From IMG/VR virus record IMGVR_UViG_3300042485_001100, positions 1 through 54,560 of that record: DNA of 54,560 nucleotides; one strand, 5' to 3'. The stretch comes from a virus. A model generated the notes under the pieces. That model saw only the letters and a program-made list of their open reading frames with translations, did not search any database and was not told the origin of the DNA. Both the position numbers and the translations under genes were made by a program. This document shows positions 1 through 54,560 of the stretch, piece by piece. Positions within the stretch are counted from its first letter, which is position 1; the number at the start of each line of letters is the position of its first letter.

Positions 1-2
1 CA

Positions 3-2150
3 AATACAGCAAACAGATGGATACGTGTAGACACAAGAGATCAAGATTATCACAAGAAGAGTGTAGTCTCTGGTCCATTTAAAGCAACAGATCCAATTGT
101 TGTTGATATTACTGGTCCAGATAATGTATCTTCCGTAAATACATCTGGCGGACTAGACACCACTGGAATTGTAGGATTTAACGGGTACGCAAACATCTCA
201 TGGCCAGCAATTACTGGCGGTGGAATTCGTGGTTATCGAATAAGATTTAGGCCAATAACAACTCCTGCTTCAAGTTATTCATATGCAGACTCTCCTGGAA
301 CTGGAACTTCTTACAGGCTTGCAGGACTAGGGGCTGGACTAACTTATGAAATAGCCATTGCAACATATGATGAATACAATAACACATCGTCTAGTTATGT
401 TGCTGGATCAAATGTTACTGTAGGAGGAACTCCTTATATTGCAAGCACAGTAGATGTTACTGGTTTTTTTAGGGCAAAGGCAAATCCTACTGATGCAGAT
501 TCAACTGCATTTAAATTTGGATATGGAATAGAGACTGGCAAACGAGGACTAGCATTTAATGCAAGTAACTATTGGCACATAGACTCTAACCAATCTGCTT
601 TATTTAAAGTTGGCGGACCAACTTCCAACTATCTTTTGTGGGATGGCTCTAAGTTAACTGTAGATGGGGATATAAACGCAAAGGGCGGAAACTTTAGCGG
701 TAACATATTTATGTCTACTAGCGGTGCATCAATTTATAATGGAACCATTGATTCCGCCACTGGTAATCTAACTGGCAACGGATTTGCCTTAAACTCAACA
801 GGACTTAAGGTTGCTAATGGAGTCAACTCAGTAACTATAGCAGCAGCAACTGGAACAATAACAGCTAATGCTGGATCAATTGGTGGATGGAGTCTTAGCG
901 GCAGCACGTTATCAAAAAACAATGTTATATTAGACAGCACGGGCCAGATACAAGTTGGTGCAACTGCAGCTAATAGTGTTTATTTAAAGTCATCTGGTGA
1001 CTATGTAATATGGGCTGGCAACAATACGCCAGACGCTAATGCTAAATTTAGAGTTCATAAAGATGGAACCTTATATGCCGTAGGAGCAGTATTTGGAGCT
1101 GGGTCAAGTATTGTTGGATATGGAACAACAGCGCAGGTAACTGCAGCACAAACAACAGCAACAAATGCTGCAAACACTGCAACATCTGCATCAACAACAG
1201 CAAACGCTGCTGCAACTGCTGCTGCAACTGCAAAAACTGCAGCAGACGCAGCTAAGGCTATAGCTGACGCAGCCCTTCCTTCAGCAAGCTTTAACAGAGA
1301 TGCTATTGTAAATAGTATCAATAGCACAACAACAACTACAACAATTAATGGTGGTAAAATAACCACAGGAACAATTTCTGCAAATGCTGTAGTTTCTGAC
1401 TTTATTTCTGCATTCTCTATAAATGCAGACAAGATAACTGCTGGAATGATTAAGGGTATCGATATTGATATTTCTACAGATACAAGCTCTGGAAGATTTA
1501 AAACATCTTATGTAAGATCTGGTCCTGTAGATAGTGCAGGAGTCACTTCAACCGCGATTAATGCCGTTGCTTTTGTCAGTACAACTACAAGTGGTTGGGT
1601 TACTAGTTGCTATCCTTACTGGAATGGTGGAGCAGACCTAGGACTTGGAAACTTTAGGTGGAGAAGACTGATGGTTGGAAACGGTAATTATGGAGTAGCA
1701 GCAGACTCATATATAGATTTAGGAGAAAACACTACAAGAATTTTTTCTAATGGTAGAATTTTTGCAAATACTTTAGGAACTGGCTCTGGAAACTCTATAG
1801 TTCAAGACGCAGGGTTTTTAAGAGTTCAAACCTCTAGTTTAAGGTATAAGGAGAATATACAGGAAATAGGTAAGGACGGGTACTTAGGTATAATAAATTC
1901 ATTAAAGCCAGTAACATACAATTATATTGGAGATACTGGATATAATGGAGGACCAAGAACTCTTTCTGGTCTTATTGCTGAAGATCTTCATGAAATACCA
2001 CAACTTAGAACAGTTGTTAATTATAATGAAGAAAATCAACCAGACGGCATAGCATATGATAGATTAACCGCTTCCCTAGTTTTGGCTATACAGGAGATGT
2101 CAGATAAAATAGACACACTTTCTTCAAGGATTGACGCACTTGAATCATAA
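3..2150 (+). CDS. Tail fibre / receptor-binding protein with C-terminal S74 intramolecular chaperone (5' truncated)
   Basis: The reading frame is open to the left edge of the window, so the start lies outside it; the ATG at 636 is internal. The first 130 or so codons look like a fibronectin type III fold (SWPAI... YRIRFR ... LTYEIAIATYD). Long Gly/Ser/Thr-rich beta-structured stretches and an Ala-rich helical segment (about 1140-1270) follow. The last 110 residues form a peptidase S74 domain: QTSSLRYKENI at about 1827-1859, then GLIAEDLHEIP. In this family the domain trimerises the fibre and cleaves itself at a Ser in the SSxRxK motif (Ser codons 1833-1838). Likely a trimeric host-recognition fibre or spike; receptor unknown. 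Confidence 0.88.
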   Translation, partial: NTANRWIRVDTRDQDYHKKSVVSGPFKATDPIVVDITGPDNVSSVNTSGGLDTTGIVGFNGYANISWPAITGGGIRGYRIRFRPITTPASSYSYADSPGTGTSYRLAGLGAGLTYEIAIATYDEYNNTSSSYVAGSNVTVGGTPYIASTVDVTGFFRAKANPTDADSTAFKFGYGIETGKRGLAFNASNYWHIDSNQSALFKVGGPTSNYLLWDGSKLTVDGDINAKGGNFSGNIFMSTSGASIYNGTIDSATGNLTGNGFALNSTGLKVANGVNSVTIAAATGTITANAGSIGGWSLSGSTLSKNNVILDSTGQIQVGATAANSVYLKSSGDYVIWAGNNTPDANAKFRVHKDGTLYAVGAVFGAGSSIVGYGTTAQVTAAQTTATNAANTATSASTTANAAATAAATAKTAADAAKAIADAALPSASFNRDAIVNSINSTTTTTTINGGKITTGTISANAVVSDFISAFSINADKITAGMIKGIDIDISTDTSSGRFKTSYVRSGPVDSAGVTSTAINAVAFVSTTTSGWVTSCYPYWNGGADLGLGNFRWRRLMVGNGNYGVAADSYIDLGENTTRIFSNGRIFANTLGTGSGNSIVQDAGFLRVQTSSLRYKENIQEIGKDGYLGIINSLKPVTYNYIGDTGYNGGPRTLSGLIAEDLHEIPQLRTVVNYNEENQPDGIAYDRLTASLVLAIQEMSDKIDTLSSRIDALES

Positions 2151-2159
2151 TGGTATACT
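2131..2159 (+). promoter_or_regulatory. Promoter TTGACG-17-TATACT ahead of the small structural genes
   Basis: TTGACG at 2131-2136 and TATACT at 2154-2159 are separated by 17 bases, with TGG just before the -10 (extended -10). It overlaps the end of the fibre gene. The predicted start near 2166 leaves a short leader carrying AAGGAG for the gene at 2182. Confidence 0.65.
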
Positions 2160-2181
2160 GTAAATCTATCAAGGAGATATA

Positions 2182-2328
2182 ATGGATAAGGCAGAATTAG
2201 TTATAGCAGCATTACAGCAACGTATTGGAGAGCTTGTCTCACAATACGAGACACATATTGCAATTCTTCGTGCAGAAATAACGCAGCTTCAAGAAGCACA
2301 AAAAAATACGGAGTCTGAGGAGAAGTAA
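2182..2328 (+). CDS. 48-residue coiled-coil protein
   Basis: ATG preceded by AAGGAG at 2171, a good ribosome site. The product is almost entirely one amphipathic helix with heptad-like Leu/Ile spacing (LVIAALQQRIGELV, then IAILRAEITQLQEA) and an acidic tail. It sits between the tail fibre and a small structural gene and stops one base before that gene, so a small fibre- or baseplate-associated helical protein is possible. No family recognised. Confidence 0.7.
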   Translation: MDKAELVIAALQQRIGELVSQYETHIAILRAEITQLQEAQKNTESEEK

Positions 2329-2751
2329 ATGGCAGAGCAATTAAAACCAATGCAGGTGAATCCAGGCGACCCTATTACATCAGAGTTACTGGCTAGCATT
2401 GTTGCCAATATTAATATTATCAATACTATGGCAAATAGTACTACATCTGGTGCAGGCGGATCAGATGGAGGAGCAAATCCAGTATCTGGCCAAGTAATTG
2501 AGTCTGGTAGATTAAAGGTCCCATGCAATACTGCTGGAACTGGCAAAAAGACAGTTACTTTTACAAAAACTTTTGCAGCAAGGCCTAATGTTATGCTTAC
2601 ACTTTGGCAAGCAAGTTCTGCCAACTTTTTAAAGCATAAGTACTTGCCAGTTGTAACAACAGCCAGTGCGACAGAATTTACAATCCAAATGCTACCTGTT
2701 GGTGCAACAGCAAATGGTGAAATCTACGTTCAATGGGTTGCGGTGTCCTAG
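2329..2751 (+). CDS. Small virion protein with H-type-lectin-like C-terminal beta domain
   Basis: 140 residues, starting directly after the stop of the preceding gene. An N-terminal helical part (residues 1-40) is followed by a Gly/Ser linker and a beta-rich C-terminal half with the pattern VTFTKTFAARPNVMLTLWQ ... FTIQM ... GEIYVQWVAV. This resembles the H-type lectin fold seen in phage tail proteins (V-x-F-x-x-x-F-x-x-x-P-x-V). The position after the fibre gene supports a host-surface-binding or decorating role. The fold is assigned by pattern only. Confidence 0.6.
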   Translation: MAEQLKPMQVNPGDPITSELLASIVANINIINTMANSTTSGAGGSDGGANPVSGQVIESGRLKVPCNTAGTGKKTVTFTKTFAARPNVMLTLWQASSANFLKHKYLPVVTTASATEFTIQMLPVGATANGEIYVQWVAVS

Positions 2752-2761
2752 CTAAACTCTA

Positions 2762-2789
2762 TTGACAATATAAATCATAATGCTACAAT
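2762..2789 (+). promoter_or_regulatory. Promoter TTGACA-16-TGC-TACAAT
   Basis: Consensus -35 TTGACA (2762-2767), 16-base spacer, extended -10 TGCTACAAT (hexamer 2784-2789). It drives the metallophosphoesterase/helicase/primase operon starting at 2845. A perfect 10-bp hairpin lies just past the predicted start point. Confidence 0.75.
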
Positions 2790-2802
2790 TCAATGTAGCG
2801 TA

Positions 2803-2826
2803 TAGGCCATGAACACTCATGGCCTA
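2803..2826 (+). promoter_or_regulatory. Perfect 10-bp inverted repeat at the 5' end of the operon mRNA
   Basis: TAGGCCATGA (2803-2812), ACAC loop, TCATGGCCTA (2817-2826). It begins about 7 bases after the predicted transcription start and ends 18 bases before the ATG at 2845. No T-run follows, so it is not a terminator. A 5' stabilising hairpin or an operator is likelier. Confidence 0.65.
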
Positions 2827-2844
2827 ATAGCATTAAGGTAAATA

Positions 2845-3645
2845 ATGACAAACGATTTAAAGTGGATGCTGTCTTCGGACCAGCAGTTCCCTTATCAAGA
2901 TGACAAGATGATCGAGCTTTGGTTTAAAGTAATGAAGTGGTTTAAGCCAGACGTCGTTGACTACCTTGGTGACACAGATGATCAAGCATGTTATAGCAAG
3001 TATACAGAAGGTCGTTCAGCAGAGTTTATGCAGCTTCATAAAAATGACAGTAGAGATTTAATTGTTCCTATGATGCGCCATGAAGCAAAAGGAGCCAGAG
3101 ATTTTTATGCTAAGACAAGAGAGATGCTACCTAACGCTCAGTTATTTTCTGCTTTAGGCAATCACGATATACGCATCTTTAATTATGTTGATGCCAAGCT
3201 TCCAGATTATATTAACGAAGTAACACCCGAAGCATTGTGGTCTTTAGACTCACTTGGGTATGAATACATTTATTATGATGAGCTTCCTAAGCGCCGCTTT
3301 GGAGACATACATGTACACCACGGACTCTCAATTGCGGCAACTGGGTCTGCAAGAAAAGACATGGAAGATATGCAGATCTCTTTGATTAGAGGTCACTCAC
3401 ACAGAATTGCTTCACATATGGTTACATATGAGTTAAGAAATAATGGTGCAGGAGAAACTCTTCGTGGATATGAAATTGGTCACATGTGTGATGAAAAGGG
3501 TCCAGGAATGAAGTACACTCAACATCACGATTGGCAAAAGGGGTTTGCGGTAGCACACATCGTAAATGATTATCCTCATATTCAAATGATCCATGTTTCA
3601 CCAGATTACTCATGCGTTGTGGATGGAAAGTTCTTTCAAGTATGA
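2845..3645 (+). CDS. Calcineurin-like metallophosphoesterase
   Basis: 266 residues with the metallophosphoesterase motifs in order: SSDQQ (D12), YLGDTDD (G42-D43), ALGNHD (105-108), VHHG (H159) and GHSH (183-186). These provide the two-metal site of the PF00149 fold. Such enzymes hydrolyse phosphodiesters or phosphomonoesters; the phage substrate cannot be read from sequence. It leads the replication operon behind a strong promoter, suggesting a DNA-processing role. The ATG overlaps nothing upstream; the stop overlaps the next ATG (ATGA). Confidence 0.85.
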   Translation: MTNDLKWMLSSDQQFPYQDDKMIELWFKVMKWFKPDVVDYLGDTDDQACYSKYTEGRSAEFMQLHKNDSRDLIVPMMRHEAKGARDFYAKTREMLPNAQLFSALGNHDIRIFNYVDAKLPDYINEVTPEALWSLDSLGYEYIYYDELPKRRFGDIHVHHGLSIAATGSARKDMEDMQISLIRGHSHRIASHMVTYELRNNGAGETLRGYEIGHMCDEKGPGMKYTQHHDWQKGFAVAHIVNDYPHIQMIHVSPDYSCVVDGKFFQV

Positions 3646-3830
3646 TAACCTGTAATAAATGTAATGGAAGAGTATTTGTAGATAGAGTGTTTTCTCAGAA
3701 GCTACATATGGAATTGTTTTGCATCATGTGCGGCAAGCGCTGGATGATGAATAAAAATACAAACAAGTTGGGCAAATGGCTGGAAAAGATAGAGGAAGAT
3801 CAATTAAAACGATACGGTATTTCTTCTTAA
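3642..3830 (+). CDS. Small zinc-ribbon protein
   Basis: 62 residues from the ATG that overlaps the preceding stop (ATGA, 3642-3645); a longer in-frame start at 3612 would lie inside the upstream gene. Two CxxC knuckles (CNKC near residue 4 and CIMC near 33) suggest one zinc site. A Lys/Glu-rich helical tail follows. Its 3' end overlaps the next gene by 55 bases. Confidence 0.7.
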   Translation: MITCNKCNGRVFVDRVFSQKLHMELFCIMCGKRWMMNKNTNKLGKWLEKIEEDQLKRYGISS

Positions 3831-4258
3831 ACGGGAAAATACATAAGGTCATTAGCTCATCAAGAGCCAAAGACCAAGTAATTGCTTGGTGCTATCCAGA
3901 TGCAAAAAGAGTTTTGTATCCTTATTCAGAAGTTAATAAACATATGGGCAATGCATACAGCGTTGTACAAGTTGCAGAAATGTTAAATAAGCATAGAGTA
4001 ACAATACAGGATTATATATTAGAGGAAAAGATTAAGACTCCTCAAAAAATATATCCAATAGGAAGCCTTTCTAAAGAAGGCTGGTCTAAGTATATGTTTA
4101 GCGAAGAAGATATATTAGATTTACATCAATATATTTTAGATTCTGGCCATTCTAATAATATGCCATCAAAGGCAGAATTATTGGCTCTTCTCAAACACAG
4201 CTTTGTATTGTATACTAAGACAAGTAGCGGGTTCGTACCAGTTTGGAAGGCGGATTAA
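3776..4258 (+). CDS. MerR-like helix-turn-helix DNA-binding protein
   Basis: 160 residues. The N-terminus (RSIKTIRYFFLNGKIHKV) is a basic beta-hairpin-like segment. Residues about 62-82 (YSVVQVAEMLNKHRVTIQDY) form a MerR/excisionase-type helix-turn-helix, followed by the wing-like PIGSLSKEGWSKYMFSEEDI typical of such modules. Probably binds DNA at or near the replication region. The overlapping start at 3776 is kept because the motif M-x-x-K-x-R-S before RYFF would be lost with any later start. Confidence 0.72.
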   Translation: MAGKDRGRSIKTIRYFFLNGKIHKVISSSRAKDQVIAWCYPDAKRVLYPYSEVNKHMGNAYSVVQVAEMLNKHRVTIQDYILEEKIKTPQKIYPIGSLSKEGWSKYMFSEEDILDLHQYILDSGHSNNMPSKAELLALLKHSFVLYTKTSSGFVPVWKAD

Positions 4259-4368
4259 TGGCAAGCAACAGAACTATTTTTTGTCCTATATGTAAAAAAG
4301 ACATAGAGGTAAGATCTGGTTTTGCACACTTTACATTGAATAGACACATTAAGGAGCACAGCAAATGA
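4258..4368 (+). CDS. 36-residue C2H2-like zinc finger protein
   Basis: Starts at the TAATG overlap with the preceding gene and ends at the ATGA overlap with the next, so it is embedded in the operon. The sequence has CPIC near residue 9 and NRHIKEH near the end, a C2H2-like zinc-finger arrangement. Probably a DNA- or protein-binding mini-finger. Confidence 0.65.
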   Translation: MASNRTIFCPICKKDIEVRSGFAHFTLNRHIKEHSK

Positions 4369-4568
4369 CAACAAGAGTCAAAGTGGATCTTTCTTTTACC
4401 AGAAATCTAGGTAACTACGAGAGCATTAAAATTGGCGTAGGGGTTGAAGATGATGTTAGGCAGGGAGAGACAGTCGATGCTGCCACAGAAAGAGTCTACG
4501 CATTTGTTGAAGGAAAGCTAATTCAAAAAACTGCTGAGGTAGAAGAAGAGCTTAAGAATGGCAAATAA
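4365..4568 (+). CDS. Conserved phage protein, 67 residues
   Basis: Starts in an ATGA overlap. The predicted fold is two beta strands (TRVKVDLSF and SIKIGVGVEDD) followed by a long helix (DAATERVYAFVEGKLIQKTAEVEEEL). It lies between a zinc finger and the helicase region; no family recognised. The beta-beta-alpha pattern and operon position suggest a small replication accessory factor, which is inference. Confidence 0.68.
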   Translation: MTTRVKVDLSFTRNLGNYESIKIGVGVEDDVRQGETVDAATERVYAFVEGKLIQKTAEVEEELKNGK

Positions 4569-4878
4569 TAAAGAGCCATATGTTCTGATGAGTCTTTACC
4601 AAAACCTTTATACTGAAAAGTATAAGAAGCCTGCAACCATAAATAAGTTTAGAGAAAAGTGGGCAATGCAAGATGTTATTGATAGCGTTGGAATGGATAA
4701 GGCAATAGATTTAATGAACTATTATTTTTCTTTAGAAAAGTTTGGTCATCCACTTCAGTTCTTCTACTACAACTTTGACAAAATGGAACAGACCAGAATT
4801 GAATTGCAAAAAGATATCGAGACACGTCGTTTATTGAGAGAGAATACCAAGAAGATGGTGGAGGAAGGCGGACTATGA
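4558..4878 (+). CDS. All-alpha protein immediately upstream of the helicase; possible helicase loader
   Basis: 106 residues, predicted all-helical, with conserved aromatic positions (MNYYFSLEKFGHPLQFFYYNF) and a basic C-terminal helix. It overlaps the DnaB-type helicase gene by 4 bases (ATGA). Helicase loaders in many phages are small helical proteins encoded next to the helicase, so that role is plausible but not shown by any motif. Confidence 0.7.
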   Translation: MANNKEPYVLMSLYQNLYTEKYKKPATINKFREKWAMQDVIDSVGMDKAIDLMNYYFSLEKFGHPLQFFYYNFDKMEQTRIELQKDIETRRLLRENTKKMVEEGGL

Positions 4879-6122
4879 ATACCGAAGCAACATTAATTTC
4901 TGCTATCTGTAAGAATAAAGACATCAGCGTTGTTATGGCTGAAAATGTAGATGAGCTATTTACTTCACACGGAGATGTTTGGGAAGGCCTTAAGTCATAC
5001 TATAATAAGTTTAAAGGCATTCCAGAGGTTGGTATCCTGCAGGAAAAGTTTAAGGACTTCGAGCCAGACTTAAATGTAACAGCAGAAACTGCGTACTACT
5101 TGGATAATCTAAAGAATGAGTTCTTATCAAGTAGACTAAAGAGTATTTTAATTCGTGGCGGGTCTATGCTAAAAGAAGATGCTGCCTCTAGAGTCATTGG
5201 AGAGCTTCAGTCTCAATTAGCTAGTTTAAATAAGTATACTAATAATGTTCGTGACCTAGATGTGACAGATGCTGATAACGCAATTAAGCATTTAGAGGCC
5301 CTTAAGGTCCGTACAGCCGAGATGGGTGGATCTCCAGGTATTAAGACTGGCTTCCAGTCAATCGACCTTGCATACCCCACTGGAATGGCTCCAGGGCACC
5401 TTATAGTCGCTATTGGCTGGCCAGGAAGGGGTAAGACATGGTTCACCTCTTATCTAGCCTGTAAGGCCTGGGAACAAGGATTTAAGCCCATGATCGTTTC
5501 CCTTGAAATGACACCAGAGAATATGCGTGACAGAATTTATACTATGCTTGGTTCTGGTTTATTTAAAGCCAGTGACTTTGCAAAGGGAGATATTAATATT
5601 GATGACTTTAGAAGTTGGTCAAATAAAAAGTTTGCGGACAAGAATAAGTTTATTCTAGTTTCCAATGAAGGCTCTGGTAATGTAACTCCTAATGCTATTC
5701 AGGCAAAGATTGATCAGCATAAGCCAGACATTGTTATTTTGGATTACCACCAGTTGTTTACAGATAATAATAATTCAAAAGCTCCTACTGAGCGTAATAT
5801 GAATATCTCTCGTGAGTTTAAAAACTTGGCGGTTAGAAACAATATTCCTATCATTGATATTACTGCTGCAACTGCAGATGATATTACAGATCAAGACAAT
5901 CCGCCAATGATGAGTCAAGTGGCATGGTCAAAAGCAATTGAATACGATGCTGATATGGCTATGGCTATTCATAAGTACAAGGGCACTGATATGATCGAGG
6001 TTGTATCTAGAAAAAATAGACACGGACACGACTTTGGAGTATTTTTAGACTGGGATATCAATAGAGGTATCGTTAAGGAGATTTACGAAAACCCATTTGA
6101 AAATGACGCACAAAAGAATTAA
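4875..6122 (+). CDS. dnaB: DnaB-type replicative helicase
   Basis: 415 residues. N-terminal helical domain (about 1-110), then a RecA-fold ATPase with Walker A GWPGRGKT (181-188), the H2 segment SLEMTPENM and Walker B IVILD ending at D290, followed by the KNRHG region near the C-terminus. It unwinds the fork 5'-3' and works with the primase encoded just downstream. Shorter than bacterial DnaB (about 450-470), as usual in phages. Downstream genes overlap, so it is in one operon with primase. Confidence 0.92.
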   Translation: MNTEATLISAICKNKDISVVMAENVDELFTSHGDVWEGLKSYYNKFKGIPEVGILQEKFKDFEPDLNVTAETAYYLDNLKNEFLSSRLKSILIRGGSMLKEDAASRVIGELQSQLASLNKYTNNVRDLDVTDADNAIKHLEALKVRTAEMGGSPGIKTGFQSIDLAYPTGMAPGHLIVAIGWPGRGKTWFTSYLACKAWEQGFKPMIVSLEMTPENMRDRIYTMLGSGLFKASDFAKGDINIDDFRSWSNKKFADKNKFILVSNEGSGNVTPNAIQAKIDQHKPDIVILDYHQLFTDNNNSKAPTERNMNISREFKNLAVRNNIPIIDITAATADDITDQDNPPMMSQVAWSKAIEYDADMAMAIHKYKGTDMIEVVSRKNRHGHDFGVFLDWDINRGIVKEIYENPFENDAQKN

Positions 6123-6405
6123 AAGATTTCAGATTGAAGTTGAGTTTTATGACAACGCACAACTAATAAGTCTAAAACCACAATATGAAAATCTTCTTAT
6201 ACAGGACATGCGGGGCAAAGGTTACGTAAGAGTTTTAGATATAGACCCAGCATTTTCAATTGAATTTACTGGTGAAACATGGAAGTTCCTAATGACACTC
6301 CATGGCGTATATGTAGGAAAGAGGAAGGCATGGCAATCAGAGGGTATAACTCAAAGCAAATTGATACCACGGAATATGCCCCAAGTCATATCAAATCAAT
6401 CCTAA
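6103..6405 (+). CDS. Conserved hypothetical protein between helicase and primase
   Basis: 100 residues from ATG 6103 (an in-frame TTG at 6097 is possible). It overlaps the helicase end by 20 bases and the primase start by 76 bases. Basic N-terminus (MTHKRIKRF) and a mostly beta pattern (IEVEFYDN ... GYVRVLDIDPAFSIEF). No family recognised. Nesting between the two replication genes argues for co-translation. Confidence 0.65.
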   Translation: MTHKRIKRFQIEVEFYDNAQLISLKPQYENLLIQDMRGKGYVRVLDIDPAFSIEFTGETWKFLMTLHGVYVGKRKAWQSEGITQSKLIPRNMPQVISNQS

Positions 6406-7325
6406 AAGAAATTGGATTGAACATTGTTGGTGAGACAGGGAATGACTTTCTATGCTACTGCCCATTTCATTCCAATAGACATACATCTAGTTTTAGCGTA
6501 AGTCAAACATCTGGTGCATTTATTTGCTTTAATCCAGCATGCGGAGAAACTGGAACACTAATTGAATTAATTAAAAGAACTATGCACAAGAATGATTTTC
6601 AATCACTAAGGTTAATTGCAAATAAAGAAACAGAAGCACTTAATAATTTTGACGAGATGATGGAAGATATACTTTCTGACAAGCCAGTGTTTCAAGAATT
6701 TTCTCAAGAGACACTAGATAGACTTCACTCAGATCTCGGATCCAGTTCTATTGCTAGAAGCTACCTTGAGTCTAGAGGAATTAACATAGACTCTATGAAA
6801 CATTTTAATCTTGGATATTCTTCATCAATGAATATGGTAGTCACTCCTGTTCATAGCCCAGATGCAATCCCTATTGGTATAGTTGGAAGATCTATTGAGG
6901 GAAAGACTTTTAAAAATAGTACCAACTTGCCAAAGAGCAAAACACTTTTTAATATTCATAGGGCTAAAAAAATTGGCCAGCAGGTAATAGTATGTGAATC
7001 TAATTTTGATGCAATAAGAATTCATCAGGCTGGATTTCCTAACGTTGTTGCTACGCTAGGAGGATTTCTCTCAAATGAACAGCAGTCTTTGTTAAATAGA
7101 TACTTTAACAAGATAATTATAATGACAGATGCAGATGAAGCTGGAAGAGAACTAGGCAGGTCTATCTCATCTAAGTTACGCAATAAAGATATTTCTTGGG
7201 CCTCATTTGGGTATAAAGAAATTTATCCAAATAAAGCCAAAGATGCTGGTGATTTAACTGAAGAAGAAATAAAAGCATGCGTAAAAAATTCAGTATCAGA
7301 TATTGAATATCGTTCTTGGATATGA
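6330..7325 (+). CDS. dnaG: DnaG-type DNA primase (CHC2 zinc finger plus TOPRIM)
   Basis: 331 residues from ATG 6330, preceded by AGGAAG; a longer in-frame start at 6279 lacks a ribosome site. The CHC2-like zinc finger uses C44, H47, C66 and C71 (CPFH ... CFNPAC). The TOPRIM core has the acidic VCESNFDAIR and MTDADEAG. Compact compared with bacterial DnaG (about 600 residues): the C-terminal helicase-binding domain is reduced or absent. It synthesises RNA primers for the DnaE polymerase encoded downstream. Confidence 0.9.
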   Translation: MAIRGYNSKQIDTTEYAPSHIKSILKEIGLNIVGETGNDFLCYCPFHSNRHTSSFSVSQTSGAFICFNPACGETGTLIELIKRTMHKNDFQSLRLIANKETEALNNFDEMMEDILSDKPVFQEFSQETLDRLHSDLGSSSIARSYLESRGINIDSMKHFNLGYSSSMNMVVTPVHSPDAIPIGIVGRSIEGKTFKNSTNLPKSKTLFNIHRAKKIGQQVIVCESNFDAIRIHQAGFPNVVATLGGFLSNEQQSLLNRYFNKIIIMTDADEAGRELGRSISSKLRNKDISWASFGYKEIYPNKAKDAGDLTEEEIKACVKNSVSDIEYRSWI

Positions 7326-7331
7326 TATACT
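7303..7331 (+). promoter_or_regulatory. Promoter TTGAAT-17-TGA-TATACT
   Basis: -35 TTGAAT (7303-7308), 17-base spacer, -10 TATACT (7326-7331) with an upstream TG. It overlaps the end of the primase gene and gives the ssDNA-binding gene its own transcript. Confidence 0.68.
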
Positions 7332-7340
7332 AAACAGACA

Positions 7341-7357
7341 GATGGATCTATACCATC
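7341..7357 (+). promoter_or_regulatory. Small hairpin at the 5' end of the ssDNA-binding-protein mRNA
   Basis: GATGG (7341-7345) and CCATC (7353-7357) pair across a 7-base loop, a few bases after the predicted start. Same placement as the hairpins at 2803, 23265 and 36802. Confidence 0.4.
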
Positions 7358-7380
7358 AACTATAAGAAAAGAGGATACAA

Positions 7381-8058
7381 GTGGGTATTGTAAAAGGATT
7401 AAAAGGATTAAATCAAGTAATGGATAAGCCTTCGTATAGCGAAAGCGATGGAACAAAGGCACGTTGGGCAAAGCTAGAAGATGCAGAGAGCGTAAAGGTT
7501 CGTTTCTTGCAAGAGCTTGACCCAGACTCACCTACATATGACGAGTCAAAAGGTTTGGGATTTATTGCCGTAGAGCATACTAACCCTAAAGATTACAAGC
7601 GCAAGGCACTTTGCTCAATGGAAGATCAAGGCAAGTGTTACGGTTGCGAACAACACCGCAAAGATTATAAGGCGGGATGGAAGGGTCGTTCACGACTTTA
7701 CATGAATGTTTTAATCGATGACGGAAAAGAAGAGCCTTACGTAGCTATTCTTTCTCAGGGTTCAAGTGGAAAGACTATTACTCCAACTCTAATTGAGTAC
7801 GCTGGAGAAATGGGCTCAATTACAAATCTTATGTGGCGCATTAAGCGCACTGGAACTAAGACAGACACAAGCTACACGATCATCCCTTTAGCTAAGGATG
7901 AAACACCATTCGACTCTTCAGCACTTGAGTTGTATGATCTAGAAACAACTGCAATCCGCGACTTGCCATACACTGAGCAAGAAGCGTTCTTTAACGGAGA
8001 AGGCGGAAGTCAAGAGTCTTCGTCTGCTTCAGATTCAGACAGCAGCCTAGTCTGGTAA
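7381..8058 (+). CDS. gp32-like single-stranded DNA-binding protein
   Basis: 225 residues from GTG 7381 with AGAGGA upstream. A central zinc-type cluster (ALCSMEDQGKCYGCEQHR, about residues 78-95) sits within an OB-fold-like beta region. The C-terminus is acidic and Ser/Asp rich, ending SDSDSSLVW, as in SSB tails that recruit partner proteins. With its own promoter and terminator it is likely highly expressed, which fits coating of replication-fork ssDNA. Identification is by architecture and context; the family match is not proven. Confidence 0.75.
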   Translation: MGIVKGLKGLNQVMDKPSYSESDGTKARWAKLEDAESVKVRFLQELDPDSPTYDESKGLGFIAVEHTNPKDYKRKALCSMEDQGKCYGCEQHRKDYKAGWKGRSRLYMNVLIDDGKEEPYVAILSQGSSGKTITPTLIEYAGEMGSITNLMWRIKRTGTKTDTSYTIIPLAKDETPFDSSALELYDLETTAIRDLPYTEQEAFFNGEGGSQESSSASDSDSSLVW

Positions 8059-8069
8059 CTATTTATTGT

Positions 8070-8095
8070 CAGGGGCAGTCTATTGACTGCCCCTG
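8070..8095 (+). terminator. 11-bp hairpin terminator after the ssDNA-binding gene
   Basis: CAGGGGCAGTC (8070-8080), TATT loop, GACTGCCCCTG (8085-8095), followed by CATTATTT. The T-tract is weak, but the stem is perfect and GC-rich. The loop and 3' arm also contain the -35 of the next promoter (TTGACT, 8083-8088). Confidence 0.7.
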
Positions 8096-8111
8096 CATTA
8101 TTTAGTAAAAT
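8083..8111 (+). promoter_or_regulatory. Promoter TTGACT-17-TAAAAT inside a terminator hairpin
   Basis: -35 TTGACT (8083-8088) lies in the loop and 3' arm of the upstream terminator. The -10 TAAAAT is at 8106-8111. The ATG at 8118 is 6 bases past the -10, implying a leaderless mRNA for the zinc-protein/DnaE operon. Confidence 0.6.
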
Positions 8112-8117
8112 AGCAAT

Positions 8118-8324
8118 ATGATTTCTTACGAAATACCAGACCCGTTTGAAACTTTTGTATATAACAAGTACAAAAATTATGTAGGCGCTACCTACGATTT
8201 CTTTGCTAAAGAATGGCATATGAAATGTGGTTGTTGCAAAGAAGATCTTTACGCACCAAATAAAAAAACATTGACAAAGATTAGACTTTATCATACTAGA
8301 AATGAATGCACAGGCGGATACTAA
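8118..8324 (+). CDS. Small zinc-binding protein preceding the polymerase
   Basis: 68 residues. A CGCC cluster near residue 39 and a later HxxxxC form a likely zinc site. The rest is aromatic-rich (YEIPDPFETFVYNKYKNYV). The ATG sits 6 bases after a -10, so translation is probably leaderless. The stop overlaps the DnaE start (TAATG), implying translational coupling. Confidence 0.68.
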   Translation: MISYEIPDPFETFVYNKYKNYVGATYDFFAKEWHMKCGCCKEDLYAPNKKTLTKIRLYHTRNECTGGY

Positions 8325-11300
8325 TGAGTTTTACACACCTACATGTTCACTCCTATTATTCATTAATGGATGGACTAAATTCACCTAAAGAATTATGTCA
8401 AGCAGCGTTAGATGCTGGACAAACTGCGATTGCAATCACAGACCATGGTACTCTCTCGTCACACAGAGATATGCAGATTGCCGCAAAGGAACTTGGCATT
8501 AAGCCGATTCTTGGTGTTGAGGCGTACATTTCTCCAACCGATAGATTTGATAGATCTTCCAAGACAGATAAATCTATTCAAGCCTATAACCATATTATTT
8601 TGCTAGCGAAAAATAAAAAGGGGTTGGAGAATATTAATATACTTCAGGAGCTCGCTTGGAATGAAGGATTTTATCATAAGCCACGTATTGACAGAGAGGT
8701 TCTAAAAGAATATGCTGAAGGTGTTATTGTTTTGTCTGGATGCCTCAACGGCCTTATTAGTAAGGCTATTGAGCGTGGAGAATTCTCAGAAGCAAAACTT
8801 GTACTCAAAGATTTTAAACAAACTTTTAATGAAGATTTTTATATTGAGGTTCAATCTCACAACCCGCCAGAAATAAACGCCAAGCTTTTAGAGTTGGCAG
8901 ATGAATTAAAAATTAAGGCGGTGGCAACAGGAGATGCTCACTTTGCCAAAGAAGAAGATAGAGTGTTAGAAGAAGCGCTACTTATCCTTTCGACATCCCC
9001 AAAGATTGATAAGGAATCAGACTTTGAAATGTCTCGCAACATTAAAGACATGATGGAAAGATTTAACTATCTATACCCAGACCGTAGAATTTCTTTTCAG
9101 GATTACAACCTTTTTATACAGTCTAGAGAAGAAATTGAGGCAGACTTTAATACTGCTGGAATTTCTCGCACAGACATATATGAAAACACAATGGAGATTG
9201 CAGACAAGATTGAGGAATACGATTTTGCACAAGGCCTAGATTTGCTTCCAGTTCCAAAAACAGATGCGGATGACAAGCTTCGTGAGATGGCGTATGCTGG
9301 AATAGATAGACTTGGATTCTCAAACAATCAGACTTATATCGACAGAGTAGAAGAAGAGCTTTCGGTTATTGCTTCTAAAAGTTTTGCATCGTACTTTTTA
9401 GTGATTGCAGACATGATTGATTGGGCCAAAACAAATGATATCCGTGTTGGTCCAGGTCGTGGCTCTGCCGCAGGTTCTTTAGTTTGTTATGCATTAGGCA
9501 TCACTGATGTAGATCCAATTAAATACGACCTTTTGTTTTTTAGATTTATTAACCCAGAGCGCAACGACTTTCCAGATATCGATACAGACTTTGAAGATCG
9601 TCGTCGTAAAGAGGTAAAGGAATACCTTAAGAAAAAATTTAAACACGTTGCCTCTATTTCAACTTACACTTATTTTAAAGATAAAGGTGTAATCCGAGAT
9701 GCAGCACGAATTTTTATGGTTCCACTGCAAGAAGTTAATCGTGCAATGAAATCAATTGACACCTTTGAAGACTTTGTTTCTTCACCAAACACAAAAGAGT
9801 TTAGAGCCAAGTACCCAGAAGTTGTTTGGCTTGCAGACAGATTGCGTGGAAGAATTAGATCTGTTGGAGTGCATGCAGCTGGAGTTGTTGTAGCTAAAGA
9901 TGACCTTAGAAAGTTTGCTCCCGTTGAATCAAGAGAAGATGCACAGGATAAAGTTTCAGGAAGAATTCCTGTAGTTGCCTATGATATGGATACTGTTGCA
10001 GATATTGGTCTCATCAAGCTAGATGCGTTGGGACTAAAAACTCTATCCGTTATTTCAGATACACTTAAATCAATAAAATCTAGAACTGGCAAGGATATAG
10101 TGCTGTCTGATTTAACTCTTGATGATCCAGAAGTTTACAAGATGCTTAGCGAAGGCTTTACTAAGGGAGTATTCCAAGCTGAAGCAACGCCATACACTAA
10201 CCTTCTTATTAAGATGGGAACAGACAAGTTTGAAGATCTAGTTGCATCTAATGCACTAGTAAGGCCAGGTGCCATGAATACTGTAGGGGCTGCCTATATC
10301 AAGCGTAAGCAAGGCAATGAAGCAGTAGATTATATGCATACAATCATGAAACCTTTTACCGAGAATACTTATGGTGTTATTATATATCAAGAGCAAGTTA
10401 TGCAGGCATGCGTACACTTAGGTGGAATGACTTGGGCAGAGGCTGATAAGGTCCGCAAGATTATTGGAAAGAAGAAAGATGCAAAAGAGTTTGACCAGTT
10501 CAAAGATAGGTTTGTTACTGGGGCTTCAGAGCACATTACTAAGAAAAAAGCAGAGGCGCTTTGGCATGATTTTGAAGCTCATGCTGGTTATTCTTTTAAC
10601 CGCTCCCATGCTGTTGCTTACTCTATGCTTAGCTACTATACTGCTTGGCTTAAGTTTTATTACCCGCTTGAATTCATGTTTTCAATTCTTAAAAATGAAA
10701 ACGATAAAGATGCTAGGACAGAATACTTAATCGAGTCTAAGAGACTCGGCCTTAAGGTTTTGTTGCCCCATATTAACGAATCTGATCTTTATTTTTCTTT
10801 GCAAAAAGATGCCATTAGATTTGGTCTTGCTGAAATTAAATTTATTTCTGACAACATAGCAAACAAAATTGTTGATAGTCGTCCATACAAAGATTACCAC
10901 CACTTTGTTTCAGTTGCTTCTACAAAGGGAAGCGGTATAAATAGTAGAGCAATAAGCTCATTAAATGCCATTGGTGCTGCTGCCTTTAAAGATAACTTAC
11001 GAAGCGGAAATGAAAAAGATAACTACTATGAGTATCTAGGCATACCTACATTTAACTTAGAGGGAATTCCTCCAAGAGTAAAAGCTCAGGCTAGACCTAT
11101 CGAAGAGTTTGACGACCTTGGATCATTTGTAATGTTTGGAATGGTAAAGGGGATCAAGCGTGGTAGTGGATGGGCAAGAGTAGAAATTGTAGATGAAACA
11201 GGATCTATTGGCCTATTCCATAATGAACAAACTCAAATTGAAGTTGGGCAGATGTATTTTATTTTAGTTGGAGACAATAGAATCGCTAGGTATATTAAGG

Positions 11301-11593
11301 TGTCAGATATTGACCCATCTTCTAACGACATGTTTGTAGACTATTTATATAGAAAAGAATATGACTTAGAAGAGGATGAATATATTGTAGTTAATTTTAC
11401 CCCATACACAACAAAGGCTGGAAAAACAATGAGCCACATAGTTCTTTCTGACAGGAACAAAGTTTTGACTAGAGCAATTGCATTTCCAACAATGTACAAG
11501 ATGACTTTAGCAAAAATGCGTGAGGGTATGAAATGTAAGGTAGTTCTATCAAAACTAGATGATGGGACATTAAACGTAAAGGAAATAAAATGA
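8324..11593 (+). CDS. dnaE: DNA polymerase III alpha subunit (DnaE-type)
   Basis: 1089 residues from ATG 8324. N-terminal PHP domain (HLHVHSYYSLMDG, AITDHGTLS, GDAHF) retains metal-binding His/Asp residues. The polymerase catalytic aspartates are in PDIDTDF (D418, D420) and KLDALGL (D567). The thumb/fingers contain the GPGRGSAAGSL motif, and an OB-fold follows near residues 940-1010 (FVMFGMVKGIKRG...). Somewhat shorter than bacterial DnaE (about 1160). A phage-encoded C-family polymerase implies replication largely independent of the host enzyme. Confidence 0.95.
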   Translation: MSFTHLHVHSYYSLMDGLNSPKELCQAALDAGQTAIAITDHGTLSSHRDMQIAAKELGIKPILGVEAYISPTDRFDRSSKTDKSIQAYNHIILLAKNKKGLENINILQELAWNEGFYHKPRIDREVLKEYAEGVIVLSGCLNGLISKAIERGEFSEAKLVLKDFKQTFNEDFYIEVQSHNPPEINAKLLELADELKIKAVATGDAHFAKEEDRVLEEALLILSTSPKIDKESDFEMSRNIKDMMERFNYLYPDRRISFQDYNLFIQSREEIEADFNTAGISRTDIYENTMEIADKIEEYDFAQGLDLLPVPKTDADDKLREMAYAGIDRLGFSNNQTYIDRVEEELSVIASKSFASYFLVIADMIDWAKTNDIRVGPGRGSAAGSLVCYALGITDVDPIKYDLLFFRFINPERNDFPDIDTDFEDRRRKEVKEYLKKKFKHVASISTYTYFKDKGVIRDAARIFMVPLQEVNRAMKSIDTFEDFVSSPNTKEFRAKYPEVVWLADRLRGRIRSVGVHAAGVVVAKDDLRKFAPVESREDAQDKVSGRIPVVAYDMDTVADIGLIKLDALGLKTLSVISDTLKSIKSRTGKDIVLSDLTLDDPEVYKMLSEGFTKGVFQAEATPYTNLLIKMGTDKFEDLVASNALVRPGAMNTVGAAYIKRKQGNEAVDYMHTIMKPFTENTYGVIIYQEQVMQACVHLGGMTWAEADKVRKIIGKKKDAKEFDQFKDRFVTGASEHITKKKAEALWHDFEAHAGYSFNRSHAVAYSMLSYYTAWLKFYYPLEFMFSILKNENDKDARTEYLIESKRLGLKVLLPHINESDLYFSLQKDAIRFGLAEIKFISDNIANKIVDSRPYKDYHHFVSVASTKGSGINSRAISSLNAIGAAAFKDNLRSGNEKDNYYEYLGIPTFNLEGIPPRVKAQARPIEEFDDLGSFVMFGMVKGIKRGSGWARVEIVDETGSIGLFHNEQTQIEVGQMYFILVGDNRIARYIKVSDIDPSSNDMFVDYLYRKEYDLEEDEYIVVNFTPYTTKAGKTMSHIVLSDRNKVLTRAIAFPTMYKMTLAKMREGMKCKVVLSKLDDGTLNVKEIK

Positions 11594-11787
11594 CAGAGAC
11601 AAAAATTGAGGATGTTTTTGCACAGCTAAATGTTTCAAGAATTCTCGTTGCTGCCCTTGAAACACTAGGAGAGATATCTATTCCAATAATGACAGTAGTC
11701 AATGCAGAAAATGAAGACAAAGAGTTGCAAGTTGATTACGACGAGACTAATCAGTCATTTACTTTTAAGTTAAAAATAAAAGATTAA
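11590..11787 (+). CDS. Small acidic protein downstream of DnaE
   Basis: 65 residues, overlapping the DnaE stop by 4 bases (ATGA). An N-terminal helix (EDVFAQLNVSRILVAALETLG) is followed by two or three beta strands (ELQVDYDETNQSFTFKLKI). No family recognised. Coupling to DnaE suggests a polymerase-associated factor. Confidence 0.65.
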   Translation: MTETKIEDVFAQLNVSRILVAALETLGEISIPIMTVVNAENEDKELQVDYDETNQSFTFKLKIKD

Positions 11788-11792
11788 AAGGA

Positions 11793-11821
11793 TTCACAAA
11801 GCTTTATTTTAATGCTATACT
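11793..11821 (+). promoter_or_regulatory. Promoter TTCACA-17-TGC-TATACT ahead of recA
   Basis: TTCACA (11793-11798), 17-base spacer, TATACT (11816-11821) with TGC before it. The leader of about 20 bases carries a GAGAGAAG purine tract before the ATG at 11845. Confidence 0.65.
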
Positions 11822-11844
11822 ATTAGAGAGAAGAAAGATTACAG

Positions 11845-12849
11845 ATGACTATTTCATTAGAAGATATAATGGCAAAGCTAGACCCAAAGACCCGTGCAAG
11901 AGTTCAGTCGGCACAAAATGTAGAGGTACATAAGCAGTTGACGCCAAGCATTGGTCTAAACGTAGCGCTTAAAGGCGGTCTAGGGTACGGCAGGCAAGTG
12001 CTTGTATGGGGTAATAAGTCTGCTGGTAAATCTTCTTTCTGTCTCCAGATGATAGCTTTAGCACAACAAGAAGGCAAAACATGCGCTTGGATTGATGCAG
12101 AGGCATCCTACGATCAAAAATGGGCAGAGCAGCTTGGAGTAGATTCATCTTCTCTTATTTATTCACAAGCAAAAACAGTTAACGACATGGTAGACGTTGG
12201 CGTTAAGCTAATGGAAGCAGGCGTAGATGTAATAGTTGTAGATTCAATATCGGCATTACTGCCAGGAATTTACTTTGAAAAAGATGGAAATGAAATGAAA
12301 GATTTGCAAGACACTAAGCAAATCGGAGCAGAAGCAAAGGATATGACTCATGCAGTCAAAATGTTAAACTATGCAAACAAAAACACATTATTGGTTCTCA
12401 TCTCACAGCAAAGAAATCAGTTTGGATCTATGCATGCCTCCCACATTCCGACAGGAGGAATGGCAGTTAAGTTCTTCTCTTCCACAGTCATTAAGCTATG
12501 GTCTTCGGAAGCTGAAGCTAATGCTATTAAAGCGGGTGTTGCGGTTGGTGACAAAATCATTGAACAGAGAGTTGGCAGGCCAGTCAATTGGATTATTGAT
12601 TACAACAAGCTCGGCCCCCCTAATCTTTCAGGACAATACGACTTCTATTACCAAGGAGAAACATTAGGAGTTGATCGCATAGGAGAGACTTTAGACGTTG
12701 CAGAAATGTATGGTCTAGTAGAAAAAGGCGGAGCATGGTATACAATTAATGGTGAGCGTTTTCAGGGAAGGGCTAAGGCTGTTGCATATCTTAGAGAAAA
12801 CCCAGAAATTGCTGGCGCTTTAATTGGAGAAATAAATGCCAAATCTTAA
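11845..12849 (+). CDS. recA: RecA/UvsX-type recombinase
   Basis: 334 residues. Walker A GNKSAGKS (56-63), the catalytic Glu in WIDAEASYD (E86) and Walker B VIVVDS (D133) match the RecA ATPase core. The L1/L2 region includes SQQRNQFGSMH and PTGGMAVKFFSS. It catalyses strand exchange and recombination-dependent replication, together with the nearby Cas4-like nuclease and RuvC-like resolvase. Close to full-length bacterial RecA, with a short C-terminus. Confidence 0.93.
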   Translation: MTISLEDIMAKLDPKTRARVQSAQNVEVHKQLTPSIGLNVALKGGLGYGRQVLVWGNKSAGKSSFCLQMIALAQQEGKTCAWIDAEASYDQKWAEQLGVDSSSLIYSQAKTVNDMVDVGVKLMEAGVDVIVVDSISALLPGIYFEKDGNEMKDLQDTKQIGAEAKDMTHAVKMLNYANKNTLLVLISQQRNQFGSMHASHIPTGGMAVKFFSSTVIKLWSSEAEANAIKAGVAVGDKIIEQRVGRPVNWIIDYNKLGPPNLSGQYDFYYQGETLGVDRIGETLDVAEMYGLVEKGGAWYTINGERFQGRAKAVAYLRENPEIAGALIGEINAKS

Positions 12850-13027
12850 TGAATTTTTAAATAAAAAAGATCAAGAAAAGAAAGAGTCATTGCTTGAAGA
12901 TCTACCAGGGATAAAGCCTTGCTCAAAATGTGACATAGATGTTGATGGTGGATTTTGGGATCCTGAAAATTTAATAATGACTTGGACATGCTCCCAGGGG
13001 CATGAGACAATACATAAGGTAGGATAA
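12836..13027 (+). CDS. Small zinc-binding protein
   Basis: 63 residues, starting inside the last codons of recA (14-base overlap). Contains CSKC and a later C-x3-H pair (WTCSQGHE), a likely single zinc site, after a Lys/Glu-rich helix. Function unknown. Confidence 0.65.
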   Translation: MPNLNEFLNKKDQEKKESLLEDLPGIKPCSKCDIDVDGGFWDPENLIMTWTCSQGHETIHKVG

Positions 13028-13028
13028 G

Positions 13029-13868
13029 ATGTCATATAGCAATGTAGAAAAAATAGTTATTGCACCACAAATAGTCGTGTATAAAAACATATTTAAGTTT
13101 AGTCAAGAGCTCATCGATCTTCTTGAAGAAGATAGCCCTGAATCAATACTAGATCCATGGAGAGATTGGTACCAGCAAGGCATAAGAAAAGGCATGCGCT
13201 TTGATAGCGAAGTCGATTTAAATTCAGGAAGTGATTTATCAATTAAAGAAAAAAAATATTTAAAAGAAATTTATGACATAACTAATTTCATTAATAAAGA
13301 TTATTTTGATGACTTTAAGGAAAATGGAATCTGGCCAGATTTTATTTTAGATTGGGACAAACTAAATTCTATAGAGGACAAAATCTATATAGACTATTTT
13401 AAATATGAAAATAGCAAGCAGCAAAAGCTTGTAAGGCCAGAAGGTAAGCTTATGATGGAATACCACATTGATGAGTTGCCAATACCAAATGAAATTAAGA
13501 TGAGAAGACATGTCGCAACAATTAATTTTTATTTAAATAGTAATTATTCTGGCGGTGACATATGCGTGTACGATGATGTTTCTAAAAAAAGCTATAGGTA
13601 TAAGCCTATGGTAGGTGATGCAGTCATAATGCCATCTACTGAGCCTTTTTATCACGGGGTCAAGAAATATTTTGATGCGGATAGATATTTTGCAAGAACA
13701 TTTTTAGACTATGTCTCTGACGAAAACATACCTTGGAAAAGCAAATACGTAGTATACAAAGATGACAACCTTGATATGTCGGAATCTGATTATGTAGGGC
13801 AAGACCTACAAATAATAAAAATAAACACAGATGAAATTGTTGTTGGAGAAGAGCCTAACAATGTCTGA
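13029..13868 (+). CDS. 2OG-Fe(II) dioxygenase (prolyl-4-hydroxylase-like)
   Basis: 279 residues. The double-stranded beta-helix carries iron ligands H146 and D148 (MEYHIDE) and distal H209 (PFYHGV), plus R223 for 2-oxoglutarate (YFARTF). The core signature NFYLNSNYSGGDI...GDAVIMPS is typical of the P4H-like group. It lies in the recombination operon between recA and a resolvase-like gene. The substrate could be a protein side chain, nucleic acid or small molecule. First of nine such genes in the window. Confidence 0.85.
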   Translation: MSYSNVEKIVIAPQIVVYKNIFKFSQELIDLLEEDSPESILDPWRDWYQQGIRKGMRFDSEVDLNSGSDLSIKEKKYLKEIYDITNFINKDYFDDFKENGIWPDFILDWDKLNSIEDKIYIDYFKYENSKQQKLVRPEGKLMMEYHIDELPIPNEIKMRRHVATINFYLNSNYSGGDICVYDDVSKKSYRYKPMVGDAVIMPSTEPFYHGVKKYFDADRYFARTFLDYVSDENIPWKSKYVVYKDDNLDMSESDYVGQDLQIIKINTDEIVVGEEPNNV

Positions 13869-14166
13869 AAGAGCAGAAGTAAAAAGGGACGGAGCAAAGG
13901 CTCAAAAAAATTCTGGAAGAGGAGATTATCAAAAAGGAGATGCTCAGTGGAATCAGTTCTTGGTTGATTATAAAGAAGCTGGTTCAACATTTACTTTAAA
14001 TAAAGATGTTTGGGCTAAAATATGCACAGACACATTTAAGGTTAATAGAGACATGCATCCAGCTTTAAAAATAATTATAGGAAAAGAAAGCAAGGTAAGG
14101 CTTGGTATAATAGAGTGGGCAGTTTTAGAAGATCTAATAGAATTTTGGGAGAACAACCATGTATAA
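13861..14166 (+). CDS. Putative PD-(D/E)XK-type nuclease / resolvase-like protein
   Basis: 101 residues from ATG 13861, overlapping the oxygenase stop by 8 bases; an upstream in-frame start at 13831 lies inside the oxygenase gene. Basic N-terminus (RAEVKRDGAKAQKNSGRG) then GDAQWNQFLVDYKEAGSTF, in which the Asp...Asp-x-Lys spacing resembles a PD-(D/E)XK active site as in small archaeal-type Holliday junction resolvases. The RuvC-like gene nearby makes a second resolvase surprising. Assignment is pattern-based and tentative. Confidence 0.6.
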   Translation: MSERAEVKRDGAKAQKNSGRGDYQKGDAQWNQFLVDYKEAGSTFTLNKDVWAKICTDTFKVNRDMHPALKIIIGKESKVRLGIIEWAVLEDLIEFWENNHV

Positions 14167-14863
14167 AATAGACGCATATATAGATAATGCAGATGCTCCT
14201 TCAGCAAAAATAAGGCCGCTAGAAATGCAACGTGATTGGATGCATGACAATACTTATAATTGCGACCCAATTGGAATGGCCAACACATTAGGGTATGGTA
14301 TATATTTTGATGAGGACGTATCATTTATTTGGGATGGTTCCAGGGCAAACGGAGCAGTCGGAGTTGTTGGTTCAGAGCATATTTGGGTTGGAAGAGGAGA
14401 GGGAACCGTAAGCTTTGTTACTAATTTAATTCTTAGAACTGACGAAAATACTAGCGTTCTAACTATGCCAGTTCCAAATCAATCAATAGAAGGAGCGCAA
14501 GTTTTAAGCACCGTCTTATCTACCTCTGTTTTTACTGGAACATTTTCTGTTGTGTGGAAATTAGACACACCAAATAAAGAATATTTCATACCAGCTGGGA
14601 CATACATAGCGTGTATACTTCCTATCTCATTGGGTTCTATCCAAGATTCTGAGATTAATATAAAGCACAAGCCTCTTCCTTTCAACAGAATTCATGATGA
14701 TGTGGAGTATATAACTTATTTAAAGGGATTGAATGCAAAAGGAATACGCCCAAGGATGTATAAAAAAGGTATAGATCATACTGGGAAAGTAATAGGGAAA
14801 CACGAAGTAAACAAAATAAAGCTGCACGTAAACTATGAAAAGGATGTTGAAGATGGAAGATAA
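14159..14863 (+). CDS. DUF6065-like protein, first copy
   Basis: 234 residues, overlapping the previous gene by 8 bases. Features typical of DUF6065-like proteins common in aquatic phages: RDWM near the N-terminus, CDPIGMANTLGYGI, a central W-x-V-G region and FIPAGTYIACILPISLG near the C-terminus. The fold is mostly beta with a basic C-terminal tail. A diverged relative is encoded at 44104-44736. Function of the family is unknown. Confidence 0.65.
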   Translation: MYKIDAYIDNADAPSAKIRPLEMQRDWMHDNTYNCDPIGMANTLGYGIYFDEDVSFIWDGSRANGAVGVVGSEHIWVGRGEGTVSFVTNLILRTDENTSVLTMPVPNQSIEGAQVLSTVLSTSVFTGTFSVVWKLDTPNKEYFIPAGTYIACILPISLGSIQDSEINIKHKPLPFNRIHDDVEYITYLKGLNAKGIRPRMYKKGIDHTGKVIGKHEVNKIKLHVNYEKDVEDGR

Positions 14864-15188
14864 AAATACTCTACAGCTAATTAGTGATATCACTGAGTTT
14901 AATGACCTGCATGAATTTATGAAGGACGAACACTTGGACAAAGCATTAGCAATTGTGGTAAAGCTTTTAATGAACCCAGACGTTCCATCTGCAAAAGCAC
15001 CTCATCTGATAATGGAACTACAGGCTATGTCAACTAAGTTTGCTGTCCTTGCTTCAGTATATTCAACAATTGCTAAAGACAAGGCTGGTACAGAAAACAA
15101 TAACAAGAAAAACATTTACTATTCAGTGAAGGAGTCCATAGACAAGCTTGTAGATGCACTTAAATATGTCGTTAGGTACAACTCATAA
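14853..15188 (+). CDS. Helical hypothetical protein
   Basis: 111 residues from ATG 14853, which has AAGGA 9 bases upstream; the in-frame ATG at 14835 does not. Predicted all-helical with Ala/Leu/Lys-rich segments (ALAIVVKLLMN, MSTKFAVLASVYSTIAKDKAG). It ends directly before the Cas4-like nuclease start, so may be a partner of that enzyme. No family recognised. Confidence 0.7.
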   Translation: MEDKNTLQLISDITEFNDLHEFMKDEHLDKALAIVVKLLMNPDVPSAKAPHLIMELQAMSTKFAVLASVYSTIAKDKAGTENNNKKNIYYSVKESIDKLVDALKYVVRYNS

Positions 15189-15977
15189 ATGGCTAGAGAT
15201 ATTGTAAAGAACTTAAAGTTTAAAAAGCATACTGGAAACTTCTTTGACCCAGAAAAATTTGCACAACTACTTGATGAGTCTTACAGAAATACTAAGCGTC
15301 CAGATGGCGATACAACTAAAAAATCTTTTAGTCCAAGCTCACTAGGCTACGGTCACGGAACTTGCCCAAGGTACTGGTACATGGCATTTACTGGTGCGGT
15401 TTTTATTGATGATAATGACGCAGTTGCTGTGGCCAATATGGCACAGGGAACGCAGGCACATGAAAGATTACAAAACCTAATTAAGACTATGCCTGAATGG
15501 AGAGCAGAAGAAGAAGAGATAATTAATGACTATCCTCCAATTCGTGGCTTTATAGACTTGATTATGGAGTATGATGGCGAGACTGTAATTGGAGAAATTA
15601 AGACAGCCAAGCAGGAGGTTTGGGATACTAGGCAGGCGGAAATGAAGTCTTCTCCTAACCATATGCTACAGCTTCTTACATACATGAAACTAAAGAATGC
15701 TAAAGAGGGATTCTTCCTTTATGAAAATAAAAATACCCAAGAAATATTAATTATTCCAATTTCCATGAATGATAAAAATAAAGAGATTATTGAAGATGCT
15801 TTTCAATGGATGAGGGAAGTTTGGGATAACTTTCAAAATGGTTCTCTCCCAACTAGACCAGAAAATGCAACTAAGTATAAGCTACCTTGCACTTATTGCC
15901 CTGTTAAAAAAGAATGCTGGGCAAAGGGATCAGATCCTGGAGACATAACAATAGATCTAATGAAGGTCGTAAAATAA
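15189..15977 (+). CDS. Cas4-like RecB-family exonuclease with Fe-S cysteines
   Basis: 262 residues. PD-(D/E)XK motifs: H91 (AHERL), D123 (GFIDLIM), E136-x-K138 (GEIKTA) and the QLLTYM helix near 161. Four cysteines (C59 in TCPRYW; C234, C237, C243 in CTYCPVKKEC) match the 4Fe-4S arrangement of Cas4/AddB-like nucleases. It probably resects DNA ends for RecA-dependent recombination or replication. No CRISPR array or other cas gene is visible, so a CRISPR role is not supported. Confidence 0.9.
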   Translation: MARDIVKNLKFKKHTGNFFDPEKFAQLLDESYRNTKRPDGDTTKKSFSPSSLGYGHGTCPRYWYMAFTGAVFIDDNDAVAVANMAQGTQAHERLQNLIKTMPEWRAEEEEIINDYPPIRGFIDLIMEYDGETVIGEIKTAKQEVWDTRQAEMKSSPNHMLQLLTYMKLKNAKEGFFLYENKNTQEILIIPISMNDKNKEIIEDAFQWMREVWDNFQNGSLPTRPENATKYKLPCTYCPVKKECWAKGSDPGDITIDLMKVVK

Positions 15978-16255
15978 TGGTGTGCTTAAATTCAGAATGC
16001 GGTAAAGATTTTATTGCCAAAACACATAATCAAAAATATTGTTCAGATGAATGCTGTAGAGTTTCAACTAATAAAAGGATTATGGAAAAGTATTATGAGA
16101 AAAAAGCAATTAAAAATGGGGCTCCTAGAAAATGCAAAGGATGCAGTAGTCTTTTAAGTAGGTATAATGATCAGGCTTATTGCGCTAGATGTATAAAAAC
16201 TAAGGACTCTAAGTTTAAAAAAGATCTGATGGGGATAATAGATGACATTGGCTAG
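15977..16255 (+). CDS. Zinc-finger protein with two cysteine clusters
   Basis: 92 residues from the TAATG overlap at 15977. A first cluster, C-x4-C ... CSDECC, resembles small HNH-like zinc knuckles; a second, CKGC ... CARC, is a zinc ribbon. The helix between them is Lys-rich. Its end overlaps the RuvC-like gene by 14 bases. Probably nucleic-acid binding. Confidence 0.72.
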   Translation: MVCLNSECGKDFIAKTHNQKYCSDECCRVSTNKRIMEKYYEKKAIKNGAPRKCKGCSSLLSRYNDQAYCARCIKTKDSKFKKDLMGIIDDIG

Positions 16256-16808
16256 CCTTATAAAAACAAAAGCTAGCAGGGTGCTGGGTATAGACGCATC
16301 TACAAATTCTGTTGCTTTTTGCTTAATGGAAAATGATGTACCACTAAAATGGGGTAAATTTAATATAGTTGGAAACAATATTTATGAAAAAATATATGAC
16401 GCTAAGGTAAAAACATCTGCGATGTTAGATGAACTTAAAGCAGATTACATAGTAGTAGAAGGAGCAGTCCTTGTTAGATCAGCAGATGCTGTAATTAAAC
16501 TATCTTATGTTTATGGCGTTGTTATCGCAGAACTTATGTCTACTGGAGCTGAAGTTATAACTATATCCCCAACTGCATGGCAAGCGTATATAGGAAACAA
16601 AAACCCAAGCAAAGAAGAAAAGGCGGCGATAAGAATAGCAAATCCAGGATACGCAGACTCATGGTATAAAAACCAGCTAAGGAATATGAGAAAGCAAAGG
16701 ACTGCGGATTACTTTAATAAAAAATATTCAATATCTTTGGAAGACTTTGACGTAGCAGATGCTTTTGGAATAGCTCATTACTCTAATCAGGTGCTTACAA
16801 AAAGATGA
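16242..16808 (+). CDS. RuvC-like Holliday junction resolvase
   Basis: 188 residues with the RNase-H-fold acidic tetrad of RuvC: D18 (VLGIDAST), E73 (IVVEGA) and D170/D173 (DFDVADAFG). Length matches RuvC (about 170). It resolves recombination or replication junctions before packaging, which fits its place just upstream of the terminase genes. Confidence 0.88.
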   Translation: MTLASLIKTKASRVLGIDASTNSVAFCLMENDVPLKWGKFNIVGNNIYEKIYDAKVKTSAMLDELKADYIVVEGAVLVRSADAVIKLSYVYGVVIAELMSTGAEVITISPTAWQAYIGNKNPSKEEKAAIRIANPGYADSWYKNQLRNMRKQRTADYFNKKYSISLEDFDVADAFGIAHYSNQVLTKR

Positions 16809-16951
16809 AGTTATATCAAAATAAAGATTGGCTGCACAACAGGTATATAATTCAGAAAAAAACAATAGTTGAAATAGCAAACGAATGCTCTGTTTCTCAT
16901 ATGACTATACAAAGATATGTGGATAAATTTAAGCTAAAAGTTAAACGCTGA
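16805..16951 (+). CDS. 48-residue helix-turn-helix protein
   Basis: Starts in an ATGA overlap with the RuvC-like gene. Residues 19-45 (TIVEIANECSVSHMTIQRYV) are a clear resolvase/homeodomain-like helix-turn-helix, preceded by an aromatic-basic segment (WLHNRYIIQKK). Such modules occur beside phage terminases and homing nucleases. It may bind a packaging or regulatory site; function not known. Confidence 0.7.
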   Translation: MKLYQNKDWLHNRYIIQKKTIVEIANECSVSHMTIQRYVDKFKLKVKR

Positions 16952-16980
16952 TTGACTTTTTAGTTGACTAGAAGTATAAT
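16952..16980 (+). promoter_or_regulatory. Promoter TTGACT-17-TATAAT ahead of the terminase operon
   Basis: TTGACT (16952-16957), 17-base spacer, consensus TATAAT (16975-16980). The ATG at 16987 begins 6 bases after the -10, so the mRNA should be leaderless or nearly so. Confidence 0.75.
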
Positions 16981-16986
16981 AATTTA

Positions 16987-17526
16987 ATGACAGAAATAGA
17001 GCCATCAGTACATTTTGATAAAATGAATAAGGTTGTTTCCGAATTATTAAAAGGAAGCTCTGCTACTCAGATTGCCACAATAACTGGTATGACAAGAAAA
17101 GATGTTTTGGGATATATTGATGAGTGGAAGGCCGTAGTTCATAACGATACAAATGTTAGGGACCGTGCCAGAGAAGCTCTTATGGGAGCTGATCAGCACT
17201 ACGATATGCTCATTAAAGAGGCCTGGAAAACTGTAGAAGATGCAGACACTCAAGGACAGCTCAACGTAAAGTCTGGCACCCTAAAGCTAATTGCAGATAT
17301 AGAGGCAAAAAGAATTGGAATGTTACAGGCGGTTGGTGTGCTTGAAAACAATGAGATGGCATCTCAAATATTAGAAAATGAAAGAAAGCAAGAGATGCTT
17401 GTTGGAATATTAAAAGAAGTTACATCAAGCTGTAATCATTGTAAGATAGAAGTTGCTAAAAGGCTTTCACAGATAACTGGCATAGTAGAGCCAATAATAA
17501 TTTCTCAAGAGGCTGCGGATGCTTAA
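16987..17526 (+). CDS. terS: Terminase small subunit (probable)
   Basis: 179 residues. An N-terminal helix-turn-helix (SSATQIATITGMTRKDVLGYI, about residues 24-44) is followed by long helices suited to oligomerisation and a Cys-containing C-terminal part (SCNHCKIEVAKRL). It lies one gene upstream of the large subunit and heads the operon. TerS recognises the packaging site on DNA. The sequence family is not recognised directly, so context and architecture carry the call. Confidence 0.68.
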   Translation: MTEIEPSVHFDKMNKVVSELLKGSSATQIATITGMTRKDVLGYIDEWKAVVHNDTNVRDRAREALMGADQHYDMLIKEAWKTVEDADTQGQLNVKSGTLKLIADIEAKRIGMLQAVGVLENNEMASQILENERKQEMLVGILKEVTSSCNHCKIEVAKRLSQITGIVEPIIISQEAADA

Positions 17527-18118
17527 TTCAAAAGAAGCGGTCATTCTGGGAGAAGACATATATGTTTACTCTAATTTTGTAAGCCCAGAAGAATGTCAGA
17601 CAGTACTTGATTTTATTTCTTTAATACCAGAAGATGAATGGCAAGAAATACTTAACCCCATAGGTCAAGGCTATGAAATATCTTTTCGGCAGATTCCTAC
17701 ACTAAAAGAAATAAATAAAAGAATAGAGTCTATTTTAGATAACGACGTATATTTAAATAATTCTGCTGCTCCAACTAGAATGAAGCGTGGATTAATAGGA
17801 ACACATCATTCAGATAACTTTGAATTTTTAAATGTAAGAGAAGCAAATAAAAATTTAAAAGAAGGAGAAGATTTTGATTTAGCAAAAAATAACATTGCTG
17901 GTTTAATAATTTACTTTAATGATTTTGAAGGAGGAGAAATACATTACTCTAATCAAAATATAACTTATGCTCCAAAAGCTGGTGATTTATTAATACATAG
18001 CTCAGACGAGCATTGCAAGCATCAAGTTCAAGAAGTAAAAAGTGATTTTAGATACTCACACTCCGATAATCTATTTAGACTTATTAAGGTACCAAAAGGA
18101 TTTAAAAATGTCACTTGA
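17519..18118 (+). CDS. 2OG-Fe(II) dioxygenase between the terminase subunits
   Basis: 199 residues, overlapping the small subunit by 8 bases and the large subunit by 11. Iron ligands H97 and D99 (THHSDN) and H168 (CKHQV), with R178 (DFRYS) for 2-oxoglutarate. The core GLIIYFNDFEGGEI...PKAGDLLIHSS is characteristic. Coupled translation with terminase suggests a late-expressed enzyme acting on a virion or packaging component, or on DNA. Its insertion inside the terminase pair is unusual. Confidence 0.82.
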   Translation: MLNSKEAVILGEDIYVYSNFVSPEECQTVLDFISLIPEDEWQEILNPIGQGYEISFRQIPTLKEINKRIESILDNDVYLNNSAAPTRMKRGLIGTHHSDNFEFLNVREANKNLKEGEDFDLAKNNIAGLIIYFNDFEGGEIHYSNQNITYAPKAGDLLIHSSDEHCKHQVQEVKSDFRYSHSDNLFRLIKVPKGFKNVT

Positions 18119-19910
18119 TTTTTCTGAGTTTATAGAGATCTTAGATGGAGATGAATTTGAAGAGCGTCCAGTAGACCTACAGACTTTTGTTACAAGCCCA
18201 GACTATTTAGGACTCCCACCGCTATCAGAAAATCAATATACTTTAATTGCTAGAAGCTCTCAAATATATAAAGAGTCTACTTTAATAAAACTTTATGGAG
18301 AAGACTTAGGCAAACAAATGTTTAAGCAAACCTGCGTAGAAGTTATTGCACAATTAGGTAAGGGTTCTGGGAAAGATTACTCATCTACTATTGCAGTTGC
18401 TTACATAGTTTATCTACTTTTATGCCTTAAAGATCCAGCAGCCTACTATGGCAAACCTCCAAGAGATGCTATTGATATTTTAAATATTGCAATAAATGCT
18501 CAACAGGCAAGTAATGTTTTCTTTAAAGGATTTAAAATGAGAATAGAAGTTTCTCCTTGGTTTGCTGGTAAATATACCGACAAGGCGTCAGAAATTAAAT
18601 TTGATAAATCAATCACAGTTCACTCTGGGCACTCAGAAAGAGAAGCTTGGGAGGGATACAACGTTCTTGTTGTAATCCTAGATGAAATTTCTGGCTTTGC
18701 AACTGAAAATACAAGTGGTCATGATCAAGCCAAAACAGCTGATGCTATATATGATATGTATAGGGCTTCAGTTGATTCACGATTCCCAGATTTTGGCAAG
18801 GTAATACTGCTGTCATTTCCTCGTTTCAAAAATGATCCCATTCAAAAATTTTATCAGTCGGTCATTGCAGAAAAAGAAACAATTATTAGAACACAAATAT
18901 TAAAGTTAGATCAAAATTTACCAGATGGCACCGAAGGAAATGAATTCGAGGTATCCTGGGAAGAAGACCACATCGTATCCTATGTTTACCCCCGTGTTTT
19001 TGCGCTTAAAAGACCTACTTGGGAAGTCAATCCTACAAAAAAAATAACAGACTTTACTGTAGCTTTTCATAAAAACCCCGCAGATGCTCTAGGAAGATTT
19101 GCATGCATGCCTTCAGATGCAGTAGATGCATTTTTTAAGTCTAGAGAAAAAATAGAAAAAGCTTTTAATAAAGCACATCTAGCGGTTGATAAATTTGGAA
19201 GACTAGAAGAATGGTTTAAACCAGAAGAAGGCAAAGACTATTTTATACACGTGGACTTGGCTCAAAAGCACGATCATTGTGCAGTTGCTATGGGTCACGT
19301 TAATCGGTGGGTTGATATAAAAGTGACTGATACATACTCTCAGCCAGCCCCAATTGTAGAAATTGATGCAGTAAGATTTTGGACCCCCACTCCAGACAAG
19401 TCAGTAGACTTTACTGAAGTAAAGGACTATATTCTATCTTTAAGAACAAGAGGCTTTAACATAAAGGTCTGCACATTTGATAGGTGGAACTCTCATGATA
19501 TGATGCAGCAATTAAAAACATATGGAATTAATACAGAGATACTCTCTGTGGCAAAAAAACATTATGATGATATGGCCATGGTTGTTTTAGAAGAAAGATT
19601 GTCTGGGCCACATATACCTTTATTGATTGATGAATTACTGCAGCTAAGAATAATGAGGGACAAGGTAGACCACCCAAGAAAAGGATCTAAAGATTTAGCA
19701 GATGCGGTATGTGGAGCTGTCTATAATTCTATTAGCAGAAGTAGGCTAAGAAGAGACGAAGAAATAAAAATTCATGACTACGAGTCAATGAGCTACGACA
19801 ACGACTTTGCGAACAGCGATGGAGAAACAGAATATGTTCAAAATATGATTCGTGCACCAAGAATGCCAGAAAATTTAGCAAGATCTATAGAAAGCATGGA
19901 GATAATATGA
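18108..19910 (+). CDS. terL: Terminase large subunit
   Basis: 600 residues from ATG 18108. The ATPase has a Walker A-like GKGSGKD (84-90) and Walker B VLVVILDE (D192, E193). The C-terminal RNase-H nuclease shows DYFIHVDLAQ (first catalytic Asp), CTFDRWNS and KDLADAVCGA (last Asp). It drives DNA into the prohead and cuts genome ends. An in-frame extension to 18042 would run through the oxygenase gene and is rejected. Confidence 0.93.
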   Translation: MSLDFSEFIEILDGDEFEERPVDLQTFVTSPDYLGLPPLSENQYTLIARSSQIYKESTLIKLYGEDLGKQMFKQTCVEVIAQLGKGSGKDYSSTIAVAYIVYLLLCLKDPAAYYGKPPRDAIDILNIAINAQQASNVFFKGFKMRIEVSPWFAGKYTDKASEIKFDKSITVHSGHSEREAWEGYNVLVVILDEISGFATENTSGHDQAKTADAIYDMYRASVDSRFPDFGKVILLSFPRFKNDPIQKFYQSVIAEKETIIRTQILKLDQNLPDGTEGNEFEVSWEEDHIVSYVYPRVFALKRPTWEVNPTKKITDFTVAFHKNPADALGRFACMPSDAVDAFFKSREKIEKAFNKAHLAVDKFGRLEEWFKPEEGKDYFIHVDLAQKHDHCAVAMGHVNRWVDIKVTDTYSQPAPIVEIDAVRFWTPTPDKSVDFTEVKDYILSLRTRGFNIKVCTFDRWNSHDMMQQLKTYGINTEILSVAKKHYDDMAMVVLEERLSGPHIPLLIDELLQLRIMRDKVDHPRKGSKDLADAVCGAVYNSISRSRLRRDEEIKIHDYESMSYDNDFANSDGETEYVQNMIRAPRMPENLARSIESMEII

Positions 19911-20140
19911 GCGAGTACCAAGAAAAAGCAAAAGAATGTAAGTGTTGCACGAAGCATGTCCCTTTGCCAACCTTATTAAAGAAATATAATGAAAATGTTT
20001 TGTGCCCAACAACATACTACAACGTCATTGAATATAAAAGAATTTGGGATTCTTATGGGTCTAGACCAGCTGGGAGTATAAGAAAACATTTTTCAGAATA
20101 TGTACAGCAAATAGTTGAAAAAGAAAAGAGTGAAATCTAA
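19907..20140 (+). CDS. Small cysteine-rich protein downstream of terminase
   Basis: 77 residues, ATGA overlap with terL. CKCC near residue 12 plus CPTTYYN near 32 give a possible zinc site. The basic middle (YKRIWDSYGSRPAGSIRKH) could bind DNA. No family recognised. Confidence 0.65.
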   Translation: MSEYQEKAKECKCCTKHVPLPTLLKKYNENVLCPTTYYNVIEYKRIWDSYGSRPAGSIRKHFSEYVQQIVEKEKSEI

Positions 20141-20145
20141 TAAAG

Positions 20146-21144
20146 ATGAAAGAAAATAAATTAATAGATCCGTATAAATTTTTTGTTAATGATTCTTTTA
20201 ACTGGACAAATGCCAACCTTGGATTAAAAAATGTTTCAGATTATAAACATAAAGAAAGAAGAATTAAAGAGCTAGCTTGGCTACCAGAAGGCATGGAAGA
20301 TCCTTATTTGCTTAACTCTAAAGGATATCGTTCCGATGAATTTTTAGAGACTAGGGACATGGTTTTCGCTGGATGCTCTCAAACTTTTGGAGATGGTCTT
20401 TTAAATAATGCCATATGGGGAAATATTTTATCAGAAAAAATGAACTTAAAGTCTTATAATTTAGGACTAGGAGGGATAAGCACACAATTTATAGTGCAGA
20501 ATTTAATTGGATTCTTTAAAGAATATGGAAACCCAAAGTTTCTTTTTTGTTTATTCCCAGAGTTTACAAGATTTCAGATGAAATCAAAAATTGAATTCAT
20601 GAAAAGCTTTTATGATGAAGTTAATGAGTCTGGAAGAAAAGATTACCCAGTAATGCAATTTTTAAGCACGGATAAAAATCCTAAGTATTCAAAGGCTCCT
20701 CATATAGCTGAAAACATAATACCAGAAGAGTTTATCTTCTCAATAAGCATTGATTATATAAGGATGCTAGAGTTTTATTGTAAAGCAAATAATATTGTTT
20801 TGCGTTGGGGAACCTGGAATAATTATCAAGATGAGTATATAAACAAAAATATATCTAAGATGGATTTCGAAAACTATGTTCATCTTGGAATGATAAAATG
20901 GGAGCAGGATAGATCTAATGGCAAAAGATACTTTCATGCAGATGGCAACACATGTAGAGATTTGGACAAAGAGTGTACCTCTTATGATGATTGCCATGAA
21001 GAAATTAAAGTAAAATTTGGTAAGATTTTTGACATGGCTATGGACCTAGATATTAAAAACAAGAAATCTGGACACCTGCCAGCACATGTTCAGACACACA
21101 TAGCTGAAGATTTTGAAAGGTCTTTAAACAATGATAAGAATTAA
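20146..21144 (+). CDS. SGNH/GDSL-type hydrolase, copy 1
   Basis: 332 residues. Block I FAGCSQTFGDGL (near 74-85) supplies the nucleophilic Ser in a G-x-S-x-T context, LGLGGIST gives the block II Gly, and the C-terminal HLPAHVQTHIAEDF fits block V D/H residues. The family includes esterases, acyl- and glycan-modifying enzymes. A diverged paralog is at 24981-25916 with the same start (SKGYRSDEF vs NSLGYRSKEF) and end motifs. Possible target: surface glycan acyl groups (inference). Confidence 0.75.
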   Translation: MKENKLIDPYKFFVNDSFNWTNANLGLKNVSDYKHKERRIKELAWLPEGMEDPYLLNSKGYRSDEFLETRDMVFAGCSQTFGDGLLNNAIWGNILSEKMNLKSYNLGLGGISTQFIVQNLIGFFKEYGNPKFLFCLFPEFTRFQMKSKIEFMKSFYDEVNESGRKDYPVMQFLSTDKNPKYSKAPHIAENIIPEEFIFSISIDYIRMLEFYCKANNIVLRWGTWNNYQDEYINKNISKMDFENYVHLGMIKWEQDRSNGKRYFHADGNTCRDLDKECTSYDDCHEEIKVKFGKIFDMAMDLDIKNKKSGHLPAHVQTHIAEDFERSLNNDKN

Positions 21145-21217
21145 ATACATTTTATATACTATAAAAAACAAAATATTTAAAAAGAAGAATACAAATAGAG
21201 ATAGGTTTATTTATTAA
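21131..21217 (+). CDS. Possible 28-residue basic peptide
   Basis: A short ORF starting within the last codons of the SGNH gene and stopping directly before the carbamoyltransferase ATG. Sequence is Lys/Ile/Tyr-rich (MIRIKYILYTIKNKIFKKK). It could be a translational-coupling leader or chance. No ribosome site is clear. Confidence 0.35.
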   Translation: MIRIKYILYTIKNKIFKKKNTNRDRFIY

Positions 21218-22666
21218 ATGACAATAATACTAGGGATCAATGAGACCTCCCATGATGCCTCAGTGTCTTTAATTAAAGATGGCCACATACTATTTGCGGG
21301 ACATTCAGAAAGATATAGCAAGCAAAAAAATGACTGGTACGTAAACGATTTGCTTATTAAGGACGCCTTGTCATATGGCATGCCTGATCAGATAGCCTAC
21401 TACGAGAAACCGCTTCTAAAGGCCTCCAGGCTATTTATAAAGGGTGGTACAGGGGACTGGAAGCCAAAATTTAAACTGCCTGGCGTCCCAGTAAAATCAT
21501 TTACCCATCACTATTCTCATGCATGTGCTGGATATTATACAAGCAAATTTGATGATGCTGTTATAGTAGTCCTTGATGCAATTGGAGAATATAATACCTC
21601 AACTATTTGGGCTGGAGAAAAAGAAGAAATTAAACTTAAGTACAAGCAAAACTACCCAGTGAGCTTTGGATTATTTTATTCAGCTTTTACTAAGCTTATA
21701 GGTTTGATGCCTAACCAAGAAGAATATATAATGATGGGCATGGCCGCTTATGGAGATTGGGCTAAGTATTATAAGAAGGTAAACTCTTATTTCCCATCCC
21801 ATGACAAACAAAAATATAATTTTCATAAAGGAATAACTGATTGGGGGCCAGTCACTACAGATCAGGATAAGTTTGACATAGCAGCAGCGGCACAAATTGT
21901 TTATGAGCAAAGGCTTAATGATTTTATGCGTATGGCAAAATCACTTACTGGTAAAGATAATTTAGTTTTTATGGGTGGATGTGCATTAAACTCTTCGGCC
22001 AATACATTGCTATGGAAAATATTCAAAGACATTTGGATAATGCCAAACCCAGGAGACGCTGGCTCTTCATTGGGAGCAGCAGCCGCACTTTATGGTAAGC
22101 ACATAGAATGGGAGACTCCGTATTTAGGATATGACATGGGAGGGGAGTATCCAATAAATGAGATACTTGCAGAAATAAAAACAAACAAGATAGCTGCAGT
22201 GGCAACTGGACGAGCTGAGTACGGACCAAGAGCTTTAGGCAATAGAAGCATATTAGCAGATCCCAGAGATCCAAACATTAAAGACAAAGTGAACTTAATT
22301 AAACAAAGAGAATCCTTTAGGCCTTTTGCTCCAGTGGTACTTGAAGAATTTGCAAGCGAGTGGTTTGATATGGATTTTGTATCTCCTTATATGCAGTATA
22401 CAGTTAAATGTAAGCAACCAGACAAAATACCTTCAGTTGTTCATAAAGATGGAACATCTAGAGTTCAAACCGTAAATAGAGATCAGCATCCAGGATTGCA
22501 CATGCTTTTAAGAAAATGGTATTGGGAAACTGGATGTCCAGTTTTATTAAATACAAGCTTAAACATAAAGGGTCAGCCTTTATTGAATGACAAACAAGAC
22601 GCTATTGACTGGCAGGCATACTATAGGTATAATATACTAACAGGTGCTAGTAGCTCAGTTGGTTAG
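21218..22666 (+). CDS. NodU/CmcH/TobZ-type O-carbamoyltransferase
   Basis: 482 residues. The N-terminal Kae1-like domain has LGINETSHDASVSLI and the metal-binding HHYSHA; the middle contains MGGCALNSSAN and NPGDAGSSLG; the YrdC-like C-terminal domain carries GRAEYGPRALGNRSILADPR and LNTSLNIKGQP. Members transfer a carbamoyl group from carbamoyl phosphate to hydroxyls of sugars or nodulation factors, so glycan or modified-nucleotide substrates are possible. The C-terminus is shorter than usual, and its last 23 bases run into tRNA-Met. Confidence 0.9.
   Translation: MTIILGINETSHDASVSLIKDGHILFAGHSERYSKQKNDWYVNDLLIKDALSYGMPDQIAYYEKPLLKASRLFIKGGTGDWKPKFKLPGVPVKSFTHHYSHACAGYYTSKFDDAVIVVLDAIGEYNTSTIWAGEKEEIKLKYKQNYPVSFGLFYSAFTKLIGLMPNQEEYIMMGMAAYGDWAKYYKKVNSYFPSHDKQKYNFHKGITDWGPVTTDQDKFDIAAAAQIVYEQRLNDFMRMAKSLTGKDNLVFMGGCALNSSANTLLWKIFKDIWIMPNPGDAGSSLGAAAALYGKHIEWETPYLGYDMGGEYPINEILAEIKTNKIAAVATGRAEYGPRALGNRSILADPRDPNIKDKVNLIKQRESFRPFAPVVLEEFASEWFDMDFVSPYMQYTVKCKQPDKIPSVVHKDGTSRVQTVNRDQHPGLHMLLRKWYWETGCPVLLNTSLNIKGQPLLNDKQDAIDWQAYYRYNILTGASSSVG
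22604..22633 (+). promoter_or_regulatory. Promoter TTGACT-18-TATAAT for the tRNA-Met/tRNA-Arg pair
   Basis: TTGACT (22604-22609), 18-base spacer, TATAAT (22628-22633), 10 bases before the tRNA-Met 5' end. It lies within the 3' end of the carbamoyltransferase gene. Confidence 0.68.
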
Positions 22667-22717
22667 AGCCCCAAACTCATAATTTGGTCGTCGTAGGTTC
22701 GAGTCCTACCTGGCACA
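22644..22717 (+). tRNA. tRNA-Met (CAT anticodon)
   Basis: Cloverleaf: acceptor GTGCTAG/CTGGCAC, D-arm GCTC...GAGC, anticodon stem CCAAA/TTTGG with loop CTCATAA (anticodon CAT), T-arm GTAGG-TTCGAGT-CCTAC, discriminator A. No encoded CCA. The first acceptor pair is G-C and the anticodon stem lacks three G-C pairs, so elongator Met (or a lysidine-modified Ile) rather than initiator. Its 5' end overlaps the carbamoyltransferase ORF by 23 bases. Confidence 0.9.
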
Positions 22718-22721
22718 CAAA

Positions 22722-22794
22722 GCCTTTGTAGCTCAGGGGATAGAGCAGCAGGTTTCTACCCTGCGTGTCGGAGGTTCGATTCCTTCCAGGGGCA
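22722..22794 (+). tRNA. tRNA-Arg (TCT anticodon)
   Basis: Acceptor GCCTTTG/CAGGGGC (with G-T pairs), anticodon stem GCAGG/CCTGC, loop TTTCTAC (anticodon TCT), T-arm GGAGG-TTCGATT-CCTTC, discriminator A. It reads AGA, a frequent Arg codon in this AT-rich genome that would be rarer in a host of higher GC. Confidence 0.9.
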
Positions 22795-22820
22795 CAAATA
22801 AAAAAATAAGGAGATGTAAA

Positions 22821-23228
22821 ATGTTTGAGTATTATGTTAAGAAGGTAAGTAAGGTTGTTGATGGAGACACTATAGATGTAGATATTGATCTTGGGTTTGA
22901 TATATCTTTTACTTCTAGAGTTAGATTAGCTGGCATAGACACTCCAGAAAGTCGTACAGCAGATAAGATGGAAAAAGCATTGGGCCTTGAAGCCAAAGCA
23001 TACTTAAAGAATGCAATTGACTCAGCTAAAACTGTTGTTATTAAAACAGAAAAGATGGACTCATCTGAAAAGTATGGTCGCATTTTAGGTTGGGTTTTCT
23101 TGGACGGATCAGATAAATCTATTAATCAAAAGATGATTGAAGATGGTCATGCTTGGGGATATATGGGGGAAACAAAGGTTAAAGACTTTAGCGCTCTAGC
23201 AAAACAAAGGGCTAAATCAAAAAAATAG
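22821..23228 (+). CDS. Thermonuclease (SNase-family nuclease)
   Basis: 135 residues with AAGGAG upstream. Staphylococcal-nuclease motifs are present: VVDGDTI (12-18), RLAGIDTPE (R35, D40, E43) and YGR (R87), the same residue numbers as the classical enzyme. It is a Ca2+-dependent 5'-phosphodiesterase. No signal peptide, so it acts in the cytoplasm, perhaps on host DNA or RNA or in nucleotide recycling. It follows the tRNAs and may share their transcript. Confidence 0.9.
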   Translation: MFEYYVKKVSKVVDGDTIDVDIDLGFDISFTSRVRLAGIDTPESRTADKMEKALGLEAKAYLKNAIDSAKTVVIKTEKMDSSEKYGRILGWVFLDGSDKSINQKMIEDGHAWGYMGETKVKDFSALAKQRAKSKK

Positions 23229-23258
23229 TTGCATAACTATCTAAGTAAATGGTATAAT
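23229..23258 (+). promoter_or_regulatory. Promoter TTGCAT-18-TGG-TATAAT ahead of hsp20
   Basis: -35 TTGCAT (23229-23234), 18-base spacer, -10 TATAAT (23253-23258) with TGG. Predicted start near 23265. Confidence 0.65.
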
Positions 23259-23264
23259 TATTTA

Positions 23265-23287
23265 GTCGCCTGCCAAATGGGGGTGAC
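23265..23287 (+). promoter_or_regulatory. 5' hairpin in the hsp20 leader
   Basis: GTCGCC (23265-23270) pairs with GGTGAC (23282-23287) across 11 bases, with one G-T pair, beginning at the predicted +1. It lies 20 bases upstream of the AAAGGAG ribosome site. It could be a stabiliser or a heat-sensitive element. Confidence 0.45.
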
Positions 23288-23315
23288 CATATTACTTGCT
23301 TAAAAGGAGAATAAA

Positions 23316-23732
23316 ATGGTAACACAATTTGCTATGGATCTATTTAAGGATCCATTTTTTATTGGCTTCAACAGAGAGTTGGAGCGTTTCAATAGTCTTA
23401 GTAAGGTAAACAATACGGCATTCCCGCCATATGATTTGCTAAAGCTAGACGAAGATAACTATCAGCTAACGCTGGCAGTTGCTGGATTCACAAGAGAAGA
23501 TTTGACTGTATCAATTGAAGACGGAAGTCTTTGGATTACAGGTGAAATTACAGAAGTAACAGATGCAGAAGTTGTCCATAAGGGAATCGCTGCACGTAAG
23601 TTCACAAGAATCTTTGAGCTAAGTGAATACATGGAAGTTTCTAGTGTAGAGCTAAAAGACGGAATGCTAAATATCCGTGTAGTTAGAAATCTGCCAAAAG
23701 AAAAGCAGCCAAAAATTCTAAAAATTAAATAA
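23316..23732 (+). CDS. Hsp20 / alpha-crystallin small heat-shock protein
   Basis: 138 residues. The alpha-crystallin domain spans about 40-130: LDEDNYQLTLAVAGF, DLTVSIEDGSLWITGE and MLNIRVVRNLPKEKQPK. ATP-independent holdase chaperone. Similar sHSPs occur in T4-like cyanophages, where they are proposed to aid scaffold or capsid folding. AAAGGAG lies 8 bases before the ATG. Its own promoter and hairpin leader suggest independent expression. Confidence 0.92.
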   Translation: MVTQFAMDLFKDPFFIGFNRELERFNSLSKVNNTAFPPYDLLKLDEDNYQLTLAVAGFTREDLTVSIEDGSLWITGEITEVTDAEVVHKGIAARKFTRIFELSEYMEVSSVELKDGMLNIRVVRNLPKEKQPKILKIK

Positions 23733-23782
23733 CATCGAGACCTGGGTACGTCCAAAAACTGCCCTCTAACAGGAAGATTGAT

Positions 23783-24544
23783 ATGATTATTCAAATTATT
23801 GGACTACCAGGATCTGGTAAAACAGAATTAGCAAAGGCACTTAAAGAAAGAATAAATGCAATTCATCTTAATGCAGATGAGGTACGTGCAACCGTAAACT
23901 CTGATTTAAGTTTTACGCCAGAAGACAGAATTGAACAGGCAAGACGCATGGGTGAAATGGCTCGTTTAATTGCTAAGCAAGGAGTTGCTCCAGTAATTGT
24001 AGACTTTGTGTGTCCAACAGAAATAACTCGTGCAGCATTTGGTAAGCCAGACATTTTGGTATTTATGGATACTTTAGCAGAAGGACGTTTTGAAGACACT
24101 AACAAGATGTTTGAGCGTCCTGATAACGCTAATGTAGCGTTTATTAGCCATAATCTTAATGCTGAAGCAAAGGCATCTCATATTATTGAAAAGTTTGGAT
24201 TGCATGATTGGTCAGCTCCAACAACACTAATGCTTGGCCGATACCAACCATGGCATGAAGGACACCATGCTCTTTATAAAGAGGCGGGTAAAAGAACAGA
24301 CCAGGTCCTTCTTGGTGTACGCAATACATACAATACAAGTGAGAAAGATCCACTTAAGTTTGATCAGGTAAAAGAATATATTGCCAAGGATGAATTTATG
24401 GATAGCGCATTAGTATTAAGACTACCTAACATCACTAATATTGTATACGGAAGAGATGTAGGATACAAGATTGAGCAGGTAGATTTGGGGGCAGACATTC
24501 ATGCTATATCGGCTACGCAAAAACGTAAAGAAATGGGTATCTAA
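23783..24544 (+). CDS. Bifunctional APS-kinase-like / HxGH nucleotidyltransferase
   Basis: 253 residues, two domains. Residues 1-about 140: P-loop kinase with GLPGSGKT (7-14), HLNADEVR and a DFVCPT segment, resembling adenylylsulfate kinase (CysC). Residues 145-253: nucleotidyltransferase with GRYQPWHEGHHAL (H158-x-G-H161) and ISATQKR near the C-terminus, shared by NMN/cytidylyltransferases and ATP sulfurylases. The order matches PAPS synthetase (kinase then sulfurylase), but the second domain is far shorter than ATP sulfurylase. Substrates are unproven; the phage sulfotransferase at 37632 makes PAPS supply attractive. Confidence 0.82.
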   Translation: MIIQIIGLPGSGKTELAKALKERINAIHLNADEVRATVNSDLSFTPEDRIEQARRMGEMARLIAKQGVAPVIVDFVCPTEITRAAFGKPDILVFMDTLAEGRFEDTNKMFERPDNANVAFISHNLNAEAKASHIIEKFGLHDWSAPTTLMLGRYQPWHEGHHALYKEAGKRTDQVLLGVRNTYNTSEKDPLKFDQVKEYIAKDEFMDSALVLRLPNITNIVYGRDVGYKIEQVDLGADIHAISATQKRKEMGI

Positions 24545-24592
24545 AATTTGGAACGTAATTAGTAAAGGCCCTGACAATATGGAGTGGCCAGC

Positions 24593-24796
24593 ATGAATGT
24601 ATCCAAACAAAGATCAGCATTAAAGGCCATTACATGGCGCATAATTGGAACAGCAGATACTTTTGTCATCGCTTGGGTTATAACAAAAGAGCCAGTTACA
24701 GCAGGTGCAATTGCAAGTTTTGAGGTAGTTACAAAAACAATCCTTTATTATTTACATGAACGTGGCTGGAATAAGGTAAGTTGGGGTAGAAAATAA
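24593..24796 (+). CDS. DUF2061 membrane protein, copy 1
   Basis: 67 residues from ATG 24593 (GGAG 9 bases upstream; a GTG at 24584 is a weaker option). It has the DUF2061 pattern: RSALKAITWRIIGTADTF, a hydrophobic segment, FEVVTKTILYYLHERGWNKV. Two membrane helices. Found in phages and bacteria beside sulfate-activation genes in some genomes, which is notable given the APS-kinase gene directly upstream. A diverged paralog is at 36420-36620. Confidence 0.82.
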   Translation: MNVSKQRSALKAITWRIIGTADTFVIAWVITKEPVTAGAIASFEVVTKTILYYLHERGWNKVSWGRK

Positions 24797-24984
24797 TGCC
24801 AGTATATGAGTATAAGTGCAGCGAAGATGATGCCCATGCAACCATGTCAGTTCATAGATCTATTATGGATGAAGATCCAGGATATACATGTGTTGAGTGT
24901 GAGTCTAATATGATAAGGCATTTTACCCCATTTGGAATACAATTTAAGGGGAATGGCTTTTATAAAACAGATAATCCAAAATGA
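24796..24984 (+). CDS. FmdB-like zinc-ribbon protein
   Basis: 62 residues, TAATG overlap. Starts MPVYEYKC and ends FKGNGFYKTDNPK, both hallmarks of FmdB-type regulatory proteins. The second zinc knuckle CVEC is intact, but the first is altered: the usual CxxC is CSED. Zinc binding may therefore be weakened. Overlaps the next gene by 4 bases. Confidence 0.8.
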   Translation: MPVYEYKCSEDDAHATMSVHRSIMDEDPGYTCVECESNMIRHFTPFGIQFKGNGFYKTDNPK

Positions 24985-25916
24985 TAGAAAACATTAATAG
25001 GCTGTTCATAAATAACATAAAAGAAAATCCACATGGAGCCCATATTGCCAAGGTACCAAAGGATGTTTCTGAAATAGAATATTCTCTTAATAGCCTAGGG
25101 TATAGAAGTAAAGAGTTTGATGGTAAATCAGACTTACTTTTTCTTGGGTGCTCTTATACATATGGTCAAGGTCTACCAGAAAAAAATATCTGGTCCACAA
25201 TCCTATCTAAAAAATTAAATTTAGAGTGTTCTAGCTTAGCCGCTAATGGGGATTCCGTGATGGGCCAAGTGTCAAAAGCTTTCTACTATTTTGAAAAATT
25301 TGGAAACCCTAAAATAATAGTGGCCCTATTTCCATTTGCTAGAATAATGACTCCATATGTAAAACACAAAATGGAAACTAAAAATGAATTTAGAAGAAAG
25401 CTTTTTAGAGAGTACGAATCTATGCCCGTGATTGAATACTCAGAGACTTGGGATTCTTGGGAGAGATATTCAAAAGCCCCATACGACCCTCAAAAAATTC
25501 TTACAAATGAGTTTGTATTTTTTTATGAAAACATTTTTATTGATATGCTAAGGCAGTATTGCAAATCAAACGGAATAAAGCTTGTTTGGAGTAACTGGGA
25601 TCCAGAGTATCAAAAAAATATATACCATGAGGTAAATAAATTTTATCCAGAACATCACCAAGAGTACTGCTACATAGATGCTTTTGATTGGACCATAAAT
25701 GGGTCAAATGATAATGGTAAGCCCTACCCCAATAACCCAGACAATTACGGGGAGTTCAATGCTTTAGATTGTCATGCAGATCATAGTAGAGATCATTATC
25801 TTTTTTATCGTGCAGCAGATAGAAAAAACAACAGCATACCCCATTGGGGAACACATAAGCACTTGCATATAGCAGAGAACTTTTATCAATACATTATTAA
25901 CAATAATTTAGTATAA
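24981..25916 (+). CDS. SGNH/GDSL-type hydrolase, copy 2
   Basis: 311 residues, ATGA overlap. Block I LFLGCSYTYGQGL, block II ANGDSVMG, and block V-like HWGTHKHLHIAENF. It shares with the copy at 20146 the N-terminal LNSLGYRSKEF and the GCSxTxGxGL core, but the middle has diverged. Two such copies suggest two acyl or ester substrates, perhaps on surface polymers. Confidence 0.75.
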   Translation: MIENINRLFINNIKENPHGAHIAKVPKDVSEIEYSLNSLGYRSKEFDGKSDLLFLGCSYTYGQGLPEKNIWSTILSKKLNLECSSLAANGDSVMGQVSKAFYYFEKFGNPKIIVALFPFARIMTPYVKHKMETKNEFRRKLFREYESMPVIEYSETWDSWERYSKAPYDPQKILTNEFVFFYENIFIDMLRQYCKSNGIKLVWSNWDPEYQKNIYHEVNKFYPEHHQEYCYIDAFDWTINGSNDNGKPYPNNPDNYGEFNALDCHADHSRDHYLFYRAADRKNNSIPHWGTHKHLHIAENFYQYIINNNLV

Positions 25917-25930
25917 AATATTTTAAATGG

Positions 25931-25936
25931 TATAAT
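25931..25936 (+). promoter_or_regulatory. Extended -10 (TGG-TATAAT) for the PA14 operon
   Basis: TATAAT with TGG immediately upstream; the -35 is poor, as allowed for extended -10 promoters. The predicted start near 25943 coincides with an inverted repeat. Confidence 0.6.
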
Positions 25937-25943
25937 TACTATG

Positions 25944-25958
25944 TAACAAAATTTGTTA
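25944..25958 (+). promoter_or_regulatory. TAACAAA-A-TTTGTTA palindrome at the predicted +1
   Basis: Perfect 7-bp palindrome with one central base, between the -10 and the TAGGAG ribosome site. As RNA it can form a 5-bp hairpin; as DNA it looks like an operator. It is another instance of a 5'-end inverted repeat in this genome. Confidence 0.5.
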
Positions 25959-25972
25959 TGTAGGAGTTATAG

Positions 25973-28057
25973 TTGACTAGGACTAAAACATGGAGATTAT
26001 CATTAGCCGCCATTTTATGCTTCGGCTGGCTTTTTATGACTCCAGCTTACAGTGATGACCCACTATCTATAGCAGCAGAAAGAATTGCTGAATTAAACGA
26101 AGATATAGAAAATTTATCAGATAAAAAAGAAACTCAAGAACTAATTTCATTAGCCGAAAATAAATACAGCGAGGCCATAGTTGCTAGAGACAACAAGAAT
26201 CTGTCAGATCAGGCATATGCAGATGCAGTAGAGACAGAGGCAGAGTCTTTATCAGACCTTAATGCAAAAATATCAAACCTTTCACTTGCCCAATCCTCAG
26301 TAGATGGACAAACAGCCACAGTTGCTTTAGCCTTAACCCATAAAGATGATGCTCAAGAAGCGTTGTCCATAGCCAACCTTAATCTTCAAACCACACAATC
26401 TAATATGCAGGCTGCTGGGGGAACAGGTTTGGCATACACTGTTTATACTCTTGTTAGACAAGGAAATGTCGCTACCCCAGGATCTGTGCTTTGTTCTGGC
26501 ACTTGGAACTCAAACTCTATGTATCTTCCAGTTTGTGGCAACAGGTATGAAAATTTTATAGTTAAATTTACTGGAACGATTACTGTCCCATCATGGTTTA
26601 CAACAACATATTTTGCAGGATATACAGATGATGGATTTAGAATGTATGTAGACGGAGTTCTTGCAGTTGATAACTGGCAAGAGCAAGGCACTACTTGGAG
26701 TGATTATTCACCAGTATATGATGTTAGTGAAGACAAAACATTGGGTGTAGAAATTTGGTGGTATAACGGCGGAGGTCCTGGAGACTACCATCTTGGCTGG
26801 GCAATTCCTGGAGGATGGACTGGAGCAGGATGCGACTATGCTGGAAACCCACGAGTATGGGGACAAAACTTTAGTTGTAATCTTAATACATTTTCCTCTG
26901 GTCCAGGCGCAACACAAGAGCAGATAAATGATTATAACGAAGCACTTGCAGCAAGAACATCTGCTTTGGCAGTTTATAACGATAAGTTATCTGTTTACAA
27001 TCAAGAGGCTACGACACTAAATGAATTACAAGATGATTTAGAACAAGCGCAGGAAGAAAAAGATTCTGTAGAAAGCACATATGAAATTGCAGAACTAAAC
27101 ACTGCTTTGACATTAGCAGCAAAAGATTTATCAATTGAAAACTACAATAATGCAATTGAAGATATGAATGATGCTATTACTGCTGCTGAAGAAGAGTACG
27201 CTGCTCAATGGGATTTTGAAGAAAAGCAGAGAATTAATGCTGCCATTGCTACTGCCCTTGCAAACATGCCACAGACAGAACCAACACCAGAGGTTACAGT
27301 TGAGCCTACCCCAGAGCCTTCTCCAGAACCATCAACTGAGCCAACAGAAGAACCAACTGAAGAGCCTACACCAGAGCCTACCCCAGAGCCTTCTCCAGAA
27401 CCAACTGATGAGCCAACCCCAGATCCAGAAACAACAGAGGAGCCAGTCGTAGACCCAACAGAAGAACCAACCACAGAACCTACACCAGAGCCAACTCCTG
27501 AACCAAAACCAACAAGTAATCCTGAAATAGAAGATGAAGAGTTAGCTGAACTTATTCCTGAAAAGGGTACAGGAACAGAAGAAGATTTATCTGGAGTTAT
27601 TGCTAACCTTACAAGCAAAGATAACAAGTTAGTTACACTTTCACCTGAGCAAGTAGAAGCAGTTAGCCAAACACTAAAGTCTTTAACACAAGAAGCAAAG
27701 GCAGAGATTGCTGGAGACCTTGGCATTAAGGCATCAGAAGTTGCACAGATTGCTGAGCAGATGAAAGACAATCCAGCACTTGCATCAGCATTTGTTGAGT
27801 TTTCAGAAAGATCAGAAGCGGCAGGAGATACTCCAATGCCTTTTACATTAGCAGACGCAGTAACAGAAGTACAGACAGAGGCATTTCTAGCAGATCCACT
27901 TGGAGCATTATTAGACATAGACTTTTCTAAAGTTTTAAACCCTTCAGAGTGGGGCAAAGATATGACAGATGATCAAAGAGAGAAGGCGCAGGAAGTTGTA
28001 GTGCCAGTAATTATCGCATCAAATATTATTGCAGCAGCAATGACTAGGAGGATATAA
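25973..28057 (+). CDS. Exported PA14-domain protein with coiled coils and Pro/Thr/Glu repeat stalk
   Basis: 694 residues from TTG 25973 with TAGGAG upstream. Signal peptide 1-about 27 (LSLAAILCFGWLFMTPAYS). Coiled coil about 30-145. PA14-like domain about 153-303 with TDDGFRMYVDGVLAVDNW (218-235). A second coiled coil about 317-425, then a PT/PE-rich stalk (repeats of PTPEP, PTEEP, about 430-525), a helical C-terminal region and a hydrophobic end (VVVPVIIASNIIAAAMTRRI). PA14 domains bind glycans. Likely secreted or surface-anchored and possibly on the virion. Directly upstream of the lysis genes. Confidence 0.82.
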   Translation: MTRTKTWRLSLAAILCFGWLFMTPAYSDDPLSIAAERIAELNEDIENLSDKKETQELISLAENKYSEAIVARDNKNLSDQAYADAVETEAESLSDLNAKISNLSLAQSSVDGQTATVALALTHKDDAQEALSIANLNLQTTQSNMQAAGGTGLAYTVYTLVRQGNVATPGSVLCSGTWNSNSMYLPVCGNRYENFIVKFTGTITVPSWFTTTYFAGYTDDGFRMYVDGVLAVDNWQEQGTTWSDYSPVYDVSEDKTLGVEIWWYNGGGPGDYHLGWAIPGGWTGAGCDYAGNPRVWGQNFSCNLNTFSSGPGATQEQINDYNEALAARTSALAVYNDKLSVYNQEATTLNELQDDLEQAQEEKDSVESTYEIAELNTALTLAAKDLSIENYNNAIEDMNDAITAAEEEYAAQWDFEEKQRINAAIATALANMPQTEPTPEVTVEPTPEPSPEPSTEPTEEPTEEPTPEPTPEPSPEPTDEPTPDPETTEEPVVDPTEEPTTEPTPEPTPEPKPTSNPEIEDEELAELIPEKGTGTEEDLSGVIANLTSKDNKLVTLSPEQVEAVSQTLKSLTQEAKAEIAGDLGIKASEVAQIAEQMKDNPALASAFVEFSERSEAAGDTPMPFTLADAVTEVQTEAFLADPLGALLDIDFSKVLNPSEWGKDMTDDQREKAQEVVVPVIIASNIIAAAMTRRI
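27288..27512 (+). repeat. Pro/Thr/Glu codon repeat tract
   Basis: Degenerate 6-18-base repeats of CCA-ACA-GAA/CCA-GAG-CCT type code for the PTEP stalk of the PA14 protein. They create long spurious antisense ORFs. Confidence 0.75.
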
Positions 28058-28251
28058 TGAAAATAATAAAGGCTATATTTAAGTATATTTGGGAAGTTAT
28101 AAAAGAGAGCATAGCTCAGGTATTTACCCTGCTTGGATTTTTTATTGCTTGGCTAACCCTAACTGGATCAGCCCAGCAGGTAGTTGGAGTAGCTACTCTA
28201 ATAGCCACCGCCATATGGCTACTGACCATACCACTACGAAAAGAAGAGTAG
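28057..28251 (+). CDS. Two-helix membrane protein, holin candidate 1
   Basis: 64 residues in a TAATG overlap. Short basic N-terminus, two hydrophobic segments (VFTLLGFFIAWLTLTG and VVGVATLIATAIWLLTI) and a charged tail (PLRKEE). This is a class II holin topology, and the gene is four genes before the CHAP lysin. Holin identity is inferred from context. Confidence 0.68.
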   Translation: MKIIKAIFKYIWEVIKESIAQVFTLLGFFIAWLTLTGSAQQVVGVATLIATAIWLLTIPLRKEE

Positions 28252-28256
28252 TAAGG

Positions 28257-28262
28257 TATAAT
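28257..28262 (+). promoter_or_regulatory. -10 TATAAT six bases before the lipoprotein start
   Basis: AGG-TATAAT followed by 6 bases and ATG 28269. No clear -35. Suggests leaderless transcription of the lipoprotein/lysin unit. Confidence 0.5.
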
Positions 28263-28268
28263 AGTCAC

Positions 28269-28484
28269 ATGAGGAAATTAATCACTATTGCCCTATCTGG
28301 GCTATTAATGCTATCATTAACTGGGTGCGACTCTTTAAATAGATATCGCTATCCATGCCAAGATCCTAAAAATTGGGAAATTGCAGAATGTAATCCTCCA
28401 GAATGTGAAGCTTCACAGACTTGTACAAAAGATGTAATAGAAATTACACCTACCACACCAGAACAGGAAATAACAAATGGCTAA
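28269..28484 (+). CDS. Small lipoprotein
   Basis: 71 residues from ATG 28269; an upstream in-frame start at 28089 would run through the preceding gene. Lipobox LSLTGC with Cys at about residue 20, preceded by a basic N-terminus and hydrophobic core (MRKLITIALSGLLML). The mature part has paired cysteines (YPCQDP, CNPPEC, TCTKD) that resemble a conserved lipoprotein of T4-like aquatic phages. Likely membrane-anchored. It could be a spanin-like or superinfection-exclusion factor. Confidence 0.75.
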   Translation: MRKLITIALSGLLMLSLTGCDSLNRYRYPCQDPKNWEIAECNPPECEASQTCTKDVIEITPTTPEQEITNG

Positions 28485-28887
28485 ACAAAAGCTAACGCCT
28501 GCAGATCTAGATGCTCGTTTAAAGTTTATTTTAGGAATAACACTTGGCAGTATTCTATTCATGACAGCGCTTGGAATTATTTACGGATTATTGTTCGTAA
28601 CACAACCTATCGGAGCTCAGTCAGAAAATGACAAAATGTTCTTTAATGTTTTAGGTAGCATTGCAACATTTATTACAGGAACTCTTGCAGGAATTTTGAT
28701 TGGTAACTCAGGTGCTAAAGACATCATGGCAGCACAGATAGCAAACAAAGAAGTAGATGCAAAAAACACACAAGCAGATAAAAAATTAGAAGCAGAAATT
28801 GATGCAACAGCAGCTCGTTTGGCAGCAAAGCCAGATGGCGCAATGCCAGAAGAGCAACCAGTTGATCTAGATTGGGATAAAGACTAA
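28477..28887 (+). CDS. Two-helix membrane protein, holin candidate 2
   Basis: 136 residues. Cytoplasmic start MAKQKLTPADLDARLKF, membrane segments FILGITLGSILFMTALGIIYGLLF and FFNVLGSIATFITGTLAGILIG, then a charged helical tail. Similar proteins accompany lysins in T4-like cyanophages. TAATG overlap with the lysin gene. Confidence 0.72.
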   Translation: MAKQKLTPADLDARLKFILGITLGSILFMTALGIIYGLLFVTQPIGAQSENDKMFFNVLGSIATFITGTLAGILIGNSGAKDIMAAQIANKEVDAKNTQADKKLEAEIDATAARLAAKPDGAMPEEQPVDLDWDKD

Positions 28888-29519
28888 TGGCAGAACAAGG
28901 TACAGCAGCTCGTCTAATAGAAGTTGCTACAGCAGAGATTGGAACTATTGAAGGTCCAAAAGATAACGAAACTAAGTACGGTGCTTTTATGAAAGCAAAC
29001 TTCCAACCATGGTGTGGAAGTTTCGTAAACTGGTGCGGGTCAGAATCTGGCGTAAAGATTCCTAATACTGTTTACACGCCAGGAGGTGCAGCAGCATTTA
29101 AAAAAGCTGGTGCTTGGATTGATGTAGATATTGCAGATCCAGAACCAGGAGATATAGCCTATTTTGATTTCCCATCAGACGGTGTCGATAGAATTTCTCA
29201 CGTAGGTATTGTTGTTAAAGACAATGAGGATGGAACTGTTTGGTGTATAGAAGGAAACACATCTTCAAAGAAGTCTGGAAGCCAAAGAAATGGCGGAGAA
29301 GTTTGCAAACAACTTCGTGCTTATAAGAAAAATAAAGCTGGTGTATTAGTGTCTATCGTTGGCTTTGGTCGTCCAAAGTTTAAGGGTGCCGCATCTGCTC
29401 CAGCAAAGGCTGCTCCAGCAAAGGCTGCTCCAGCAAAGGCTGCTCCAGCAAAACTAGATCCTAAAGTAAAAGCGGCAATAGATTTACTAACTAAAAATGG
29501 ATATACAGTTTCTAAGTAA
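28887..29519 (+). CDS. CHAP-domain endolysin
   Basis: 210 residues. CHAP catalytic residues: C43 (PWCGSFVNWC), H105 (ISHVGIV) and E122/N124 (IEGNTS). A linker of APAKA repeats (about 170-190) leads to a short C-terminal helix pair (LDPKVKAAIDLLTKNGYTVSK), a probable wall-binding motif. It cleaves peptidoglycan as an amidase or endopeptidase. No signal peptide, so it needs a holin. Confidence 0.9.
   Translation: MAEQGTAARLIEVATAEIGTIEGPKDNETKYGAFMKANFQPWCGSFVNWCGSESGVKIPNTVYTPGGAAAFKKAGAWIDVDIADPEPGDIAYFDFPSDGVDRISHVGIVVKDNEDGTVWCIEGNTSSKKSGSQRNGGEVCKQLRAYKKNKAGVLVSIVGFGRPKFKGAASAPAKAAPAKAAPAKAAPAKLDPKVKAAIDLLTKNGYTVSK
29397..29453 (+). repeat. 15-bp tandem repeat in the lysin linker
   Basis: Nearly four copies of GCTCCAGCAAAGGCT encode APAKA units. 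The near-identity of copies at DNA level suggests recent expansion by slippage. Confidence 0.85.
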
Positions 29520-29663
29520 ATGAATCAATATTCTGTTAAAATAGAGGTGTTGGCTAGTGTCGATGCCTTTTCAGAAGACGACGCAAAAGATTATATTTCA
29601 GATATCTTTAATGTGGATGATGAAATAAAAAGCGTAAAAATAATAAAAATCTCTAAAAACTAG
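29520..29663 (+). CDS. 47-residue acidic protein
   Basis: ATG follows the lysin stop directly. Beta-alpha-beta pattern (QYSVKIEVLASVDAF, EDDAKDYISDIF, IKSVKIIKIS), as in small ferredoxin-like phage proteins (compare the region near 53431). No function assigned. Confidence 0.6.
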   Translation: MNQYSVKIEVLASVDAFSEDDAKDYISDIFNVDDEIKSVKIIKISKN

Positions 29664-29692
29664 TTGACATGTCCGAATTGTGCTAGTATAAT
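29664..29692 (+). promoter_or_regulatory. Consensus promoter TTGACA-17-TATAAT for tRNA-Leu
   Basis: Perfect -35 and -10 hexamers with optimal spacing (29664-29669, 29687-29692), 14 bases before the tRNA 5' end. Confidence 0.82.
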
Positions 29693-29706
29693 AGTATTAG
29701 CACCAT

Positions 29707-29790
29707 GCCCGTATGGCGGAATCGGCAGACGCAGCAGACTTAAAATTTGCCTCCAACACTGGAGTGTCGGTTCAAATCCGACTATGGGTA
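29707..29790 (+). tRNA. tRNA-Leu (TAA anticodon)
   Basis: Acceptor GCCCGTA/TATGGGT (two G-T pairs), D-arm with GGCGGAATCGGCAGACGC, anticodon stem GCAGA/TTTGC, loop CTTAAAA (anticodon TAA), a long variable arm typical of class II tRNA, T-arm TCGG-TTCAAAT-CCGA. Reads UUA, the commonest Leu codon here. Confidence 0.9.
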
Positions 29791-29806
29791 CTGAACAGGA
29801 AGTATA

Positions 29807-30037
29807 TTGTTAAACTTAACAGAGCTTGGGGTAGAAGTTCTAATCAAAAAAAATAAGCACAAAAACATATATGCGTTTTGGGACAACTATTCCTTGGTTG
29901 TTTGGCAAAAAGATAACTCTGGCTTTACAAGCTCAAAAGGGATGTTTAAAAATAGTTGGGGAGTGGCAGAAAAATTTTCAGTCAATAACGACGGAGTTTG
30001 GAAAGTGCCATCAAAGTATGTCAAATTTTTTAAATAG
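29807..30037 (+). CDS. Hypothetical protein, 76 residues
   Basis: TTG start at 29807 with AGGAAG upstream, right after tRNA-Leu. Beta-rich, with Trp/Phe and Lys (IYAFWDNYSLVVWQKDNSGF, FSVNNDGVWKVPSKYVKFF). No family recognised. Overlaps the whiB-like gene by 20 bases. Confidence 0.6.
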   Translation: MLNLTELGVEVLIKKNKHKNIYAFWDNYSLVVWQKDNSGFTSSKGMFKNSWGVAEKFSVNNDGVWKVPSKYVKFFK

Positions 30038-30329
30038 TCTAGGCGTAGACCAAGATAACTTTGAGTGGAAAGATCTAGCCTTGTGTTTAGGTATGGACAC
30101 AAATTTATTTTTTGAACTGTATGAGTCAGATGTAAACATTGCAAAAAGCGTTGACCAGGCCTGCATGTCTTGCCCAGTTATCTCTATGTGCTATAACTAT
30201 GGCACAGAGTCAGATAATTACGGAGTTTGGGGTGGAGTATACTTAAGCTCTGGCAGCCCAGATAAATCAAAAAATTCACACAAAACTAAAGAAGTAGTAA
30301 AAGCTTTAAAGAAAAAACACGGTGCTTAA
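30018..30329 (+). CDS. WhiB-like iron-sulfur transcriptional regulator
   Basis: 103 residues from ATG 30018; an in-frame start at 29871 would run across the upstream gene. Four cluster cysteines C23, C49, C52, C58 with the canonical C-x2-C-x5-C spacing (ACMSCPVISMC), followed by the GVWGG turn (69-73) and a basic C-terminus (KEVVKALKKKHG). WhiB proteins are confined to Actinobacteria and their phages, bind 4Fe-4S, and interact with sigma-A region 4. It may redirect host transcription or sense redox state. Confidence 0.88.
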   Translation: MSNFLNSLGVDQDNFEWKDLALCLGMDTNLFFELYESDVNIAKSVDQACMSCPVISMCYNYGTESDNYGVWGGVYLSSGSPDKSKNSHKTKEVVKALKKKHGA

Positions 30330-30653
30330 ATGTCTAACTTTATAAATAAAGATAAAGATCATTTTAAGTATGGTATTAATGAATGGACTGGAGAAGCAAA
30401 CAAACCAGTATTTTATACAAAAGAAATGGCAAAAAAGGTTAGAGAATTAAAAAGCCCTGCACACGACTTACAAATGGATATCGTAAAGTATCCTGAATTT
30501 TTAGCAATAAGATTATATGAAAACAATTTTTCACAGTATGATGGCAGTATGAGAATGAGAGTTATAGATTATATCGAGATGGTTAAAAAGATCCTGGAAT
30601 CATACGGGGTCAGAGTCGAGTTAGAGGGGAAGCCAGGTGGAAGAACAAGATGA
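30330..30653 (+). CDS. Hypothetical protein, 107 residues
   Basis: ATG directly after the WhiB stop. Mixed alpha/beta with a conserved-looking middle (SPAHDLQMDIVKYPEFLAIRLYENNF) and a basic end (ELEGKPGGRTR). Co-transcribed with WhiB. No family recognised. Confidence 0.65.
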   Translation: MSNFINKDKDHFKYGINEWTGEANKPVFYTKEMAKKVRELKSPAHDLQMDIVKYPEFLAIRLYENNFSQYDGSMRMRVIDYIEMVKKILESYGVRVELEGKPGGRTR

Positions 30654-30831
30654 ACATGTAATAAAGGTATTTATAATCCCAGAGCAAAAATATGGGGTAG
30701 TAGTATCTGAAGGTGCATTTATGTCTACAATAAAATATAATGATGGCTTTGAAGAGACCGTAGAGCCATTTGACAATAACGATTTCATCATTTTAGATGA
30801 AATTGTAATAAAAAAATATGGAGAAGATTAA
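30637..30831 (+). CDS. Hypothetical protein, 64 residues
   Basis: GTG 30637 with a GAGGGG purine tract 11 bases upstream, overlapping the previous gene by 17 bases. Predicted small beta barrel (VIKVFIIPEQKYGVVVSEG, MSTIKYNDGFEETVE) with an acidic end. No family recognised. Confidence 0.6.
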   Translation: MEEQDEHVIKVFIIPEQKYGVVVSEGAFMSTIKYNDGFEETVEPFDNNDFIILDEIVIKKYGED

Positions 30832-31067
30832 TGGAAAAAGTTTTATGTTACTCATGCAACAAGACAAAGGCAAGTCTTTCATTAAAAAAATCTAGCCTAC
30901 TGCCTATTAATTTGCTGTTGTGCGAGACATGCATATCTAACAAGCTTGAGCCAAGATGGGTAGTTATTTTGTCTGGAAGACAATATGGGCATGATATAGT
31001 AAAAGACTATATTTCAAAGAAGAGATACCATGGAGAAGATATAAAGGCTTCTGAATTATTAGTTTAA
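30831..31067 (+). CDS. Zinc-binding protein with two CxxC motifs
   Basis: 78 residues, TAATG overlap. CYSC (near 6) and CETC (near 31) form a treble-clef-like site, followed by PRWVVILSGRQYGHDIVKDYI, a pattern seen in small phage proteins. Function unknown. Confidence 0.68.
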   Translation: MEKVLCYSCNKTKASLSLKKSSLLPINLLLCETCISNKLEPRWVVILSGRQYGHDIVKDYISKKRYHGEDIKASELLV

Positions 31068-31088
31068 TTACGGTATAATTATGTAATA

Positions 31089-31406
31089 ATGTTTACTACT
31101 ACCCAGATAATTATAACAATAATTGCCTCTGTTTCCAGCGGTTTAGTTGGTGTGCTCTTTAACTATAAAAAAGAAAAGAAAAAAGAGCAAATAAGACAGG
31201 CTGAAAAAATGCATGATGGGCTTCTTTTAGAGCTAAAAGATCTTCAAATAAAGCTATATAAATTAGAAAAAGATTTAGATGAATGGAAGCAGAAATATTA
31301 CGAAGCATTGCAGGAACTAATAGCTGTTAAGGCTGACCTAGATAGATCATTATCTCATATAGATCATATGGATATGCATATTAGCATGGATATTGAGCAC
31401 GAATAG
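31089..31406 (+). CDS. Membrane-anchored coiled-coil protein
   Basis: 105 residues. One N-terminal membrane helix (TTQIIITIIASVSSGLVGVLF), then a long charged coiled coil (KEKKKEQIRQAEK ... LKDLQIKLYKLEKDL). TATAAT at 31074-31079 is 9 bases before the ATG. The topology (N-out, C-in) resembles Rz-like or phage membrane tethers. Confidence 0.65.
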   Translation: MFTTTQIIITIIASVSSGLVGVLFNYKKEKKKEQIRQAEKMHDGLLLELKDLQIKLYKLEKDLDEWKQKYYEALQELIAVKADLDRSLSHIDHMDMHISMDIEHE

Positions 31407-31432
31407 ACAAATAATTTTTAAAATAGTATACT
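31404..31432 (+). promoter_or_regulatory. Promoter TAGACA-17-TATACT, leaderless
   Basis: TAGACA (31404-31409), 17 bases, TATACT (31427-31432), 6 bases, then ATG 31439. Confidence 0.65.
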
Positions 31433-31438
31433 GAAATC

Positions 31439-31996
31439 ATGACATGTATAGTTGCTATTGCCCAAAATGGAACCGTTTATATGGGTTCCGACCATGCAGC
31501 TTCAGACGATAAAACTGGATGGATCCTTGCAAGAAAAGAACCAAAATGTTTTAAAGTTGGTCAGTATGGAATTGCGTTTACAGATTCATTTAGAATGGGA
31601 CAAATTCTGCAATACATGTGGACCCCACCAAAATATACGCCAACTAAAACAAACTCTGGTTTAGATAAGTTTATGAGAACCAAGTTTATAGATTCAGTAA
31701 AGGTTGCGTTTAAAGATCACGGGTACGGTAGCATAGGGTCTTCTTCTGAAGAAGACAGTGGCGGAATTTTTATAGTAGGCGTTGAAGGAAGAATATTTAC
31801 AATAGATGAAGATTTTCATGTAGGAGAAAATATAGTTAATTATATGGCAGAAGGAAGCGGCGGACAGATAGCTCTTGGGGCATTACATGCAACCAAAAAT
31901 CAGAAGAATCCAAAGCTAAGGCTAAAACTCGCATTAGAAGCAGCAACAGCTTTTAATATGAGCGTTGCTGCGCCCTATACATATATTCAAGTTTAA
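31439..31996 (+). CDS. Proteasome/HslV-like Ntn hydrolase
   Basis: 185 residues. Begins MTCIVAIAQNGTVYMGSDHAASD, matching 20S proteasome beta/HslV subunits, where Thr2 becomes the N-terminal nucleophile after Met removal. Other family features: RKEPKCFKVGQYGIAFTDS (Lys33-equivalent) and GSGGQIALGAL. The host may be an actinobacterium with or without its own proteasome. It could act as a self-compartmentalised peptidase or an amidase. Translation appears leaderless, placing the N-terminus directly at the mRNA start. Confidence 0.82.
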   Translation: MTCIVAIAQNGTVYMGSDHAASDDKTGWILARKEPKCFKVGQYGIAFTDSFRMGQILQYMWTPPKYTPTKTNSGLDKFMRTKFIDSVKVAFKDHGYGSIGSSSEEDSGGIFIVGVEGRIFTIDEDFHVGENIVNYMAEGSGGQIALGALHATKNQKNPKLRLKLALEAATAFNMSVAAPYTYIQV

Positions 31997-32004
31997 GGTA
32001 TAAT
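31976..32004 (+). promoter_or_regulatory. Promoter TATACA-17-TATAAT, leaderless
   Basis: Weak -35 TATACA (31976-31981), TATAAT (31999-32004), 6 bases, ATG 32011. It overlaps the Ntn hydrolase stop. Confidence 0.55.
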
Positions 32005-32010
32005 TTACCT

Positions 32011-32382
32011 ATGAGAATAGCACTAGCCATATCAATGTCAATTGCAATAATACTAACTGCATTTTTCCTTTTTCTTTTTTTTAAAAGGTTCAAGGTTGGC
32101 GTATACTATATAGATAAGTACGAAGAGGCAGTTCAGGATATGCTAAACATAATAGCAGAAAATGATCCTAGATACATACCTCCCGTAGACTACAACAAGG
32201 CTATCGACCTAAGAGGCACACCTACACATGTATGCCTGTGCGGGTCTGAAGTATGGCTAGTAAAGGTTGTATTCTCAGAATATGAGATAGCAAGCTATTT
32301 CTTGGACATGGAATGTTTAAGTTGTGGAAGTTTTGCCACAGCACCAACCCCAATAGATCGGAGCAACATTGAGGAACTCTAA
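32011..32382 (+). CDS. Membrane-anchored protein with C-terminal zinc-like cysteines
   Basis: 123 residues. N-terminal membrane helix (IALAISMSIAIILTAFFLFLFF), then a soluble domain with CLCGSEVW and MECLSCGSF, a possible CxC...CxxC zinc ribbon facing the cytoplasm. No family recognised. Confidence 0.65.
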   Translation: MRIALAISMSIAIILTAFFLFLFFKRFKVGVYYIDKYEEAVQDMLNIIAENDPRYIPPVDYNKAIDLRGTPTHVCLCGSEVWLVKVVFSEYEIASYFLDMECLSCGSFATAPTPIDRSNIEEL

Positions 32383-32521
32383 AAAGATCAAAAATCTTGA
32401 GTCTAAGGTAGAAGATCTCAGCGCACTTACTGACATACTAATACTTTTAGTTAATGATATTATTGATGGTAAAAAGGCTCCTAATCTAGACTCTGGAAAA
32501 TGGTATAACCAAAAGCCTTGA
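32369..32521 (+). CDS. 50-residue coiled-coil protein
   Basis: TTG 32369 with GGAG 5 bases upstream, overlapping the preceding gene by 14 bases. One amphipathic helix (KIKNLESKVEDLSALTDILILL). Ends in the -35 of the subtilase promoter. Confidence 0.5.
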   Translation: MRNSKKIKNLESKVEDLSALTDILILLVNDIIDGKKAPNLDSGKWYNQKP

Positions 32522-32545
32522 CAATCCCATCCTATTTAGTATACT
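32518..32545 (+). promoter_or_regulatory. Promoter TTGACA-16-TATACT, leaderless, for the subtilase
   Basis: TTGACA (32518-32523), 16 bases, TATACT (32540-32545), 6 bases, ATG 32552. Confidence 0.72.
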
Positions 32546-32551
32546 TAGGAT

Positions 32552-33730
32552 ATGAAAAATAAACTAATCACGGCGGTACTTACTTTATCACTTCTATCAC
32601 CTGTTGCAATTTCACAGGCATCTGGCACAGACGTTCCAGTTCTAGCTATTCTAGATACAGCAATTGACACATCAGTTCCTTCTCTTCAAGGTAAGATTGT
32701 TGGAGAAGTTTGCATCCTTGAATGGGCACTATGTCCAAACGGAACCAATTTCCAAGAGGGTCCAGGATCAGCATCGATGCCAAATGACTTAATTACTAAA
32801 AACGGTTTCGACCATGGAACATTTATGGCAACCACTGCAGTTCAATCGAATCCCAATATAAAGATTTTGTTTATTAAGATTATTGGGAATACATCTGCTG
32901 GCCTTCGAAAGCCAACTGGAGAGTCAACAATTTCTGCAGCACTTGCTTGGGTAAGAGACAACGCAGTTAGATATAACGTTAAGGCTGTTTCTCTTTCACA
33001 AGGAAGCAGGGGCCTACTTGGTAAAGCTGGAACAGAATACTGTCCAACATTCCCAAGAACAATTTCTGCAGTTCAGCAGTTAAACTCTATGTCTATCCCA
33101 GTTTTTTCTGCGGTAGGAAATAACCGTGACTATTCACGAATTGATTGGCCATCATGTATTGAAGAAGTAGTTTCCATTGGTGCTGTTGATCAAATTGGAG
33201 AAATCGCATCATACAGTAATAATGATGCAGCACGACTTGATTTCTTTGCGCTTGGAAATCTTTCAGCAGTTGGGCCAGGAAATATTTCTAAAAATATTGC
33301 TGGAACTTCATCTGCAACTCAAGTTGCTGCAGCAACATATCTAAGACTTATGTCAAGTACTGCACAATCTGGTGCTCAACTTATTGAAGGAATGCGATCT
33401 AATGCATCTAATACAGTTGGAAGACAAGGATCTTTTAAAAAGCTAATTAGCTCAGTTGTTAACAATAGCGCTAATTCTACAAATGCAGCAGCAGAAGCAG
33501 CAGCCAAAGCAGCAGCAGAAGCAGCAGCCAAAGCAGCAGCAGAAGCAGCAGCCAAAGCAGCAGCAGAAGCAGCAGCCAAAGCAGCAGCAGAAGCAGCAAA
33601 GGCTGCTTTGAGATTGCAAGTAGAGGCTGGAATAGCTGAAGCAGAAAAGCAGTATGCTGCTGAATTAAAAGCTGCTCAGGATAAACTTTCTGCAGCAAAA
33701 GCTTCTTGGATGGCAAAACTAAATGGCTGA
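32552..33730 (+). CDS. Secreted subtilisin-like serine protease with helical Ala/Glu/Lys repeat tail
   Basis: 392 residues. Signal peptide 1-about 24 (LITAVLTLSLLSPVAISQASG). Peptidase S8 triad D35 (LAILDTAID), H88 (GFDHGTFMA), S253 (GTSSATQ), with oxyanion N190 (AVGNN). The Pro that normally follows GTSxAT is Gln. No pro-peptide is evident. Residues about 310-355 are AAAEAAAK repeats forming a rigid helix, then a coiled-coil end. Probably exported by the infected cell and able to cut surface proteins. Confidence 0.88.
   Translation: MKNKLITAVLTLSLLSPVAISQASGTDVPVLAILDTAIDTSVPSLQGKIVGEVCILEWALCPNGTNFQEGPGSASMPNDLITKNGFDHGTFMATTAVQSNPNIKILFIKIIGNTSAGLRKPTGESTISAALAWVRDNAVRYNVKAVSLSQGSRGLLGKAGTEYCPTFPRTISAVQQLNSMSIPVFSAVGNNRDYSRIDWPSCIEEVVSIGAVDQIGEIASYSNNDAARLDFFALGNLSAVGPGNISKNIAGTSSATQVAAATYLRLMSSTAQSGAQLIEGMRSNASNTVGRQGSFKKLISSVVNNSANSTNAAAEAAAKAAAEAAAKAAAEAAAKAAAEAAAKAAAEAAKAALRLQVEAGIAEAEKQYAAELKAAQDKLSAAKASWMAKLNG
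33485..33600 (+). repeat. 24-bp tandem repeat coding AAAEAAAK
   Basis: About 4.5 near-identical copies of a GCAGCAGAAGCAGCAGCC-AAAGCA unit. Copies differ little at DNA level, indicating recent expansion. Antisense ORFs here are artefacts. Confidence 0.88.
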
Positions 33731-33932
33731 GTTAACAGTTTTAGACGGAATTATTAAAGATCTTGGGCATGAACTATATCAGAAATGGTATAATTCATTA
33801 GCGGAAGAAGATAGAACCCCAGAAGCATCTGAGGCAATGTCCAAAAACGCTGGCGAGACTACTTTTTGGATAATCCAAAACTTTATGATTAGATTTAACG
33901 ATGCAGCAGAAGCACTTAAGGATCAAGAATGA
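33723..33932 (+). CDS. Small helical protein between subtilase and thioredoxin
   Basis: 69 residues, 8-base overlap with the subtilase and 4-base overlap with thioredoxin. Helical, acidic (LTVLDGIIKDLGHELYQKWYNSLAEEDRTPE). No family recognised. Confidence 0.66.
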   Translation: MAELTVLDGIIKDLGHELYQKWYNSLAEEDRTPEASEAMSKNAGETTFWIIQNFMIRFNDAAEALKDQE

Positions 33933-34231
33933 TTGTAACAGACAGTAACTTTGATGAAGTTATATCTTCTCACGAAATTGTTCTTGTAGATTTTTGGGCT
34001 GAATGGTGCAGTCCATGCAAACGTTTTTCTCCAATACTAGATGAAGTATCAGAAGAACATAATGTGTGGATTGGTAAAATAGATGCGGATGAAAATTTAA
34101 TAAGCTCAGAAAAATATAATGTTGTATCTTTGCCAACTGTTATTGTTTTTAAAAACGGTAAAGAGGTAAAGAGAACTAAGGGGGCCATGCCAAAACATAA
34201 ATTTATTGAGGAGATTTCTGAATGGATTTAG
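33929..34231 (+). CDS. Thioredoxin
   Basis: 100 residues. Active site AEWCSPCK (C27, C30) and cis-Pro loop SLPTV, full thioredoxin length. The usual WCGPC is WCSPC. It reduces disulfides and may support the phage peroxidases (AhpC, Gpx). It overlaps small genes at both ends, downstream of the secreted protease. Confidence 0.9.
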   Translation: MIVTDSNFDEVISSHEIVLVDFWAEWCSPCKRFSPILDEVSEEHNVWIGKIDADENLISSEKYNVVSLPTVIVFKNGKEVKRTKGAMPKHKFIEEISEWI

Positions 34232-34392
34232 AGTTTGAGATATGGCTAAAAAATGGTTATGACAGAGGATGGATATCTGATGTGTTTTGCGACACTCATG
34301 ATGGACCACCACTGTCAGACGAAGAAATGCAAGAATGGGAAGAAGGCGGGGATCCCTGCTCGTTTCATGTAAAGTTACATGAATTACACTAG
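34222..34392 (+). CDS. 56-residue acidic protein
   Basis: ATG 34222 with GAGGAG upstream, overlapping thioredoxin by 10 bases. Trp- and Asp/Glu-rich (EIWLKNGYDRGWISDVF, EEMQEWEEGGD). A 7-bp inverted repeat TTCATGT...ACATGAA (34364-34383) lies at its 3' end, possibly part of the control region of the next gene. Confidence 0.55.
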   Translation: MDLEFEIWLKNGYDRGWISDVFCDTHDGPPLSDEEMQEWEEGGDPCSFHVKLHELH

Positions 34393-34440
34393 ATTTCTGA
34401 TATCACATAAGAGTCAGAAGAAATAAGGAGAATAAATTAA

Positions 34441-35568
34441 ATGAAGTCATTTAAGAAAATCGCACTAGCCATGGTTGCAGCCATGACTTTGGGCATGGTC
34501 GCAGTAGCACCTGCAAATGCTACAGTAATGACCGTAGCAGTAACACTAGACACAGTAGCAAACACTACTAATGGTGTAATTGCTACACCTGCTACATTAC
34601 CAGTCCCAGCAGATAACACAATTGATGCAGCAGACGCATTGAAGTTTGTAGCAACAGTCGCAGTAGGAACATCAGTTTCTGCAGTAGCAACTAACGCAAC
34701 AATCGTATCAGCACTACATACATCAGCAGCACCAGTGGGAGCATCGTCAGGATCGTCATCTTTGACAATTGCAACAGGCACTGGAACAACTGCAACATTC
34801 TATGTCTACACAAAGACAACAGCAATTGGAACCGTTGTAATCAACAATGGTGGAACAACTCTTACATACTATGTACAGGGTACTGCTGGAAAGATTAATA
34901 ACCTAACAGTTTCAGCACCTTCAGCAGGTGCTGCAGGAACTAAGCAGGATATCGTTGTAACTGCAACAGATGCATTTGGTAACAAGGTATCTGGTAAGTC
35001 AATTACAGCAACCGTATTTGCTTCAACAGCAGTTATGGACACAGCAACAGTAACAACTGGCGCTACACTAACAGATTTTGGAACAGCAACCTTCAAGGCT
35101 ACTCTTCCAACAACTGGAACACGCTCACTTATTACATTTGCTCCAACAACATCATCTGATGCAGTTGCAGCAGCAGTAGTTGGTTTGACTGCTCCAACAC
35201 TCGCACCATTTGCAGAAATTGCAGTTCGTGATCTAGTATCAGAGCTTGCAGCACAGGTTTCAGCAAAAGATGCAGCACTTTCAGCTAAGGCAGCAGCAGA
35301 TGCTGCTCTTGTTAAGGCAACAGCAGAGTTTAATGCTCTGATTGCTGCTAAGAATGCTGAGCTTGCAAAGTTCAAAGATGATACAACAACTGCAGTTGCT
35401 CAGGCAAAAGCAGTTTCAGATGCAGCGCTTGCTGCTAAGGATGCACAAATTGCTAAGTTGACTGCAGATAATGCAGCAGCAATTGCTTCTCTAAAGAAGT
35501 CATTTAATACACTTGCAAACCGTTGGAATAAAAAGAATCCAAAGGCAAAGGTTACTTTACTTAAGTAA
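34441..35568 (+). CDS. Exported Ig-like / coiled-coil surface protein
   Basis: 375 residues with AAGGAG upstream. Signal peptide 1-about 27 (FKKIALAMVAAMTLGMVAVAPANA). Thr/Ala-rich beta region, then an invasin-like Ig domain about 145-235 (KQDIVVTATDAFGNKVSGKSITATVF). C-terminal Ala-rich coiled coil (about 265-355) and a basic end (RWNKKNPKAKVTLLK). The codon and residue bias (Ala, Thr) differs from neighbours and resembles secreted proteins of aquatic actinobacteria, hinting at host origin. A strong terminator follows. Confidence 0.78.
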   Translation: MKSFKKIALAMVAAMTLGMVAVAPANATVMTVAVTLDTVANTTNGVIATPATLPVPADNTIDAADALKFVATVAVGTSVSAVATNATIVSALHTSAAPVGASSGSSSLTIATGTGTTATFYVYTKTTAIGTVVINNGGTTLTYYVQGTAGKINNLTVSAPSAGAAGTKQDIVVTATDAFGNKVSGKSITATVFASTAVMDTATVTTGATLTDFGTATFKATLPTTGTRSLITFAPTTSSDAVAAAVVGLTAPTLAPFAEIAVRDLVSELAAQVSAKDAALSAKAAADAALVKATAEFNALIAAKNAELAKFKDDTTTAVAQAKAVSDAALAAKDAQIAKLTADNAAAIASLKKSFNTLANRWNKKNPKAKVTLLK

Positions 35569-35580
35569 TTAAATTCGTAT

Positions 35581-35610
35581 AAAGGGGCAGGACTAAGGTC
35601 TTGCCCCTTT
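35581..35610 (+). terminator. 13-bp intrinsic terminator
   Basis: AAAGGGGCAGGAC (35581-35593), loop TAAG, GTCTTGCCCCTTT (35598-35610), one G-T pair, followed by ATTTTATAAAT. Ends the Ig-like gene and also holds the -35 of the next promoter. Confidence 0.88.
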
Positions 35611-35629
35611 ATTTTATAAATGATAGAAT
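35601..35629 (+). promoter_or_regulatory. Promoter TTGCCC-17-TGA-TAGAAT in a terminator arm
   Basis: -35 TTGCCC (35601-35606) is within the terminator 3' arm. -10 TAGAAT (35624-35629), 6 bases, ATG 35636. Leaderless. Confidence 0.58.
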
Positions 35630-35635
35630 GGTAAT

Positions 35636-36433
35636 ATGAGATTTCATTGGATGGAAAGAGGAGCTAATGTTAGCATTAGTCACCTAAAAGATATATCAAA
35701 CATAGTAGATGAGTTTGGTTATGAGTCTATGCTTTTAGTTTATCATTCTAAATTAGATGATCCGTGGATTAAAGCAGCCAGGGCATTAGATATAAATCAT
35801 AAGTTTAAGTATATGCCAGCAATAAGGACATATGCGATTAGCCCAGAGTACTGTGCAATGATCTGCAAAGCATTTGATTTGATATCACCAAATAGGCTTA
35901 TGCTTAATATAGCCTCTGGTGATATACAAAGCGGAGAAACCTCTGTAGAAGATATGGTTTTCATTAAAGATTTTATGGATACGCCTCAAAAAAGGCTTTC
36001 TTACACAGATGAATGGATGTCAAAGTTTCTATCCCTGTATAACAATACGGTAAGTGAAATAATAATGAGCGGTCATTCTAATGAGACAAAAAAAATGGCT
36101 GAAAAATATAATGCTACGCACCTATCAATGCTGAATATGCATCTAAACGCTTTTAAAGATGAGTTTTCTGTAAAAAATAAAAAACAAATGGTTTCTTTAA
36201 GTGTTATAATCAATGATTCAGAAAAAGAAGTTGAAGAGATGCTTGCTTCAAATCTTGGTTCTAACCAATGGACGATCTATGGAAGCAAAGATAGTGTAAA
36301 AAAACAGATACTTGAGTTAAAGGAGTTTGGAATAACAGACTGTATGATCCATCCAAATCCAACAGACAAAAACGTCTCTTTAATTCATTACATGGTAAAA
36401 GAAATGATAGGAGAAAATAATGGAATCAAATAA
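35636..36433 (+). CDS. Luciferase-like (LLM) flavin monooxygenase-family protein
   Basis: 265 residues. TIM-barrel pattern of the bacterial luciferase/SsuD group: EFGYESMLLVYHS, DPWIKAARAL, KYMPAIRTYAISPEYC and AFDLISPNRLMLNIASGD, which correspond to the strand-helix units binding FMNH2 or F420. Shorter than SsuD (about 380). Family members oxidise sulfonates, aldehydes or other small molecules. Rare in phages. The substrate is unknown; a link to sulfur metabolism is speculation. Confidence 0.78.
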   Translation: MRFHWMERGANVSISHLKDISNIVDEFGYESMLLVYHSKLDDPWIKAARALDINHKFKYMPAIRTYAISPEYCAMICKAFDLISPNRLMLNIASGDIQSGETSVEDMVFIKDFMDTPQKRLSYTDEWMSKFLSLYNNTVSEIIMSGHSNETKKMAEKYNATHLSMLNMHLNAFKDEFSVKNKKQMVSLSVIINDSEKEVEEMLASNLGSNQWTIYGSKDSVKKQILELKEFGITDCMIHPNPTDKNVSLIHYMVKEMIGENNGIK

Positions 36434-36620
36434 AAGAACATCTTTGAAGACATTGAGTTGGGAAGTATTTCATCTCGTTGTCTTAGCAGGACTAATATTT
36501 TTGTTTACTGGCGAATGGGAGTACGCTACTCTTGGCGCCATGCTCTATATAGCTTTTGAGGCTGCTGGATATTTTATTCATGAAAGATTATGGGTAAAAT
36601 TCGGGAAAAAGGTAAAGTAA
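36420..36620 (+). CDS. DUF2061 membrane protein, copy 2
   Basis: 66 residues. KRTSLKTLSWEVFHLVVLAGLIFLF ... AFEAAGYFIHERLWVKFG repeats the DUF2061 layout of the 24593 copy (KAITWR... LYYLHERGWNKV). Two membrane helices. Overlaps the LLM gene by 14 bases. Confidence 0.78.
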   Translation: MESNKRTSLKTLSWEVFHLVVLAGLIFLFTGEWEYATLGAMLYIAFEAAGYFIHERLWVKFGKKVK

Positions 36621-36760
36621 TGGGAAAACATTTAGATAAAATACAGAAAGCTTTGGCTCAAAGAATCGCAGCTACCCCAAATGGGGCAGGTTATAAAAAG
36701 CCAGGCTCTATGAATAAAAAAAAGACTGGATACCGTGGGGCTAAAGCAAAGAAATCTTAG
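36620..36760 (+). CDS. 46-residue basic protein
   Basis: TAATG overlap. Very Lys/Gly/Ala-rich (GYKKPGSMNKKKTGYRGAKAKKS), likely nucleic-acid binding and disordered. No family recognised. Confidence 0.6.
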   Translation: MGKHLDKIQKALAQRIAATPNGAGYKKPGSMNKKKTGYRGAKAKKS

Positions 36761-36788
36761 CAAAATAGTCCTAGTACGTGGTAAATGC

Positions 36789-36794
36789 TATAAT
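36789..36794 (+). promoter_or_regulatory. Extended -10 TGC-TATAAT for the small-ORF cluster
   Basis: TATAAT with TGC upstream, weak -35. Predicted start about 36801 coincides with the hairpin at 36802. Confidence 0.62.
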
Positions 36795-36801
36795 AGTTAA
36801 C

Positions 36802-36825
36802 TAGACGGCATTCTAGACCCGTCTA
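36802..36825 (+). promoter_or_regulatory. 7-bp hairpin at the predicted 5' end of the small-ORF mRNA
   Basis: TAGACGG (36802-36808) and CCGTCTA (36819-36825) with a 10-base loop, followed by a TAGGAG ribosome site for ATG 36851. Same design as 2803 and 23265. Confidence 0.58.
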
Positions 36826-36850
36826 AATTAAAACCTATAGGAGTAATAAA

Positions 36851-37009
36851 ATGACAGATGGATTGAATTTAACAGGATTTAACGATACAAAGCCAGCAGG
36901 TACTTCACCTTGGCCAACAGAAAGCTACACAGAGGCACCAGCTTCAGCTTTCCCAGCATCAGATAAGTCAACACAAGATGGTTCTGGCGTAGGAAACAAC
37001 GGTAAGTAA
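36851..37009 (+). CDS. 52-residue low-complexity protein
   Basis: Strong ribosome site. Pro/Ala/Ser/Thr/Gly-rich, probably disordered (KPAGTSPWPTESYTEAPA). No family recognised. First of four tiny ORFs under one promoter. Confidence 0.65.
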   Translation: MTDGLNLTGFNDTKPAGTSPWPTESYTEAPASAFPASDKSTQDGSGVGNNGK

Positions 37010-37011
37010 TA

Positions 37012-37116
37012 ATGTGCTACGAATGCGGATGTGAAACAGTAGGAAGCACTAAGGGTGTAACTTCAGTTACAATCACAGATGCTTCAAGAGACGGTGACTC
37101 AGGCTTAACACAATGA
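37012..37116 (+). CDS. 34-residue Cys-rich mini-protein
   Basis: Starts MCYECGCETVGS: three cysteines in nine residues. The rest is Thr/Ser/Gly/Asp. Related in style to the mini-ORF at 37313 (MCKSCGTC). Could bind zinc, iron-sulfur or form disulfides. Confidence 0.6.
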   Translation: MCYECGCETVGSTKGVTSVTITDASRDGDSGLTQ

Positions 37117-37313
37117 GTAATTTTCAAAAAGAAGATGGCACAGGAACAACTCCTCCACCTAACGGTGCAGCAGCTGGTGCAGTAACAAGCCGAGAGGCTA
37201 CAAGAAAAAATCCTAGACAGGGATTAAAAATTGATACAAACAGACATGGTATTCGTCGTGAGATCAATACTGCACAAAGACCGCCTAAAAAAACAGGTAG
37301 AAAAAAAATATAA
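37113..37313 (+). CDS. 66-residue basic disordered protein
   Basis: ATGA overlap. Gly/Pro/Arg/Lys-rich (KNPRQGLKIDTNRHGIRREI, QRPPKKTGRKKI). Likely DNA or RNA binding. No family recognised. Confidence 0.6.
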   Translation: MSNFQKEDGTGTTPPPNGAAAGAVTSREATRKNPRQGLKIDTNRHGIRREINTAQRPPKKTGRKKI

Positions 37314-37399
37314 TGTGTAAAAGTTGTGGCACATGCTCGAAAGAGCATGTGCCATCAATTGATGATTCGGTAGACAAACAGCTAGATCTTCCATTTTAA
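37313..37399 (+). CDS. 28-residue Cys-rich mini-protein with embedded hairpin
   Basis: TAATG overlap. MCKSCGTCSKEHVPS: C-x2-C-x2-C near the start, acidic end (DDSVDKQLDLPF). Codons 5-14 coincide with a perfect 12-bp RNA hairpin (37327-37354). Confidence 0.5.
   Translation: MCKSCGTCSKEHVPSIDDSVDKQLDLPF
37327..37354 (+). promoter_or_regulatory. Perfect 12-bp hairpin with GAAA tetraloop inside a mini-ORF
   Basis: TGGCACATGCTC (37327-37338), GAAA, GAGCATGTGCCA (37343-37354). GNRA-type loop and a perfect stem make a very stable RNA structure. No T-run follows, so not a simple terminator. Confidence 0.72.
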
Positions 37400-37417
37400 A
37401 AAAGGTGATAATATTTA

Positions 37418-37645
37418 ATGAAAAAAAGAAAGTTGTTAGATAACGTATACACCTTTCTACCTAGAATTTATCAGGGGGCGGAAATAGAAGAATGCGAAAA
37501 GGCGATAGATTTAACAATACACACAAAAGCACCTGGCAAATGGCTTCTTATTGATTTAGAAACTGGTCAAGAGTACATAGGATCAAATACTCCAAACTCT
37601 TATGGGAAATGGATGAGGCTAAAGGATAAATATGAACAACAATAG
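37418..37645 (+). CDS. Hypothetical protein, 75 residues
   Basis: Basic N-terminus (MKKRKLL), then YTFLPRIYQGAEIEECEKAIDL and WLLIDLETGQEYIGSN. Overlaps the sulfotransferase-like gene by 14 bases. No family recognised. Confidence 0.65.
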   Translation: MKKRKLLDNVYTFLPRIYQGAEIEECEKAIDLTIHTKAPGKWLLIDLETGQEYIGSNTPNSYGKWMRLKDKYEQQ

Positions 37646-38453
37646 ACTTTATTTTTTGCATGTTCCTAAAACAGCTGGCAAGAGTGTATCTTACGAATTA
37701 AAATCAGAGCTAGAAAAAAATAACATTTCAACATATATCAGTACACAATACCCTAATGAAAATCCGATATCTGACGAAGTTTATATTTCTGGACATTTTG
37801 GGACCTACCCAATAGAAAAATTTCCAGGCATATCTGTAGCATGTTTGATCAGAAATCCAATAGAGGCTAGGGTATCCTACTTTAATTTTATTCATGGAAG
37901 AAATGATTTGGACACGCCAAGATATAGATCAATAGATAGCTATTTAGAAAAGCTAAAGTACTACTTGTTTGAAGATGAAGGATTTTTTGAACATAATAAT
38001 TATCAATCTAGGCATATCTGTAACCCTACAGATGAATTAGTATTTCAAAGTGACCACCAGTTTGAAAAAAATATAAACGATATTACTAATAAATATAACT
38101 TCAAGATGGGCGAGGCCTTTAATTGGTTTATTAAAAATGATAACACCTCTTTTGAAAATGCAAAAAATAGAATAGAGTCCTTTGACATTGTAAACACAGT
38201 AGACTCAATATCTTCTTATTACACTGCAATATCTAAATGGTTTAAGAACAGACATGGGATTGACATAGCCTTAAACTCAAAAAATATTACAAACTCATCT
38301 AATACGCTTTATAAAGGAAAGATTTACACTACCCAGGATCTAATCGGGATGCTAACAAATCATGAAAAAGAAAAGGTATTAGAAAATAATGAAATAGATT
38401 ACAAAATATATTCTATTATAAGAGAAAGAGAAATTAATGAAAAGCAGAATTGA
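37632..38453 (+). CDS. Sulfotransferase-family protein
   Basis: 273 residues. FLHVPKTAGKSV (8-19) matches the 5'-phosphosulfate loop of carbohydrate sulfotransferases; ISGHFGTYP and CLIRNPIEARVSYF (71-84) match the 3'-phosphate-binding region. Uses PAPS to sulfate glycans, proteins or small molecules. No signal or membrane segment, so cytoplasmic. The phage also encodes an APS-kinase-like enzyme (23783). Acceptor unknown. Confidence 0.8.
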   Translation: MNNNRLYFLHVPKTAGKSVSYELKSELEKNNISTYISTQYPNENPISDEVYISGHFGTYPIEKFPGISVACLIRNPIEARVSYFNFIHGRNDLDTPRYRSIDSYLEKLKYYLFEDEGFFEHNNYQSRHICNPTDELVFQSDHQFEKNINDITNKYNFKMGEAFNWFIKNDNTSFENAKNRIESFDIVNTVDSISSYYTAISKWFKNRHGIDIALNSKNITNSSNTLYKGKIYTTQDLIGMLTNHEKEKVLENNEIDYKIYSIIREREINEKQN

Positions 38454-39582
38454 TTTTAACTTTAATTTTTTTAAAGAGTTTGATGTATTAGACTTAAAGA
38501 ATACAGTTGAGAAGTTTTCTACTGAGTGGGATATTGATATTTCTAGACAAAGCACTGTCTATGAAGGAAGACCTAATCCACATGTAAATACTCACACGTA
38601 CATAATACAAGATTCTTCTTTGTATTGGGACAAAGGCACTTTATTTTCAAAAGAAATTAAAGACCAAGAGATTATTTATACATTTAGTCACATAGTAAAA
38701 GAATTAGAAGAAAGAATGGCTGGTCAGTCTGCAAGAATGCTTTTAATAAAGCTGGATGCAAACAGTGAAGTTTTTACACATAAAGACAGCGGAGATTATC
38801 TTTCTAACGTAAGAAGATTTCATATCCCAATTATTACAAATGATAAAGTTTATTACACTGTAGGCGGGGAAAAAATACATATGAAGCAAGGCGAATGCTA
38901 TGAGATAAATAATTTAAAGCTGCATAGCGTAAATAATGATAGTGAATATGATAGGGTTCACCTTTTAATAGACATTATGCCAGACTCTGAAGTAAAAACA
39001 ATTAGTAGAGCACCAGAAGATCTCAGGGTCCTTGTGATAAAAAATTTTATAGATGAAGAAGATGCTGATTTACTTTCAGATTACATACAAAAAAATTGCT
39101 TGGATACTAAAAAGTTCTACATGCCTCAAAAGGCAATAGATAATAATAGGATTAGATATGAGTCACAAATACCAGAAAGGCATGAATTTTCTAGCCACCC
39201 AGAAATTCTGCATTTATTTAAAAAATATTCGGATAAGTTTTTGCTAGAATGCAAAAATTTTTTTGAAGACTCAGATGATCTGTATTTAGCAGCTCAATGG
39301 CTAACTATGCTAGGTACTGATACTAGACTGCCAGGACATGCAGATAACCACGAAGGTGCTGAGCATTTATTCAGAAGCGGAGTAATTTACCTGAATGAGG
39401 AGTTCGATGGCGGTTATCTTAGATTTACAAAAAAGGATTTATCAATAAATCCAGAAAAATTAAGTATTGTTATTTTTGAGTCTCCAGAAGTACATGAGAT
39501 AACAAGGGTTATTTCTGGGACAAGAATTGCAATGCCTATATGGGCAACAAATATAAAAGAAAAGGGGATACAGCATGGATAA
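38437..39582 (+). CDS. Double-domain 2OG-Fe(II) dioxygenase (Asp/Asn hydroxylase-like plus P4H-like)
   Basis: 381 residues with two complete active sites. Domain 1 (about 1-182) is aspartyl/asparaginyl beta-hydroxylase-like: H115-x-D117 (FTHKDSG), RRFHIPI, distal H163 (KLHSV), R173. Domain 2 (about 193-381) is P4H-like: H301-x-D303 (GHADNH), GVIYLNEEFDGGYL, distal H353 (EVHEI), R363 (GTRIAMP). A natural fusion of two dioxygenases suggests sequential modification of one target. It overlaps the next dioxygenase by 8 bases. Confidence 0.85.
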   Translation: MKSRIDFNFNFFKEFDVLDLKNTVEKFSTEWDIDISRQSTVYEGRPNPHVNTHTYIIQDSSLYWDKGTLFSKEIKDQEIIYTFSHIVKELEERMAGQSARMLLIKLDANSEVFTHKDSGDYLSNVRRFHIPIITNDKVYYTVGGEKIHMKQGECYEINNLKLHSVNNDSEYDRVHLLIDIMPDSEVKTISRAPEDLRVLVIKNFIDEEDADLLSDYIQKNCLDTKKFYMPQKAIDNNRIRYESQIPERHEFSSHPEILHLFKKYSDKFLLECKNFFEDSDDLYLAAQWLTMLGTDTRLPGHADNHEGAEHLFRSGVIYLNEEFDGGYLRFTKKDLSINPEKLSIVIFESPEVHEITRVISGTRIAMPIWATNIKEKGIQHG

Positions 39583-40231
39583 TTTAAAAATAATTAAGGA
39601 ATTTATAGATAAAGAGGACACTAATTTTTTTATAAATTGGATAGATGAAAATGCTTCAGACACATCTAGATTTAGACATAGAATAGGTGTGGCCTTCAAC
39701 AAGGGACTTGCTGTCAGAGCAGTATTTCCAGATGAAAAGCCAGCAACTCTTTTTAAGGACATAGAAGATATCTGTATGAAATATGCAAACAAATTTATGG
39801 AAAATTGTAACTCTCTTTTCCCATCGGATAAGCCTCAGTATTTTTATGGCTTTTCTTTAACTAGATTGAGCACAGATATTCAATTAAGAGTTCACCAAGA
39901 CGTGCATGGAGAGTTTGCATCTCTGTCATATAGCGGAGTTTTATACCTTAATGATGATTACGAGGGCGGAGAAGCAAGCTTCCTTGAGGAGTTTACCCCT
40001 GAATCATTTTTCCCACTATATGAAGACTCAATGGGAGGAGTATGCATAAAACCAGACGCTGGCGATCTATCGCTATTCCCAGCCAGTTTATGGCATGGAG
40101 GCAAAAGAATTACATCTGGAAATAAGTACGCAATAATTTTTTGGGCAACATCAGATGAAACAAGAGGTTTTGAAGGATTTGATTCTGATCGTGTTCTAAA
40201 CTTAATTAATTATAAGCCAGTATCAGACTAG
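39575..40231 (+). CDS. 2OG-Fe(II) dioxygenase
   Basis: 218 residues. H107-x-D109 (VHQDVH), GVLYLNDDYEGGEASF, distal H174 (LWHGG); the basic 2-oxoglutarate ligand appears to be K184 rather than Arg. N-terminal DNLKIIKEFIDKEDTNF repeats the start of domain 2 of the previous protein (LRVLVIKNFIDEEDADL), so the two are related by duplication. Confidence 0.84.
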   Translation: MDNLKIIKEFIDKEDTNFFINWIDENASDTSRFRHRIGVAFNKGLAVRAVFPDEKPATLFKDIEDICMKYANKFMENCNSLFPSDKPQYFYGFSLTRLSTDIQLRVHQDVHGEFASLSYSGVLYLNDDYEGGEASFLEEFTPESFFPLYEDSMGGVCIKPDAGDLSLFPASLWHGGKRITSGNKYAIIFWATSDETRGFEGFDSDRVLNLINYKPVSD

Positions 40232-40237
40232 TACCTA

Positions 40238-40266
40238 TTGACGTTTTTTAATTAAAATACTATAAT
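40238..40266 (+). promoter_or_regulatory. Promoter TTGACG-17-TATAAT for tRNA-Asn/tRNA-Lys/ahpCD
   Basis: TTGACG (40238-40243), 17 bases, TATAAT (40261-40266), 8 bases before tRNA-Asn. Processing between tRNA-Lys and ahpC would release the mRNA. Confidence 0.78.
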
Positions 40267-40274
40267 TAAGGAAT

Positions 40275-40347
40275 TGTCCTATAGCTCAGATGGTAGAGCG
40301 TCGAACTGTTAATTCGAATGTCCCTGGATCGAGACCAGGTAGGACAG
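40275..40347 (+). tRNA. tRNA-Asn (GTT anticodon)
   Basis: Acceptor TGTCCTA/TAGGACA perfect, anticodon stem TCGAA/TTCGA, loop CTGTTAA (GTT), T-arm CCTGG-ATCGAGA-CCAGG, discriminator G. The T-loop starts with A instead of T, a deviation from the usual TTC. Confidence 0.9.
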
Positions 40348-40348
40348 C

Positions 40349-40421
40349 GTTCCTATAGCTCAGCTGGTAGAGCAGCAGACTTTTAATCTGCGGGTCGATG
40401 GTTCGATACCATCTGGGGACA
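40349..40421 (+). tRNA. tRNA-Lys (TTT anticodon)
   Basis: Acceptor GTTCCTA/TGGGGAC, anticodon stem GCAGA/TCTGC, loop CTTTTAA (TTT), T-arm GATGG-TTCGATA-CCATC, discriminator A. One base after tRNA-Asn. Confidence 0.92.
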
Positions 40422-40451
40422 CACGTGCAACATAAACTATATAGGAGAAAA

Positions 40452-40988
40452 ATGAAGACAGTAGGAAACAAGATAGGAAACTTTTCTGTAGTTGGCGTTA
40501 AGCCAGGCGCATTAAGTTATGAAGACAGCTCTTTTGAAGTAATAAATCAAGACTCTTTCCCTGGAAAGTGGAAGATCATTGTTTTTTATCCAAAAGACTT
40601 TACTTTTGTTTGTCCAACAGAGATTGTTGCGTATGATGCATTAGTAAATGATTTTAACGATAGAGATGCTGTGCTTATGACTGGTTCAGTTGACAACGAA
40701 TTTTGTAAAGTTGCATGGCGTAACTCACATGATGATCTACGTAAGACTAATTCTTGGTCATTTGCAGATACAGGCCACCAGCTAGCAAACGATCTTGGAG
40801 TACATCACTCGTCTGGGGTTACATATCGTGCTACATTTATTATTGATCCAGAAAATACAATTCAGCATGTGACTGTAAACAATTTAGATGTTGGCAGAAA
40901 CCCAGATGAAACTCTTCGTGTACTGGACGCACTTCAAACAGGAGAGCTGTGTGCCTGCAATAGATCTTTGGGCGGAGAAACTTTATAA
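40452..40988 (+). CDS. ahpC: Peroxiredoxin (AhpC)
   Basis: 178 residues from ATG 40452 with TAGGAG upstream. Peroxidatic C54 in FTFVCPTE; resolving Cys at C167/C169 (ELCACNR). Actinobacterial AhpC lacks the AhpF partner and is reduced by AhpD, which is encoded next in a TAATG overlap. It lowers hydrogen peroxide and organic peroxides. The in-frame start at 40398 lies in tRNA-Lys and is rejected. Confidence 0.93.
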   Translation: MKTVGNKIGNFSVVGVKPGALSYEDSSFEVINQDSFPGKWKIIVFYPKDFTFVCPTEIVAYDALVNDFNDRDAVLMTGSVDNEFCKVAWRNSHDDLRKTNSWSFADTGHQLANDLGVHHSSGVTYRATFIIDPENTIQHVTVNNLDVGRNPDETLRVLDALQTGELCACNRSLGGETL

Positions 40989-41500
40989 TGACATGGGTAG
41001 ACCAACTTAAGGATTCTATTCCAGAATATGCTAAAGATATCAAGTTAAACCTTGACGCCGTAATCAATAGATCATCTGTTGATGCAGAGCATGCTACGTA
41101 TATTTCAATAGCAGCAGCATTCGCAACTGGCAATGGAAAGTTGCTTGCCTTTATTACTGCTAATGCAAGCGATGAAGTTGAAAAAAATGCCGCTCTTACT
41201 GCTGGGGCTATCATGGCACAAAATAACGTTTGGTATCCATTTATTGAAATGGCTGATGACGTAAATTTAAAGGGGCTACCAGCTCAATTAAGAATGAATG
41301 CTATTACTTCTCACGGAGGTACAACTAAAGGTAAGTTTGAAGCTTATTCGTTAGCATCATCCATTGTTGGCAAGTGTCATTTTTGTGTTAAAGCACATTA
41401 TGAAACATTAAAAGAAGAAGGATATAGTGTAGAACAGTTGCGTGATATCGGAAGAATTGCAGCAACAATTAATGCATTATCCAAGATACTTTCAGCATGA
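40988..41500 (+). CDS. ahpD: Alkylhydroperoxidase AhpD
   Basis: 170 residues. CHFCVKAH gives the AhpD motif C130-x2-C133-x3-H137. All-helical carboxymuconolactone-decarboxylase-like fold. It reduces AhpC, normally through lipoamide systems. Coupled start overlaps the ahpC stop. Confidence 0.92.
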   Translation: MTWVDQLKDSIPEYAKDIKLNLDAVINRSSVDAEHATYISIAAAFATGNGKLLAFITANASDEVEKNAALTAGAIMAQNNVWYPFIEMADDVNLKGLPAQLRMNAITSHGGTTKGKFEAYSLASSIVGKCHFCVKAHYETLKEEGYSVEQLRDIGRIAATINALSKILSA

Positions 41501-41967
41501 TAAAAAGACCAGCTTGGATATTTGACGTAGATGGCACACTTGTTGATGTAGACCCAATCCTAGACATATTACTAGGACAAGATAGAGCAAGTGAATCATT
41601 TAAAAAAAATTATGATGCTTTTCATAAAGCATCTATAAATTGTAATCCTCACAAAGATGTAGTTGATATGGTGTGGGAAGTATGCGATACCCTAGATATA
41701 ATTATAGTCACCGCCAGAAAAGAAAAATATAGAGGCTTAACTTCTAAATGGCTTAAGATGCATAATGTCCCGCATGACGCATTGTTTATGAGAAAAGATG
41801 ATGATCACAGAGAAGATTATGAAGTTAAGAAAGATATTCTTGATCACATAAATGAGTATTGGGAAGTCCAACATGCAGTAGACGATAACCCTAGTATAAT
41901 TAAACTATGGGAAGAAAATGGAATATCTACTACAAAGATAGGGACATGGGACGGTATTAAGAGATGA
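41497..41967 (+). CDS. HAD-family phosphatase (polynucleotide kinase 3'-phosphatase-like)
   Basis: 156 residues. HAD motif I FDVDGTLV (D10, D12), motif II VTAR, motif IV DDNPS near 133. Size and the pattern TARKEKYRGLTSKWLKMHNVPHDALFMRKDDDHREDYEVKK match the phosphatase domain of T4 Pnkp, without its kinase domain. It could clean 3'-phosphates on damaged nucleic acids. Confidence 0.82.
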   Translation: MIKRPAWIFDVDGTLVDVDPILDILLGQDRASESFKKNYDAFHKASINCNPHKDVVDMVWEVCDTLDIIIVTARKEKYRGLTSKWLKMHNVPHDALFMRKDDDHREDYEVKKDILDHINEYWEVQHAVDDNPSIIKLWEENGISTTKIGTWDGIKR

Positions 41968-42509
41968 TAATTGGACTATCTGGATATGCTAGATCTGGTA
42001 AAGATACTGCAGCAGATCGATTGGTTGATACCCATATGTTCACACGCTACTCCTTTGCTTCACCTATGAAAGAGGCTATGTATAAACTTAATCCCATAGT
42101 ACATTCAGATGCTATAGGTAATTTTAGATATAGAGATTTAGTAGATAGCTATGGACTAGATTCTGCAAAAGAATCTCACCCTGAAATACGAAGGCTCCTT
42201 CAGGTTTTTGGAACAGAAGTGGGCAGAGACATGTTTGGAGTCAACTTTTGGGTTGACCTTACTTTAAATAGTATTAAAGAAGAAAGAGTTGTAATTAGTG
42301 ATGTTAGATTTAAAAATGAGGCAGATTCCATAAAATCAGCTGGCGGACAAGTGTGGAGAATAAACAGGCACGGAATTGGTCCAGTAACAGATCATTCTTC
42401 AGAGACAGATTTAGATGATTACGACTTCAATCATATAATAGATAATGATTTTAGCGTGTTAGATTTAAATAATGTAATTGATATGTTATTGGAGAAGTAT
42501 TTTGTTTAA
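41964..42509 (+). CDS. Deoxynucleoside monophosphate kinase
   Basis: 181 residues. P-loop GYARSGKDT (7-15), EIRRLLQVFGTEVGRDMFG and VVISDVRFKNEADSIKSAGG, the conserved order of phage dNMP kinases. Converts dNMPs to dNDPs using ATP, supporting DNA synthesis from degraded host DNA. ATGA overlaps with the HAD gene. Confidence 0.88.
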   Translation: MIIGLSGYARSGKDTAADRLVDTHMFTRYSFASPMKEAMYKLNPIVHSDAIGNFRYRDLVDSYGLDSAKESHPEIRRLLQVFGTEVGRDMFGVNFWVDLTLNSIKEERVVISDVRFKNEADSIKSAGGQVWRINRHGIGPVTDHSSETDLDDYDFNHIIDNDFSVLDLNNVIDMLLEKYFV

Positions 42510-42630
42510 ATTATTAATTTGTAATTTTATTGGTCATAGACTTCAGAGCGCTGGCTCTTGCCCATTTACTGGTAAATCTTATAATGTATGTAATAGATGC
42601 AATAAAACTATAGAGGCAAATAATGAATAA
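42502..42630 (+). CDS. 42-residue zinc-type mini-protein
   Basis: TTG 42502 with GGAG 7 bases upstream, overlapping both neighbours by 8 bases. Pattern LLICNFIGHRL ... CPFTGKSYNVCNRC: a His plus three to four Cys, a likely zinc site. Confidence 0.6.
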   Translation: MFKLLICNFIGHRLQSAGSCPFTGKSYNVCNRCNKTIEANNE

Positions 42631-43198
42631 AGCAATTAATAAGAAAAATGGAATATGGGAATGGCATAACGTTTTAGAAAATCCAAATGAATTGGTAACA
42701 AATATCCCAAATGATAGATGGGAATATTATACTAATAAAGGTGGCGGAGAAACAATTATTGGTAGAGCCACCAAAATTTTTAAAGGTGAATTTTTGCATT
42801 CTAAGGCAATAAAGCCATTCATTGAATGTGTGGAAGAATATTCTGCTTGCAATGGATTAAGCTTTAAAGAAGAAAACATAGGCAAAGACTGGCTTCTGGT
42901 AAGAGAATATAATACTGGATCTAAAATGTCAGCACATAACGATGCATATAGCTATGTAAAAAAAGATGGTCAACCAGTAAAACCATCTTTAACTGCAATA
43001 CTTTACATAAATGATGATTATACTGGAGGAGAAATTGATTTTATACATGATGATCTAAAAATAAAACCTAAATCTGGATCAATGGTAATTTTCCCAAGCG
43101 ACAAACATCACGAAGTATTAGAAATATTAAGCGGTAACAGATACATGACGCAGACCTATGTTTATGAGCATCCAGCTTCTTTTTACGATAAAGAGTAA
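42623..43198 (+). CDS. 2OG-Fe(II) dioxygenase
   Basis: 191 residues. H105-x-D107 (SAHNDAY), AILYINDDYTGGEIDF, distal H163 (DKHHEV), R173 (GNRYMT). Full DSBH core. More similar by eye to prolyl hydroxylase-like members than to the 45-48 kb group. Confidence 0.84.
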   Translation: MNKAINKKNGIWEWHNVLENPNELVTNIPNDRWEYYTNKGGGETIIGRATKIFKGEFLHSKAIKPFIECVEEYSACNGLSFKEENIGKDWLLVREYNTGSKMSAHNDAYSYVKKDGQPVKPSLTAILYINDDYTGGEIDFIHDDLKIKPKSGSMVIFPSDKHHEVLEILSGNRYMTQTYVYEHPASFYDKE

Positions 43199-43203
43199 TC
43201 TGG

Positions 43204-43209
43204 TATAAT
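43204..43209 (+). promoter_or_regulatory. Extended -10 TGG-TATAAT, near-leaderless
   Basis: Seven bases separate the hexamer from ATG 43217. The -35 is weak (TTTACG 43182-43187). Confidence 0.52.
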
Positions 43210-43216
43210 ATAAGAT

Positions 43217-43342
43217 ATGAACACAAACATGCCACCATGCTTTTACTGCCCGTTGGAAAGCAAGTATACAGAGCCAGAGCCTAAAACTGGAGCTGTTATA
43301 GACGTTTGTGAAAAGCATTTCCATTTAAAGTACATGGGATAA
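43217..43342 (+). CDS. 41-residue zinc-type mini-protein
   Basis: CFYC near residue 8, then VCEKHFHLKYMG: C-x2-C...C-x2-H-x-H, a likely zinc site. The -10 is 7 bases upstream, so leaderless expression is likely. Confidence 0.6.
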   Translation: MNTNMPPCFYCPLESKYTEPEPKTGAVIDVCEKHFHLKYMG

Positions 43343-43344
43343 AA

Positions 43345-43569
43345 TTGTCTTACAGTAGATTTTTTGACAGTGACATATACATATATCCACATGTATCGGG
43401 ATATGTATGCTGTGCAGCATGCTGGCTTTCTGAAGAGGCGGAATCTGAAATAATAAAAGATGATGAGCATCTATTTATACACATACAGGATCATCTTAAG
43501 GCTGGCCATAAGATACCCGAAATGTTATATCACGAAATAATAATGGATGATTCTAGATACACTGCTTGA
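43345..43569 (+). CDS. Hypothetical protein, 74 residues
   Basis: TTG start two bases after the preceding stop. CCAACW near 23 and later His residues (HLFIHIQDHLKAGH) suggest metal binding. No family recognised. Confidence 0.6.
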   Translation: MSYSRFFDSDIYIYPHVSGYVCCAACWLSEEAESEIIKDDEHLFIHIQDHLKAGHKIPEMLYHEIIMDDSRYTA

Positions 43570-43594
43570 CAAAACTACTTTTAAATAGTATCAT
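43566..43594 (+). promoter_or_regulatory. Promoter TTGACA-17-TATCAT for glutathione peroxidase
   Basis: TTGACA (43566-43571), 17 bases, TATCAT (43589-43594). A small GGCA-GTT-TGCC hairpin lies at 43605-43615, just past the predicted start. Ribosome site GGAAGGA before ATG 43635. Confidence 0.68.
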
Positions 43595-43634
43595 TTATAT
43601 ATGAGGCAGTTTGCCCACATACGGAAGGATTATT

Positions 43635-44096
43635 ATGTCATTATACGATTATAGCTTTACTGATAACAACGGTAACGAAGTAAGTTTATCACAGTTTAAA
43701 GATAAGGTTTTGTTGCTAGTAAATGTTGCAAGTAACTGTGGTTTTACTACACAGTATGAGGGGCTTCAGGCAATAAGCAAAAAGTATGCTGATAATGGAG
43801 TTGTAGTAATTGGATTTCCATGTAATCAATTTAATTCCCAAGAGCCTGGCACCGACGAAGAGATCAAAGATTTTTGTACAAAGAACTACGGTGTAGACTT
43901 TTTAATGTCGACAAAGATTGATGTAAATGGGGATAACGCACACTCCATATTTAAGCATTTACTTTCTGAATCAAAGGTGGAAGATGTTCCATGGAACTTT
44001 ACTAAATTTATTGTTAGTGAAGATTCAGTCAAATTCCTGCCACCACATTCTACAGCAGAAGAAGTAGAAATTGAGTTATTAACAATTTTAAAGTAG
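43635..44096 (+). CDS. Glutathione peroxidase-family peroxidase
   Basis: 153 residues from ATG 43635. Peroxidatic Cys C35 in NVASNCGFTTQ, Gln in FPCNQF, Trp/Asn in PWNFTKF: the complete Gpx tetrad. Bacterial Cys-type Gpx usually uses thioredoxin, which the phage also encodes (33929). Confidence 0.9.
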   Translation: MSLYDYSFTDNNGNEVSLSQFKDKVLLLVNVASNCGFTTQYEGLQAISKKYADNGVVVIGFPCNQFNSQEPGTDEEIKDFCTKNYGVDFLMSTKIDVNGDNAHSIFKHLLSESKVEDVPWNFTKFIVSEDSVKFLPPHSTAEEVEIELLTILK

Positions 44097-44103
44097 TCTT
44101 TAA

Positions 44104-44736
44104 TTGCCAAATCGTGTAATAAAGTATGAATCTTTTGGATACGACACAGTATTCCCAGCTAAAAAATTTATACCAGATTGGTATAAAAATAATACCTTTG
44201 ATAATTTAAAAAAGTGTATTCCTTTTTTAGATGCTTTTATGTCAGGCTACATCCTAGCATTGCCCTATGATATATCTGTGTCTTTACTTAATGGCAAACC
44301 AGAAATAAAATTAACAGACGGAACCATATATAATGGATCAACTAGGGATGTGCAAAGCGTAAACGTAGTACCCTTTAAGCATTACGATGTAGAGTTTGCA
44401 TGGGATTTGTGTACTGCACTAACCATACCTTCTGGGTCAAGTATTTTGTTTACTCATCCTTTAAATAGACATGATCTTCCATTCACAACACTTAGCGCAG
44501 TAATAGATGGAGAGTTTACATTAGTGCCTCATGGAGCAATACCATTTTATATAAAAGAAGGCTTTGAAGGCATAATAAAAGCTGGGACCCCAGTAGCCCA
44601 ATTAGTCCCGTTTGCACAAGAAACTTGGAAAGCCGAAATAGAAATAGGATTATTTAAGAATTCAAAAAAAAATCGTAGATCAATGCCTAAGAATTGGTAT
44701 AGAAAAAGTTCATGGAAAAAGAAAAGCTATGATTAA
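44104..44736 (+). CDS. DUF6065-like protein, second copy
   Basis: 210 residues from TTG 44104. PAKKFIPDWYKN, MSGYILALPYDISVSL, TIPSGSSILFTHPLNR, GIIKAGTPVAQLVPFAQETW: the recurring layout of DUF6065-like proteins in aquatic phages. The basic C-terminus (NRRSMPKNWYRKSSWKKKS) may bind nucleic acid. Related to the 14159 protein. Confidence 0.75.
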   Translation: MPNRVIKYESFGYDTVFPAKKFIPDWYKNNTFDNLKKCIPFLDAFMSGYILALPYDISVSLLNGKPEIKLTDGTIYNGSTRDVQSVNVVPFKHYDVEFAWDLCTALTIPSGSSILFTHPLNRHDLPFTTLSAVIDGEFTLVPHGAIPFYIKEGFEGIIKAGTPVAQLVPFAQETWKAEIEIGLFKNSKKNRRSMPKNWYRKSSWKKKSYD

Positions 44737-44750
44737 TTTGTTATATTCTA

Positions 44751-44779
44751 TTGACGATATTTTATCAATATAGTATACT
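44751..44779 (+). promoter_or_regulatory. Promoter TTGACG-17-TATACT, leaderless
   Basis: TTGACG (44751-44756), 17 bases, TATACT (44774-44779), 6 bases, ATG 44786. Confidence 0.75.
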
Positions 44780-44785
44780 GAATAT

Positions 44786-44890
44786 ATGAGAGAGCCTAAG
44801 ATTATGAAAATGGACTGGCGTCCATTAGGCTATTGGCCTGTTTATAAAGATGGAAAGCTTACATGGGAAAAGGATCCTAAAGATGATTGA
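44786..44890 (+). CDS. 34-residue peptide
   Basis: Leaderless start 6 bases after the -10. MREPKIMKMDWRPLGYWPVYKDGKL: Trp-rich and basic. Overlaps the next ATG by 8 bases. No family recognised. Confidence 0.58.
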   Translation: MREPKIMKMDWRPLGYWPVYKDGKLTWEKDPKDD

Positions 44891-45152
44891 TTGGTTAGTT
44901 AATAAGCTATTTTGGTGGGCACCACTGAGAAAAGCTATCTTTGCTGAAGTGCATATGTATGATCATTTAAATACAATTATCAATGATCCAGAAGCAATGA
45001 GTATTGCATCATCTAACTGGATGGAGGGCGATGTTTGGTATGGATGGTCGTATGATAGTAACGCTAAGCGTTACTACTTTGATGATATAGGCAACAAATC
45101 CCTTATTGGCTTGTTAGAAGATCAATTCCTAAGCAAAGCAGAAACAAAATGA
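44883..45152 (+). CDS. Hypothetical protein, 89 residues
   Basis: ATG 44883 within the preceding stop region; an in-frame ATG at 44850 is inside the preceding gene. Trp-rich N-terminus (MIDWLVNKLFWWAPLRK) and SNWMEGDVWYGWSYDSNAKRYYFDD. No family recognised. Confidence 0.66.
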   Translation: MIDWLVNKLFWWAPLRKAIFAEVHMYDHLNTIINDPEAMSIASSNWMEGDVWYGWSYDSNAKRYYFDDIGNKSLIGLLEDQFLSKAETK

Positions 45153-45385
45153 TGCAGTACTGGTCTTGGATACTAGCCATAGTAGGAGTAGCAGGAATTT
45201 ACTTCGTAGGTCGTAAAGATAAATGGGGGTGGTGGGTATTATTATTCAACGAATGCCTATGGATTGCCTATGCCCTAATAACTGATCAATACGGATTTAT
45301 ATTCTCAGCTTTAGCCTATGCAGCAGTTTATATTAGATCGTACATACATTGGTCTAAAGAGCCAGTAAATGAAATCCCTCTATAG
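45149..45385 (+). CDS. Three-helix membrane protein
   Basis: 78 residues. Membrane segments YWSWILAIVGVAGIYFVG, GWWVLLFNECLWIAYALI and YGFIFSALAYAAVYIRSYI. Aromatic-rich, like small PnuC-type or phage-conserved membrane proteins. ATGA overlap. Confidence 0.7.
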   Translation: MMQYWSWILAIVGVAGIYFVGRKDKWGWWVLLFNECLWIAYALITDQYGFIFSALAYAAVYIRSYIHWSKEPVNEIPL

Positions 45386-45386
45386 T

Positions 45387-45409
45387 GCGAAAAAGTGCGG
45401 CGGTAGAGA
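45387..45409 (+). repeat. GCGAAAAAGTG... element, copy 1
   Basis: GCGAAAAAGTGCGGCGGTAG then AGA, just before the promoter at 45425. A near-copy is at 48174-48196 before the promoter at 48204. Confidence 0.6.
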
Positions 45410-45424
45410 CAAATATGAGAATGG

Positions 45425-45430
45425 TATAAT
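45425..45430 (+). promoter_or_regulatory. Extended -10 TGG-TATAAT, leaderless
   Basis: Six bases before ATG 45437. The repeat element at 45387-45409 lies at the -35 side. Confidence 0.6.
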
Positions 45431-45436
45431 ATAGAT

Positions 45437-46012
45437 ATGACATTAAAAGAAGAGCCAGTTATGCTGGCTGCCAACGTTATGCTATTTCCAAATGATATAA
45501 CGGATCCAGAAAGTGTTGTTGAAGCTGTAAGTTTAAAAGAATGGTCTCATAAATTAAAACAAAATGGCGAAAGCTTAGGATACTCATGCTTTATTGACAA
45601 AAATTCTGATCCAGAGATATCTAAAGACTTATCAGAAAAATGCTTTAATGCTGCCAAAATATTTTTATCTAAAACTAATCGCAATATATCAGACTACAAT
45701 AATCCAGTAGAGTCATTCATGTTTGTCAAGTACCCTGAATCTGGAGCAAAACATATGAGCTCTCACCCAGATAGGTGGCTTGATGAAAACGGTAAAGAGG
45801 TTATCCCAGACATAACAATCCTGTTGTATTTAACTAGTGATTATGAGGGAGGCAATTTAAATTTTGATGACTTAGATATACACATTAAGCCAGCGGCTGG
45901 TAATATAGTTATCTTTGATTCAAGTTTAAACCACTCTGTAGACGCCATATTAGGCGGAAGAAGAATAAACACTCAGATGTTTTTATTCAAGAATAAAGAA
46001 ATGGTACAATAA
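45437..46012 (+). CDS. 2OG-Fe(II) dioxygenase, tandem family member 1
   Basis: 191 residues. H110-x-D112 (SSHPDRW), LLYLTSDYEGGNLNF, distal H166 (LNHSV), R175/R176 (GGRRINTQ). Shares ISDYxxxxxxFxFxxxxxW, YLTSDYEGG and LGGRR with the genes at 46919 and 47495. Confidence 0.85.
   Translation: MTLKEEPVMLAANVMLFPNDITDPESVVEAVSLKEWSHKLKQNGESLGYSCFIDKNSDPEISKDLSEKCFNAAKIFLSKTNRNISDYNNPVESFMFVKYPESGAKHMSSHPDRWLDENGKEVIPDITILLYLTSDYEGGNLNFDDLDIHIKPAAGNIVIFDSSLNHSVDAILGGRRINTQMFLFKNKEMVQ
46005..46010 (+). promoter_or_regulatory. -10 TACAAT, leaderless
   Basis: TGG-TACAAT overlaps the oxygenase stop codon; 6 bases then ATG 46017. Confidence 0.5.
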
Positions 46013-46016
46013 TTAT

Positions 46017-46265
46017 ATGAGCGAAAACAAAGATTATCTAGACGCTACAGATGAAGAAATTTCAAAAAACTACGAGTCAGACAATGAAGATGAAGACAAG
46101 TGGGACAATATTGAGAAGGCATGCTGGAAGGGCTATACCCAAAGAGGCATGAAAGACAAGAATGGCAAGCAGGTACCTAACTGCGTACCTATTGAAAAGG
46201 CGGAGGATCTATCTGAAGCAGGTCAGGTAGAGAAGTCTATATGGAAAGGTACGTTCCTTAAATAA
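46017..46265 (+). CDS. Conserved phage protein with CWKGY...PNCVP motif
   Basis: 82 residues. Acidic N-terminus then ACWKGYTQRGMKDKNGK and PNCVPIEKA. This motif recurs at the ends of structural or prohead proteins in T4-like aquatic phages, where its function is unknown. Short here. Confidence 0.7.
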   Translation: MSENKDYLDATDEEISKNYESDNEDEDKWDNIEKACWKGYTQRGMKDKNGKQVPNCVPIEKAEDLSEAGQVEKSIWKGTFLK

Positions 46266-46357
46266 TGGGCATACTAGACAACCTTGAAGCGTATATTGAT
46301 TTGGGAGACATTAAAGACTTAGATCTATCTGAAGATATAGATAAAGAAGAATTGTAA
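46265..46357 (+). CDS. 30-residue acidic peptide
   Basis: TAATG overlaps at both ends. Asp/Leu/Ile-rich (LEAYIDLGDIKDLDLSEDI). Coupled between two genes; no family recognised. Confidence 0.55.
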   Translation: MGILDNLEAYIDLGDIKDLDLSEDIDKEEL

Positions 46358-46938
46358 TGAAGATTGAAACAAGGCTGGGAGACAAAGGTCTTTATATTAC
46401 GGATTGTGTAGATCAAGAACATTTAGATAAGATATTCGAGCTGGAAAGTACCCTAAGACCAATTGAACAGATTCATTTCTTTAGGACTTCCTTTAACTTG
46501 TCAGATAATGAATTGAATACTTATCTAATTAAAAATATTAATTCTGCTATCCTAGAGTACCTAACCGATTCTAACAAAGATAGGTCAGAGTATATCGCAA
46601 GGAACTCTTACGCTATGTCTCATTGGATGTTGAATAAGAGGCTTAACCCGCACATTGATACAATTAAATACGATCACGAAGACACACATACCCCTAGATC
46701 TATTATCAATGCCTTACTATACTTAACTGATGATTATGATGGAGGAGAAATATTTTTTCCAGAGTTAGACATAGCTATAAAGCCTAAAGCTGGATCCGTG
46801 GTAGTATTTGATTCAGACCTTGAGCATGGAGTCAACGAAGTAAAAAGAGGGACCAGAAAGACACTGGAGTCTAATCTTTTTAGCATATACTCAGAAGACA
46901 TAGAAGAGGTAAAGGCTCATGGCTGGAGATCAATCTAA
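46357..46938 (+). CDS. 2OG-Fe(II) dioxygenase
   Basis: 193 residues. H99-x-D101 (NPHIDTI), ALLYLTDDYDGGEIFF, distal H157 (LEHGV), R167 (GTRKTL). Same DSBH core, but the N-terminal half differs from its tandem neighbours. Overlaps the next gene by 20 bases. Confidence 0.84.
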   Translation: MKIETRLGDKGLYITDCVDQEHLDKIFELESTLRPIEQIHFFRTSFNLSDNELNTYLIKNINSAILEYLTDSNKDRSEYIARNSYAMSHWMLNKRLNPHIDTIKYDHEDTHTPRSIINALLYLTDDYDGGEIFFPELDIAIKPKAGSVVVFDSDLEHGVNEVKRGTRKTLESNLFSIYSEDIEEVKAHGWRSI

Positions 46939-47476
46939 TAGATTTAATATTGTAGAGCAGATAGAGTCACGTGCAATGCATCTATCAAACTGCTTAGATG
47001 ATATAGAAAAAATTGTACCTGATATAGAATCAGGTAAGTGGACAAAAGATACTGACCCAGTAGCCGTAGGCTCGTTGGGGTTTATAGAGTCAGATGAGCC
47101 ATGGTACAAAGAAATACACGATGCCATGGAACATGCCACAGAAATATTTTTATCTAATACTGGAAGAGACATCTCAGACTACACACATCAGTTTAATTTT
47201 CACAGAATAGTTCGCTGGGAAACCAAGAATAAACCTATAACAGAACACAAAGATGTGTGGGATCCTAAAGGAGACGAAAAGATACCAGCCCTTACTTTAG
47301 TTATGTATTTAACTTCTGACTATGAGGGAGGAATATTTAGGTTCCCATTGTTAAACAAGGCAATTAAGCCATTGGCTGGGGACATAATAATATTTAATTC
47401 TGACACAGTACATGCGATAGATGAATATTTAGGCGGCAGAAGAATGACTATCAGAAGATTCTTATTCAAGAAATAA
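46919..47476 (+). CDS. 2OG-Fe(II) dioxygenase, tandem family member 2
   Basis: 185 residues. H110-x-D112 (TEHKDVW), MYLTSDYEGGIFRF, distal H165 (TVHAI), R174 (LGGRRMTIRRF). Clearly duplicated with the 47495 gene: shared NIVEKI/NIVEQI start, MHLSNCL/MHISNCL and identical LGGRRMTI. Confidence 0.86.
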   Translation: MAGDQSNRFNIVEQIESRAMHLSNCLDDIEKIVPDIESGKWTKDTDPVAVGSLGFIESDEPWYKEIHDAMEHATEIFLSNTGRDISDYTHQFNFHRIVRWETKNKPITEHKDVWDPKGDEKIPALTLVMYLTSDYEGGIFRFPLLNKAIKPLAGDIIIFNSDTVHAIDEYLGGRRMTIRRFLFKK

Positions 47477-47482
47477 AGAGAG

Positions 47483-47488
47483 TATACT
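47483..47488 (+). promoter_or_regulatory. -10 TATACT, leaderless
   Basis: Six bases before ATG 47495. -35 poor. Confidence 0.5.
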
Positions 47489-47494
47489 TAAAAT

Positions 47495-48055
47495 ATGAGC
47501 AGTTTCAACATTGTAGAAAAGATAGATTCTTCCCTAATGCATATTTCAAACTGCTTAGAAGAACCAGAAAAGCTTTTATCTGCCTTAGAGTCTAAAACTT
47601 GGAAGAAGGATCTTGGAATAGATACAACCATTGGTTCTTTTTGTATGATTAGAGAACCAGAACCAGAATACGATCAAATATTTGATGTTATGAGAAAAGC
47701 GGCGGCAGTATTTTTATCCAACACAGATAGGGATATTTCAGACTACGCAGAAAAGTACACCTTCCATAGAGTAGTTAGATGGGAAAAGGAATCAAGCACC
47801 CTTGTACAACACCTAGATAGATGGGTAACCAAGGGAGAACAAATAACACCAGAGATAACCTTGGTTATGTATTTGACAGATGATTATGAAGGCGGAGAGG
47901 TTTACTTCAGCTCCTTTGACAAAAAGATTAAGCCTTCAGCTGGGGACATCCTAGCATTTAATTCCAATACCTTACATGGCACTGAGCCTTATTTAGGTGG
48001 AAGAAGAATGACTATTCAGTTCTTCTTATTTAAAAAGCAACCAGATAATGCCTAA
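47495..48055 (+). CDS. 2OG-Fe(II) dioxygenase, tandem family member 3
   Basis: 186 residues. H106-x-D108 (VQHLDRW), MYLTDDYEGGEVYF, distal H161 (TLHGT), R170 (LGGRRMTIQFF). Closest paralog of the preceding gene. All iron and 2-oxoglutarate ligands are retained, so both duplicates look active. Confidence 0.86.
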   Translation: MSSFNIVEKIDSSLMHISNCLEEPEKLLSALESKTWKKDLGIDTTIGSFCMIREPEPEYDQIFDVMRKAAAVFLSNTDRDISDYAEKYTFHRVVRWEKESSTLVQHLDRWVTKGEQITPEITLVMYLTDDYEGGEVYFSSFDKKIKPSAGDILAFNSNTLHGTEPYLGGRRMTIQFFLFKKQPDNA

Positions 48056-48185
48056 GAGTTGGGAAGATAAGTCCCAATGGATCACAAACTGCCCTATATG
48101 CTACTGTGCAGTAACACACCAACTAAGAGATTATCATATACAATATCATGAGAATTTGACCGCAATTAGTGAAGCGAAAAAGTGA
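48048..48185 (+). CDS. 45-residue zinc-type protein
   Basis: ATG 48048 overlaps the oxygenase stop by 8 bases. CPICYC near residue 15, then H residues (THQLRDYH, QYHEN): plausible zinc finger. Ends in the repeat element at 48174. Confidence 0.55.
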   Translation: MPKSWEDKSQWITNCPICYCAVTHQLRDYHIQYHENLTAISEAKK

Positions 48186-48196
48186 AGCGGCAGAGA
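48174..48196 (+). repeat. GCGAAAAAGTG... element, copy 2
   Basis: GCGAAAAAGTGAAGCGGCAG then AGA, matching the element at 45387. Both lie immediately upstream of leaderless promoters. Confidence 0.6.
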
Positions 48197-48203
48197 AGGC
48201 ATA

Positions 48204-48232
48204 TTGTCAGTACCTGACATAAATGCTATAAT
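48204..48232 (+). promoter_or_regulatory. Promoter TTGTCA-17-TGC-TATAAT with palindromic operator
   Basis: -35 TTGTCA (48204-48209), TATAAT (48227-48232), 6 bases, ATG 48239. TGTCAG-TAC-CTGACA (48205-48219), a perfect 6-bp palindrome, covers the -35 and spacer and looks like a repressor or activator site. Confidence 0.7.
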
Positions 48233-48238
48233 AAAAAG

Positions 48239-48595
48239 ATGAAGAATCTCAATGAGGTATTTAAGCCATATAAAGCTCAATTTGATAGATCTCCTATACA
48301 TATAAAGATCATAGCCGTTTTGTGCGTTATGTACCTATCTGTCCCAATTGACCCATTTGATATACTATTTCCCTGGATGGCATTTAGCGATGATATATTC
48401 ATCGCAGGCATCCTATTGAAGATTCTGCACAAACACGGCGGGCTACCAGAAGAAGTAAGAACTTCACCAATAGAACTATTAAGAGATATATTCAAGAGAA
48501 CTAATCCCAAGACTAAGATAGAACATACATCCTTGTCAACTAAGATATTTGTAGATCATGTATGCAAGGAATGTCAATTAGTCCATACCAAGTAA
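48239..48595 (+). CDS. DUF1232 (YkvA-like) membrane protein
   Basis: 118 residues. VLCVMYLSVPIDPFDILFPWMAFSDD fits the DUF1232 pattern (YL-x-x-PIDL-x-PD-x-x-P-x-x-G-x-x-DD), followed by a second hydrophobic helix and a cytoplasmic tail with HVCKECQLVH. Last gene of the rightward block; role unknown. Confidence 0.75.
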   Translation: MKNLNEVFKPYKAQFDRSPIHIKIIAVLCVMYLSVPIDPFDILFPWMAFSDDIFIAGILLKILHKHGGLPEEVRTSPIELLRDIFKRTNPKTKIEHTSLSTKIFVDHVCKECQLVHTK

Positions 48596-48598
48596 TAT

Positions 48599-48639
48599 AG
48601 ACCAAGGATAAAGCTCTAGAAAATAGAGCAATATGGTCT
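48599..48639 (+). terminator. Composite stem-loop at the end of the rightward block
   Basis: Inner stem GCTCTA-GAAAA-TAGAGC (48613-48629) nested in AGACC (48599-48603)/GGTCT (48635-48639). No strong T-run, so termination is probable but not certain. A second small hairpin, AGCCT-CTAGA-AGGCT, is at 48680-48694. Confidence 0.5.
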
Positions 48640-48700
48640 CTAACTCCTATATCCCCCTCCCCTTTATCTCCCTTGTATGAGCCTCTAGAAGGCTTCTAAT

Positions 48701-48761
48701 GTGGAGTAAAGTGGAGTATAGTGGAGAATATATACTATAGATTCAGATCCATATACTATAG
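48701..48761. repeat. 10-bp tandem iterons plus ATATACTATAG pair
   Basis: GTGGAGTAAA, GTGGAGTATA, GTGGAGAATA occupy one helical turn each (48701-48730). ATATACTATAG is repeated with a 21-base period. Helical phasing suggests cooperative protein binding. Confidence 0.72.
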
Positions 48762-48857
48762 TTATACTAAGATAAACATTACTATGTAATTGAGCTTATC
48801 ATAATCATAACCGTAATGTCAATAGGGCCATATGGACTTATATGAGACATAGCGCAT

Positions 48858-48907
48858 ATTCCAGCGATTTTGTCAATAGCGTCGTAAATGGCATATTTTG
48901 CCCACAT
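48858..48907. repeat. 50-base direct repeat, copy 1
   Basis: Begins ATTCCAGCGATTTT and ends TTTTGCCCACAT. Matches the copy at 49026-49075 at 39 of 50 positions, and partly the promoter region at 49745-49794. Confidence 0.75.
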
Positions 48908-49025
48908 TGTCAACATATTTTGTATAAAAAAATGATATAAATTTTGACAGATTCTGGCTATATTATGCCTAATTCATTATATGTTTTAATAGATAATATA
49001 TTCATTTTATTATATTCTGCCAAAT

Positions 49026-49075
49026 ATTCCAGCGATTTTTTAAGCTTGGTCGTAAACGGATAATTTTGCCCACAT
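49026..49075. repeat. 50-base direct repeat, copy 2
   Basis: Same ends as copy 1 with a diverged middle. The conserved blocks are ATTCCAGCGATTTT, GTCGTAAA-GG and TTTTGCCCACAT. Confidence 0.75.
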
Positions 49076-49192
49076 GCCCATACACAAAAAGATATCCACA
49101 GGACCTGTGTAGATCCTATGGATATCTTGGGCTATGTGATCAAGAGTAATACTTAGATAAATATATCCTTTCGGTCTTGATCTATATTTTGG

Positions 49193-49468
49193 CTATGCTT
49201 CTATTGGTTCAAAGTTAGCAATGTAATCTGCTAGTCTATCTGCCATGAATAGGGCTTCTGTTGTAACCCCTTCTTCCCACGCATTATCTAATTGACTTGC
49301 AGTTTGCTTGATAATTTCTACGACTAACTCCATTACCTTAGATTGAGTATAGTATCCACAACCATTTACTAATGCTCTAGCCATGATAGTTGGATTAAAC
49401 CAATGACTATCCATAGCCTCCAATACTTTCTCAGCCGCTTTTGTTTCGATTGATGATGTCTTTGCCAT
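49193..49468 (-). CDS. Hypothetical helical protein, 91 residues
   Basis: ATG at 49468 with AGGGG upstream. All-helical (SIETKAAEKVLEAMDSHWF, MELVVEIIKQTASQLDNAW, EALFMADRLADYIANF). Last gene of the leftward block, with its own promoter. No family recognised. Confidence 0.66.
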   Translation of the reverse strand: MAKTSSIETKAAEKVLEAMDSHWFNPTIMARALVNGCGYYTQSKVMELVVEIIKQTASQLDNAWEEGVTTEALFMADRLADYIANFEPIEA

Positions 49469-49493
49469 GTCCGCCCCTGTTCTTTAACTATTG

Positions 49494-49522
49494 ATTGTAC
49501 CAAAAATAAGAGACGAGGTCAA
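49494..49522 (-). promoter_or_regulatory. Promoter TTGACC-17-TACAAT in a terminator arm
   Basis: On the minus strand TTGACC (49522-49517), 17 bases, TACAAT (49499-49494). The -35 is inside the 3' arm of the terminator 49512-49547. Confidence 0.65.
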
Positions 49523-49547
49523 GGACCAACGAAGCCCTGACCCCGTC
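49512..49547 (-). terminator. 13-bp intrinsic terminator of the Lsr2-like gene
   Basis: GACGGGGTCAGGG and CCTTGACCTCGTC (minus strand) pair with two G-T pairs around a 10-base loop, followed by TCTTATTTTT. Begins 8 bases after the stop at 49555. Confidence 0.82.
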
Positions 49548-49554
49548 CCTGGTT

Positions 49555-49701
49555 TTACTTAGCCTTCTTTGTAACTTCGGCTGTAAACTTAACGCCGTTC
49601 TTCTCCGCCTCTGCTAGAGCTACCTTTGCTGCTCCTGAGAATCGACCACGTACGCCGACTGTAATGCCCTGCTGCTTTAGATATTCACGCTTTGTTGTCA
49701 T
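49555..49701 (-). CDS. Lsr2-like mini DNA-binding protein
   Basis: 48 residues with AAAGGGG upstream. REYLKQQGITVGVRGRFS aligns by eye with the Lsr2 C-terminal DNA-binding domain (R-x-W-A-x-x-x-G-x-x-V-x-x-RGR-x-x), the AT-hook-like RGR core being intact. It lacks the Lsr2 dimerisation domain. It could compete with host Lsr2 at AT-rich DNA, silencing or de-silencing genes. Own promoter and terminator. Confidence 0.6.
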   Translation of the reverse strand: MTTKREYLKQQGITVGVRGRFSGAAKVALAEAEKNGVKFTAEVTKKAK

Positions 49702-49733
49702 TTGTTGTCCCCTTTCAAGAGATAGTTTTTTTA

Positions 49734-49762
49734 ATTATAGCAACTTTCCACGGTTTTGTAAA
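49734..49762 (-). promoter_or_regulatory. Promoter TTTACA-17-TGC-TATAAT
   Basis: Minus strand TTTACA (49762-49757), 17 bases, TATAAT (49739-49734). Lies within a 50-base segment (49745-49794) resembling the repeats at 48858 and 49026. Confidence 0.66.
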
Positions 49763-49790
49763 TAGTTGCCGTAAGCCATTTTTTCTGCCC

Positions 49791-49925
49791 TTATGAAATT
49801 TGTTCTACTCTGTCTTTAATTAGTTTAGAGATAATGTTATGGGCTTCGATGTTTTCAGTTTCGCTGCCACCCCATAGCAATTGTTGAGCCTTGTTTAATT
49901 GATCATTAATATACTGGTCACTCAT
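49791..49925 (-). CDS. 44-residue helical protein
   Basis: ATG at 49925 overlaps the preceding stop. MSDQYINDQLNKAQQLLWGG then a second helix (EAHNIISKLIKDRVEQIS). No family recognised. Confidence 0.58.
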   Translation of the reverse strand: MSDQYINDQLNKAQQLLWGGSETENIEAHNIISKLIKDRVEQIS

Positions 49926-50235
49926 CTTCATCTTCTGCCTCCTCTTCATCTAGCGGGTCCGTCATGTACCCACGGTTTAACATCCATTCCATTACTTCTT
50001 CATAGTGTTGCTCTGCTCCATATTCTAGAGAGAAGCCCTGTCCAGCCTGCACAGCCTCACATAGGTGGTCCCACATCTCATCCTCAGTAGCGAGCACGGT
50101 CCAGTCTGTTGTGTCTGCTTCGAGGAAGTTCTTGATAGTTGACCATGTGTACAGCCAAACCATAGAGAGACCAAGGTCAGTGGTGCCTAGAATCTCTAAA
50201 CATTTGTTTAGTTTATCTTTATCTTCAGGCTTCAT
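49918..50235 (-). CDS. Acidic hypothetical protein, 105 residues
   Basis: Start ATG 50235 (an upstream in-frame ATG at 50253 lacks support). Helical, Trp-rich (LSMVWLYTWSTIKNFLEA, DEMWDHLCEAVQAGQG), ending in a strongly acidic tail (PLDEEEAEDEDE). The tail resembles DNA-mimic or partner-binding tails. Unknown function. Confidence 0.66.
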   Translation of the reverse strand: MKPEDKDKLNKCLEILGTTDLGLSMVWLYTWSTIKNFLEADTTDWTVLATEDEMWDHLCEAVQAGQGFSLEYGAEQHYEEVMEWMLNRGYMTDPLDEEEAEDEDE

Positions 50236-50497
50236 TACGTGCTCCAATCGCAAACGATAGTTGGTATGTTAGATTATATAGTTCTACTAGCATATCTAAG
50301 CGCCCTTCACATTCTGTGCGGACCATAGAGTCCATTGCCTCTTCGGACCTTGCTTCTTGTTCTAATGCGCTTGCCAAGTCTTCCTCAGCAATTAACATTA
50401 GATTCTTTAGTTCACCGTGCATTATATCTAATCCATTAACACCTGCATTAACTAAACGTTGCAAATGGGGCGGGAGCCCAATGTCTTCTGAATTCAT
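50225..50497 (-). CDS. Hypothetical helical protein, 90 residues
   Basis: TAATG overlap with the secreted peptide gene. Two long helices (ELKNLMLIAEEDLASALEQE and LDMLVELYNLTYQLSFAIGA). No family recognised. Confidence 0.65.
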   Translation of the reverse strand: MNSEDIGLPPHLQRLVNAGVNGLDIMHGELKNLMLIAEEDLASALEQEARSEEAMDSMVRTECEGRLDMLVELYNLTYQLSFAIGARNEA

Positions 50498-50673
50498 TAG
50501 TTAGAGCGTCCTTTCCTAGAGTATCTACATTCGAACTTGTATACATATTTAGGTCCGTGTGTAGTGTATTCTTTAATTTGTCTTGATTTGCACGTTCGAA
50601 CTCCCGCGTCTGCTGGGGCGGACATAATAGGAAGCAATCCTAGTACTAGACTTGCTACAATAAGTTTTCTCAT
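50497..50673 (-). CDS. 58-residue exported Cys-containing peptide
   Basis: Signal peptide MRKLIVASLVLGLLPIMSAPADA with an AxA cleavage site, leaving about 35 basic residues (GVRTCKSRQIKEYTTHGPKY ... FECRYSRKGRSN) with two cysteines that could form one disulfide. It has its own TGTCAGTGG-type promoter. A secreted basic peptide of this size in the early-type block could act on the cell wall, on neighbouring cells or as superinfection exclusion. Confidence 0.72.
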   Translation of the reverse strand: MRKLIVASLVLGLLPIMSAPADAGVRTCKSRQIKEYTTHGPKYVYKFECRYSRKGRSN

Positions 50674-50858
50674 TATTCATACCTTTCGTTAGAGTTATTC
50701 ATTATATCAGTAGCCACTGACAATAAATGCCTGGTTGCCTCAATTTGTCCTGGTATATCAATTACATTGATAGATTCAGGATTACTTTCTAAATCTTGTT
50801 CTAAACTAATTAGATGTAACTTCATATACTCTAGGAATCTACTAGTCTTGGTAACCAT
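50673..50858 (-). CDS. Hypothetical helical protein, 61 residues
   Basis: ATG 50858 (TTG 50861 is an alternative), overlapping the previous stop. Coiled-coil-like (FLEYMKLHLISLEQDLESN). Contains the promoter of the 58-residue peptide. No family recognised. Confidence 0.62.
   Translation of the reverse strand: MVTKTSRFLEYMKLHLISLEQDLESNPESINVIDIPGQIEATRHLLSVATDIMNNSNERYE
50701..50722 (-). promoter_or_regulatory. TGTCAGTGG-N7-TATAAT promoter (d)
   Basis: TGTCAGTGG complements 50714-50722 and TATAAT 50701-50706, separated by 7 bases. The leader carries AACGAAAGG before ATG 50673. Confidence 0.72.
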
Positions 50859-51027
50859 CAAAATACCCCTCTGCCCATAAGCCTTGAAGAAAACTAACTG
50901 TTTTTTCTAGTCCGTTAACCATCAAGCTTTGGTCTACTAAATTGGAGGCGGATCGGATATAGAATAACTTAGCGTCATGAACTGAGTTAATCATCTCATC
51001 TATATCTGCCATTTCATATCCTAGCAT
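50842..51027 (-). CDS. Hypothetical protein, 61 residues
   Basis: Starts overlapping the preceding stop by 7 bases. Helical (IDEMINSVHDAKLFYIRSA, LEKTVSFLQGLWAEGYFDGY). No family recognised. Confidence 0.62.
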   Translation of the reverse strand: MLGYEMADIDEMINSVHDAKLFYIRSASNLVDQSLMVNGLEKTVSFLQGLWAEGYFDGYQD

Positions 51028-51167
51028 TCAATTGCCTCCATATATTTAATCATAGTATTAAGTGTTATATGAATGTGACAATCACAATCATCTGATGTAT
51101 CTCTGTCGTCAAAATGGATTAAGTTGTCGTCATACATATAATCAATGAGTTCTTGGGTGGTAATCAT
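51021..51167 (-). CDS. 48-residue Asp/His-rich protein
   Basis: ATG 51167 overlaps the preceding stop. Contains FDDRDTSDDCDCHIHI, a metal-binding-looking Asp/Cys/His stretch. No family recognised. Confidence 0.58.
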   Translation of the reverse strand: MITTQELIDYMYDDNLIHFDDRDTSDDCDCHIHITLNTMIKYMEAIEC

Positions 51168-51379
51168 AATAGAAACTCATCTCCCTCTATATAGCCATAG
51201 TATTCGTTATACTGTTGCTTTAATTCAGGTGAAGCATATTCCATAAATCTAAATTCAGCATATGCCTCGCCTTCCTCTAAATTATTATAAGACCATTGGT
51301 CAAATAGTTCTTCTGCTATTTCTTGTTGCATAGCACCTGTAATGTGCTCTGCTATTGTATCTATAAATAGTTCAGCCAT
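51164..51379 (-). CDS. Hypothetical protein, 71 residues
   Basis: ATG 51379 in a TAATG overlap with the Api92-like gene; the longer frame to 51430 lies inside that gene. Acidic, Tyr/Phe-rich (LKQQYNEYYGYIEGDEFLL). No family recognised. Confidence 0.64.
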   Translation of the reverse strand: MAELFIDTIAEHITGAMQQEIAEELFDQWSYNNLEEGEAYAEFRFMEYASPELKQQYNEYYGYIEGDEFLL

Positions 51380-52155
51380 TATACTTCCGCCTTTTCTGTA
51401 GATTCTAATAATACCATGTGGGTCTGACATTCTGCCATAGCCTTTTCATCCTGCCATGAACCCTCATTGCATTCAGAGCAGAATTCACCGCAGTCATTTT
51501 CGCAATATGCAACACAATCAAAAGACTGGCAAGCATAGCAACGGTTCTCATATTCCAAGAGTTCCTTTACTTCACCACGGACAATCTCATATTCCCCACC
51601 CCAACCTGTTTCTTCCTCAAACTCTAAAGTAAGCAGGCAGTTGGGAACAAGATTAGATAGTTTAGTTAGAATAGTTACAGCAGGTGACCATGCAGTTTCA
51701 TACTTATATACAACCCAGTTGTCATCACCTTCTGATTTATATTCAAGTAGTTCTGTATTAGGATACTTGTCATCATCTGATACGGCTACATCCCACTTAG
51801 TTCCCCAGTTGGAGTTATTCCACGAATACCAATCCTTCTGAGTCTTAGCAAACTCAACAGATTTGCGGAACCAATCAGGGTCATTCTTAATATCGATATC
51901 ACCACGAGAAGGCTGGCAGGCATATTCCTCATCAGTAATGCCGTCATCCTTATATGAGTGGATATTGTGGAATGCAAAGACAGGATTAGAATAAGTTACT
52001 TCTTTAATTTTGGTGGGGAACCCATGAGCATTAATATCACCCATACCATATGTCTCTTGTGCTAATGTAAAAGGCTTATTCAATCTATCTTTAATCATAT
52101 CTACCTCAGACTTAGGTCCTTGGATAGTTAATGTGTTATAACACCAATTTGGCAT
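51379..52155 (-). CDS. Api92/YubB-like protein with C-terminal cysteine cluster
   Basis: 258 residues from ATG 52155, which has AAAGGAT upstream and the TGTCAGTGG-type promoter. Starts MPNWCYNTLTIQGP, the signature of DUF1281/Api92-like proteins (ferredoxin-like fold), with WDVAVSDDD and EFEEETGWGGEYEI further on. The C-terminus adds CYACQSFDCVAYCENDCGEF, a dense cysteine cluster that suggests a zinc finger. Function of the family unknown; common on plasmids and phages. Confidence 0.8.
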   Translation of the reverse strand: MPNWCYNTLTIQGPKSEVDMIKDRLNKPFTLAQETYGMGDINAHGFPTKIKEVTYSNPVFAFHNIHSYKDDGITDEEYACQPSRGDIDIKNDPDWFRKSVEFAKTQKDWYSWNNSNWGTKWDVAVSDDDKYPNTELLEYKSEGDDNWVVYKYETAWSPAVTILTKLSNLVPNCLLTLEFEEETGWGGEYEIVRGEVKELLEYENRCYACQSFDCVAYCENDCGEFCSECNEGSWQDEKAMAECQTHMVLLESTEKAEV

Positions 52156-52182
52156 TTTATATCCTTTCGTTGATATGTGATA

Positions 52183-52204
52183 ATTATACATTGGACCACT
52201 GACA
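52183..52204 (-). promoter_or_regulatory. TGTCAGTGG-N7-TATAAT promoter (b)
   Basis: Complement of 52196-52204 and 52183-52188, 7 bases apart. Leader CAACGAAAGGATATAAA precedes ATG 52155. Confidence 0.74.
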
Positions 52205-52471
52205 AATGGAATAGGATTGGCATGTGATACATGCCACATTGTGAGGTTTAGATCAAACCTAACACACATAGTGTGAGCTTTATGATCAAGATCACAAAAT
52301 TCCAGGGAAAATTATATTGACTTCTTAAAAGAAATATATTACCCTTATCTTTTGCGGGCCATAGGATATTTGTCAAGCTTCTACAGGCTGCTAGAGTATC
52401 ACCAACGAAAGTAAAAGAACTCTGCTTTATTTAACCCCTGGCCTGCGAAGACTGATAGGGGCACCTTTAAA
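52205..52471. other. Intergenic stretch without a gene
   Basis: No credible ORF. Holds ATTCCAGGGAAAA (52298-52310), a variant of the element at 48858, 49026 and 54089, and a CCCCT...AGGGG inverted repeat near 52435-52462 that may end the leftward gene 52472-52876. Confidence 0.5.
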
Positions 52472-52876
52472 TTAATCTGCTAGGATTAGTTCCTGTGCAT
52501 ATTTAGACACAAATGCATCCAGTGTCTGTGTAAAGATTGGTTCATCCGACACACCCTTGATTTTATTATTATCGCTAAAGGGTGCCTCTTCATGAAGACT
52601 AAATGTATTGGCCTCGAAGTTGATGATTGGAATCTTGTGCTCATTGTCTGAGCGCTGATTAACCAGCATTCCCCATCCAGTTTCGCTACGCCACTCATCT
52701 TGAATTAAATTAGATATAGCAATACGTGTTGCATATGATTCGTCATTCCAACGAGGACGAGCCTTGTCTACAGCACGAGCCAAAAGGTCCAGCATGCCTG
52801 AGCCAGCCCAGTGCCCATATACTACAATTGTATCGCCATTAGATTGTGTAAACCCAAAGTTTGCACGGTCACCCAT
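52472..52876 (-). CDS. Conserved actinophage protein (MGDRANFGF type)
   Basis: 134 residues. Starts MGDRANFGFTQSNGDTIVVY then GHWAGSGMLDLLARAV and DESYATRIAISNLIQDEWRS, ETGWG. This arrangement is common in early regions of actinobacteriophages; function is not known to me. Follows the next gene upstream closely, in one operon. Confidence 0.78.
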   Translation of the reverse strand: MGDRANFGFTQSNGDTIVVYGHWAGSGMLDLLARAVDKARPRWNDESYATRIAISNLIQDEWRSETGWGMLVNQRSDNEHKIPIINFEANTFSLHEEAPFSDNNKIKGVSDEPIFTQTLDAFVSKYAQELILAD

Positions 52877-52878
52877 GT

Positions 52879-53076
52879 TTATTCCGCCATTTCTACTAGT
52901 TGAGGTACTTCTTCCTTTTTGTTTAATTCTATCACTTCGTAAGCGATTTTGTCAAGGCTAGGCTTGAACTTGTTAAAGTGGTGGCCACAGAAAGAAAGCT
53001 CTCCGCTAACCATCTTAATTAAATACATTGCGGGTACTACTGAGTTACACTTATCGCAACCAATCCATTCACTCAT
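52879..53076 (-). CDS. DUF7455-like zinc protein (CDKC...CGHH)
   Basis: 65 residues. IGCDKCNSVVPAMYLIKM and LSFCGHHFNKF: the C-x2-C...CGHH layout found in small actinobacterial and actinophage proteins. Likely one zinc. Overlaps the upstream gene by 4 bases. Confidence 0.76.
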   Translation of the reverse strand: MSEWIGCDKCNSVVPAMYLIKMVSGELSFCGHHFNKFKPSLDKIAYEVIELNKKEEVPQLVEMAE

Positions 53077-53219
53077 AGTGTTCCACCTTCTATCATGTCA
53101 GATAGACGATCAAGAATCCATGTATCAATATCTGCGATATCAATCTCTGATAGTTTTTCTATAATTTCTTCACGGGCAAACTTGTACCCGTCTTCAAAAC
53201 CATCTTTGTAGTCTGACAT
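53073..53219 (-). CDS. 48-residue acidic helical protein
   Basis: ATG 53219 with GGAGATA upstream. MSDYKDGFEDGYKFAREEII: the YxxGFxDGxxxAR pattern is common in small phage proteins. No function assigned. Confidence 0.62.
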   Translation of the reverse strand: MSDYKDGFEDGYKFAREEIIEKLSEIDIADIDTWILDRLSDMIEGGTL

Positions 53220-53227
53220 ATTATCTC

Positions 53228-53431
53228 CTAATATCCTGTGCTTTTGTATTCGCTTACATAAGACTCAGTTAAGTTATACTTATCTCTAAGTCTACTTACT
53301 TTCTCAATACTACCAGTTCCAACGTTGAATGTCAATGCGCTCATTGCTTCAGGGTCAAGACCGTTTATTTCTGCATCCCAATAGGCTCTCTCCATGGAAA
53401 GCCTATCAGGAGCGGTCAACTCAAAGTACAT
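53228..53431 (-). CDS. Conserved actinophage protein, 67 residues
   Basis: ATG 53431 overlaps the preceding stop. MYFELTAPDRLSMERAYWDA, DPEAMSALTFNVGTGSIEKV, DKYNLTESYVSEY. Compact alpha/beta; no function known. Confidence 0.68.
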   Translation of the reverse strand: MYFELTAPDRLSMERAYWDAEINGLDPEAMSALTFNVGTGSIEKVSRLRDKYNLTESYVSEYKSTGY

Positions 53432-54048
53432 TAGTCGACCTCGATTGAATCAATAGATGATGACATATATGTAATTGGTTCATCATATGATACTGTATCG
53501 AAGTCTGTATCATGAATTGAATTAATTGCATCTTCTTCGTTTCTAGCATTAACAGTAACTGAATATTGAACTGTTACAGTCAACTCAAATTCATTTGTTA
53601 ATTCAAAACCGCAGATGCCTGCAATTTCTTCTGCTTGGAATTCTGACAAAGATTCGTCATCAAGACCTTCCAGGGTGAATACTTTCATGTCATCACGTAA
53701 CTTATTTAAAGTTCCTGCAGTCGCGTAATCACGTTGTGTAACACGTTGAATGTGCTCTTCTAACTGTGTAATGCGGGCCCTATTTTCAACTAACTGTGAC
53801 TCAAGGAATTCCCGTGTCATGTAGTGATTATCTGTAGTTGTTTCCATTTTATCCTCTTTCGTTGTTGTTGGTGTAATTGTAGCATGCTCCACTGACACTA
53901 ATGTCGTATTGCGTCCACATGGGCATGTGAGTTGTGTCACACCTGAAGGAAAACCAAATCCATCAGATGATGTTAGTTCTATTAATGAATCGCATTCATC
54001 TGGGTCACAGACAAAGGTATATTTACTTGATACTAGTTCGTTGGTCAT
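53431..54048 (-). CDS. Zinc-ribbon protein with nested internal start
   Basis: 205 residues from ATG 54048, 7 bases after TATAAT, so leaderless; the frame continues to 54114 but with no signal. Residues 1-50 include CDPDECDSL and LTCPCGRNT, a zinc ribbon. An internal promoter (TACAAT 53876-53881) and a good ribosome site (AAAGAGGAT) precede ATG 53847 (METTTDNH), which would give a separate 138-residue product without the ribbon. The shared C-terminal part has a coiled coil and a ferredoxin-like FELTVTVQYSVTVNARNEED. Confidence 0.68.
   Translation of the reverse strand: MTNELVSSKYTFVCDPDECDSLIELTSSDGFGFPSGVTQLTCPCGRNTTLVSVEHATITPTTTKEDKMETTTDNHYMTREFLESQLVENRARITQLEEHIQRVTQRDYATAGTLNKLRDDMKVFTLEGLDDESLSEFQAEEIAGICGFELTNEFELTVTVQYSVTVNARNEEDAINSIHDTDFDTVSYDEPITYMSSSIDSIEVD
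53876..53897 (-). promoter_or_regulatory. TGTCAGTGG-N7-TACAAT promoter (c), internal
   Basis: Complement of 53889-53897 and 53876-53881, 7 bases apart, lying inside the zinc-ribbon ORF and upstream of the nested start 53847. Confidence 0.72.
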
Positions 54049-54055
54049 GAAGAGA

Positions 54056-54077
54056 ATTATACAGGGTCCCACTGACA
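54056..54077 (-). promoter_or_regulatory. TGTCAGTGG-N7-TATAAT promoter (a)
   Basis: Complement of 54069-54077 and 54056-54061, 7 bases apart, 7 bases before ATG 54048. ATTCCAGGGATTTT lies upstream at 54089. Confidence 0.72.
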
Positions 54078-54154
54078 TTTGTCTATAGATTCCAGGGATT
54101 TTTTTATGTGACACTTAACACATTTTTTTGTCCCTAAATATTGCGGGCGATTTG

Positions 54155-54228
54155 CGATCCATAACGGACTTGAACCGTCGGCCTCTACCGTGACAGGGTA
54201 GCGCTCTAACCAACTGAGCTAATGGACC
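54155..54228 (-). tRNA. tRNA-Asp (GTC anticodon)
   Basis: Minus strand: acceptor GGTCCAT/ATGGATC, D-arm GCTC...GAGC, anticodon stem CTACC/GGTAG, loop CTGTCAC (GTC), T-arm GACGG-TTCAAGT-CCGTT, discriminator G. Only tRNA in the leftward block, and GC-richer than the others. Confidence 0.9.
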
Positions 54229-54230
54229 TA

Positions 54231-54263
54231 GAAAAAATTGTGAGCAGTTTTTATTCATGCTCA
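54231..54263 (-). terminator. Hairpin terminator after the DUF932-like gene
   Basis: Minus strand TGAGCA (54263-54258), 11-base loop, TGCTCA (54246-54241), then CAATTTTTT. It separates the DUF932-like gene from tRNA-Asp, so the tRNA depends on readthrough or an unseen promoter. Confidence 0.7.
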
Positions 54264-54275
54264 GGAATTTATTTA

Positions 54276-54560
54276 TTAAAACGCAGAAATTAATTTCTTA
54301 ATTTTATTTTTTTCTGCGGTAAGAATTGGGTCAAACCCTGATGCACCAGCCATAAGTGTTTCAGAATTTCCGCGACCTGAACGATAATAGTCAAGGCGTT
54401 CAGTTAGTGCATTGAACGCACCCCACTTAGTTCCCTTGATGTTAGCGTTAGTTGGTGAGTTGTGATAAAGATTGTCAAGAAGCACAACCTTATTCTCCCA
54501 CTTAGTTAGCGCAACCTTAGCAGAATCTTTATCTGGCTTAGGATAAATTGTCTGAATCAA
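54276..54560 (-). CDS. DUF932-like protein, C-terminal fragment (truncated by window end)
   Basis: 94 residues visible, open at the right edge; the first Met seen is probably internal. NIKGTKWGAFNALTERLDYYRSGRG matches the N-T-x-WGAYNAVTEYxDH end of phage/plasmid DUF932 proteins, which are usually 250-350 residues. Function unknown; often in early or accessory regions. Confidence 0.7.
   Translation of the reverse strand: MIQTIYPKPDKDSAKVALTKWENKVVLLDNLYHNSPTNANIKGTKWGAFNALTERLDYYRSGRGNSETLMAGASGFDPILTAEKNKIKKLISAF

Follow-up and report, generated by a model that had tools for sequence, protein, structure and literature searches.

Prolyl-hydroxylase-like oxygenases in a freshwater phage fragment and linkage of their family to a proline-repeat tail-type protein

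Introduction

Oxygenases dependent on 2-oxoglutarate (2OG) and Fe(II) are frequent in aquatic phages, and their purpose is unsettled. A 2022 survey stated that how viruses use prolyl 4-hydroxylase (P4H) "remains cryptic" (PMC9301287). The window analyzed here, a 54,560-nucleotide (54.6-kb) stretch of freshwater origin from a virus that infects bacteria, raises the question acutely. An earlier note counted ten 2OG-Fe(II) domains in nine of its genes and read their intact active sites as selection on distinct targets, among them virion proteins and nucleic acid bases. What would one phage do with so many related enzymes?

Results

Nine open reading frames are present at the coordinates listed below, and all nine exceed the Pfam gathering score for PF13640. 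The gene at 38437 also carries a PF05118 (Asp_Arg_Hydrox) match in its N-terminal half; nine PF13640 domains plus this one therefore give ten, in agreement with the earlier count. A clade-specific HMM applied across the window returned no additional PF13640-type gene. The oxygenase domains and three associated genes are as follows.

13029..13868, + strand: 2OG-Fe(II) oxygenase (PF13640), downstream of recA; Pfam 35.3 bits; ligands H,D,H,R; dN/dS 0.13-0.14
14159..14863, + strand: DUF6065 protein (PF19541); Pfam 67.3 bits; orthologs in nine close relatives
17519..18118, + strand: 2OG-Fe(II) oxygenase (PF13640); Pfam 29.1 bits; ligands H,D,H,R; dN/dS 0.17-0.25
37632..38453, + strand: sulfotransferase-like gene directly upstream of 38437; resembles L205:107-811 by reading; 78% in G029
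38608..38979, + strand: first domain of 38437, Asp/Asn beta-hydroxylase type (PF05118); 54 bits against a cut-off of 22.6
39310..39546, + strand: second domain of 38437, 2OG-Fe(II) oxygenase (PF13640); 38.8 bits; ligands H,D,H,R
39575..40231, + strand: 2OG-Fe(II) oxygenase (PF13640) with Lys as 2OG ligand; 36.1 bits; ligands H,D,H,K; dN/dS 0.09-0.10
42623..43198, + strand: 2OG-Fe(II) oxygenase (PF13640); 49.5 bits; ligands H,D,H,R; dN/dS 0.10-0.20
44104..44736, + strand: phrog_7084 protein; PHROGs 6.8e-22; homologs in G016, G018 and G027
45437..46012, + strand: 2OG-Fe(II) oxygenase (PF13640), tandem-duplicate group; 35.6 bits; ligands H,D,H,R; tree 0.99
46357..46938, + strand: 2OG-Fe(II) oxygenase (PF13640), tandem-duplicate group, modeled; 49.4 bits; pLDDT 87.5; dN/dS about 0.06, dS saturated
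46919..47476, + strand: 2OG-Fe(II) oxygenase (PF13640), tandem-duplicate group; 33.4 bits; ligands H,D,H,R; dN/dS 0.28
47495..48055, + strand: 2OG-Fe(II) oxygenase (PF13640), tandem-duplicate group; 41.7 bits; ligands H,D,H,R; 69% in G029, dS saturated

The gene at 17519 lies between an upstream open reading frame and the terminase large subunit gene, whose start it overlaps. The domain tree (0.89) places the gene at 13029 with a type from the tail cassette. For the sulfotransferase-like gene, a Pfam search of 37632..38453 itself was without match; the sequence that it resembles, L205:107-811, matches Sulfotransfer_2 slightly below the cut-off.

Model alignment places H, D and H in every window PF13640 domain (9/9), with a basic ligand ten residues past the distal His, Arg in eight domains and Lys in 39575. 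In the PF05118 domain, H-K-D and a later H were identified by reading; the claim of intact sites thus stands by alignment for nine domains and by reading for the tenth. Lys is the 2OG ligand of collagen, algal and viral P4H, and Arg that of PHD-type enzymes. Across the contigs compared, ligands are intact in 114 of 121 domains; the basic ligand is Arg in 85 of the 121 and Lys in 33. Values of dN/dS fall between 0.06 and 0.28 in seven of the nine window genes (0.11-0.15 for 38437 as a whole). For 47495 an ortholog is present with saturated dS, and a search for orthologs of 45437 among the relatives found none. Where measurable, purifying selection on the intact window copies is supported, as the earlier note had proposed. 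Its argument for distinct targets holds only in part: by the domain tree, 45437, 46357, 46919 and 47495 seem to have arisen through tandem duplication and may share one target.

A profile search of the PDB was led by the Bacillus anthracis P4H (2.9e-14), followed by P3H1, PKHD hydroxylases, the P4H of chlorella virus PBCV-1 (vCPH) and algal P4H, with TET- and AlkB-like structures far below. Fold searches agreed. P4H structures lead for the 46357 model, with 5v7y as top match and vCPH at TM 0.71/0.76, and vCPH is among the matches of the second-domain model of 38437. Both modeled domains have the double-stranded beta-helix fold. By profile and model the nearest solved relatives of the PF13640 domains are prolyl hydroxylases (B. 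anthracis P4H, vCPH, algal P4H) and not TET or AlkB enzymes, a position that is no proof of the substrate residue, as related enzymes hydroxylate other residues. The first domain of 38437 weakly matches L-proline cis-4-hydroxylase (4p7w, E 0.0014).

The parent of the fragment is a large phage, kin of the Streptomyces Stanwilliamsviridae (Kenrey, Gilson); its terminase is 63% identical to theirs, and the replication genes follow a shared order. This kinship points to an actinobacterial host. The closest bacterial relatives of the window's AhpD are mostly from Burkholderiales; at no more than 59% identity these matches are too distant, so AhpD leaves the host undecided. Counting homologs among relatives qualifies the "marked expansion" of the earlier note. 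The window's domain count is well above chance expectation, given that no PF13640 gene occurs in Kenrey (complete, 129.6 kb) or in several relatives of 80-96 kb. Within its own clade the count is unexceptional: relative G027 has 18 2OG-Fe(II) oxygenase domains within 86 kb, and the near-complete sibling G029 (113 kb) has 14 PF13640-type genes, including orthologs of most of those in the window. Together with the 24 2OG-Fe(II) oxygenase ORFs of cyanophage S-SCSM1 (PMC9602691), G027 rules out a record-breaking expansion.

The strongest result, linkage of the PF13640 family to a repeat protein, lies outside the window. In relatives, a tail-type fn3 protein bearing FxPPxF repeats is followed immediately downstream by five to eight PF13640-type genes, which adjoin DUF6065, a constant neighbor of 2OG genes in this tail cassette; the phrog_7084 protein occurs there as well. 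When loci were anchored on the portal gene and scored for at least three 2OG genes plus the FxPP repeat, 26 had both, 26 had neither and none had the repeat alone; three had 2OG genes alone, and in all three the stretch examined ends before the cassette is complete. These loci collapse into nine clusters (portal, 84% clustering), at which level the association is not significant. The reverse search, starting from the repeat, found PF13640 in 50/50 IMG/VR records tested, the closest 2OG gene mostly lying 24-1300 bases downstream, compared with 4/50 records bearing collagen-like repeats. Three phages that lack the terminase of the window have the module as well. One 62-kb fragment, G014, has the FxPP tail protein and, within that fragment, no PF13640 gene. 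A search of 50,697 phage records gave no match to either the fn3-FxPP protein or DUF6065.

The window lacks most of the structural module, and a search of it for an FxPP-repeat protein found none; its ten domains are therefore tied to this substrate only through relatives. G029 has the cassette, as do the eight relatives that are close by portal gene and whose stretch extends far enough. Because these nearest relatives have it, the window's genome probably carries it too, outside the fragment.

Other candidates were set aside. The Thr/Ser-Pro repeat protein at 25973 in the window (PA14 plus PT repeats) was rejected as a specifically linked substrate because relative G034 retains these repeats without any 2OG gene across 95.6 kb. 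Collagen-like tail repeats (GPTGPT/GPQGPQ) were rejected as substrate too, since several relatives with them lack 2OG genes around the portal and PF13640 accompanies such repeats in so few IMG/VR records. By eye a Hint-like domain seemed to follow the FxPP repeats, but searches of Pfam, PHROGs and the PDB did not support it.

Discussion

The best explanation of the sequence evidence is that nine of the domains belong to the prolyl-hydroxylase branch of the 2OG-Fe(II) oxygenases, the tenth being of AspH/proline-hydroxylase type. We somewhat favor a reading in which some of these phage enzymes act on proline-repeat tail proteins, the targets of the window's own copies being judged from kinship. 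The enzymes, presumed catalytically active, would bind 2OG, O2 and Fe(II) at the H-x-D...H...R/K site and hydroxylate a substrate residue, for which protein-bound proline is the likeliest candidate. Cassette enzymes would modify FxPPxF repeats during virion assembly, and the hydroxylated repeats, predicted to reside in the virion, would alter a tail appendage in contact with the host. The window's domains would be further members of the system (recA-linked, terminase-linked, and a right-hand cluster partly tandemly duplicated) and probably hydroxylate those repeat proteins or else other proteins of the phage or host. Counting against this reading, it does not account for the presence of five to eight enzymes alongside each repeat protein.

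Alternatively, the enzymes may hydroxylate host or intracellular phage proteins such as elongation factor Tu (EF-Tu), a target of bacterial prolyl hydroxylases, and linkage to the tail gene may reflect co-transfer of adjoining accessory genes. We regard this as unlikely, if the most serious competitor. In its favor, the structure at the head of the fold matches (5v7y) is a prolyl 4-hydroxylase with EF-Tu as its target, and the window copies are found among AhpC, AhpD, glutathione peroxidase and thioredoxin genes, a host-interaction setting, and not beside the repeat protein. Linkage nevertheless involves one repeat type, appears in both search directions and extends to phages without this terminase, whereas simple hitch-hiking should have broken up more often.

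A role in small-molecule, glycan or capsule decoration seems improbable. The window does encode a NodU-like carbamoyltransferase (21218) with two similar flanking proteins, as well as the sulfotransferase-like gene, and a cyanophage cluster of carbamoyltransferases and 2OG enzymes was proposed to produce a secondary metabolite or to decorate capsule (PMC7824862). Yet the carbamoyltransferase adjoins no 2OG gene, and none was among the genes read in the relatives' tail cassette. Consumption of 2OG as the main function, shifting host nitrogen metabolism or yielding succinate, was put forward for cyanophages (PMC3037559); we consider it more improbable still, as it leaves enzyme diversity and linkage to one repeat protein unaccounted for and does not explain why most relatives that have no repeat are also without 2OG genes. 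Least credible is TET/JBP- or AlkB-like modification of DNA or RNA bases: 46357 is weakly similar to Tet_JBP (3.7e-7) and related families are filed under DNA metabolism in PHROGs, but the best Tet_JBP score (30.0 bits) is below the cut-off of 34.9, prolyl hydroxylases far outrank TET- and AlkB-like structures, and a search of the window and six relatives gave no cytosine-C5 methylase (PF00145), although the host may supply one.

Among the target classes raised earlier, protein hydroxylation is thus favored and DNA modification disfavored. Hydroxylation of proline-repeat tail proteins has the merit of naming a specific, testable substrate, and prolyl hydroxylation of virions becomes directly checkable with mass spectrometry. 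More tentatively, and at somewhat less than even confidence, we envisage a system, transferable among phages, that makes a hydroxyproline-rich and perhaps further decorated tail appendage out of FxPPxF repeats by means of several enzymes of prolyl-hydroxylase type, DUF6065 and sometimes a sulfotransferase-like protein. The linkage also suggests that hydroxylation of virions recurs among aquatic phages and can be transferred between them.

Several known systems bear comparison. The Stanwilliamsviridae share terminase kinship and replication order with the window, and their member Kenrey is without PF13640. Cyanophage 2OG-Fe(II) oxygenases (phrog_61, phrog_81) belong to the same families at similar multiplicity, but density in S-SCSM1 is much lower (13 PF13640 matches in 229 kb), and no substrate link is reported for them, whereas in the window's relatives the fn3-FxPP protein is linked to the family. 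The B. anthracis P4H (3itq, 5hv0, 5v7y) is the best sequence-profile and fold match; it is bacterial, about 20% identical, and modifies EF-Tu according to the title of 5v7y. The viral enzyme vCPH (5c5t) has the fold of 46357. Its 2OG ligand is Lys, whereas the phage domains mostly use Arg, and its substrate peptides match proline-rich repeats encoded by the virus. Peptide substrates of vCPH have been characterized (Eriksson 1999, cited in PMC9301287 and PMC12333218). vCPH is a single enzyme of an algal virus with activity shown, whereas here many paralogs of putative activity occur in bacteriophages. If the proposed system is real, it would be a bacterial-virus counterpart of hydroxyproline-rich proteins and would provide a concrete substrate for viral prolyl hydroxylases.

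Oxygenase genes of the window

All nine 2OG-Fe(II) oxygenase genes claimed in the earlier note (starting at 13029, 17519, 38437, 39575, 42623, 45437, 46357, 46919 and 47495) are ORFs at those coordinates. PF13640 scored above the Pfam cut-off in each, as did PF05118 in the N-terminal half of the two-domain gene 38437, and all nine PF13640 domains of the window keep H-x-D, the distal His and then Arg or Lys. Relative to related phages, dN/dS was 0.06–0.28 in seven of the nine genes, with synonymous sites near saturation in several (dS about 2.7 for 46357); dS was not computable for 47495, which has an ortholog, and no ortholog of 45437 was found among the relatives compared. Corresponding values were 0.02 for RecA and 0.03 for terminase. 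The oxygenase copies are therefore maintained, but less strictly than core genes. Random decay in relatives, which the earlier note held would speak against selection on intact copies, was not seen: all four ligands were kept in 114 of 121 domains across the contigs compared. Two of the seven exceptions seem genuinely degraded (G031_43408 and, in G027_260, the second domain; both records are relatives); for the remaining five, the alignment left a ligand column uncovered.

A 50-sequence profile searched against the PDB gave as first matches Bacillus P4H, prolyl 3-hydroxylase 1, PKHD-type hydroxylases, PBCV-1 P4H and algal P4H, with TET-like and AlkB-like structures ranked far lower. The structures nearest to the model of 46357 (mean pLDDT 87.5) were likewise P4H. 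The better-modelled C-terminal part of 38437 matched viral vCPH among others; its N-terminal half, poorly modelled, was placed by PF05118 together with weak similarity to L-proline cis-4-hydroxylase. In a domain tree built from a short alignment with FastTree supports, 45437, 46919 and 47495 grouped together (0.99) with 46357 near (0.80), a pattern in the sequences consistent with tandem duplication, and 13029 and 39575 each grouped with a type found in the tail cassette described below (0.89 and 0.97). Phage enzymes structurally similar to a human prolyl hydroxylase have been reported previously (PMC12774648).

Linkage to a tail-type repeat protein in relatives

In two related records, G027 and G016, six 2OG genes occupy the interval from the tail genes to the portal gene, immediately following an fn3 protein with FFAPPGFF or FFPPFFPP repeats and alongside DUF6065 (PF19541) and a phrog_7084-type protein. 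One such fn3 protein (locus L323) matched tail families via its fn3 part. Of the portal-anchored loci with 8.5 kb or more of upstream sequence, 26 had at least three 2OG genes plus the repeat, 26 had neither, none had the repeat alone and three had the genes without a visible repeat. In all three, the stretch analysed breaks off within the cassette or immediately ahead of it; on the L247 contig (G030) the repeat protein is present further upstream. Dereplication at 97% portal identity gave 14, 17, 0 and 3 in the same order (Fisher 1e-6, a statistic that counts related phages as partly independent); with clustering at 84%, which left only nine clusters, the association was no longer significant.

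The linkage was also approached from the repeat, by scanning all IMG/VR with a DNA pattern for FxPPxFFxPPxFF, which returned at least 120 stretches. PF13640 was present in 50 of 50 records tested (46 over cut-off), the nearest oxygenase gene usually 24–1300 bases downstream of the repeat ORF and DUF6065 close by. IMG/VR contigs with collagen-like GPTGPT repeats carried PF13640 in 4 of 50, a set that spans other habitats and lineages and thus gives a base rate, not a matched control. Three of these repeat-bearing records, G063 (106 kb), G068 (98 kb) and G085 (205 kb), yielded no homolog of the window's terminase and have only 10 of 87, 10 of 75 and 21 of 193 genes in common with G029/G027, yet in each of them the repeat protein and DUF6065 occur with the same two oxygenase types, so the module seems to be transferred as a whole.

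Several further arrangements were observed. A tail-fibre-like protein with FFPPFFPP repeats (G014_38220-40865, minus strand; loci L131–L132) lies in a 62-kb fragment, and the part covered has no PF13640 gene, a possible exception to the linkage. Portal-linked locus L153:1419-3722 pairs a single 2OG gene with a tail-region protein bearing PVTPPVTPP instead of FxPP repeats. G027_52839-58640 (L091) immediately follows a 1043-aa tail-fibre-like protein and holds three further 2OG genes and a gene that reads as glycosyltransferase-like, making a second tail-linked cluster. Many fn3 proteins continue after the FxPP repeats into a Cys-starting domain (CIPADTEVLT...DI...GD; L189:451-2115, L179:430-2112, G027_19622); its Hint-like appearance by eye was unsupported by Pfam, PHROGs and PDB searches.

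Extent of the window and its relation to the cassette

The terminase of the window shares 63% identity with its counterpart in Streptomyces phage Kenrey (Stanwilliamsviridae), and the replication genes of both come in the order metallophosphoesterase, DnaB helicase, primase, DNA-binding protein, DnaE polymerase and RecA-like recombinase, then terminase. As the Kenrey genome is complete at 129,554 bases, the window, an IMG/VR record with 54,560 bases, is probably a fragment of about half a genome. Its left end bears a single tail-fibre gene, and most of the structural module is absent. Homologs of the terminase ORF align only from residue 22–23 (window 18042-18118), so the gene probably begins near 18108 and overlaps the last bases of 2OG gene 17519.

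Record G003 has a terminase 96% identical to the window's, and all eight relatives with portals 89–96% identical to that of G003 and enough upstream sequence have the repeat protein together with a cassette of five 2OG genes. The window's genome therefore probably has the cassette too, outside the fragment, and the ten domains seen here are additional members beyond it. No FxPP-type repeat protein was found within the window. Three parts of the cassette toolkit are echoed around its oxygenase genes: DUF6065 lies near 13029, the right-hand genes include a phrog_7084-type protein, and the AspH-like domain is preceded by a sulfotransferase-like gene, a pairing repeated in locus L205. Other features of the window are:

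20146-25916, NodU-like carbamoyltransferase (21218) bracketed by a pair of similar proteins (20146 and 24981) that matched no family and read as SGNH-hydrolase-like
25973-28057, proline-repeat protein that looks secreted and combines a PA14 domain with TPEPTPEPSPEP repeats; not specifically linked to the enzymes, as the repeats persist in G034, a relative lacking any 2OG gene
32552-33730, secreted subtilase-like protease (phrog_3677) whose long tail is built of AAAEAAAK repeats
33929-34231, 40398-41500 and 43611-44096, set of oxidative-stress genes lying in between 2OG genes: a thioredoxin-like one (by reading), AhpC-like, AhpD-like (nearest to Burkholderiales, up to 59%) and glutathione-peroxidase

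Comparison with known systems

Cassettes hold five to eight enzymes per repeat protein. The likeliest chemistry of the phage enzymes is predicted to be 2OG-dependent hydroxylation of peptidyl proline, and for the cassette the FxPPxF repeat of the tail-type protein would be the likeliest substrate. A parallel is the chlorella virus P4H, which was characterized together with its peptide substrates (Eriksson 1999, as cited in PMC9301287 and PMC12333218); activity here is predicted. Neither an fn3-FxPP protein taken from the cassette nor the window's DUF6065 had a match among 50,697 annotated phage records, and no description of the linkage between 2OG genes and an FxPP tail protein was found in the open-licence papers searched.

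Both the 2OG family in phages and its occurrence in many copies have been described before. Oxygenase counts in related records run from 0 to 18; G029, a near-complete sibling of 113,108 bases (RecA and AhpD each 98% versus the window), has 14 PF13640-type genes, including orthologs of 13029, 17519, 38437, 39575, 42623, 46919 and 47495. Relatives of the 46357 region (L310, L311) carry about five 2OG domains in 8–9 kb, again tandem-like. The marked expansion proposed in the earlier note is real but not the first of its kind. The complete Kenrey genome has no PF13640-type gene, and cyanophage S-SCSM1, reported with 24 superfamily ORFs (PMC9602691), gave 13 PF13640 matches in 229 kb by our method, so that multiplicity itself has precedent there while the window is the more densely supplied with oxygenase genes.

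Follow-up and report, generated by a model that had tools for sequence, protein, structure and literature searches.

A TGTCAG Box Locked to the −10 Element Marks Predicted Promoters of One Small-Gene Block in Freshwater Viruses Related to Stanwilliamsviridae

Features of the Leftward Block

The analyzed window is a stretch of 54,560 nucleotides, positions 1 to 54,560 of the IMG/VR record IMGVR_UViG_3300042485_001100. Its end is occupied by a leftward block of small ORFs, which in full relatives runs several kb past the end of this record. The following features were located in this part of the window:

48782–54560, minus strand: leftward block of small ORFs, the part inside the window
54107–54122, minus strand: CRP/GlxR-type dyad TGTGTTAAGTGTCACA with one mismatch, centred 37.5 bp ahead of the promoter 1 box
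54056–54077, minus strand: box promoter 1, TGTCAGTGG (54069–54077)-N7-TATAAT
53926–53941, minus strand: CRP/GlxR-type dyad TGTGACACAACTCACA without mismatch, centred 36.5 bp ahead of the promoter 2 box
53876–53897, minus strand: box promoter 2, TGTCAGTGG (53889–53897)-N7-TACAAT, following promoter 1 at a distance of 180 bp
52223–52238, minus strand: CRP/GlxR-type dyad TGTGGCATGTATCACA with one mismatch, centred 26.5 bp ahead of the promoter 3 box
52183–52204, minus strand: box promoter 3, TGTCAGTGG (52196–52204)-N7-TATAAT, upstream of a DUF1281-like ORF (51379–52155)
51408–51429, minus strand: fifth box promoter, TGTCAGACC-N7-TATTAT, kept in relatives and preceding ORF 51164–51379
50701–50722, minus strand: box promoter 4, TGTCAGTGG (50714–50722)-N7-TATAAT, upstream of ORF 50497–50673

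The nonamer TGTCAGTGG is present in the window in exactly four copies, all on the minus strand and each 7 bases before a −10 element, as the original prediction had it: TATAAT in three cases and TACAAT in one. The full pattern, the nonamer followed by N7 and a −10 element, gave no matches in dinucleotide-preserving shuffles of the window. With one mismatch allowed, the nonamer alone was found 10 times against 7.5 expected; this is chance level, and thus the signal is the composite of box and −10 element. The fifth box site (at 51429) and the phased upstream CRP/GlxR-type dyads had been overlooked in the original prediction.

In promoter 1, an ATG (54048, minus strand) lies 7 nt past the −10 element, so a leaderless mRNA is predicted; relatives G013 and G010 are arranged alike. 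Of the leader sequence earlier ascribed to three of the promoters, AACGAAAG was indeed found in three, but the accompanying GGAT in two only. AACGAAAG belongs to an ordinary ribosome-binding site (GAAAGG/GAAAGAGG).

Promoter Architecture in Relatives

In 80 relatives, TANNNT was found at exactly +7 in all 253 distinct TGTCAGTGG contexts, i.e., every one was promoter-bound and none was scattered apart from promoters. Freshwater viruses that have the block carry the motif as well, and there is strong support for the proposed block-specific regulatory element.

Positions 7–9 of the nonamer vary across relatives (TGG, ACC, TCC, TGC, CCC); the recognised core is TGTCAG, 10 bases from the −10 element. 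The conserved core reads TGTCAG-N10-TAYAMT, with WAA preceding the box and TGN usually preceding the −10 element, and the layout of the class is (optional TTGACA)-WAA-TGTCAG-TSS-N-(TG)N-TAYAMT-about 6 nt-A, where TSS stands for the bases T, G/C, G/C. TGTCAG and TAYAMT were paired 117 times at N10 and at most twice at any other distance. It could be supposed that the boxes are a coincidence or belong to duplicated promoter cassettes and have no regulatory function, the leader sequence AACGAAAGG being common to some promoters within one genome; yet 122 non-redundant sites have random flanks around an invariant box and spacing, with none expected by chance in the window, and this explanation is hardly credible.

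The conserved A located 7 bases past the −10 element is the likely transcription start. Counted from this predicted start, the box falls at −28 to −23, in agreement with its original placement in the spacer and not at the −35 site. An extended −10 element (TGN) occurs in 58% of box promoters. A near-consensus −35 hexamer (at least 5/6) was found in 20 of 122 box promoters and in 15 of 103 other extended −10 promoters of the phage; as it is no rarer in the former, the box is not necessarily a substitute for the −35 element. The idea of such a replacement is weakened by the co-occurrence of −35-like hexamers with the box. An alternative sigma factor with a short spacer was rejected, because it needs an element 16–19 bp from the −10 element, whereas the box sits at 10 bp.

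In relative G043, the box and N10 are kept, while 11 of 13 −10 elements of the block have lost T/C at position 3 (TAG/TAA); −10 elements on the other strand are normal. This genome could not be used as a box-less natural knockout: the strict pattern had missed its boxes, and reading of the sequence revealed them next to TAG/TAA −10 elements. Two further relatives, G046 and G051, are fragments without most of the block.

The scarcity of near-consensus −35 hexamers, together with the persistence of box and N10 in G043 during decay of the block −10 elements, points to a positive role of the box. Alternatively, the box could be the operator of a phage repressor: sigma-A polymerase, with host CRP, would use these host-driven early promoters from the outset, and later in infection the repressor would close them by binding in the spacer. 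Most box promoters have a good extended −10 element and may work unaided, near-consensus −35 hexamers are equally common in box-less promoters, and a block driven early by host CRP would need no phage activator. Repression, however, requires neither a fixed N10 nor an invariant orientation, and the retained boxes of G043 also speak against it. We consider a repressor unlikely, albeit the most serious of the alternatives.

Distribution of the Box

Full relatives contain about 6–24 box promoters each, and the present fragment contains 5. They are confined to one strand of one small-gene block, with practically none elsewhere; the lack of the box in rightward promoters, noted earlier for the window, also holds in relatives. 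The exact motif was found at 120 IMG/VR loci, 109 of which matched proteins of the box-phage group at least 8 times, and the remaining loci were single sites or short related pieces. Spread of the motif to unrelated phages was rejected, since only single, chance-level matches were found there in IMG/VR.

Both terminase and portal are homologous to those of described members of Stanwilliamsviridae: the terminase shows 63% to that of Streptomyces phage Kenrey, and about 20–40 genes per genome are common with the family. Judged from these genomic comparisons, the box phages are a freshwater actinophage lineage related to Stanwilliamsviridae, and these viruses probably infect actinobacteria. The peroxiredoxin gene was uninformative as a host clue, its best matches being proteobacterial. 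We failed to find the box in Kenrey, and, besides Kenrey and Gilson, it was absent from 7 further Streptomyces/Rhodococcus relatives, barring one chance match. The terminase tree, which does not fix the branching order, suggests two changes of gain or loss of the box; one origin is also compatible with it.

The confinement to one lineage suggests that the box is read by a phage-encoded protein, in the proposed scheme a spacer activator. A host-encoded reader of the box, e.g., a sigma-A-associated factor of freshwater actinobacteria, is quite improbable in our estimation. It would fit the dependence of the block on host factors, already implied by the adjacent CRP-type dyads that need a host reader, and the persistence of the box across deep phage divergence (terminases down to 53% identity). 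Nevertheless, the box is numerous only in one phage lineage in the IMG/VR scan; by contrast, another element, AATGTCCGATTTGTCC, is common to contigs of unrelated phages.

CRP/GlxR-Type Dyads

TGTGA-N6-TCACA dyads, the pattern of predicted CRP/GlxR binding sites, occur upstream of the box at 0.60 per kb in the block and 0.006 per kb elsewhere, an about 100-fold difference. The block contains 66 exact dyads, compared with 4 core dyads with an N5 spacer and 2 with an N7 spacer. Dyads with no more than one mismatch accompany 62 of 170 box promoters (spacer controls: N5, 0; N7, 2); in about 64% of box promoters, no CRP dyad could be recognised. The distance from dyad to box has a 10-bp periodicity (p about 5e-10, or 3e-7 when each gene family contributes a single value), and among orthologous promoters the dyad is displaced mostly by whole helical turns. 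The sites are thus spaced by whole turns on one face of the helix, as in class I promoters.

Class I CRP sites of E. coli form the −61.5/−71.5 series, whereas the dyad centres predicted here, about −64, −74, −84, and −95 from inferred starts, are 2–3 bp further out. The phage sites resemble CRP/GlxR class I promoters in the same dyad consensus and in helically phased upstream positions, and the GlxR consensus is identical to that of the phage dyads (PMC7999487). Unlike known class I sites, they belong to a phage and occur together with a spacer box. A search for a CRP-family protein in 19 phages gave none, while controls gave a signal; a host regulator is therefore implied for the dyads.

Candidate Regulators

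Two candidate regulators encoded in the window were considered:

29871–30329, plus strand: phage WhiB-like protein (PF02467, E 1.5e-10)
3776–4258, plus strand: HTH_17/MerR-like protein (PF12728, E 2e-4, below the Pfam cut-off), ortholog of Kenrey gp53 'MerR-like'

WhiB had been named in the original prediction as a candidate regulator and gained no specific support. As a box-dependent activator, it would act on sigma-A region 4: WhiB proteins bind sigma-A, the gene is present in all 27 box phages tested, and the tRNA-whiB segment of the window has a consensus promoter (TTGACA-N18-TATAAT, at 29664) ahead of it. Kenrey, however, encodes WhiB and lacks the box. The WhiB proteins known so far work through sigma region 4, close to −35 or further upstream, and touch DNA upstream of −35, whereas the box lies within the spacer at a locked distance from the −10 element. 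A role of WhiB is accordingly very doubtful. The MerR-like protein was rejected as the box factor: its model had a pLDDT of 46, no PDB relative was found by sequence, and it is also present in box-less Kenrey.

Proposed Mechanism and Comparison with Known Systems

We propose that these are extended −10, sigma-A-type promoters with a box for a spacer activator, probably phage-encoded, and that host CRP assists about a third of them; we give this reading roughly even chances. Host sigma-A holoenzyme would read the extended −10 element, and a sequence-specific protein occupying −28 to −20 of the spacer would contact the polymerase and offset the missing or weak −35 element. At about a third of box promoters, class I-like activation would come in addition from a host regulator of the CRP/GlxR type that responds to cAMP and binds at a distance of about 64, 74, 84, or 95 bp ahead of the start. 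One accessory or takeover gene block would thereby be turned on jointly, in step with the host metabolic state. The promoter sequences suggest that the virus ties its small-gene block to the state of the host. The broader picture, a lytic actinophage lineage with a takeover block wired to host cAMP by a new phage spacer activator and helically phased host CRP/GlxR, is offered tentatively and is rather to be doubted than assumed.

Gene control in phages of abundant freshwater actinobacteria is little known, and the few papers retrieved cover gene content and isolation. The combination of box, N10, extended −10 element, and phased CRP dyads is a precise, testable promoter grammar that marks one block in a widespread lineage. 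It predicts transcription starts, leaderless mRNAs included, and suggests gating of a phage programme by the cAMP/CRP status of the host. Box DNA could serve as bait for a new spacer-binding transcription factor.

Middle promoters of phage T4 carry a MotA box, with sigma appropriation by MotA/AsiA (PMC6755090). As in T4, a phage-specific box near −30 is combined with a host-type −10 element, and many copies serve one gene class. The MotA box, however, is centred at −30/−31 and replaces the −35 element, while the TGTCAG box is centred near −25.5 with a fixed N10 and can co-exist with a −35 element; TGTCAG promoters also have an extended −10 element, and the host is of a different phylum. Neither MotA nor AsiA was named in phrogs and Pfam scans of selected proteins. 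In phage T1, host cAMP-CRP directly represses a few promoters of the lysogeny–lysis switch (PMC6737242). Action of a host CRP-cAMP regulator on phage promoters, here predicted from dyads, is common to both; unlike in T1, the phased dyads suggest that an entire block is activated, and an unsystematic look gave no sign of lysogeny.

GcrA of Caulobacter activates from a position between −35 and −10, as is proposed here, but its sites are methylated GANTC. The stoperators of cluster A mycobacteriophages are likewise many copies of a short oriented site in an actinophage; they are scattered throughout the genome, with no set distance to promoters, whereas the box is fixed at N10 from the −10 element.

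Virus and its relatives

The record had a size of 54.6 kb, a GC content of 37%, and six tRNAs. A DnaB-like helicase, primase, DNA polymerase, UvsX/RecA-like recombinase, Cas4-like nuclease, and WhiB-like protein were encoded. Among about 50,000 phage records, the terminase had its closest counterpart in Streptomyces phage Kenrey (Stanwilliamsviridae; 63% identity); relatives in IMG/VR reached 104–117 kb. WhiB was found in all 27 relatives tested; on this basis and that of the Streptomyces relatives, the host is probably an actinobacterium. Peroxiredoxin (AhpC-like) and adjoining AhpD-like genes were present at 40452–41500 (+); the closest relatives of this peroxiredoxin in the genome collection were proteobacterial (about 65% identity).

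Promoters with a spacer box

A lineage-specific class of promoters was found: an invariant box (TGTCAG) occupies the spacer, the class is restricted to one block, CRP-type sites lie in phase upstream, and no CRP was found in the phages. The four originally noted minus-strand copies of the longer form, TGTCAGTGG, were present in the window exactly 7 nt ahead of TATAAT/TACAAT, with none in shuffled sequence. In 80 relatives (1.31 Mb), TANNNT stood at +7 in 253/253 distinct contexts of TGTCAGTGG. Variants of the nonamer (TGTCAGTGC, TGTCGGTGG, TGTCAGTCC, TGTCAGACC, and others) kept the same spacing, showing that the recognized core is TGTCRG at N10. Across 13 genomes or fragments, TGTCAG and TAYAMT were paired at N10 on the block strand in 117 cases, and no other distance occurred more than twice. 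The profile of 122 non-redundant sites was WAA-TGTCAG-T-S-S-N4-T-G-N-TAYAMT; transcription likely starts at the A 7 nt past the -10. At positions 8–9, G and C were exchanged (TGG, ACC, TCC, CCC), as if these positions were read via the minor groove or by shape.

Location and distribution

At 48.8–54.6 kb, the window contains the terminal part of a block of small leftward ORFs; in complete relatives, the block extends several kb more. Its products are mostly small proteins of no known function; the named ones are a GP88-family protein, a DUF932 protein, and an Api92-like (DUF1281) protein. In each genome, the strict pattern was confined to one strand of a single block: relative G013 had 13 sites at 62.7–72.6 kb and relative G010 had 14 at 16.9–26.3 kb, with none in the remaining 100 kb. 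A looser -10 definition gave about 6–24 sites per relative. With TANNNT as the -10, 16 pooled records had 178 sites on the block strand versus 2 on the opposite strand of the block and 19 elsewhere. As originally noted, rightward promoters lacked the box: those of the other strand were of the extended -10 type, a subset carrying TTGACA at 16–18 bp.

On the block strand, a canonical box-less promoter (TTGACC-N17-TACAAT, 49522 (-)) preceded ORF 49193–49414 and was conserved in G013 at 73869. One reading frame, 53431–54048 (-), was opened by two box promoters 180 bp apart; the upstream one (box 54077) would yield a leaderless 205-aa form and the downstream one (box 53897) a predicted 138-aa form with an in-frame start at 53847. 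A 179–180 bp gap between paired box promoters recurred in many relatives.

Of 120 exact-motif loci in IMG/VR, 109 matched proteins of this group at least 8 times; the others were two short related pieces and nine loci with a single chance-level site. Gilson, Rhodococcus phage Francesca, and seven Streptomyces phages had no cluster of box sites; a single genome among them gave one chance match. In Kenrey, the DUF932 ortholog was read from TTGACA-N17-TAGTCT; many leaders of its right arm (L221) had a G+C-rich hairpin at their end, with CAAGCTT after it, whether or not a promoter was present. Terminase identity within the box-bearing group fell to 53%, a deep divergence suggesting that the box either is ancient or is shared owing to selection; branching in the tree fits either.

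CRP/GlxR-type dyads

Dyads resembling TGTGATGTGGCTCACA were seen upstream of boxes in relative G043 and its neighbours. In 16 records, TGTGA-N6-TCACA occurred at 66 places in the block versus 3 elsewhere; in the block, the core dyad with N5 or N7 occurred 4 and 2 times, respectively. This sequence is identical to the CRP/GlxR consensus (PMC7999487). Of 170 non-redundant box promoters, 62 had a dyad within 110 bp when up to one mismatch was allowed. Those in the window were:

53926–53941, exact dyad, 36.5 bp to the box
54107–54122, dyad with one mismatch, 37.5 bp to the box
52223–52238, dyad with one mismatch, 26.5 bp to the box

Centre-to-box distances clustered at 26.5, 36.5, 46.5, 56.5, and about 67 bp, with an off-phase minority at 41.5 and 49.5–53.5. 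The 10-bp periodicity had p ~5e-10 (Rayleigh test, unique downstream-gene/distance pairs) or p ~3e-7 (one value per gene family), values to be taken as approximate, since some relatedness remains in the data and a period had to be chosen. Between orthologous promoters of different phages, the dyad shifted mostly by whole turns. Since searches of 19 phages found no CRP helix-turn-helix and no cyclic-nucleotide domain (control genomes were positive), the dyads are probably read by a host protein. Phage T1 provides a precedent for host CRP acting on phage promoters, although there CRP represses them (PMC6737242).

Role of the box and candidate factors

In G043 (stretches L392–L393, 75.5–90.3 kb), the third base of the -10 was a purine (TAG/TAA) in 11/13 block promoters; box and N10 were unchanged, and -10s of the other strand were normal. 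This persistence, the absolute spacing and orientation, and the scarcity of consensus -35s favour activation as the role of the box, which we consider fairly probable, over repression, which is unlikely. Hexamers resembling a -35 adjoined the box in 20/122 promoters (2.4 expected). Because they were equally frequent in box-less extended -10 promoters, the box is an additional spacer element and does not necessarily stand in for a -35.

An activator would bind in the spacer, with host CRP/GlxR acting alongside. This activator is probably phage-encoded, partly because TGTCCGAWTTGT, a further element of the block, is shared with contigs that have no homology to these phages, unlike the box. WhiB (29871–30329), proposed originally as one candidate regulator, was conserved, yet had an ortholog in box-less Kenrey and is a plausible candidate. 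The same holds for a conserved HTH_17/MerR-like protein (3776–4258), also with an ortholog in Kenrey; its structure model was unusable. A consensus promoter, TTGACA-N18-TATAAT, preceded tRNA-Leu and the whiB gene (29664–30329 (+)). Relative G031 encoded a second, better-scoring WhiB (E 5e-20) inside the block, at 88593–88784 (+).

Other elements of the block

The element CGACACGCC/GGCGTGTCG had 70 copies in blocks and 0 elsewhere (16 records; e.g., intergenic in L208 of G013 and L392–L393 of G043), often 14 bp upstream of the box in one orientation. AATGTCCGATTTGTCC, often tandem, was seen in the block of relatives and in L515, L536, L523, L484, and L531; it occurred both in this group, for the most part 32 or 23 nt ahead of the box, and in contigs with no homology to the group. 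The DnaA-box-like TTATCCACA was enriched about 6-fold in block intergenic regions of relatives.
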